From: Perkinsus chesapeaki
Lineage: Eukaryota; Perkinsozoa; Perkinsida; Perkinsidae
Reading direction: 5' to 3'
DNA length: 33,156 nucleotides
NCBI GenBank assembly: GCA_013115145.1
Contig: JAAPAO010000288.1
Location: forward strand, 1 to 33,156
Numbering within the stretch: position 1 is the stretch's first letter; each line of letters opens with the position of its first letter. Positions 1-33,156 of this stretch are shown in pieces. The translations under genes were made by a program, and so were the position numbers. Below the pieces are notes generated by a model that ran no database searches, was not told the origin of the DNA, and saw nothing but the letters and a program-made list of their open reading frames with translations.

Positions 1-942
1 AATCATTGCGTTGATCTTTTTTCGTGATCTTTTTCTCAGGATCACGCGTGGATCAGGATCCGCATACCGGCCCAGCTAGATTCTAGCTCAAGCATTCCGG
101 ATCACGATTGATTTGGCTCAGACAAGAAGATCACTGAGTGATCTGGGTCATCGGCTTGATCCATGGATCAGGATCCGCATACCGGCCCAGGTGAAGGATT
201 AGCCGTACCTCTAGGTACCCTCATATGCGCAAGGATAGCGACTGTTCGTGTCGTCACGCCATTGATTGCCCATAAAGTGGCCCCATCATGGGGCAGTCTG
301 TCGTCGGCCAAGGACTATTAACGGCTTTTGAATTCCGGACAGGAACTTTCTCTTCCAGGCTACCCTGGAAAGTGGTGTTGGTAGATCTTCCAAAGCCACT
401 TGAATGGCGGCCGCGAGCGAGAGAGAAATGTGTGGGATGCTCTATGGGCTATCTCATAGCCCTAACGAGTTCTAAAAGAGGCTTCGTAACAAATCGCTCG
501 GATTGAGAGCCTAGGCACCTGTGATTATCGGATCATCATGATCCCCCCAAATTCGATCCCTGATGTATTTATTCTGCAACCGGACAGACATTGTTAAATC
601 TTGGAAAATAGCTACAGTAAGACCTTATACAAAACCATGTTTATAACATAACCGCGGGCGGATGGGTTGGTAATCCGCAGCTCCATAATCGTTATTTAAC
701 TGTCGTGAGGTACAAATACCCAGCATGTTGGATTGCCCAACGGTAAGCAGACGCGCCAAGTGACTCTTCGCGAGACATCGAATGACGAAACGGTGATCGA
801 ATCGATTATTGATCGATTATGTTTATCATGACGAATATTCTATACGCGACGTGTATAACACGTCCCTCTCGTGGCACGAGACTCACTTAGTGTTCATGAA
901 TAGTCTACTCACAAAAGGAACGCGACACTCAAGGCTAATGAA
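1..942. other. Non-coding stretch, GATC-rich at its start
   Basis: I see no gene I can support here. The first 190 bases hold eleven GATC sites and a 27-bp direct repeat (listed separately). Open frames up to 75 codons exist but show no recognisable domain, and none fits a splice pattern like that of the neighbouring genes. The stretch lies downstream of the minus-strand hemerythrin gene that ends at 1651. Confidence 0.5.
49..190. repeat. 27-bp direct repeat pair (49-75 and 164-190)
   Basis: The two copies are identical, start with TGGATCAGGATCCGCATACC and continue for seven more bases to CCCAG. They are 115 bp apart in a GATC-dense stretch. This may be the edge of a longer repeat family that continues outside the window. 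Confidence 0.85.
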
Positions 943-1055
943 TACATTCACTGCTAGATGGGGGTTCGATGCTCTCGATTATCCGGGCTGTCATGCCATC
1001 AGACAAGAGAGTGCTATGCTAAACTGGATATTTTGATGCCACACTGGACTTTTCG

Positions 1056-1403
1056 CGGCACCTCTACGACGCCTTTCACTGTGAGAGTTTACTTCAAATC
1101 GGCCGGGAGCTCAGCAGCTGAACAACATGAATACCACATACGGAAGGTCGGTAGACCTACCTGTGGTACAATCGCCGTACCATCCCAACTTCCCAGGGCT
1201 ACTGTAACGAGGGAACGCGCAGTGAGCAAACCTGCAGAGGGGCAATATGAGGCAAAGGGTCGATAGTTAAGACTTACACTTCGGGCTTCTTATTAGCGGC
1301 CATTGGAAATATTAAATATGTCATAATCCATGGCATCCTCTCATCGAAGAAAGCCTTCTCGGCATCATTGAGATTATAACTGATAAGTATACATCCGATT
1401 CAA
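1056..1403. repeat. 348-bp repeat block, copy 1
   Basis: This block matches 5261-5608 over its full 348 bp with four substitutions that I can see. It lies about 250 bp downstream of the stop codon of the first hemerythrin gene, just as copy 2 lies downstream of the second. The sequence before it (about 943-1055) is only loosely similar to 5146-5260, so identity rises sharply at the block. It holds a short plus-strand open frame, but two of the three differences inside that frame change the amino acid, so coding is doubtful. Confidence 0.95.
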
Positions 1404-1650
1404 CATTATCAGCACTTGCTCTTGACATAGTATTACGACAAGATTATGATCATAAAATCGCTCAAGTGGGAAAACAACAATTATAGCCTGTTTAATACAA
1501 ATACTTCTATATGAATTCTACGTACTACAGAAGCACACGTACAAAAGATAGCGCAAAGAGAGTATTAGCGCGTGTGAAGTCAGCATTCCAACCCTTTGGC
1601 AAGTTAAAAGGTGTTTCAACACTAGCGGTAAAATGTCACCCTTGTCGTCG

Positions 1651-2703
1651 TTACATCATGAAGATGAGACTGTCCATTTTGTTCATATGCTCAGCAATCA
1701 TACCATGGATCTGTTTAGATAGTTCCTTGACCTCCTTCTCAGATGCTAAACTCAAAATGTAACAAGTAGTTTCCGCTCGAACTCACCGTGATCGCGGAAT
1801 GCCTCCGGAGTTAGAATCTTTTCTTCTCTGACAAGATGACCGTTGACGTTATCGCACATCATATCGCTTATTTTTAAACCTGACAACGAGGAAGAACTCT
1901 GCTGGCCAACAACACTCAGTCGATTTTCAACTTACTAAAATGCTTCACATGACACACTACTGAGTCAGTAGTACTGACGTATGCGAACTTCGAATACCCG
2001 GTTTTCTCATCACAAACGATTGCGCGTCTCCGCAACAAACACATAGGTGAGGTTTACTTGATTTTATACAAGTACAGAAACGACAACCATTCGATTCCAT
2101 AATGACACTAGCATATAGCAAAAGGCAAAGTGTGATGATAATGTGATACCGATTTTTAGTATACCATATTCAGAATGAGCGCGACATTATAATGAGAAGC
2201 CAATAACTCACAAATCCCCTGAGCTTCGGTGATCTTGTCTTGTTTCAAGTTTTCATCCAAGTTCTTCAGAAGCTCCGACACCTAATGGCAGTCGCACACC
2301 ACAAGAGTGGTCCAATGCTAACCTGTTCATGTTCGTGCCCCTCTTCCTCGAAGGCATTTGACTCATGTAGATGCTTCTTGTAGAAGGGGAAGATATACTG
2401 GTCTTCTTGTAGATGGTGAACCAAAAGGAATTTGGCCGACATGTCAACAAACCTGAAGGCAGAAGATATGAAACCATGGCGGTGATGAGGCACTCACTGT
2501 TTGAAGCTCTCGGCATCAGCTGGGGCAACCTTCTTCTTTGCGGCTATTGTGAAGGATCTGAGAAGGTCCATTGAGCTACCAACGCCAAGGATCCGAAGTA
2601 CGCACCTTTTAATAACATTATGGACGCCATTTTGGCCGAAGATGAATTCTTCAAAGTAGTCCTTAGATGCCACCTTCTTAGCACCCCAAATGTAGTTACC
2701 CAT
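1651..2703 (-). CDS. Hemerythrin-like (HHE domain) protein, copy A
   Basis: Six exons, read on the minus strand: 2606-2703, 2498-2557, 2323-2452, 2212-2281, 1787-1879 and 1651-1745. They total 546 nt and encode 181 residues. Five GT...AG introns of 48, 45, 41, 332 and 41 nt keep the frame. Candidate iron ligands of a four-helix hemerythrin fold are visible: H28 in VHNVI, an HxxxE motif in HHLQED (H65, E69), H92/H94 in EEGHEHE, and a second HxxxE in GHLVRE (H134, E138). Known members of this family bind a di-iron centre and handle O2, NO, iron or redox signals; which applies here cannot be told. There is no signal peptide, so the protein is probably cytosolic. The gene is a diverged tandem copy of the one at 5797-6651, with the same intron positions and phases. 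Confidence 0.85.
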
Positions 2704-2987
2704 ATTGCTTATGTATTAAATCAAGTGCTATCTCGTAATTACTGATAACTAGACACCAGTGCTGGAGGGGACAAAGTCTCTCGTGCGTGCTGTCTCCCTT
2801 GAGTTGAGATGTAACGCAAAACGGTTATTCAGCAAATAACAGCAGATAGAAGAATTTCCTCTCAGTTATTCCAAGTCATTCTGTGATTCGTATCACTTAA
2901 ACAAGTACGCGCTCTATCAGCAGCACTGCTAACTTGCCAAAGAAATCCTCAGGTTAGCGCAACAGACAACATTCAAAGAAACATCGT

Positions 2988-5081
2988 TCACCGTCGTCGT
3001 CTGCCTCGTTTATCCTGACACCCTTCAAGCCATTGCAGTAATTCATCTCGCGCTTGAACAAGGTTAAGGAAATCTTCAGGGCTCGAGGACTCCTCCTCTT
3101 CAGAGCTGCCACTGCCTCGCTTGTCGGGATGAACGGCTAAACTGCGTCTTCGATATGATGACATCACCATTTCTCGTGAAAGGGAGCTCACATCTGAAAG
3201 TGGAGGGTGTAGGCTATCCGGTTAGGAGGCATGTAAATGTACAGAAATGAATCTAGAGGAGAAGAATCTATAGGCCCAAAAGTTAAACTAATTTGGATAC
3301 ATCATGTAACGACCATCGGCCTCAACAGTAGGGGGGTCGGGACGCGCCAGACGTAATCAGCAGTGTCTGTTGGGCAACAGATGCCTTCACGGCAGCCGGC
3401 TTTTCACAAAAGAAACTTCCAGGGCAAAAAGGAACAATGAATGTTCCTCAACGGCTTCCTGATTGGAGGTACCTTCGCTGCATCCAAGGGTCTCCATCCA
3501 TAGACCAACTTGGGTCAATGACGATGATGATCTATTCTTTATTGATCTTTTCCGGTGGCCACTCGCCGGTGGGCAACTGACTTTTAAACAAGCGCTGTCT
3601 TCTGACACAGTTGCCTAAATATCATCGTTAATGAACGTTCCAGGGCAATCGACCGACTTTCACTTGTGGTGCCCCTCGTCCAGCTGACCCTCGGCGAGGT
3701 GTGAGATATTCCCCAGATACTAAAGGCCACGAGGAGAAACTGAGCACAACAGGGATGGGGCAGCACCGGCAGTGGCGATGATCTACCTGAAGGGCCGTAG
3801 CAGTTTAGAACCAGCAATGGAGATCTCAAATTCAGCAGCGCAAGTGTTCAGAGATGAGTTCTCAATGGCTAGCAAGGAATTCAACTTGATGTGATAAAGC
3901 AAAGTCTCGTCAATCGAATGTGATGGCAACTGTTCGGTGACCTGAAGGCCACACTGGGAATCTGAAGAGGTATAGTGTTTACAATTGGTGAACGAAGATG
4001 AATGGCCATCACGACAGCAGCACCACGAATGTGAGTGAAGTGACATCCTTTGAGTGAGACAGCAGGTGTGGTGCCGTCGGTAATGTCGTCTTCGGAGGGA
4101 TATCGCTCCATCTGAGGCATCAACCATGGGAACCAGAAAGCGTTCGATGGAATATAACGTGCCACAAATACGCGGTGAGAAACACTGTTTTTTGAAAAAG
4201 GCGTGTTACTGCATAACTTTCCTCAAGAGATGAATACCTCGGCGACATACGGCTGTGGAGAGCTGTTGAGAGTGACTTTCCGATGTACAACAAATATCGA
4301 GCTCAAATCGACTTAATGGAAATAACTAAACTGAAGGACTGTTGAGAAAGACGGAGAGGCTGCGAGTGACGGATACTGGCCTGGTCCATAAAGTTGCTGT
4401 CCCAAAAACGCTTGTTGAGATGGTCTTATATCCAACATGTGAAAGCTCAATGACGTTACCTCTAGTGACAGTGCTACTTGCATATCACTGAAGGTGCAGT
4501 CTTGAACGACAATATGAGGGGCAGCTTCCACGCCTTCCACCATTGAATTCAAACATACATGAATGGCTGGGCGGAGGCCACCTTTCCATTTGCAACTTCG
4601 AACGTGCAACGTTGCACCAGAGCCTGCTGATATCTATCAAACACCGTCATGACTCGGACGGAGACGGGGGGCGATGTCCCTACTCTGCATTCTTCAATCT
4701 CACAATGGTTAAGAGTTAAAGTCTGACCACTCGAGACTGTTATAGTCCCCCGGTGGAGCCTAAGATCCGCGATTTCTACATAAGGCGGTTTGTCCTGTGA
4801 ATCCGGCCACGACAGCAGAGAAGTAGTTGGAGATGGACCTGAGAACCGTTTCTAGCAGCAAACAGGACAAATCAGTTACCTCTGACACCGAGAAAGTCTG
4901 AGCTGTCTATTCGGTAAATACCATCGGCTGACAGTTGTGGCACTAGGGGTGCTGAGAACACCCATGCTCATAAGGGGGAGGTTACCCTACTCTGGCCCCA
5001 TTCAGTGACTTCTTCAGCAGATGAGCTGCTACTTGTACTGTCCTCATCATCACTAGTCGTCTGACTGTCACAATCGGACAT
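2988..5081 (-). CDS. Parallel beta-helix-like protein with C-terminal J domain
   Basis: My model has nine exons: 4991-5081, 4880-4951, 4684-4838, 4460-4633, 3983-4111, 3787-3941, 3664-3739, 3473-3614 and 2988-3193. They total 1200 nt (399 residues). The N-terminus is Ser/Asp-rich and acidic. Residues about 70-165 and 180-255 show repeated short strands with a Cys at the turn (for example LTLNHCEIEEC, IVVQDCTFSD, VSLKGCHFT), the pattern of PbH1-type right-handed beta-helices. The C-terminus is a clear J domain: LGCSED, then YRRRSLAVHPDK with HPD at about 353-355. J domains recruit and stimulate Hsp70, so this is likely an Hsp70 co-chaperone with a beta-helix client- or carbohydrate-binding module. 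The join across 4112-4459 is the least certain part, since a further small exon may lie there. The exons from 3941 to the stop agree in phase. Confidence 0.7.
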
Positions 5082-5260
5082 TGTCGTCTGGAATTCCGAT
5101 TGATGATAAAATAAAACTCAACAGGAGGGGAGGATGAGGAATAAAGTAACTGCTGGATGCGGAAGCGACGCTCTCGATCATCTGGGCTGCTGTCAAGATT
5201 TGGATGACATCCCATCAAATGAGAACGACGGAGATATTCAGTGTCACACTAAACACTTGT

Positions 5261-5608
5261 CGGCACCTCTACGACGCCTTTCACTGTGAGAGTTTACTTC
5301 AAATCGGCTGGGAGCTCAGCAGCTGAACAACATGAATACCACATATGGAAGGTCGGTAGACCTACCTGTGGTACAATCACCGTACCATCCCAACTTCCCA
5401 GGGCTACTGTAACGAGGGAACGCGCAGTGAGCAAACCTGCAGAGGGGCAATATGAGGCAAAGGGTCGATAGTTAAGACTTACACTTCGGGCTTCTTATTA
5501 GCGGCCATTGGAAATATTAAATATGTCATAATCCATGGCATCCTCTCATCGAAGAAAGCCTTCTCGGCATCATTGAGATTATAACTGATAAGTATACATC
5601 CGTTTCAA
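5261..5608. repeat. 348-bp repeat block, copy 2
   Basis: Near-identical to 1056-1403 (four substitutions in 348 bp). It lies between the start of the J-domain gene (5081) and the end of hemerythrin copy B (5797). It is much better conserved than the coding exons beside it, which differ at roughly a quarter of residues between the two hemerythrins. Recent gene conversion, insertion of the same element twice, or selection on a non-coding function could each explain this. Confidence 0.95.
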
Positions 5609-5796
5609 TACTGTACCACATTCACCACACTTTATACATAAAAGGATAGGATATAGAACTATATAATAAAGTTAAGATATAGATATATTTTTATATTATT
5701 GTAGATGTCAATAGGAAGTATAAGAATGAAGGCAAGTACAAGGGAGAGCAGCAAGAAAAGGGTTTAACCTATTGGATGTAACCAACTTCGCCGTCC

Positions 5797-6651
5797 CTAC
5801 ATCATAAAAACAAGGCTCTCCGTTCTGTCCATGTGATCGCCTATCATATCATGAATGTTCTTTGATAGCTGACGGACCTCCTTCTCAGTTGCTGAATTCA
5901 ACAACACATACCGCCTCCACCGCCCACAGCACCAGCTGCTTCCTTACAGTGCTCGCGGTACGCCTCCGAAGTGAGGATCCTTTCTTCTCTGGCGAAATGA
6001 CCATTATCACCTTCGAACATGCTGCCTATTTTTGCACCTGAATTTCACAGTCGAAAATGAGATAGTTACTAAATCCAAGCACGAACATTATTTATCGGAT
6101 ACGAGAGATGTTTTATATTATGTACAGGAGGAATAATAAAATACTGCTTACATATCTCCTGGGCTTCCGGAATCTTGTCTTCTTTCAGGGCTTTCTCCAG
6201 CTCCTTCAAAAGCTGCGATACCTACACTGTAGTAGTTTCACATCATCATCAGAAGGATGGTCCAATGGTGACCTTTTCATGATCATGTCCCTCCTCCTCT
6301 AGTGCTTCGGGCTCCTTTAGATGTTGCCTGTAGAAGGGGAAGATATACTCGTCCTCCTGTAGATGATGAACCAAAAGGAATTTGCCGGTCATGTCGATGA
6401 ATCTAAGGATGATAACCATCACCAGTCTGCGATGATCTCAGACTCACTGTTTGAAGCTCTCTACATCAGTTGGGGAAACCTTCCTCTTTGCCGCGATCGC
6501 GAAAGATCTGTCGGAGGTCAGTCAATTGAACACAGTGGGAGATGCTGACGCACCTTTTAATAACATTGTGGACGCCTTTTTGGCCGAAGACAAATTCTTC
6601 AAAGTAGTCCTTAGATGCCACCTTCTTAGCACCCCAAATGTAGTTACCCAT
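5797..6651 (-). CDS. Hemerythrin-like (HHE domain) protein, copy B
   Basis: Six exons: 6554-6651, 6448-6507, 6273-6402, 6152-6221, 5948-6037 and 5797-5891. They total 543 nt and encode 180 residues. The introns are 46, 45, 51, 114 and 56 nt. All key residues of copy A are kept: VHNVI, HHLQED, EEGHDHE and GHFARE (HxxxE). Exon 2 seems to run into TGA only if exon 1 is read through its intron; with splicing after AAAAG it stays open, so the gene is not broken. Both copies end in two Met codons followed by a stop, and both have matching sequence just upstream of the ATG. It is one codon shorter than copy A. Both copies look functional, so a dosage effect or split roles are possible (inference). 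Confidence 0.85.
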
Positions 6652-6781
6652 ATTGCTTATGTATTAAATCAAATACTAAGTTGTGATCCCAAGTTAGTAT
6701 CTCACGCTGCGGGAATTGTGTCGCGCTGTCCCCTTGTGTAACACAAAGTTTGTATCCATCACAAATGAAACAAGCCTCTGT
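6652..6781. other. Short gap between TRAPPC3 stop and hemerythrin B start
   Basis: This gap of only 130 bp separates the TRAPPC3 stop from the hemerythrin B ATG, both on the minus strand. It must hold the 3' end signal of one gene and the promoter or trans-splice acceptor of the next. The part nearest the hemerythrin ATG (about 6652-6680) is also conserved upstream of copy A at about 2704-2730. Confidence 0.5.
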
Positions 6782-8066
6782 TTAGTCTGAATCACTATCA
6801 GAGTCTTCTCGTATCTCATCAGTGACAATCTGAATTGACCCAGGTTCGAATCCCACACCTGAGAGTTCATTCCCACCTCTAGGAGCTCCAGACTGATCGC
6901 CGTCATGTCATCACCGAGCAGCACATCACTCTCAAACTCCACAGCCACCTGACACCAACCACTTCGCCCGCGACCAGAGGCATCATACGTTCATTCTTAG
7001 CTGTTCCATTGCTCCTGCTATAACACCGCAAAGTATATTACTGTAATACCTGATAAAGCAGGAAACCTCCAAGAGGAGTGCTCGGTCACGCTCTTTATTC
7101 GATGATTATAGAAATGGACACGCATGACTGCCAGAGCTCAGATTGTCTGAAGCCAACAATGATCACGAAACTCGAAAGCATTATTTGATCGAGGGGTTGA
7201 GAATAACAAATAAGTATAGGAATGTCCTACAGTATTGGGCCTGATGATTTGGACTCTTGCTGATTATCGTCTGCTTGACGTCGTCGAAGGTCTATTGGAA
7301 GCTCAACAAAGTCATTCAAGGGATTCACTGGCAGTACCTGAAAGATAACCCTTAAAGCGGCGGAGCGAAGCTTGACTTACCAGGCGGCATTTCCTCCCTT
7401 CTGCACTGTCATCCCAGTCGACACATTCTCCAGTAACACCAAGGTACATTTTCAACGCTACCTTGCTCATGACCTAACAAGCACAGGTTCGATCCCCGGC
7501 GAGGATATCTTTTTACTTCACAAGCATCTCGGAAGTCTTGGCATGGCGGAACTCGGCTCTTAATGAGGAACTCATCAATCAACCTCGCACCGATGTCATT
7601 TCCCATTTTGTAAAGCTCACCGTTAACTTTATCGAAATTGCCGTCGAAATCGACAAGAAGCTGTCGAACTGTCGCGCCGTACCTGCCAACAGGAAATATG
7701 GCATCATGAAGTGTTATGGATATCTAGCAAAGAAGATCAATTAATCGAAGGGAGAGGGAACGAGCCAATTTATATTCTTCGCACCGATCTTATTCGTTTC
7801 AGTCACCATCTCAAATTCCAACACTGAGATTCAATGTGCTACAGGAATTTGAAACGGACATTTCTAAAGTAACTGAGGGTTCTATAAGATTTACCGACTC
7901 AAAGTCGAAGATCAGTTAATAGTTAATTAATCAGTAGCTAGTTAATAGCTGCTCTGTTAACAGAGGTAGATCAGAAATGAACAGGAGAACTGAATGAGGT
8001 GTGGTGATTGGTATAGAGGTATTCAACTTACAACAGTGCCAGGACTTCAGCGTTGCACTTATCCAT
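6782..8066 (-). CDS. TRAPPC3: TRAPP complex subunit TRAPPC3 (Bet3)
   Basis: Seven exons: 8032-8066, 7517-7682, 7381-7473, 7231-7337, 6989-7049, 6877-6948 and 6782-6829. They total 582 nt and encode 193 residues (human TRAPPC3 has 180). The reading follows the Bet3 family along its length: YGATV near the N-terminus, KMGNDIGARLIDEFL (about 37-51), PPCQDFRDA with the Cys (59) that is acylated in known Bet3 proteins, KVALKMYLGVT (71-81), NPLNDFVELP (103-112) and YYSNILCGVIAGAMEQ (135-150). Bet3 is a core subunit of the TRAPP tether, which acts as a Rab1/Ypt1 exchange factor in ER-Golgi traffic. Odd points are about 15 extra polar residues after FVELP and a Ser/Asp tail. Introns are 349, 43, 43, 181, 40 and 47 nt. 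Two hold tRNA T-arm-like sequence and one a CTTCGCTCCGC module. Confidence 0.93.
6830..6876 (+). repeat. tRNA T-arm-like sequence filling TRAPPC3 intron 6
   Basis: This 47-nt intron, read on the plus strand (antisense to the gene), holds CCCAGGTTCGAATCCCACA, which matches the T-arm and B box of tRNAs. It shares GTGGGATTCGAAC (gene sense) with the intron at 12697-12747 of the coiled-coil gene. Confidence 0.7.
7357..7371 (+). repeat. CTTCGCTCCGC intron module (TRAPPC3 intron 3)
   Basis: The 43-nt intron 7338-7380 contains GCTTCGCTCCGCCGC in the gene sense. The same core is found in introns of the coiled-coil gene and of PAN3. Confidence 0.75.
7474..7516 (+). repeat. tRNA T-arm-like sequence filling TRAPPC3 intron 2
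   Basis: This 43-nt intron reads, on the plus strand, AGGTTCGATCCCCGGCGAG, a good tRNA B box and T-stem 3' half. It is antisense to the host gene. Confidence 0.7.
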
Positions 8067-8470
8067 TCTTTGAAAACATGCCTCACCACGAGCTACATGA
8101 GATGAGGATGATGGAGACGAGGACGAGGCCGCAGTGTGGCCAGAACGAAGCATTCCCGAAAAAACTAAGCAGATAATAATGTGCGCGTTCCCGTGGATCA
8201 AAATACATGCGCCATTTCAGGCCAAAACGCTCAGTCTTCGCGGATGAATGACAATGTTGTTGAATTGAAACTCTCTACGTAAAGGAACACAATTACTACA
8301 CAATACGGTCAGGCCATCACTGAAGGACCGAAAAACGTTTTTGCGAGCTACAGGTTACGATATGACGCAAGTGTAGTGAGATAGCAGATGGGAGAAGTTT
8401 CGCACGCAACACCGATGTACGAATAAGATACGTTAGTCAGTACTGATATGTAAGTAAGCAACAATTAGAC
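8067..8470. other. Intergenic region between TRAPPC3 start and coiled-coil gene end
   Basis: These 404 bp lie between two minus-strand genes. They should hold the TRAPPC3 promoter or 5' UTR and the 3' end of the coiled-coil gene. I see no open frame, RNA gene or clear motif. Confidence 0.5.
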
Positions 8471-11400
8471 TTATGTAGATGAGGAAGGCTCCTCTTCGGC
8501 CTTATTATCCTCGTTTGTGGGAGCAGCAGAGGATTGCTGCTGGGCAGGGGTTTGGGAAGTATCTGAGGAAAGTGTGGTATGGAAGATAGCAAAGAAGAGT
8601 CCATGGAGACTTTGTAAGTGATGAGTAATAACATAGAGTAAAGACATACCTTCAGCCGGCGAGGATGTTGTCGTGTTCGCCGCTGGTGGTGCACCTTGTG
8701 TTGTCGATGCATCTGACAATGTACATGCGTGCAGGACGTTCAATACCCCATCTTACCTTGCTCGTTTTGCTGCTGTGGCTGCTGCTGTTCTATCCGTGTA
8801 ATCTTGGCGCTAGGTGCTGAAGTATCCACGGGCTCTACGGACTCGGGCTGTTTACGTTTTTGAGCTAACGTCTGCTGCTGTTGTTGCGAGTGGCCATCAC
8901 CAGACTTCTTCAAAGCCACTAATGCTTTACTGAGTTGAACTCGATACTCCTGAAGACACTCGAGATTCTACCACATAACAGAATACCACTTCAGATGAAA
9001 AGTCAACAAGCTGGATGATGAGCGCATCGTATCCAATCACCACCATAGATTTCACATCAACTTCAAGCATGGCAGATTTGTTCCGCTAAGATATCAATCC
9101 TCACTTCTATAGGCATATCGCAATTCATTAATGCCAACGCCGGAGTAATGAGCTATACCGTTTCCTCCTCTGACATGCCAACAACCCCCCACCTGAAGTA
9201 TCTTGGCCGATCCCTGCAGCAATTCGATATTCCTCTTGTCTCTGACAACCCGACTGCCAGCCGGATGCGCCACCGCCCCGGTCGACGCTGATGCCTTTGG
9301 AGTCGAAACTGTCTGAGTTGATGACGAACTTGCTTGGGCCTACCGTGAAGCACTTAAGGAAGAGATGCGCCACGAAATTAAGATACCTTAGCTTGTTGAT
9401 CGGCGGCGGCTTTAACCTTCTTTTCCTCCTCTTTAAGTTGTTCTTCCATTTTTTTCATTTGATCACTCAAATCCTTTATCCTATTATCTCTGAGTTTCCG
9501 CATGCCCTGCTCTTGGTTCAACAGACGTATTTTCATCGACAACTGAAGCGGTATCTTCCACCCTAGCTTGCAATATATCCAACCTGTTCCTCAAGATTCT
9601 TAGTTTTCTTTTCAGCCTCTAGTTTCACAGAATTCATATTAGTCTCATTCGCCCGAACCTGAGTCGGTTGTCGCATAATCTTGATCATGACGGAAAGTAT
9701 CTTACTTGCGTGGCGAGCTCTGTCACTCGAACTTGAAGCGCCTTCGATGCGTTCTGTAAAGATTCCATCTTGCTACTCTGAAAATAGCACATCGATAAGA
9801 TATTTCTCCCGAAAAGATACCGAAGAGGTTGATTGGCTTACCCTCTCTTTAATCTGCGCTTGTGCCTGCGCCAGTTCCGCCTTCAGTTTCGCTTCATCCT
9901 CCCTTAACTTTGCAACCTCTGCTGGCTCCATATTAGCATACCTGTTTCACACCTCGTTGAGTAACACCTCACCTAGCTGGTAAGATACTTCTTTGTTAGC
10001 TCTGCGTGCAACTTTTCAAATCGTTCTGCCTTCGCAGTCATCGTCTTCAACGCCGCGTTCTGATGGCGGAATCGCTCGGTACACTAAAAATGATAATTAG
10101 CATCTCTCGCCTTCCCAAATATCGAATGATATGATTTTCATTTAACCATTTCCTCGTAGTGTACGAAAGATGAATCATGAATCTAGATAGCTCTGCAACA
10201 AGCCATATTCAAGCCATATTTCCAAGCACACCTCATTGAGCTGAGCCTTCAATTTGCTATTCTCCTCCTTGGCTACGTCAAGCTCTGATTGAGTCTTCTG
10301 CAAATTCTGCCGCTGCGTTTCTGAAAGTATCCAAGCTTCACCCTCGGCTTTCATACCCCACAAAGATACCTAGCTCCATTTTAAGCCTCTGGTACTCAGA
10401 TTCATACATTGATAATTCCTGAACCTTCGCAGTCAACATCGAATACCTGAACCGCACAAAATGCCATACAAAAAACTTCGCCCCGCTAAGGTTTACTTTT
10501 CCTCCGATTCTCTCATCCGTTCGATATGGTCCTCCTGCTGTCTGAGTCGCTCCTCCAACCGATGGAGATCTTTCTCAAGTCCAAGTGACCGTGCTTTGTG
10601 TCGAGAGCATTCCAGTAACTATCAGGAATCTTGCAATCTTATCAAATCTTGCATTTCCTCAACGTACCGCTTCTTGCTCCCGAGCTATCAATAGCTTCTT
10701 GCTCTCGTTAACTTGCTGCAGTAAAGCCTTTAATTTTCCAACTTCATTCGGAGATGACGGAATGGGACTCGGCGAGGAGGGTACATCCTCCTTCCCGGAC
10801 GATGTGAACAAAGTTTGGTATCTAAGTTGTCATCGCTATGCTCAAATATGTTGTGCGGAGGCGACTCTGAGTGGTTGAATAATGTAAAGAATAAATATAT
10901 TACAAAAAAGTAATATAATGAAAGTGCAAGCGTTCCACCTTACTTGTCATTCTCTTCACTTAAAGCCTTTATCCTCCTCTCGCTTTGTTTAACCATTTCC
11001 TCCGCCGCGCTCAGCTGTCGTTTCGTCTCGGCATGCGCGTCGTCCTTCTCCTTCAGTTTTTTATCCATTTCTTCAACCTCCTTCTTCATCTCATCAATCG
11101 CCTCATCCCTCTCCTCTCTGGCTGCCACCAACTGCTCGGCCTCCTTCCCTCTCTTAATAAACTCGGCGGTATATTCCTTCTTAGCTTCCTTCAACGCCGC
11201 GGCCGCCTCAACAGCCTTAGAGTTCGCCAGGGCTATTTCATCCTAATATCAACAAAGCTCTTTTTACCCACCAAGTGCAAACGGTGAGTCCCCATCTCAA
11301 ACTCGCATTTGCATTGGTCTAGTCCAAGAAAATTTACGAAAAAATAGTTCAGCGAGCAATTTTTCACAAAATTCTACTGAATTCGCTTAAAATTTTTCCC

Positions 11401-14400
11401 GAGAAAAGTTTTGCGAAAATATTAAAAAACTTCATGGATCATGTTAGGATGGGTTCGCTCCCTCCTATTTCTCCAGTCCTCGAATTTCGAACATTTCTCA
11501 AGATCAATTAAATAACCTCATCTTTACTTCACTACTACTCGCACGCAGCGCTTAGCAGCCGTTGCCAGGATTCGAACCCGAGACTGATGATTAAGCCGCT
11601 CACCTTAGCTTGCTTCAAGTCTTCCTCCAACTCGTGTATCTTTTCACGAAGCGCATCAGCATCACTTCGAGCCAGGCCTCCCTGAATAAAAAAACTTCGC
11701 TCCGCTAAGACTTCATTCGCGTTTCACCTTCGATTCGAATTCTGTTATCTTCTTTTCGGCGTTCAGCAAAGATTCCTTCGCAGCTGCGAGCTCGGCGTTC
11801 TTAGCGTTCAAGTCCGCGGTCAATTTGGTAACTAACGTGATCAAACAAAAGAGCGGTATGCACGCATGCACACACTGTTCTCCACTTACTTTTCTCATCA
11901 CTTGACTTTATCTGTTCCTCTAAACTCTTAACAGCAGTTTGCAACACCTAACAAGCCAACAATGTAACAGGCACGGCAACAGCAATAAGCCCAACTGTCC
12001 AAATCGATCAAAACGCTCGAACATATACAAACAGTCCCATATATACTAGAAAACTCATTCCCTGAATTTTCCGGGTTTCCGGGTTTCGTATGCCCTTCCC
12101 CTGTCGCGGAGAAGCGGATAGATACGTCCAAGAATCACTCTGAGTGGATCACCGATGATATTTTACTTGGTTGTTGCTTTTCTGTGACTCAACTTCTGCT
12201 CTAGCAACACTGAGCATTCTCTCCATTTGAGGGTTGCTGCTGCTACTAGTCGGTTGGGCTGAAGCAGCTGACACTTCAGGTGAACCCAGAGATGCGCGGC
12301 TCTGAAGAAGGGCAGATCCTTAGCGGAGCGAAGCAGTTTTTGTTTACCTTGTATAACTTGATTTTATCGATTAATGACTGCTTTTCAACAGACCAAGTTC
12401 GTCGCTCATCAGCAAACTTGGATGCTTCCTGAGAATCGTGCGCATGCGTGCATACCGACTTTTCTTCAAATCTTCACCTCCTCCAGCCGTTTGATTGATT
12501 CCTTTGATGAGCTCAACGTAGAACTCTGTTCCTCGTAAGCCGATCGATAGAACACCAAACTGAAGATACATAAAGATACCCGCCTCCGCACTGTGAAGAT
12601 TTTCTCACTTGTTCTTCAACTCTTCCATTTCGTGCAGAACCTTCTCCGTCTGTTCCCTAGCCATTTCCCGAGCGCTCTGAGTCTCCTCTGCAACTCCTGA
12701 TAATATACGCGCAAGTTCGAATCCCACATGCGACATAATCGTCTTACTTTGCTGAGTTGAAACCAGGAGACTGGCGATTTTGGCCTTCTCAGCTAGTACG
12801 GCTTGGAGTTGCTCGCTAAACTAAAAATAAAATGGCAAGATGCGCGACCTAATATGTATCTGCCTCGGTTCAACCTGGGATACTTACAACTTCAACCCTA
12901 GCCTGCGCACTGTGCATCTTTTCCAATGCTTCAGATTTTTCCCGTAATGCAATCGATCTCTCATGCACAACCTGAAAACATCTTTTTTCTGTATGAAATG
13001 CACGCTTCAACCTCCCTTACAGTTTTAACAGTTCCCTCCAAAGTAGCGTTCTGCGCCGCCAAACCAGCGCTCCTCTTCTCGGTCGCCCTTGCATCATCCT
13101 CTACTCTCTTCAACGACGCGCGAAGCTCGCCCATAGCCTCGGAGATGACAGACTGACAGACATCACGATTTGAGGAAAAATCGGTATGAAAATCCTTAGC
13201 GTTACCTTCCTGTCTTTCTCCAACTGTAGCATTGTCTTCGCTCGAATGCTTTCCGTGCTCAGTTTCCTGTTCTCTTCCCTTAAAGTGTTGCATTCTTGAC
13301 GCATCATGTCAAGCTCTGAAACGATACGATCGTGCGCATGCGTGCAGAAACGATACCAGAGGACTCAGAGAGACGCGAGGCGAAGTCGAAATAAACGAAT
13401 AGCGACGAAACTGTTCCTCGGTCGTGTGGACTAGGACCCGTTTGAAGATCACACGTTATATCTTATAACGTATGATCTTCAAACGAGTACCACTATAACT
13501 TATAATCCACTCTATCAATGCACGCTATCTGTTGAACTTTGAAGAACGACCCGAAATATTATTAAATAAACAGAGCTGGGGCGCGCAAGAATCGTAAAGA
13601 GTTTTGTGGAATTTCCTCCGTTTTCTCATTGCGGCGGGTGTAGTACTTACGTTTCTGTGATTCACTCTTAACAGTCTCCAACTTATCTTGTAACAGATTA
13701 ATCTTACTCTCGGAAGATGGCGACGATCGAGATGGAGACCCGCCACCAGCACCAGCATCACCGCTACCTAACACGATATCTTAAGGTCAAGCATGCAAGA
13801 TACGTGGAAGGTCAAATTGGTTACCATGTGCTTTTGCTGTATCTTGTAATGACTTTCTTAGTCTTTCTATTTCTTCAGCCATTTCTCTCTTATCTTTATC
13901 AGCTCGAGACAGCAACCCTTCGTATGTAGTCTTATCATTCTCACGACTCTTCGACCTGACAATATCATTAACGTCACGCGCCACAGAATTCACATGTTCC
14001 ACGATTCTCCGAGCTCGACATGATGTTGAACTAAGTGCAGTGGTACGCACCCTCCATCACCTTCACCGACCACGAAAACGCCTGCGAGCGACTAACCCAA
14101 GTAGCTATAAGCCATAACTCGGCACATGGTATATAGAACATTAGCAGCTTGTAACAAAGACGACAACGCTGCCGCCGCTCGGCTAATTGCAGAGAAAAAA
14201 GAGACATTCCGAGGGACATTCTCTCGACCAAGGGAATAATTTTTCCACAGATCCTTCTCGTTTTCGTTAATGATTCGTTAAATTACTATTAAAGATGGCA
14301 GTATTTCCTTGCTTCTGAGACTATTCCTAAATCCTGGCAAATAGACCAGCACCACTACCAGCGCCTCGGATCCCCTTACAATTCTTCATATGCTTCCTCT

Positions 14401-17400
14401 ATCTTATCCCAGTCGGCTCTAAGCTGTGCCAACTCCTTTTGAGCCTCCGTCTCACACTCGTTCCTCAATCGTGACACTGATGCCTTCAATGTTGCATTCT
14501 GTGACACCTAATACCAGCTATCGATGGCAAACTGTGATTAAAAAGTCTTACCAATTCCGCAACAGACATGAATGTCGGGGCTGTCTGGGTTGAAGGAGCG
14601 TTGCCATCGAGAGACACGATTGAACTACCGTCCACATCCATAGGAGACGAGGCTGCGGACGATCTGAGAATACGCGATGAGATCGGGCAGATTGATATTA
14701 ATATAATGAATTATTATCAATGATGAAGTAGAGTATAAGATCTAAACTTAATCAGACATAAAATGATATATAAAATCCGATACTACCAGGCTGAAGACAT
14801 ATCAAGGTCCCTTACCTTCGTCTCTTCATTCCTCCTCCTCCTCCTCTCTTAAGGAGTTCCATCTCATGTAACAATACAGATGTCTGATTCACTTGCTCTT
14901 GTAGTTGTAACCGTAAAGTCGATACAGCACTCTCCAATTGTCGACGGGAATGGCTTTCGCTATTCAACCTAATTATATTATCATAACCACCTCTATTATT
15001 TGCCGAATTATCAATATATAACTCATCAAAACGTAATGTAACCAATTCTCGAAAGAACCCTATTTCTCAACGAAAATCCTAGAACTCAAAGCCTCTGAAA
15101 AGTGTACAGAGTAAAAGCTACAAAGGCCTACGCACAAAAGAGCAAGCCTGAATTACCCTGTCGATAGACCACCAGGGCATGCTTAGGGACAAGTTATTAA
15201 CCCTACACATGAGTAGAAGTCAGCCACTTCTGCGGAAGTACCGGTGGCGACCGGATGCGATTTTGGGCTTAGATGTGGCTTGTTGTGATTTTATTTTGCC
15301 GTTACAATGCTTGGAGGGATGTACAACGAGATGTGTAATGCAGTAGACCTTTTCCTTCATATTCATGCCACGATAAGGTCGGCGGCACCTCCGATGCACT
15401 CTTCATTCATGAGCGACAGCGTTCCTCGACATCACCGATACCAGGTCTCTCCACAAAGCTTTGCGGTTATATATATATTCACTCAACATGATACATATAG
15501 GGTGTTAGCACCACGGACAGTAGTGCCCCGGTAACTCTGGGTAGTTGTGCCACGCTTGAGAAGCTTCCATTGGAAATTTATCAGCTCAAGTCCAGTGTTC
15601 GATCTGTGGGCATCGAGTTGAGTGAAACTCTGCTCTATCGAGTGTATTCCCTCCAGATGAATGATTCATCCACCCTCCAAACAGCTGCTATCGTTTGATC
15701 TCGCAAGAGTCTCGCAATATTCATATCAGATTCATTGAATCTCTATTGGATCGATCACCGACCTTAAGCTGTTGAAGGTCAAGGCCCGCGCGTACTCGTT
15801 GCTGGGACTACTTGCCACGACTACTCTCCGCCGTCTGGGTATGCGTGACGTACATTTTGGCAACATCGAGACATTCCGAAGACATTCTAACAAATGGCAA
15901 TTTGTTAAATTTCATTTCTGCAGTTCAAAATCGCACAAGAATATAAAAGAAGGGCAACAGGAATGCCTTTCACTGTGAAAAGCTTCATTCAATTACTGGG
16001 GATGTTTTTTACTGGAAATCCCCACATCGACTCTTACTTGTCTTTAGTCTCCCTCAACTTAGCATTAGCGATCTCGATCTTCTCATCTGACATAATATCT
16101 TATACTGCATTCGGCATTTACGAGTATCTTACTAGCGTCACCAAGCCGCACCACGAGTTCGTCGTTTTGCCGCTGGATGGCCTCGATTTCCGGCGCCTTC
16201 GCTTCGACGTGGGCATTCACTTCATCCAAAAGATCTTCCAGATGGCTAAAGATATCCCAGATCGAAGCATGCAAGATATGTCCTAGGTTAGCTTACGCAT
16301 TAGCCTTTCTGAGAGAGATCGCATCATCTCTTGCTGTCATCAACGCATCAACCAAAGCCGAAAGCGGGAATCCACCGGTGGGCGCTGAGGGAAAAACAAC
16401 ACCTCGCACAATCACGCCTTCTGTCTGATAATATGGTCCCTCATTTGTTTTGCATATATGCCATGGAACACGAACTGGAACACCGAATAAGGGCGATAAG
16501 AGTATTAAGAGGAATATCATTCCAACGATAAAAGCTTCGGAAGGATTATACCATATCTATAGAGTGGAGACTTTCCAGTGGAGATTAGAATTTTTAACGC
16601 TTGCGTTCATCATAACGACGCATGAAAACTATCTAAACCTCCGACGCCTCCGTAAAATAGATCACCTTCTCTTCCAAGTACTTCAGACGCTACTTCTGTG
16701 ATTGACTGTAAACGACCAGTGCCATTAGTGGGACTACCACTGGCAATCTGAAACACGAACTAACCTATTAAGTATCTTGCACGCTTCTACCTTCTCTCTA
16801 AGATACTTCTCCTTCTCTTCTCTCAGTTCATCCCTCTCCTTCAGCAAACTTGCTTTCTCCTTTTCCGACGACTCAGCTTTCCCGCGCGCCAGAGAAAGCG
16901 AACATAACGTCTAAAGATACAAAATAGGTCAACTTTCGACCCTCTCATCAAATCTTACATTATTCAATTCCTGCTTCGTCTCGGCCAACTCCCCACTTTG
17001 TGTTTTAAGCTGATCCTCCAAATTAGAAACCATCTGCTGTTTCAAACTTATGATTCCCTCCAAACTGGACTTCTCTGCATCCGCGTTTTCCCTCGTCGAT
17101 GCCAAATCTTTTACGGTATCCTCTAGCCTATAATCCACCTTCCATGAAAGTCACGCGCCCCGAAATTAAATCACTTTCTCTCTGTTCCATCATGTAATTT
17201 ACTCAATCGTCGGCATTCGGCTTCTGCATTTTCCAGTCGACTCTTCATCCCCGATAGTTGCGTGTTATAATCCAACCTAAAATATATAAATTCATTTTCG
17301 CTTCTCAATCAACCTCCAAAGTATCTTTCCTGGGCGTCCGCAGATACTGTACAGAGAAGATCGTCATCCCGACTGTACCATTAAATGTACAGTGTGAAAT

Positions 17401-18155
17401 TGCGCAACTTTTCAGACATCCACTTCGTTAATTTATCGCACCGACAATGAGCACTGAGCGTCAAAAGTAATGGGAAGCATGACTAAGTTATGAGATACAT
17501 ACTATATTATAGTGAGATCTGCAGTATAAAGGTGGTAAAGATAATGATGAAGATAATAAATTTAATGAAGGTAATAATGACGATAAATCTACGTACTATT
17601 CTCGCATTATCTCTACTTCCTAATTATTCGGCGGCTACCGGCGTCGGTATTAGTTATTTTGACGCCGGTGGAAGCATCCGAATAGAATAGACGAAAATTT
17701 AGGAATGGGTCGGCATTGATAAATCACACATGAACCTAAGATACTCCTCCAATATCACCTTGATTTCTGCATCTCTGTAACAGTCCTCTCCTTCTCCGTC
17801 GAAGCATGCTCTACCAGCTCCCACAGCTCACCAACTTTATCTCCAAGCCGTTTAGTTTCAGTTTGCAATGATTGGTTGTCGAACTCGAGTGGCCGTAGTC
17901 GACCTGCCATGACTAATCCTTCTAATCGACATTATTATTATTATTATTATTACTGTTAGCGTCAGAAAGCTGACACTGCAAAGACAGTTTCTCCGACTGT
18001 AATTCACCGAGTTGACGGGTGAGGACCATGAGCTCGCGAGTTAACCGAGATACCCTAACAACAAGAACAAGGACAACAAAGATTCACAAGGAAATATGAT
18101 AACGAATCGCTCTTAGGAAAAATACGTACCGAGGAAGACCATCTGAGAGCGACAT
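8471..18155 (-). CDS. Very long coiled-coil protein, TPR/MLP-like (tentative)
   Basis: This is a minus-strand locus of roughly thirty short exons. I place the start at ATG 18153-18155 (exon 18130-18155, then 17954-18054 and 17759-17903) and the stop at 8471-8473 (last exons 8757-8967, 8650-8712 and 8471-8562). Almost every exon is heptad-rich and charged (for example LREENRKLSTES, AELAAAKESLLNAEKK, KRQLSAAEEMVKQSERR). A Ser-rich break SSAASSPMDVDGSS lies near 14.6 kb. The tail is Gln-rich with a basic QKRKQPE patch and ends acidic. A long coiled coil followed by a disordered acidic tail is typical of nuclear-pore basket TPR/MLP proteins, but myosin-tail, golgin or kinetochore proteins look similar, so the name is tentative. 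I could not follow exons with confidence through 15.1-16.0 kb, so it could be two genes. Most introns are 40-60 nt; longer ones are at 17.3-17.75, 13316-13650 and 11243-11603. Confidence 0.6.
8720..8734 (+). repeat. TGCACGCATG intron module
   Basis: This sits in the 44-nt intron 8713-8756. In the gene sense it reads CTGCACGCATGTACA and lies just before the acceptor. Similar sequence is found in the introns at 11.86, 12.44 and 13.33 kb. Confidence 0.6.
10327..10369 (-). repeat. GTATC...GATAC element making up most of an intron
   Basis: The whole 49-nt intron 10321-10369 begins with GTATCTTTG and ends with GGATACTTTCAG. Its ends are therefore inverted copies of each other, with GGGTGAAGCTT between. 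It belongs to the intron element family described in the findings. Confidence 0.6.
10476..10490 (+). repeat. CTTCGCTCCGC-type intron module
   Basis: CTTCGCCCCGCTAAG lies in the 50-nt intron 10447-10496. In the gene sense it is followed by T-rich sequence and ATGGCATTTTG, a layout also seen in PAN3 intron 2. Confidence 0.7.
11558..11603 (-). repeat. tRNA-like fragment at the 5' end of a coiled-coil gene intron
   Basis: The 361-nt intron 11243-11603 starts, in the gene sense, with GTGAGCGGCTTAATC and then CTCGGGTTCGAATCCTGG, a tRNA T-arm and B box. Unlike the others this one is sense-oriented. I see no full cloverleaf, so it is a fragment or relic. Confidence 0.6.
11695..11709 (+). repeat. CTTCGCTCCGCTAAG intron module
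   Basis: Exact CTTCGCTCCGCTAAG in the 46-nt intron 11682-11727, next to a run of A (T in the gene sense). It can fold as a small hairpin, CTTAGC/GCGAAG. Confidence 0.8.
11859..11873 (+). repeat. TGCACGCATG intron module
   Basis: TGCACGCATGCACAC lies in the intron at about 11832-11887 of the coiled-coil gene, in the opposite orientation to the other intron copies. Confidence 0.6.
12319..12333 (+). repeat. CTTAGCGGAGCGAAG intron module, inverted copy
   Basis: Exact reverse complement of the module at 11695-11709. It sits in the 46-nt intron 12302-12347 in the opposite orientation relative to the gene. Confidence 0.8.
12438..12452 (+). repeat. TGCACGCATGCGCAC intron module
   Basis: Lies in the 49-nt intron 12429-12477. 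In the gene sense it reads ATGCACGCATGCGCACGAT just before TCTCAG. The intron at 13316 has nearly the same 3' end. Confidence 0.75.
12697..12747 (+). repeat. tRNA T-arm-like sequence filling an intron
   Basis: This 51-nt intron of the coiled-coil gene reads, on the plus strand, CAAGTTCGAATCCCACATG, close to the B box in TRAPPC3 intron 6. It is antisense to the gene. Confidence 0.65.
12856..12883 (-). repeat. 28-nt GTATC...GATAC intron element
   Basis: In the gene sense the element runs from GTATCCCAGGTTGAACC to GATAC. It has the same length as the element in PAN3 intron 1 (32251-32278), and I count 20 of 28 positions identical, although the genes are unrelated. Confidence 0.75.
12972..13020 (-). 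repeat. Intron carrying GGTTGAAGCGTGCA
   Basis: This 49-nt intron contains GGTTGAAGCGTGCA, identical to the core of the PAN3 intron 1 element, but it has ATTTCATAC instead of the GATAC end. Confidence 0.6.
13316..13650 (-). other. 335-nt intron with hairpin and intron module
   Basis: This is one of the longest introns of the coiled-coil gene. Its 3' end carries CTGCACGCATGCGCACGATC before the acceptor, shared with the intron at 12429-12477. Its middle holds the 22-bp inverted repeat listed separately. The rest shows no open frame of note. Confidence 0.7.
13439..13485 (-). repeat. Near-perfect 22-bp hairpin inside an intron
   Basis: The arms 13439-13460 and 13464-13485 (CGTTTGAAGATCA..ACGTTATA) are separated by three bases. 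They differ at one position, which is a C.A mismatch on the plus strand but a G.U pair in RNA from the minus strand, the sense strand of the host gene. This favours a folded RNA made with the pre-mRNA, or a very short palindromic insertion. Confidence 0.85.
13775..13803 (+). repeat. GTATC/GATAC intron element, antisense copy
   Basis: Within the 57-nt intron 13768-13824. It reads GATATCTTAAGGTCAAGC on the plus strand and ends in GCAAGATAC. It matches 16251-16279 and, more loosely, 32251-32278. Confidence 0.65.
16251..16279 (+). repeat. GTATC/GATAC intron element, antisense copy
   Basis: Within the 51-nt intron 16246-16296. It reads GATATCCCAGATCGAAGC, then ATGCAAGATAT. GATCGAAGC also fits the tRNA B-box consensus, hinting at a link with the tRNA-like introns. 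Confidence 0.65.
16772..16806 (-). repeat. 35-nt GTATC...GATAC element at the 5' end of an intron
   Basis: The 59-nt intron 16748-16806 starts with GTATCTTAG. After GGTAGAAGCGTGCA it reaches AAGATACTT, giving nine-base inverted ends (AAGTATCTT/AAGATACTT) when the two preceding exon bases are included. The splice donor is itself the end of the element. Confidence 0.7.
17321..17347 (+). repeat. 27-nt GTATC...GATAC intron element
   Basis: Lies in the long intron at about 17282-17758. It runs GTATCTTTCCTGGG to CCGCAGATAC and shares ends and size with the family, but its core differs. Confidence 0.5.
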
Positions 18156-18548
18156 AGACGAAATCTCTCGTCGGAAAGAGATAAAGAGCAAATGAGAACG
18201 ACTACGTGCATTGGAAGATTATATGTCGCCTGGTTCCTAGTGGATATAACAACTCCACCGTGGCAGTACTTCCGGAAATACTTCTCAAATATCTTTGCCG
18301 GTTCTAAATTAAGCGGACTATTCATTCGTTGGTATAGTTTTAGCATTCGAAAAGTGACGTGGGAATATCTGCTATCCACATTCGCCTCAGCTCTACCATC
18401 TAGTCTTCATGTATAGATCACAAAATATACATTCGTTATTGCTCAGACACAAAAAGCGACCAATCGACCAAAAATTCATTTTCTCTCCAGCAGTCTTGCT
18501 GGCATAGGTTTCGGAAGTAAAAGACACCATCTATCATTCCTCCCCATA

Positions 18549-19547
18549 CTACTCAGCTGGCGATTCAGTCCTAAAATCATCGCTCCTTTCGACAACTTCA
18601 CTTGCAGGGGATGGCGAAGTCTCGGTTGCCTAAACACAAGTTGATATCGACTATAAGATTTAAATGGTCAGAGTCACCTCCTTGGTATCCTCCTCTACAC
18701 TTTCCCTGTCCTCCTGTACCTTATTATACACATTCATCTACCCCCATTAAATATAATATTACAGGCTCATCAGCCGCCTCTTCCACATGAGCCACTTCCG
18801 CCTCCTGCTCCCCATGGTGCTCATTCTGACCTCATTAGTATCTTTCAGCTACCTGCTTCATACTCACCTCCTCCACATAGGCTTCAACTAAGTCATCAAA
18901 CATTGCCATTTCAGCGTCTTCCTCCTCCTCCTCACCACCACCTTGGAAAAGGCCTGAAAAGTGACATTATAACCGCAACTGTTAAACTTTCTCAAAAGCC
19001 TTATTAAGATAATATGTGAATCTGTGAGCCGCATGATATCTCAATAATGAACCACTCTGCCCTGTAAGAGCCATAGATTGCGATGCCATGCACGCCTTGA
19101 ATCCTTCGCAGAATAATCCTGCTAGGATTTCAAGTTACTACCATCATGCTCCTCCCCCTCCTCCTGATGTTCATGTTCTAGCGTTGTTCCTTGATCTGCT
19201 ATTTCCTCCACTCGCTGTTCCATCTCATCATCCGCCTCGTCCCTAGACTTCACATCACTTGTAGCTTCACCACTTTCTGAAACCTTCCTTTGCGTTCCCT
19301 TTTTACCCTCAGTACTACGGTCATGATGTCCAGATCCTTCACATGATATCTCCTCCACTTCCGCATTAGATTCCTCTTCAACAGGTTTCCCCTCTGAGAT
19401 TAACCTTCCCTCAATCCACCCTTTACTACTACCAGGAGGCACCGCAGCACTTGCTTGTTGGTCTACCTGGGCGGTTGCCGTGACCTGTTGAGCGTCGGAG
19501 CCATCATCAGATAATTCAATATCAGACGACGGTGGTGATGATGACAT
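18549..19547 (-). CDS. Small, extremely acidic protein of unknown function
   Basis: Five exons: 19142-19547, 18868-18953, 18763-18825, 18678-18719 and 18549-18629. They total 678 nt and encode 225 residues. The introns are 188, 42, 43 and 48 nt. The N-terminus is Ser/Asp-rich (IELSDDGSD), and Glu, Ser and Gln dominate throughout, with a run of five Glu near residue 143. No domain, signal peptide or membrane segment is visible, and the protein is probably disordered. Intron 2 contains GATACTAATGAG, which resembles a branch-point TACTAAC. I do not recognise it; acidic disordered proteins are often nuclear or chaperone-like, but that is only a guess. Its stop codon lies 394 bp upstream of the coiled-coil gene start, so a joined gene cannot be fully excluded, although the in-frame TAG argues against it. 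Confidence 0.65.
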
Positions 19548-19730
19548 TAAATAAAAGGTGGTGACCTCGAAGGATGGTTAATTAAATCAGAGTTTAACGC
19601 AATGCAGGAGATCTTCCACAGGAAACTTCAAGATTCTTATTCGTTCCCGCACGCACTCAACGATGATTAAGTCGTTAAACTTGAAACTCAAGACAAGGCA
19701 AGTAAGAGACCTTCGCATAAGACCGTTGGT

Positions 19731-19746
19731 CGGTAAGATCTTACCG
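19731..19746. repeat. Perfect 16-bp palindrome
   Basis: CGGTAAGATCTTACCG, about 185 bp upstream of the acidic gene start. It could be a protein-binding site; there is no further evidence. Confidence 0.6.
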
Positions 19747-20261
19747 CGAATCTTAAGCTTGCATGAGCGTGACGGTTACCGTACACTGTTGAACAACCAC
19801 CTTACCCTTAAATCTAAGAGACTTCAACAAACTTGAAATCTGAATTAGCTTCGGATGCTGTCCAAAAATAGGTTCAAACGAGCGATTGCAGAGGTCAGCA
19901 GCACTTGACCGTCAACAGGACCCTTGGAATTAACGTCGTCAAGTTGTCCCTCGTGGGTTCAGTAATCGCCGGGCAGGTGTGAACCTTAGCGTTGCGAAGT
20001 GCGTAGGGGAATGCATTGCATAAGAATAGGGGCACTCGGGTTAATGGAATAAGTTAGCTCGTGCTGCTCGTTAGATCTCATTCTGTTAGGGTTCTTTGGG
20101 GCTTGGGCACTAAAGTAAACTTACCTCGTAGGCGAAAACCATTCAAAGAGGCTCTTGTGCGAGTCTGAACCGCCAAAATGACTCGGACCGGTTTTGACTG
20201 TTTCGTGGCGCGTGACAGAGTGCGCTTCAGCAAATAAGAATGTAAGCGGAACTCGTGAAGC

Positions 20262-20276
20262 GTTTCGCTCCGCTGA
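20262..20276 (+). repeat. CTTCGCTCCGCTNAG module outside an intron
   Basis: TTTCGCTCCGCTGAG, one base different from the intron modules at its left end and one inside. It shows the module also occurs between genes. Confidence 0.55.
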
Positions 20277-21249
20277 GTCCGACTTATGTTCTTTGTGCCA
20301 GCTTGTCCTATTTAGGCCTTCTTATATCGAATCTTTCTCACATATCTTTGGCTGAGCTATGTAAGCTTAGTACGCTATAGCATATACGTCAAAGTAGACA
20401 TACGTATAGTTAGTCAAAGGTCTTTTTGGAGTCCTAAGTATAGGTTCTCTAGTTCTAAGTATTGGTTAAGTTCCTTTGTTGGTTGCATTACTAACTAAGG
20501 CCTTATCGAGTATTATTCGAGAAGTTATTGAGTTATATTAGTTGGCGCGTGATTGGTTCACACACCCACCTTCCTTTTTATAAGCCTTATTAATATATTC
20601 TTGTGGTTGGTTATACCGAGACCGTCCACTGCGCGATGCGGTGGTCTGAAATCATAGGCGAAAGCGAAGTCCCAGTTGGCGAAGGCAACCGCAAAGCGGA
20701 GTGACTGGGATCACTCAGAACAGGACTCGATATTATAGCACGAATACGTCTCGAGGAACGCTTCCTAACCTTAGTTACTCTCCCCCTCGCAATGATACGT
20801 CAAGCCAAGTCAATATCCTCATTAGAACTCTTGTCGCTGTCTGTCGACCCACAGTAAACAATGAACACAATGCCTAATACTATAGACAATTGCCGTAACC
20901 AGACCGTCGACTACGTTGCTTAACGTATGAAGTATAACCACTAGCGGCTAGTAAACCTCAACACAGTCTACTAACTTAAGCTCTGGCCCAAGTTCCAGGC
21001 CAGTAAGAATCAGAAGCTCAACTCACTCTTGTCCTTAATCTAACCTTTTTAACACGAGGCAAGCGCCTGCGCGGGGGCCTTAGCACGCATGCACAAATAT
21101 GTGACGCCATCGGTGTCACGGCGCACAATACAATAACAGTAATAACAGAGTAATACCGTCGAGTATAAACACCGGAAAATCGTACAATGGTTCACGAGTC
21201 TCCGTACACTGCGCTGGAGCGCACACCACACGGAAGTCGACTCAAAGCT

Positions 21250-21312
21250 ATCACTCGGAATCGAACAGGGCCTTTCGGTTGCCAAACAATACTCTTAACC
21301 TACTCAACTAGA
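21250..21312 (-). repeat. tRNA-like fragment (SINE-like)
   Basis: On the minus strand an A-box-like TAGTTGAGTAGGTTAAGAG is followed by CCTGTTCGATTCC, a B-box-like sequence, at tRNA spacing. The arms do not form a full cloverleaf and there is no acceptor stem. A tRNA-derived short element is more likely than a working tRNA gene. Confidence 0.5.
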
Positions 21313-21467
21313 CTAGAATAAAACGCGCTAAAGCTGCGAGACGTGAACGAATGCGCTGGAGAAATCTTCCTTATCAACAAATACGGTCGGTTCAATAGGC
21401 ACGGCTACAAAAGTACTCTGCATATTGCGTTCATATTGGTTCAAGTTGAAACCCAAGTCTTGTTATA

Positions 21468-21650
21468 CCGTGTACCGTACACGGGTCACCGGCACCCATG
21501 GCGGGTGCATATATTGATTGTGATGGTGAGTTTTAATAGTGACTCCTATTTTTATTTTGCATGGTATAGTATAGTCAACTAGACGAGTAAAGACGCAATC
21601 CTCAGATTCGTTGCCGATAAATCGACGAAAAAAGAGATATCGATCGAATC
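21468..21650 (+). repeat. Dispersed repeat, copy 1
   Basis: Starts with the hairpin CCGTGTAC-C-GTACACGG and continues with ATAGTGAC and GACGAGTAA motifs. The same order is found at 25376-25590 in the spacer of the inverted duplication, and part of it near 22368-22400. It is diverged. Confidence 0.6.
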
Positions 21651-21924
21651 TAAGGATGAAATTGGTAGCACTGGATCAATTTGTACTACAAATTTTGTAG
21701 CCCTTTTTAGTGGTAATACACTGTGGTATACGATCCACCTCCGCACGAGCTCTAACCCCTGAGAAATTCGAATTTAGAAAATTTCCAACGGCCCAACGTA
21801 AATTATCGAACCTTAATCTCGCATTTCTCCGCAACCTGATCGAATCTGACATCATCCAAGGCACCGTTCTGCTAATGGCTCCGTTATGAAAGAGCAAGAA
21901 AGCAAATAGCAAAATAGTGCTAAT

Positions 21925-22143
21925 ATGGTACAATGTAAAATAACTGCTACTACTGCCGCATTGCTACTATTAGCTTCACACGCCGGATATGTGAAAGTAA
22001 GCAATAGAGTAGTAATTGTGATACAAAAGGGCAGACTTGCTGAATTCAATATCAGACTTTGCGGAAATGAACCAGAAGGTGCTAAAATGTGTCTAACAAA
22101 TTTGCCGCTTCGTACGAAAGTTGCTACTTTCGAAAGTGCTTAA
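21925..22143 (+). CDS. Possible small secreted protein (72 residues)
   Basis: This single open frame has an ATG start and a hydrophobic N-terminus (ATTAALLLLASHAGY) that looks like a signal peptide, followed by a short basic, Cys-containing mature part (two Cys after the leader). No family is recognised and no second copy is seen. Unlike the neighbouring genes it would be on the plus strand and without introns. The leader may be chance in AT-rich sequence, so confidence is low. Confidence 0.25.
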   Translation: MVQCKITATTAALLLLASHAGYVKVSNRVVIVIQKGRLAEFNIRLCGNEPEGAKMCLTNLPLRTKVATFESA

Positions 22144-22367
22144 ATGTGCAAACAGTTGCCCTAATAGCAGCAAAAAAGAAAGAGTCGCGCAAGCCAACCA
22201 CAGCGAAGTGAACTGCGGATGAGAATAATGCAAGAGGCTGAGTATCGAACCTGCGCATGTCTGAATCGGTCGGTAAAAATATACAACCTCTTATCTACTA
22301 CCCCAAAACAGCACAACTGATAGTAGTGTCTAGTAATAGCCTGACTACATTCTGCACTTGTATTTTC

Positions 22368-22400
22368 CTAGTTTTCAATAGTGACTTCCTATTGTGCGCT
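22368..22400 (+). repeat. Partial third copy of the dispersed repeat
   Basis: AGTTTTCAATAGTGACTTCC resembles AGTTTTAATAGTGACTCC within copy 1. Only a short stretch can be matched by eye. Confidence 0.4.
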
Positions 22401-22506
22401 GAAGCCATGTCTAGCCGTAATCACTGTACCGGGAACAACTCAAAAATTTCATGGTAAGTCTAGTTCCTTCTGGATCTTCTTTAAACGGACAAAACATTAT
22501 CAAGTT

Positions 22507-22590
22507 GCTGTATAGGTGAGTGGGCAGAGCACCTGACGGTTACCTTGCAACCGCGCGGTCGCGGGTTCGATCTTTGCACGGAGTGTATTA
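22507..22590 (+). repeat. tRNA-like element (SINE head)
   Basis: An A box (TAGGTGAGTGGGC, 22513-22525) and a B box (GGGTTCGATCT, 22563-22573) lie at tRNA spacing. A perfect anticodon-type stem CGGTT/AACCG and a wobble-rich T stem are present. There is no acceptor stem, and the base before the putative anticodon is C rather than T. It is therefore a tRNA-derived element or pseudogene, not an active tRNA. Confidence 0.55.
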
Positions 22591-23482
22591 AATGTTGACC
22601 TCGTCGAAAGAATGTGAGTCGGACCCGCCGAGCGCAAAAACTTGCGGACGGTACGGACTAAACAAACAAATTTTGTCCTTGCTTTGTTCACATTTTGTCC
22701 AGGAAAAGATTGAAAGCAGCTGATGAACAAGAAAACTGAGAAAAGTGCTGATATGCACATTTCGTATTGCTTCGATGAATATTGAGATGCTCTTGTGTAA
22801 ATAAAAATTTGCTGGAATGTATATCCCTCGTCAATTTTGTGGTATATAAAGCGGCAAATCGATTCGAACAACAAAGCAATAAAGGCAGAAAATATAGTAT
22901 TAAGCAAAGTAACAAATGTAGCAAGAAAGTGCGGTTGCTAAATTCGATTACAACGCTAATACTAAGTAAGTCACTAGTAGTAACGGTGCCCGAATTCGAT
23001 TCCGGTAGAGTTTGGTTGAACCTTGTATGCCCTTTCAGTTTTATTTTGCAAGCATGCTCCTCGTTTGCATTCCCCCGTTAAGTTATCGATTAGACGAGGA
23101 AACAGTGAGAAACTAAACGAAAGTAGACGCCGGGTTTTTTGACTTTTTTTGACAATTAACTTGTCTTGCGTCGAGCTTGTCACAAGTTGGAACACCGTTT
23201 ACTAAACAGTTGAAGCCGGAGAAGTTGGAGTCGCTTTAAATTGAGTCAGTGAACACAACAGCAGCAACTGGCCCAACTTGAAGGAAAAATGCGCAGGAGT
23301 ATATACTAATTGACTAGCTAATATAAACTCGTGCTGAACAGTGAGTCGTGGCTTCTTAGCCCTCCACTTGAGCTACTCAGTACTCTTTTTGCTAAGCGGT
23401 TATTTTGTTAAGTATCCCAGGAACAAAGGGGGACATAATCATTATGATGTAAAAGCAGTAAAAATATAGAATATCCGAAACT

Positions 23483-24622
23483 TTATTTGACTTGTGCAAT
23501 ACCGACAGTTGCGCTGTCAAAGTGGAACTCCATGTAATTACCAATAAGCATAGAATGGGACAATCTCCAACTTCCAAGAAAAGCGTTTTTCACCAGCACT
23601 AGACAAAAATCCATAGGGACATCTTCGCTAACGTAGCCTTCAAAAGGGATACTGAGCGGAACGTCCTTATTTTGGCCGACCAGCATGAAGTGAAGTGTTG
23701 GCATATATTCGCGATATTGGCAGTCAACTTGATACGCCTCTCTAAGTGTATTATATAAAATAAACACTTCCTTCCCAGCGGCCTTGGAAGCTTCGTGCTC
23801 AATACTATGGAGAAGCTCATCAAGCTTATCCATTGGGGCTTCTATGTAATCGGAACCAGTATCCAATACCACAGCACCATTAACATCAACTTTGGGTTCA
23901 ACCCCGATCTGCACAGCCTTCAGCATCACCCTCCACGAAGTTTTCTCCGAAGGAGTTCTACGAAGCACCGGGACAAATTGCAGTGGTTCCTTATAGAGAG
24001 ACGCGTCACCACCTCCGAGCAATATCTCCCCGACTTGTTCGAGACCGGGGTGTGCTGGTCTCAGGTATAAAGCAAAGACATTCTCTTTCAGTGGCGTGGA
24101 ACGGCTGGTAGTAAGCTGCTTCATGATAGAAGGATACCATTCCTCTACTTCCGGGGCCAGGCCGAGTACCACGGGAGGGTCAAATAGAGCAGCTGGGGTG
24201 AATCCATCCATCAGTCCAAATATTATATCGTCAAACTTGGCGCCACCAAACTTGAACTCAGCCGAACGCCTGAAAATCGTGACTGCTCTGTCATCTCCGA
24301 AACTGATAGTGATGGGATGATCCGTAGACGGGCAAGGCTCAGGGCAATCGTAGCACTTGAAGAGTCTTTGGCACGCATAGGGACCAGCAACCTGTTCGAA
24401 AGTTTTTCTTTGTAAATTGATATAATATGGGGTATCAGTATCTATAACACTCCTCTCAAGCTGACCGCCCAGCCATGTGGTGGTATAAAGATAGGCCCTT
24501 GGGGGGGACGTCTTGGCAACGCTCAGGTCGTAAATACGTGCTGCTCCTTGCCTCAAGACTTGACTGTCACCCACTGCAATCGAGATCCCAGTGATGAAAG
24601 GGAGAAGTACGTTAATCCACAT
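23483..24622 (-). CDS. Pepsin-like aspartic protease homologue, copy A
   Basis: Single exon, 379 residues, starting ATG at 24622. The first 20 residues (MWINVLLPFITGISIAVG) form a signal peptide, so the protein should enter the secretory path. The C-terminal lobe is clearly of the A1 pepsin type: LLGGGDASLY and PLQFVPV (about 201-219), W230, then the second catalytic motif VLDTGSDYI with Asp 254, and a C-terminal MLIGNYMEF...VGIAQ segment. The first motif is altered: VIDTDT (Asp 61) where active enzymes have DTG. The flap Tyr is also not seen. A Cys cluster (about 84-97, CYDCPEPC) is unusual. It may be a weak or inactive protease that binds peptides. Its inverted paralogue is at 25934-27073. 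Confidence 0.85.
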   Translation of the reverse strand: MWINVLLPFITGISIAVGDSQVLRQGAARIYDLSVAKTSPPRAYLYTTTWLGGQLERSVIDTDTPYYINLQRKTFEQVAGPYACQRLFKCYDCPEPCPSTDHPITISFGDDRAVTIFRRSAEFKFGGAKFDDIIFGLMDGFTPAALFDPPVVLGLAPEVEEWYPSIMKQLTTSRSTPLKENVFALYLRPAHPGLEQVGEILLGGGDASLYKEPLQFVPVLRRTPSEKTSWRVMLKAVQIGVEPKVDVNGAVVLDTGSDYIEAPMDKLDELLHSIEHEASKAAGKEVFILYNTLREAYQVDCQYREYMPTLHFMLVGQNKDVPLSIPFEGYVSEDVPMDFCLVLVKNAFLGSWRLSHSMLIGNYMEFHFDSATVGIAQVK

Positions 24623-24913
24623 AAGGGGAAGTAAGAGCTAACTAATGAGCGATACAATTACCCTAATCGTACCCCTAATTAAATTAGGGGCTGCCCTACA
24701 AAGCATTCTGCTCCAACTACCGATTTTGCGAATACCGTTTGCGACGCCAACCTGATGTATAGTGGAGTAAACTTGACGAGCTCTGTGTGCTGCATACAGT
24801 GTGCATGAACACAGGAAATTTATGGGTGAAAATTCTCACTCTTCCACTTATCCCGACGACGCGCATACCATTCGATTTGTCTATTAGTTCGACTCCAATT
24901 ACCGGAATGATTT

Positions 24914-24947
24914 CCTGTCACGATGATATTTCTGTCGCCGTGACAGG
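24914..24947. promoter_or_regulatory. Inverted repeat upstream of pepsin-like copy A
   Basis: CCTGTCAC (24914-24921) and GTGACAGG (24940-24947) form an 8-bp inverted repeat about 300 bp upstream of the copy A start codon. The stem is kept in copy B at 25650-25679. It may be an operator-like site or part of a transcript fold; this is inference. Confidence 0.4.
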
Positions 24948-25000
24948 AAGCGATGCACGGAAATCGAAGAAACTCATTTTGCTAATGACACTCATTACGC

Positions 25001-25594
25001 AGGGAACGGCCATGGTCAATACACCCCATACTCGGAGTTAATGCTGCCTGGAGAGTACATCCTACGGTAGGATTCCTACTTGAAATATCAACTCCTCGAC
25101 CGGTCTCGGAGCTACGCGGAATTGAGGCTCAATTAGCAAATTGAGCAAAGCTAACGGAATTGAGCAAAGAAGCCCGGGTCAGCCATGGGATATGGATGAC
25201 TCATAACGGAATCCATTATGTCCATGAGGTCGATTCATTAAATGGATCAACGAGGAGTCTACGTGCTGTCACAGCTGGAGGGATGCGACAGAATAATATT
25301 CCGAGAATATGGAAACAAGAAGAACAAGATAATTTGTCGAAGGCCCGAAATTCGACGGGAAACCAGAAAGAGTAACCCGTGTACCGTGCACGGGTGCCAC
25401 AGCCGTACTGCGGCTACTACCGGTAGCCGTATGTTCACTGTATGGACTGTGATAGTGACCTCAAGTGATTCCTGGTATTCTGAGTTGCATTGCTAGAATA
25501 ACAATTGACTATGCTATTATAGCAAAGCCAATTTGACGAGTAATGACACAAGCCTGTGATCCGTTGCTGATGAATAAGACCAAGTGACATACTG
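25001..25594. other. Spacer of the inverted duplication
   Basis: About 0.6 kb lies between the two divergent pepsin-like promoters. It contains copy 2 of the dispersed repeat (25376-25590) and short internal repeats of AATTGAGCAAAG near 25130-25170. No gene is visible. Confidence 0.6.
25376..25590 (+). repeat. Dispersed repeat, copy 2
   Basis: Starts with CCCGTGTACCGTGCACGGG, the same hairpin as copy 1 with one stem change, and continues with GATAGTGAC and GACGAGTAA motifs in the same order as 21468-21650. Confidence 0.6.
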
Positions 25595-25649
25595 TATCGC
25601 AGTACGATTAGCAAAAAAGAGCTTCTCCGATTTCGTGCATCGCTTTTTG

Positions 25650-25679
25650 TCACGGCGACAGGAATGTCATCGTGACAGC
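25650..25679. promoter_or_regulatory. Inverted repeat upstream of pepsin-like copy B
   Basis: TGTCACG and CGTGACA are separated by 16 bases, about 260 bp upstream of the copy B start. The equivalent site in copy A has a slightly longer stem. Confidence 0.4.
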
Positions 25680-25933
25680 AAATCAATCACGTAATCGGAC
25701 AAACCAAATGGTATGCGTATCGTCTGGAATCCGGACTCGAGCTGAGTGGGAGAGTGAGAGTTCTTTCTTCCGCAAGTAGTCTGTGTTCATGCACACAGCG
25801 CTCGACAAGATACTTGACTCAAGTATACTCCACTATACACATTCGCAAAAGAGGCAGTGGAGACGCTTCAAGCGTCACGCTTGTAGGGCAGTCTCTAACT
25901 GTATCGCTCATTAGTTACCTCTTACTCCCCCTT

Positions 25934-27073
25934 ATGTGGATTAACGTACTTTTCCCTTTCATCACTGGGATCTCGGTTGCAGTGGGTGACCGTAAAGTCT
26001 TGAGGCAAGGAGCAGTGCGCATTTACGACCTGAGCGTTGCCAAGACGTCCCCCCCAAGGGTCTATCTTTATACCACCACATGGCTGGGCGGTCAGCGCCA
26101 GATGAATACTATAGATACTTGTTCTCCATATTATATCAATTTAAAAAGAACAACTTTCGAACAGATTGCTGGCTTCTGTGCTTGTCAAGGACTCTTCAAG
26201 TGCTACGATTGCCCTGAGCCTTGCCAGTCCATTGATCATCCCATCTCCGCCAATTTCCCAGATCGCAGGTCAGTCTCGATATTCAGACGTTCGGCTGAGT
26301 TGAAGTTTGGTGGCGCCAAGTTCCGCGATATAATATTCGGACTGATTTATGGATTCGGAGAGGGTGCCATAGTTGACCCTCCCGTGGTACTCGGCCTGGC
26401 TCCGACGAATGGCGAAGACGAATGGTATCCTTCTATCATGAAGCAGCTTACTACCAGCCCTTCTACTCCAGTAAAAGAGAATGTCTTTGCTTTATACCTT
26501 AGACCGGCACGCTCAGCTCTTAAACAAGTCGCGGAGTTATTGCTCGGAGGTGGTGACGCGTCTCTCTACAAGGAGCCGCTGCAATTTGTCCCGGTGCTTC
26601 GTAGAACCCGAGAGGAGAAAGCTTCGTGGAGTGTGATGCTGAAGGCTGTACAGATCGGGGTTGAATCCAAAATTGATGTTAATGGTGCTGTGGTATTGGA
26701 TACTGGTTCCGATTACATAAGCGTCTCACGATATAAGATTTTTAAGCTTTTCCGCAGTATTGAGCACGAAGCTTCCAAGGCCGCTGGGAAGGAAGTGTCG
26801 ATCTCATATAATGCACTTAGAAAGGCGTATCAAGTTGACTGCCAATATCGCGAGCATATGCCAACACTTCACTTCATGCTGGCCGGTCAAAGTAAGGACG
26901 TTCCGCTCAGTATCTCTTTTGAGAGCTACGTTAGCGAAGATGTCCCTAGAGAATTTTGTTCTGTTCTGGTGAGAAACATTTACTTTGGAAGTTGGAGATT
27001 GTCCCATTCTATGCTTGTTGGTAATTATATGGAGTTCCGCAACGCAACTGTCGGTATTGCGAAAGTCAAATAA
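25934..27073 (+). CDS. Pepsin-like aspartic protease homologue, copy B
   Basis: Single exon, 379 residues, the same length as copy A. The frame is open further upstream (to 25754), but the ATG at 25934 matches the start of copy A and begins the signal peptide (MWINVLFPFITGISVAVG). The second catalytic motif VLDTGSDYI (Asp 254) and the C-terminal MLVGNYMEF...VGIAK segment are intact. The first motif reads TIDTCS (Asp 61), so the Gly of DTG is replaced by Cys here and by Asp in copy A: the same position is lost in two different ways. The shared Cys cluster (CYDCPEPC) is kept. It is the only well-supported gene on the plus strand, explained by the inverted duplication. Confidence 0.85.
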   Translation: MWINVLFPFITGISVAVGDRKVLRQGAVRIYDLSVAKTSPPRVYLYTTTWLGGQRQMNTIDTCSPYYINLKRTTFEQIAGFCACQGLFKCYDCPEPCQSIDHPISANFPDRRSVSIFRRSAELKFGGAKFRDIIFGLIYGFGEGAIVDPPVVLGLAPTNGEDEWYPSIMKQLTTSPSTPVKENVFALYLRPARSALKQVAELLLGGGDASLYKEPLQFVPVLRRTREEKASWSVMLKAVQIGVESKIDVNGAVVLDTGSDYISVSRYKIFKLFRSIEHEASKAAGKEVSISYNALRKAYQVDCQYREHMPTLHFMLAGQSKDVPLSISFESYVSEDVPREFCSVLVRNIYFGSWRLSHSMLVGNYMEFRNATVGIAKVK

Positions 27074-27483
27074 AGTTTCGGATATTCTATATTTTTACTC
27101 TTTTTACACCATGATGATTATGTCCCCCTTTGTTCCTGGGACACTTAACAAAATAACAGCTCAGCAAAAAGAGTATTGAGTAGCTCAAGTGGAGGGCTAA
27201 GAAGCCACGACTCACTGTTCAGCACGAGTTTATATTAGCTAGTCAATTAGTATATACTCCTGCGCATTTTTCCTTCAAGTCGGGCCAGTTGCTGCTGTTG
27301 TGTTCACTGACTCAATTTAAAGCGACTCCAACTTCTCCAGCTTTAAGTTAAAGTTAAAGCCTTTAACTGTTCAGTAAACGGTGTTTGCCGTTCCAGGTTG
27401 TGACAAGTCGAAGATTCGAAGCTTCTACTTTCGTTTAGTTTCTCGAATCGAGAATCTCTATGTTTCCTGGTCTAATCGATCAC

Positions 27484-28529
27484 TTAGGGTCCACACGCTG
27501 TTCGAAGTTCGTAACTATTTAGGGCCCTGGACCCCAGTCTGTAACGAAGTCCTGACCCTCCTTGCAGCATTTCTCGCTCGCCCCGGCGTACGCGAAAAAT
27601 CCGCGGGCATAGTACCAATACCACAAAGGGGTTCTTCGCCTTGAAGCGGAGCGGTGGTGAGCCTCCCATCATAGGAGTCTTTGGGATTAACACTAAGAAC
27701 GTGGGATCTATCAGGGATACATCAACTCGCTCATTTTTGTTTCATCCATTTCATGGATGTTCACGATGCCTGTAATGCAGGTTTCATCTTGGATGATTTT
27801 GCCATTGGAAGAACAGTTCCACCCACTTGTTGTTCATAGTATGGCTTCGTATTTTCCTTCTCGTACATTATGATCCATTCACTTCTAGTTGTTCATTAAA
27901 CACACAATTGCTAAGCGTCAACGATGGTCTAGCCTATTAGTGTAATACAAGCGTCAACGATGGTCTAGCCTATTAGTGTAATGCAAGCGTCAACGATGGT
28001 CTAGCCTATTAGTGTAATACAAGTTGTATTTCTGATGTCGCCAATACAGTGGGCCCCACTGAGTGGGCTGCCCTGTAATACAGAGTATGTTGTGCAGTGC
28101 TCTGCGTTGTGATAAAGGTTGTTATACGGCCCAACCAAAGTTCTGTTAATGTACGTAACGTACAGTACGTTATTGACTGGCCATAATTGTCGTATTTAGA
28201 TTTCAGTTGTTCTGACCAACTCAACATCAACATTTCTTATTTTGTTATACACTTTCAATGGTAGTCGTTTTGCTATTTTACTATTGAAGAGACTATGTAG
28301 TAGTTGTTGTTGTTGTTGATCCAAGAAGACAACTGCAGATATATGGTACAAGGAATGTTGATAATCATTACTAACTCGCATGTATTATCACCACATTATC
28401 GAGCGTAATGACAGTAACACTCTCAATAGTATGAATGCAAACAATAAAAAAGCGGCTGCTGCTCAAAGCTACCTGAGTAACCTCTGTGGCGTACTCGATC
28501 GTGGCTTCGGACCTAGAACGAATGCGATA
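27484..28529. other. Non-coding stretch downstream of PAN3
   Basis: Open frames up to 87 codons exist but show no domain. The notable content is the 36-bp tandem repeat at 27913-28020. The right end should contain the PAN3 3' UTR. Confidence 0.5.
27913..28020. repeat. Tandem repeat, three 36-bp units
   Basis: Units start at 27913, 27949 and 27985 with AAGCGTCAACGATGGTCTAG. The three are identical but for one base near the end of unit 2. There is no spacer structure, so it is a plain minisatellite. Confidence 0.95.
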
Positions 28530-31500
28530 TCACAGCCTAGCTCTTCTCCCACCTGTACTGCCCTCCTCGCCGCCACCTTGTCCGGTGTCATTCTGTGTTA
28601 TGGATGCTGCTGCCGTAGACGACCTCATCGTATGCTGGTGGTGATGTGAATGGCCATGCTGTCCGTGTCGATGGCCTCCTCCGGCCGCCGAGTGAGAACC
28701 TCCTCTAGTAGTGGATTGCACTGCGTCAGTGGATTCTAGGACTAGATCTCGGAATGAGCTGTCTACGGATCGCTTAATATCCCCAAAGGTTGCAAGTACA
28801 CAATCGGCGCCATTCTGATAACAACGAACAACAACAAAGTCATCACCACAATGGTTTCATCCAGGTCACCTTGCTCCCAAGCGTAATCGTCTCATGTAGA
28901 GTACCAACATCTGCTTTCGCCAGACCATCTAAGACGTGCTGGAGGTTGTTGGCAACCTACATAGGGTCCTATATATCAACCATTTAATAAGTGCACCATT
29001 TCTGTATTATCTAGGCCGAGAGTCTATACCACTATCAACGACTTTCAGCAGTTCTGTGATATTCCCGGCAAACGCTACTCTCAAAAATTGCTAATTATTC
29101 CTTCCTTCATCTTAAGCTCTGATACGATAGAGCGCGTGCCTTTATTTGTATCGTACATGGTAGCCTGTCAGTGGTACTAGACGATACGAGATATATATTC
29201 AAAATGGACCCTATATAATACACAGAGGTGTATCGGTCATTTATAGACTGTAAAAGGCATTGAACAATATTGTCCGTATGCCCACCATGCTAGCTGGTGG
29301 TGATGTACCCGGTACAACTTGACCGAAGAGATACTCCATAAACATGTTGACCTAAAATAACAGTGTATGATGAGACGGTCACGTGACGACAGGAATCTAC
29401 AAGCTGTCGTTCATCCATCTGCTGTGCATTCATGTTCTTAGCCCACGAGGGTCGTTCCCCTTTCTGTAAGCCAGGCCTGACGAGAGCTCACGAATAGAGT
29501 GGAGCGTCATCATTAGCAGCAGCAGATCCTTACATCCCTCGTCTCGTATCATTAGCAGGTCCAGTGCCTCCACGACCACTGCTGGAACGATCAGCACCAG
29601 ATTCAGGAGGAGAACCAGTGGCAGTATTGGAGTTGGGCTGCGAGTGTGGCAAAGGCTTCGCGTTGCCTTTACCAGCAGCAGCAGCAGAGTTCATTGGGTA
29701 GCAGTACACAATCGTGCCTAGAAAAAGAGCCTTATTCGAATGGTGAATAATAGTGGGAGCTGACTCTACATAGTTTAATGAGCAGCTTAAGCATCCTAGA
29801 GTTGTCAACCTCTAACTTGAACTCATTCAACAACATATCAGTCGTGAATAGGGAACTCTCAAACTGATAAAGAATGAAACGTAACCACCATCATCAACAA
29901 CAACAACCTGTCCTTTCCTCAACAATATGTGTTGTGGGATGTCCCCTCGAACATACGAACAACATACTATTTTGGGTTATCGAGCTAATGACCCTTATGT
30001 GAGGAGCTTCACTCATCGCTCGATTGACTCATGATGCATAATGTCGTATAACAATAATAAGCATCATCGACTCGTCTAGCCTAACCTAATTTTGCTCCGC
30101 TGAGATCTAAAAGTGCTCCCTATGCTGAGATATATTAAAACATTTCGCCAGCAGACCAATATGAAGCACAAGACCCACTCTGCTGTCTTACATCTGATAT
30201 ACTCCCACGACACTCGGATATTAAGACTATTCTATATCCCCGCCAAAAAGTAATACTTAACATCAGTTATACACCCGAAATTCAACCGAGACTAACCACA
30301 AGAAATTCAACGCAACGGCAGATGAGCCACCGCTTCCGGATTGCCGCTCGGCGACTTTCCTCTCTACAGGGATTCATTGTCTCTCAATCGAACTAGGTGG
30401 TAGACGCCTTCTCAGATAACAATGCTGCTGCTCTTACCTTGTTAACAATATGATTACAATATCGGAAGGCCAACTGCTCTGACGTGGGATAGCTGGATAT
30501 ATCCTTCACTTGAGTTAGCAGTATTTGCGCAAGTGATTTAATGTCATCTGAATAGCTCGGATTCGCCATAAAGCTAGCAGTGTTGGAGACATCCATCTCC
30601 TCTGGTATCTTCAAAGCATTGTCACTGCGCCCTAAAATTCCATCAGTCCCTCAGCCAACACCCCCTCAGCCGCCTACCAGTTGCCATAGATAGTATTAGC
30701 CTTCCCAGACAGATAAGATCTTTCTGTTGCTGATGTGCAATCGATGACTGTTGCTGTTGTTGAGTCGTCGTAGTCGTCGTCGATGGTCCCCCAGTCCCCC
30801 TCGGCGGGCCTGCCCAGGTCGTCGGTGGGGCACTTTGACCCGCTCTAGAAGGCGGCTGATAAAAATGACGATAACAAATTTGAAGGGAGCAAAGATACTT
30901 ACCGATTCTTGAGCAAGTGCATCTAAGAGACCAACACAATTGAGGTACACTCGAGGAGGGTAGAGAAAGGCCGTATCGGTTACTAGAATCTACATAAGAG
31001 CGATGGGCAAGGAGGAGGAGGCGAAGAAGTTGATGGCCTCACCTTAGTTGGATGGATGACTTTTGCTGAGAGTCCATGGCTGTGGATGTACTTCAAACAC
31101 ATTATCAGCTGACTCAATACATCCTAACAAATTCGAGTCATTCTTGGTGTAACGGTAAAATCCTCGACTCTGAACCCCAAGGCCCCTGGCTCGATCCCGC
31201 CTACCCATATAATATGTTCCGGTATTCCTCCAGTGCCATTTTGTTTAAGCGTCGGAGAGTCTATAAACACCGACTGAAGTGTCGCCACCGACGGTATATA
31301 ATCATATACATACACCTAACAGAAACTCAACCTCCACCTTAACCGCCGCCGATCAGCCCAACTACCAGTGAGCCTCCATCTTGACTAGGATTCTCCGCCT
31401 CGATAAAATCCCTCGTCCCAAATGCTTGCCGTAACGGTACAATACATGGGTGATGCTAAAACACATCCTGCCATCAACAAGAACAGCGCTACTAAAATGC

Positions 31501-32992
31501 AGTACTATCGTGCTCCAAGTTCTAACCGCCTCAGTGACAAGATCAAAGTTATTTAAACTGAAGCCATCAACTCGACATAGACAGTAGACGTATGAATCCT
31601 AAACGGAGACGGCCATCACCTTCCAATAAATAATAATAACTCCTACCGCAACCGACAAAGCTTTGTAAAACGATGTCTTGTACTGATAACCAAAATACGA
31701 CCCATTCCCGCTCTTAGCACTGCTGCCATCCATCCCACTTGTGACCGCGTCACGAGTACTGCTTCCTCCTTCCGGGAGCGATAATAATGTATGATACTTA
31801 TTCTGGACAAACTCGGGAACTATACATCACGTGGTGACACGCTACAATTCCCCGTCACCACTACCAGCAGGCATGTTTGAATCCACAGGATAGTCTCTGT
31901 TAGAAAGCACAGTGTTAACTCTATGCATCTGCAGTTCTTTCCGAATAGTCTAACAAAAATGGCAAACATGAATCACTTCGCTCCGCCCGACACTACTGCC
32001 TACTGGATCGGCACTCAATGACGTGGCATGAGGTGGCGGCCTTTCCAGCATGTATGGTTGCAGTGGTGCTGGCTTATCAACTGGGGGAGTCGGTGAGCGA
32101 GGCATCCTCGAGTGACCTCCTCTAGAATGCCCTCTATTCACTGCTGATGATGGCAATACAAATGGAGGGGCACCAGAAGAGTTGGATGGGGGAGGAGCAC
32201 GATTCGGGGAGCTAAAATGAAACATCGTGTACTATTATTCAACCTCATGTGTATCATGCACGCTTCAACCCAAGATACTAGTACCACTTCATCCCCAAAA
32301 CCCAGCGTGTCCGGCAACAAAACTTCTCTCCTCAATGCCTATCTTCCGAGATACGTAAATTTCCGATACATGGTGCGCCCAGAAAAGACGGGACATGTTA
32401 TATCCAAATCAACTACAACGTTCCATCTTCTAAGATGAGCTATTAACTCTCTATGATACCTCCACTACTCGTCATACTTGAGACAATTTCTTAAATATCG
32501 ACCATCGCGCAATAAATACAATTCCCTTTCCACAACTTGCCAATTTATATGTGATGATAGGTGCTCCATGATGAAGACCTGCATATTTCCTTTGAATATG
32601 CCGCGGTCTCAGGGAGGCCTTCAGAAGAGCTATACACTAAACCCCCTTTATACCATGTTTATATATACGGTCTGGTGGCAAACAGGGGCCAGCATTAACG
32701 TTAAGAATACGTAATAAGCACTATACGAATAACATCTATAAATCTCTACCATGACTTATAGATTACCATAATGCTGCTCCAAAGTACCCCTTTATCACCT
32801 TCCCATAACAGTTGCTGTAGCCTGCTGCTGCTGTTTCTGCTGTGCTGCCTTCTGTGGTGATTCTATGCCATCCCCTGCCCCTGTTGGTGGTGTAGCATCC
32901 CCTGTCACCACTCCACCATGTGCACTACCACCACTGCCACCTCCAATAGCAACAGATCCGCTACCAGCTGGATTGGACCTATTAGACTTCAT
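28530..32992 (-). CDS. PAN3: PAN3, regulatory subunit of the PAN2-PAN3 deadenylase
   Basis: Seventeen exons: 32799-32992, 32004-32211, 31865-31949, 31647-31819, 31506-31598, 31366-31455, 31205-31315, 31043-31123, 30903-30989, 30678-30855, 30438-30631, 29770-29863, 29534-29717, 29401-29476, 29316-29351, 28870-28956 and 28530-28814. They total 2256 nt (751 residues) with all phases matching. PAN3 binds poly(A)-binding protein and activates PAN2 to trim poly(A) tails. Visible parts are a low-complexity N-terminus; the pseudokinase (about 165-500) with YHTLLSLPE, YCLCRVDGF, HHPCIVPLRQAF, IHSHGLSAKVIHPTK (no HRD) and KDLICLGRLIL; a coiled-coil helix with LEVDNSRMLKLLIKL (about 515-528); and the C-terminal knob with ERPSW, MEYLFGQV and TFGDIKRSVDSSFRDL. 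Odd points are no N-terminal CCCH zinc finger, a Ser/Gly/Pro-rich insert after the coiled coil, and a Gly/His-rich tail. The first splice (587-nt intron) is the least sure. Confidence 0.93.
30091..30105 (+). repeat. Degenerate CTTCGCTCCGC module in PAN3 intron 11
   Basis: TTTGCTCCGCTGAGA lies in the 574-nt intron 29864-30437. It differs from the exact modules at its left end. Confidence 0.4.
31124..31204 (+). repeat. tRNA-Gln-like sequence that makes up PAN3 intron 7
   Basis: This 81-nt intron, read on the plus strand (antisense to PAN3), is tRNA-Gln-like over most of its length. It has A box TGGTGTAACGG, an anticodon-loop-like GACTCTGAACC (CTG in place) and B box GGCTCGATCCC. Stem pairing is poor, so it is a decayed or derived copy. 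The intron ends coincide with the ends of the tRNA-like stretch to within a few bases. Confidence 0.75.
31976..31986 (+). repeat. CTTCGCTCCGC module in PAN3 intron 2
   Basis: Exact CTTCGCTCCGC in the 54-nt intron 31950-32003. In the gene sense it is followed by TTTGCCATTTTTG, like TATGGCATTTTG in the coiled-coil intron 10447-10496. Confidence 0.75.
32251..32278 (-). repeat. 28-nt GTATC...GATAC element in PAN3 intron 1
   Basis: In the gene sense it runs GTATCTTGGGTTGAAGCG to GATAC, within the 587-nt intron 32212-32798. It has the same size and layout as 12856-12883 in the coiled-coil gene. Confidence 0.75.
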
Positions 32993-33058
32993 ACAACTAC
33001 TCAAGCTATCACAACCATTAACGAGACCGAGACTGAGCTACTGAGATGCTTTACATTT

Positions 33059-33156
33059 AACATATTTCCTATTATATCACCTCCGTACTAGTAACATATT
33101 TCCTATTATATCACCTCCGTACTAGTAACATATTTCCTATTATATCACCTTCGTAC
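33059..33156. repeat. Tandem repeat of 34-bp units running off the window end
   Basis: Units start at 33059, 33093 and 33127 with AACATATTTCCTATTATATC. The third is cut by the window end and has one C-to-T change. It lies just upstream of the PAN3 start. Confidence 0.95.

Follow-up and report, generated by a model that had tools for sequence, protein, structure and literature searches.

The window, a stretch of 33,156 nt covering positions 1 to 33,156 of Perkinsus chesapeaki contig JAAPAO010000288.1, contains short elements with GTATC/GATAC-type inverted ends. The first-pass annotation had described seven of them as elements of about 28 nt within introns of unrelated genes. One protein encoded in the window has matches among P. 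chesapeaki proteins, with identities reaching 75%. Inverted ends were present at all seven places, with a varying fit to a common family. Read by eye, six of the seven, between 8.5 and 18.15 kb, appear to lie on one minus-strand coiled-coil gene, which the gene finder splits. The phrase "unrelated genes" is therefore misplaced for the window, but it holds genome-wide, where copies lie in eight conserved genes.

We scored copies with a 44-nt matrix, which lists copies at scores of at least 8 and was trained partly on copies that it then scores. On the minus strand at 12840..12883, a family member composed of a hairpin (12856-12883) and a tail lies in the predicted intron 12821-12887 (67 nt), sense with the gene. 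Its matrix score was 27.3, with five-base ends, and its local profile score was 38.9, this copy being also in the profile training set. The plus-strand member at 13776..13819 (hairpin 13776-13803 plus tail; matrix 50.1) is antisense and outside any called gene, and its best-fitting junction, with a score of 14.4, delimits a candidate intron at 13768-13824 (57 nt, GTAACC..GTTAG). In the antisense member at 16252..16295 (plus strand; matrix 27.4), the two ends have changed together to ATATC/GATAT, and the predicted intron 16246-16296 (51 nt) draws its donor, GTAAGC, from the reversed tail of this copy. A 35-nt hairpin variant with its tail occupies 16756..16806 on the minus strand (matrix 17.4), the candidate intron being 16748-16790 according to the gene finder or else 16748-16806. 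The minus-strand member at 32235..32278 scored 50.0 (at 32251); no surrounding gene is called there, and its intron status is weak (best fit 8.9).

The remaining features depart further from the family. Inverted ends and a tail (GGAGGTTGATTG) are present at 17305..17347 on the minus strand, around a core that is not of the family; this element fell below the matrix listing, and its candidate intron is 17277-17347 (71 nt, junction score 8.2). The predicted minus-strand intron 10321..10369, with GTATCTT...GGATAC, is a doubtful member, as its 43-nt element (at 10327) was also below the listing and its profile score of 15.4 is near the tail of the shuffled introns, 0.7-1.1% of which reach 16. The 49-nt predicted intron 12972..13020 (minus strand), said earlier to hold the core without the right end, does contain the core (profile score 19.7), and its ends are degenerate. 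The tail unit is also present as an exact copy lacking the left arm, AAGATACAAAATAGGTCAACTT, at 16914..16935 on the plus strand (profile 31.4); overlooked in the first-pass annotation, it runs antisense within a predicted 48-nt intron, 16911-16958. Another short repeat family (ATCTTCACAGTGCG...GGTATCTT) is represented in the predicted minus-strand intron 12560..12608.

The hairpin overlaps a commoner repeat unit

Pattern searches covered the whole P. chesapeaki assembly (35.4 Mb, 884 contigs), with the reversed pattern as control. Exact inverted ends separated by 5-25 nt occurred at 146 places, compared with 3 in the control, and GTATCTT-N14-AAGATAC at a fixed 28 nt, with at most one mismatch, occurred at 346 places, compared with 4. 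These counts are far beyond chance. Mis-sized or too narrow patterns found little (5, 6 and 8 matches, each against 0 in the control). Alignment of 45 copies revealed a conserved tail, RAAATAGGTYAANTTG, directly to the right of AAGATAC, after which conservation stops; the repeat continues at least 16 nt beyond the right "end" of the hairpin. Searching the genome for AAGATAC together with the tail (AAGATACNNNNTAGGTYRANTT, at most two mismatches) yielded 857 matches, compared with 14 in the control. The hairpin covers the element only in part: its inverted repeat pairs a left arm with the seven bases that open the commoner unit, and is internal, not terminal. The basic unit is about 24 nt long (AAAGATACRAAATAGGTYRACTTG), and in many copies a 21-nt arm (GTATCTTRRGGTTGARCGTGC) precedes it, giving the 28-nt hairpin plus tail. 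The 28-nt description must thus be extended past GATAC into the tail.

As a sample of the tail unit, we fetched 40 stretches from the exact matches heading the list of 857, with five known hairpin copies excluded. Four of the 40 were tandem arrays. Among the 36 non-array copies, the left-arm core (at least 8 of 14 bases) was present in 16, nine of which had the GTATCTT heptamer (at least 5 of 7), and absent in 20, a split that understates the hairpin form because the known hairpin copies were excluded. Arrays of the unit reached 12.8 repeats of 26 bp in L090 and 13.4 repeats of 25 bp in L109. Most of the matches listed stand alone; 20 of them, grouped in five clusters, have a neighbour no more than 200 bp away.

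Hairpin copies diverge at many core positions, with a mean column identity of 75% even though they were chosen by their ends, and the information content of the sampled copies, about 44 bits over 45 columns, is inflated by their selection on ends and tail. The matrix found 22 copies at a score of at least 10 in 233 kb and none in the reversed sequence; in this set, five of the twenty 10-kb stretches were fetched for holding copies and eleven more come from two contigs with a listed copy. Of the seven stem pairs, one showed changes in both partners, seen in 2 of 38 sequences, which is uninformative because the copies were picked by these ends. RNA folds of five element introns had z values from -2.2 to +0.4.

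Distribution between introns and other sequence

A self-trained gene finder predicted 368 introns on the 233 kb; their donor is GTAAG and their acceptor YAG, and they are typically 45-50 nt long (median 48). It undercalls: the La gene (L024) was missed by both versions, and a kinase intron (L029) was found by the first version and lost later. In a test set of 377 introns from the window and L005-L019, the element profile scored at least 18 in 13 (7 of 68 in the window, two of these being in the training set, and 6 of 309 elsewhere). None of 1131 full shuffles and none of the 377 introns when reversed scored as high, and of 1131 fixed-end shuffles 0.2% did. The heptamer GTATCTT occurred 12.9 times per 10 kb in introns, 2.5 times in coding sequence and 3.2 times between genes, an intron excess that comes in large part from the window's own introns (6.9 when these are removed). 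Inverted repeats in general were no more frequent in introns than in shuffles, and a general hairpin rule for introns was dropped.

Because the gene finder undercalls, we added a spliced-junction test that combines splice-site scores with open frames across the junction for GT-AG introns. A score of at least 11 was reached by 0.43 of 49 hairpin copies, compared with 0.77 of predicted introns, 0.10 of random places and 0.03 of non-gene places. The splice-like letters of the element alone raise this score, since element segments implanted at random places reached it in 0.21 of cases (0.13 at non-gene places), and the excess over implants was smaller at other cut-offs (0.22 vs. 0.11 at 12). Across cut-offs of 8-12, taking random implants as the control put the intronic share at 0.2-0.4, and taking non-gene implants put it at 0.26-0.47; flanking coding potential around 43 copies gave 0.22-0.27. 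We estimate that between a quarter and a half of the hairpin copies would fit as introns, depending on cut-off and control; the 22 fits of at least 10.3 comprised 15 sense and 7 antisense copies. For the 36 tail-unit copies, a score of at least 10 was reached in 0.55 without the left arm and 0.62 with it (controls: 0.41 implanted, 0.17 random, 0.88 introns).

Copies also lie between genes, for example three within 310 bp in L020. At L031, L034 and L054 a copy lies inside an open frame, with best intron scores of only 7.6-8.1. The sole homologue for L031 is a gene model annotated in this very genome that extends into the element, which is evidence neither way, and searches for homologues and paralogues of L034 gave none. 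The 13 profile hits, against almost none in shuffles, and the density of GTATCTT speak for the introner-like reading given below. Confinement to introns was not supported, as by our estimates half to three quarters of the sampled hairpin copies lie elsewhere and some units stand in tandem arrays.

Element introns in eight conserved genes

Eight loci were picked for a recognisable homologue, most other copies not being judgeable by homology. In each of these eight unrelated genes, the predicted spliced protein and a solved relative aligned ungapped across the element junction. The element copy makes up much or most of each checked intron; the introns are 40-67 nt long, compared with the genome median of 48 nt, and all are GT-AG, the only type allowed in the junction search. 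The genes encode CCT-beta (L035; 64-nt intron), whose model has an unrelated 15-residue error elsewhere; a Seh1-like protein (L044; 50 nt), in which the 44-nt copy is shortened by the acceptor; La (L024; 53 nt), in which Pfam found the La domain; a Rab protein matching Rab-10 (L092; 67 nt) and U1-C (L103; 58 nt), both with an antisense copy; and an outer-arm dynein intermediate chain (L114; 40 nt), with a 22-nt tail unit lacking the left arm. The protein kinase (L029; 54 nt) aligned without a gap to its second hit, CTR1, the top hit EGFR having two extra residues beside the junction. In the DDX17-like gene (L047; 48 nt), the upstream side of the ungapped alignment consists of 7 weakly conserved residues, and Pfam found no domain there. 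L053 is a weaker case, with a Pfam methyltransferase match of 8.6e-5 spanning the junction. Among the proteins tried, Pfam found nothing in 8 of 10 in a first set and in 4 of 10 in a second, where three more gave weak matches only. Sense and antisense copies both occur among the checked introns, in agreement with the first-pass annotation.

The size of these introns matches that of the repeat, with 44-nt copies in introns of 40-67 nt and the 22-nt unit of L114 in one of 40 nt, and many sequence-related predicted introns occur in non-homologous genes of this one genome. These lengths fit introns that would be largely the element, and not the addition of an element to a pre-existing 48-nt intron; because the checked introns hardly differ from ordinary ones in length, the element probably did not simply land in an existing intron.

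Kinase paralogues and insertion boundaries

Around the DFG-APE region, related kinases are interrupted by introns at three different sites, all within 8 nt of each other, and one paralogue is uninterrupted there. Kinase C511 (L029) carries the element intron. Relative to the L029 site, a tRNA-like intron is placed 4 nt upstream in C631 (48% identity over 31 residues) and an unrelated one 4 nt downstream in C611 (60% over 30 residues); C485 (52% identical) lacks an intron in this region. Because the positions differ, the paralogues argue for separate gains; this discordance comes closest to evidence of insertion, and the paralogues are not a filled/empty allele pair. As to the target-site duplications that the first-pass annotation had proposed as a check, a fixed-boundary test of 44 copies revealed none above background, with only 2-bp coincidences.

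Discussion

That copies of one family fill much or most of the predicted introns in eight unrelated conserved genes, in both orientations, is established by sequence and homology together. The best reading is probably that of an introner-like short interspersed repeat, a confidence that rests on the homology-checked introns; its mobility is at most putative. A copy placed in a coding exon, in either orientation, would supply most signals of a minimal intron. In a sense copy, the left end or the bases immediately before it would provide the donor (GTATCTT, GTAGTATC, GTAAGTATC), with a YAG in or after the tail; in an antisense copy, the donor would lie at or near the reversed tail (e.g., GTAAGTTRACC) and the YAG after the reversed left end. 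The copy would thus be spliced out as part of a short intron, and copying into the exon would have created that intron. In the junction listing, whether a copy is sense or antisense, its own ends contribute much of the donor and acceptor. Candidate routes of insertion are a non-autonomous element or the capture of repeat or minisatellite DNA at breaks. The introner proposal of the first-pass annotation therefore stands as to a genome-wide family in both orientations with predicted introns in unrelated genes, although no same-site filled/empty pair was seen.

More tentatively, and with less confidence than in the reading above, several unrelated tiny repeats may repeatedly become introns: the GTATCTT/tail unit, the ATCTTCACAGTGCG repeat, and sequences resembling tRNA 3' halves that extend through a terminator of Pol III type (TTTT, then AG). 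In that case a T-run or a donor-like end might be all that an abundant short sequence needs to become an intron, in either orientation, with no dedicated transposon required. Intact T-arms are not claimed for the tRNA-like introns, whose T-stem pairing equalled that of swapped partners.

Copies might instead have been placed into older introns, or have replaced them, for example by gene conversion or repair with satellite DNA, introns being tolerant of such changes. Copies between genes and in tandem arrays are in keeping with this, as is the core divergence, which leaves no recent burst visible. We nevertheless consider it unlikely, as 44 nt inserted into a 48-nt intron would give about 92 nt, well above the lengths of the checked introns, and the kinase paralogues have introns at different positions. 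It is improbable that the repeat is a functional splicing or chromatin motif kept by selection, such as a branch point, a polypyrimidine tract with acceptor, or a palindromic protein-binding site. The reversed unit does read AAGTTGACCTATTTTGTATCTT(T)AG, which could plausibly serve as a branch point with an acceptor, and the stem heptamers are well kept, in copies chosen by them; yet such a motif would hardly occur in both orientations in checked introns, in 25-26 bp tandem arrays, or with some 44 bits (inflated as noted), while 364 of 377 introns score below 18 and inverted repeats show no general enrichment in introns. That the repeat is a true MITE, derived by deletion from a DNA transposon and mobilised by a transposase recognising GTATCTT ends, is very improbable despite the strict 28-nt spacing of the inverted ends and the dispersal of copies in both orientations, as the repeat runs past its right "end", many tail copies lack the left arm, and no target-site duplication rises above background; we did not assign the MITE class that the first-pass annotation had offered, and "introner-like" is a label for how the repeat works.

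These results suggest that short repeats can seed new introns in Perkinsus, a parasite of oysters and clams. How genomes acquire new spliceosomal introns is still an unsettled question, with introners among the main documented routes. A repeat of 24-45 nt that accounts for the bulk of an intron in either orientation, and does so in housekeeping genes (that for the splicing factor U1-C among them), would approach the minimum intron-making sequence. Together with the tRNA-half-like introns, this would be a genome for comparing several sources of new introns, and other Perkinsus species would offer a direct test of gain.

MITEs are short, dispersed elements with terminal inverted repeats and a target-site duplication. 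The Perkinsus repeat is likewise short and dispersed, with inverted heptamers, but its inverted repeats are not terminal, it shows no duplication, and its unit is 24-45 nt. With minisatellites it has in common the 25-26 bp arrays, whereas most of its listed matches stand alone.

In titles and abstract openings, the literature found mentioned neither intron repeats in P. chesapeaki nor tRNA-derived introns. Across the available portions of open-licence PMC texts, "Perkinsus" and "introner" occurred together only in the study of Amoebophrya, a myzozoan relative (Farhat et al. 2021, PMC7789003), and PMC9860276 did not have that pairing. The excerpts of the Amoebophrya study describe introner elements with mostly non-canonical splice sites, inverted repeats of 8-20 nt without family-specific sequence, and 3-5 nt direct repeats at the borders; 1% and 15% of canonical introns in two strains show the inverted-repeat layout. 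As far as these excerpts extend, the Perkinsus repeat resembles the Amoebophrya elements in its intronic inverted repeats able to form a hairpin, and differs in its GT-AG introns (the sole kind searched), its single conserved heptamer pair and the lack of a direct repeat above background. According to the portions available of Gozashti et al. (2022, PMC9860276), introner families have median lengths of 30-654 nt and occur with and without terminal inverted repeats or target-site duplications. In the Perkinsus repeat neither feature was seen; this, its use of both orientations, its many copies outside introns and its tandem arrays set it apart from the introners described there, with which it shares sequence-related introns in unrelated genes of one genome and the character of a non-autonomous repeat.

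Introns resembling tRNA 3′ halves

A genome-wide pattern search recovered 35 matches (34 distinct) to introns of the form GTAAG...GGTTCGA...TTTAG, which resemble the 3′ half of a tRNA, compared with 2 for the reversed pattern used as control. Such introns lie in locus L057 (1-361), in L023 (6495 and 6807) and in the La locus, L024 (328 and 585). The discriminator position was A in 29 of the 34, and a T-run followed it immediately in 32. Compared with 20 fetched tRNA genes, these introns reached a mean best identity of 18.4 of 27 positions, versus 14.8 for shuffled flanks. T-stem pairing in them was not above the level obtained with swapped partners. The antisense version of the pattern yielded 14 matches versus 2 in the control, with 4 of the 14 at the same places.

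Other repeats and motifs in introns

A second short family, ATCTTCACAGTGCG-N6-GGTATCTT, was found at 17 places and at none with the control pattern; copies occur in the window (12560-12608), in the CCT-beta locus L035 (1769-1815) and in loci L061-L069. In L067, the copy constitutes a 38-nt intron, with the reading frame around it LTDEE/VDEMIREA, which we take to be calmodulin-like. Tandem copies were seen by eye in L068.

Several predicted introns share GCGGAGCGAAGC or a near variant in either orientation (window 10447, 11682 and 12302; L023 2835 and 6672; L011 6696). By eye, a GCATGCGTGCA-type motif is also common to several (window 12429, 11832 and 8713; L020 8825; L031 1501). A predicted 74-nt intron at L005 1438-1511 contains a perfect 23-bp inverted repeat with a 5-nt loop. 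One gene model on contig C8 (loci L004 and L093) has two predicted introns, both from the main family (GTATCTT hairpin and tail unit) and both 45 nt long: one is a sense hairpin copy, the other an antisense tail unit.

Duplicated segments and a protease gene pair in the window

Two pairs of duplicated segments were identified, 1027-1403 with 5233-5608 (96% identity) and 2207-2730 with 6147-6678 (76% identity). Two genes for pepsin-like aspartyl proteases also lie in the window in divergent orientation, at 23483-24637 (minus strand) and 25933-27073 (plus strand); they share 84% DNA identity across 1.8 kb and 77% protein identity.
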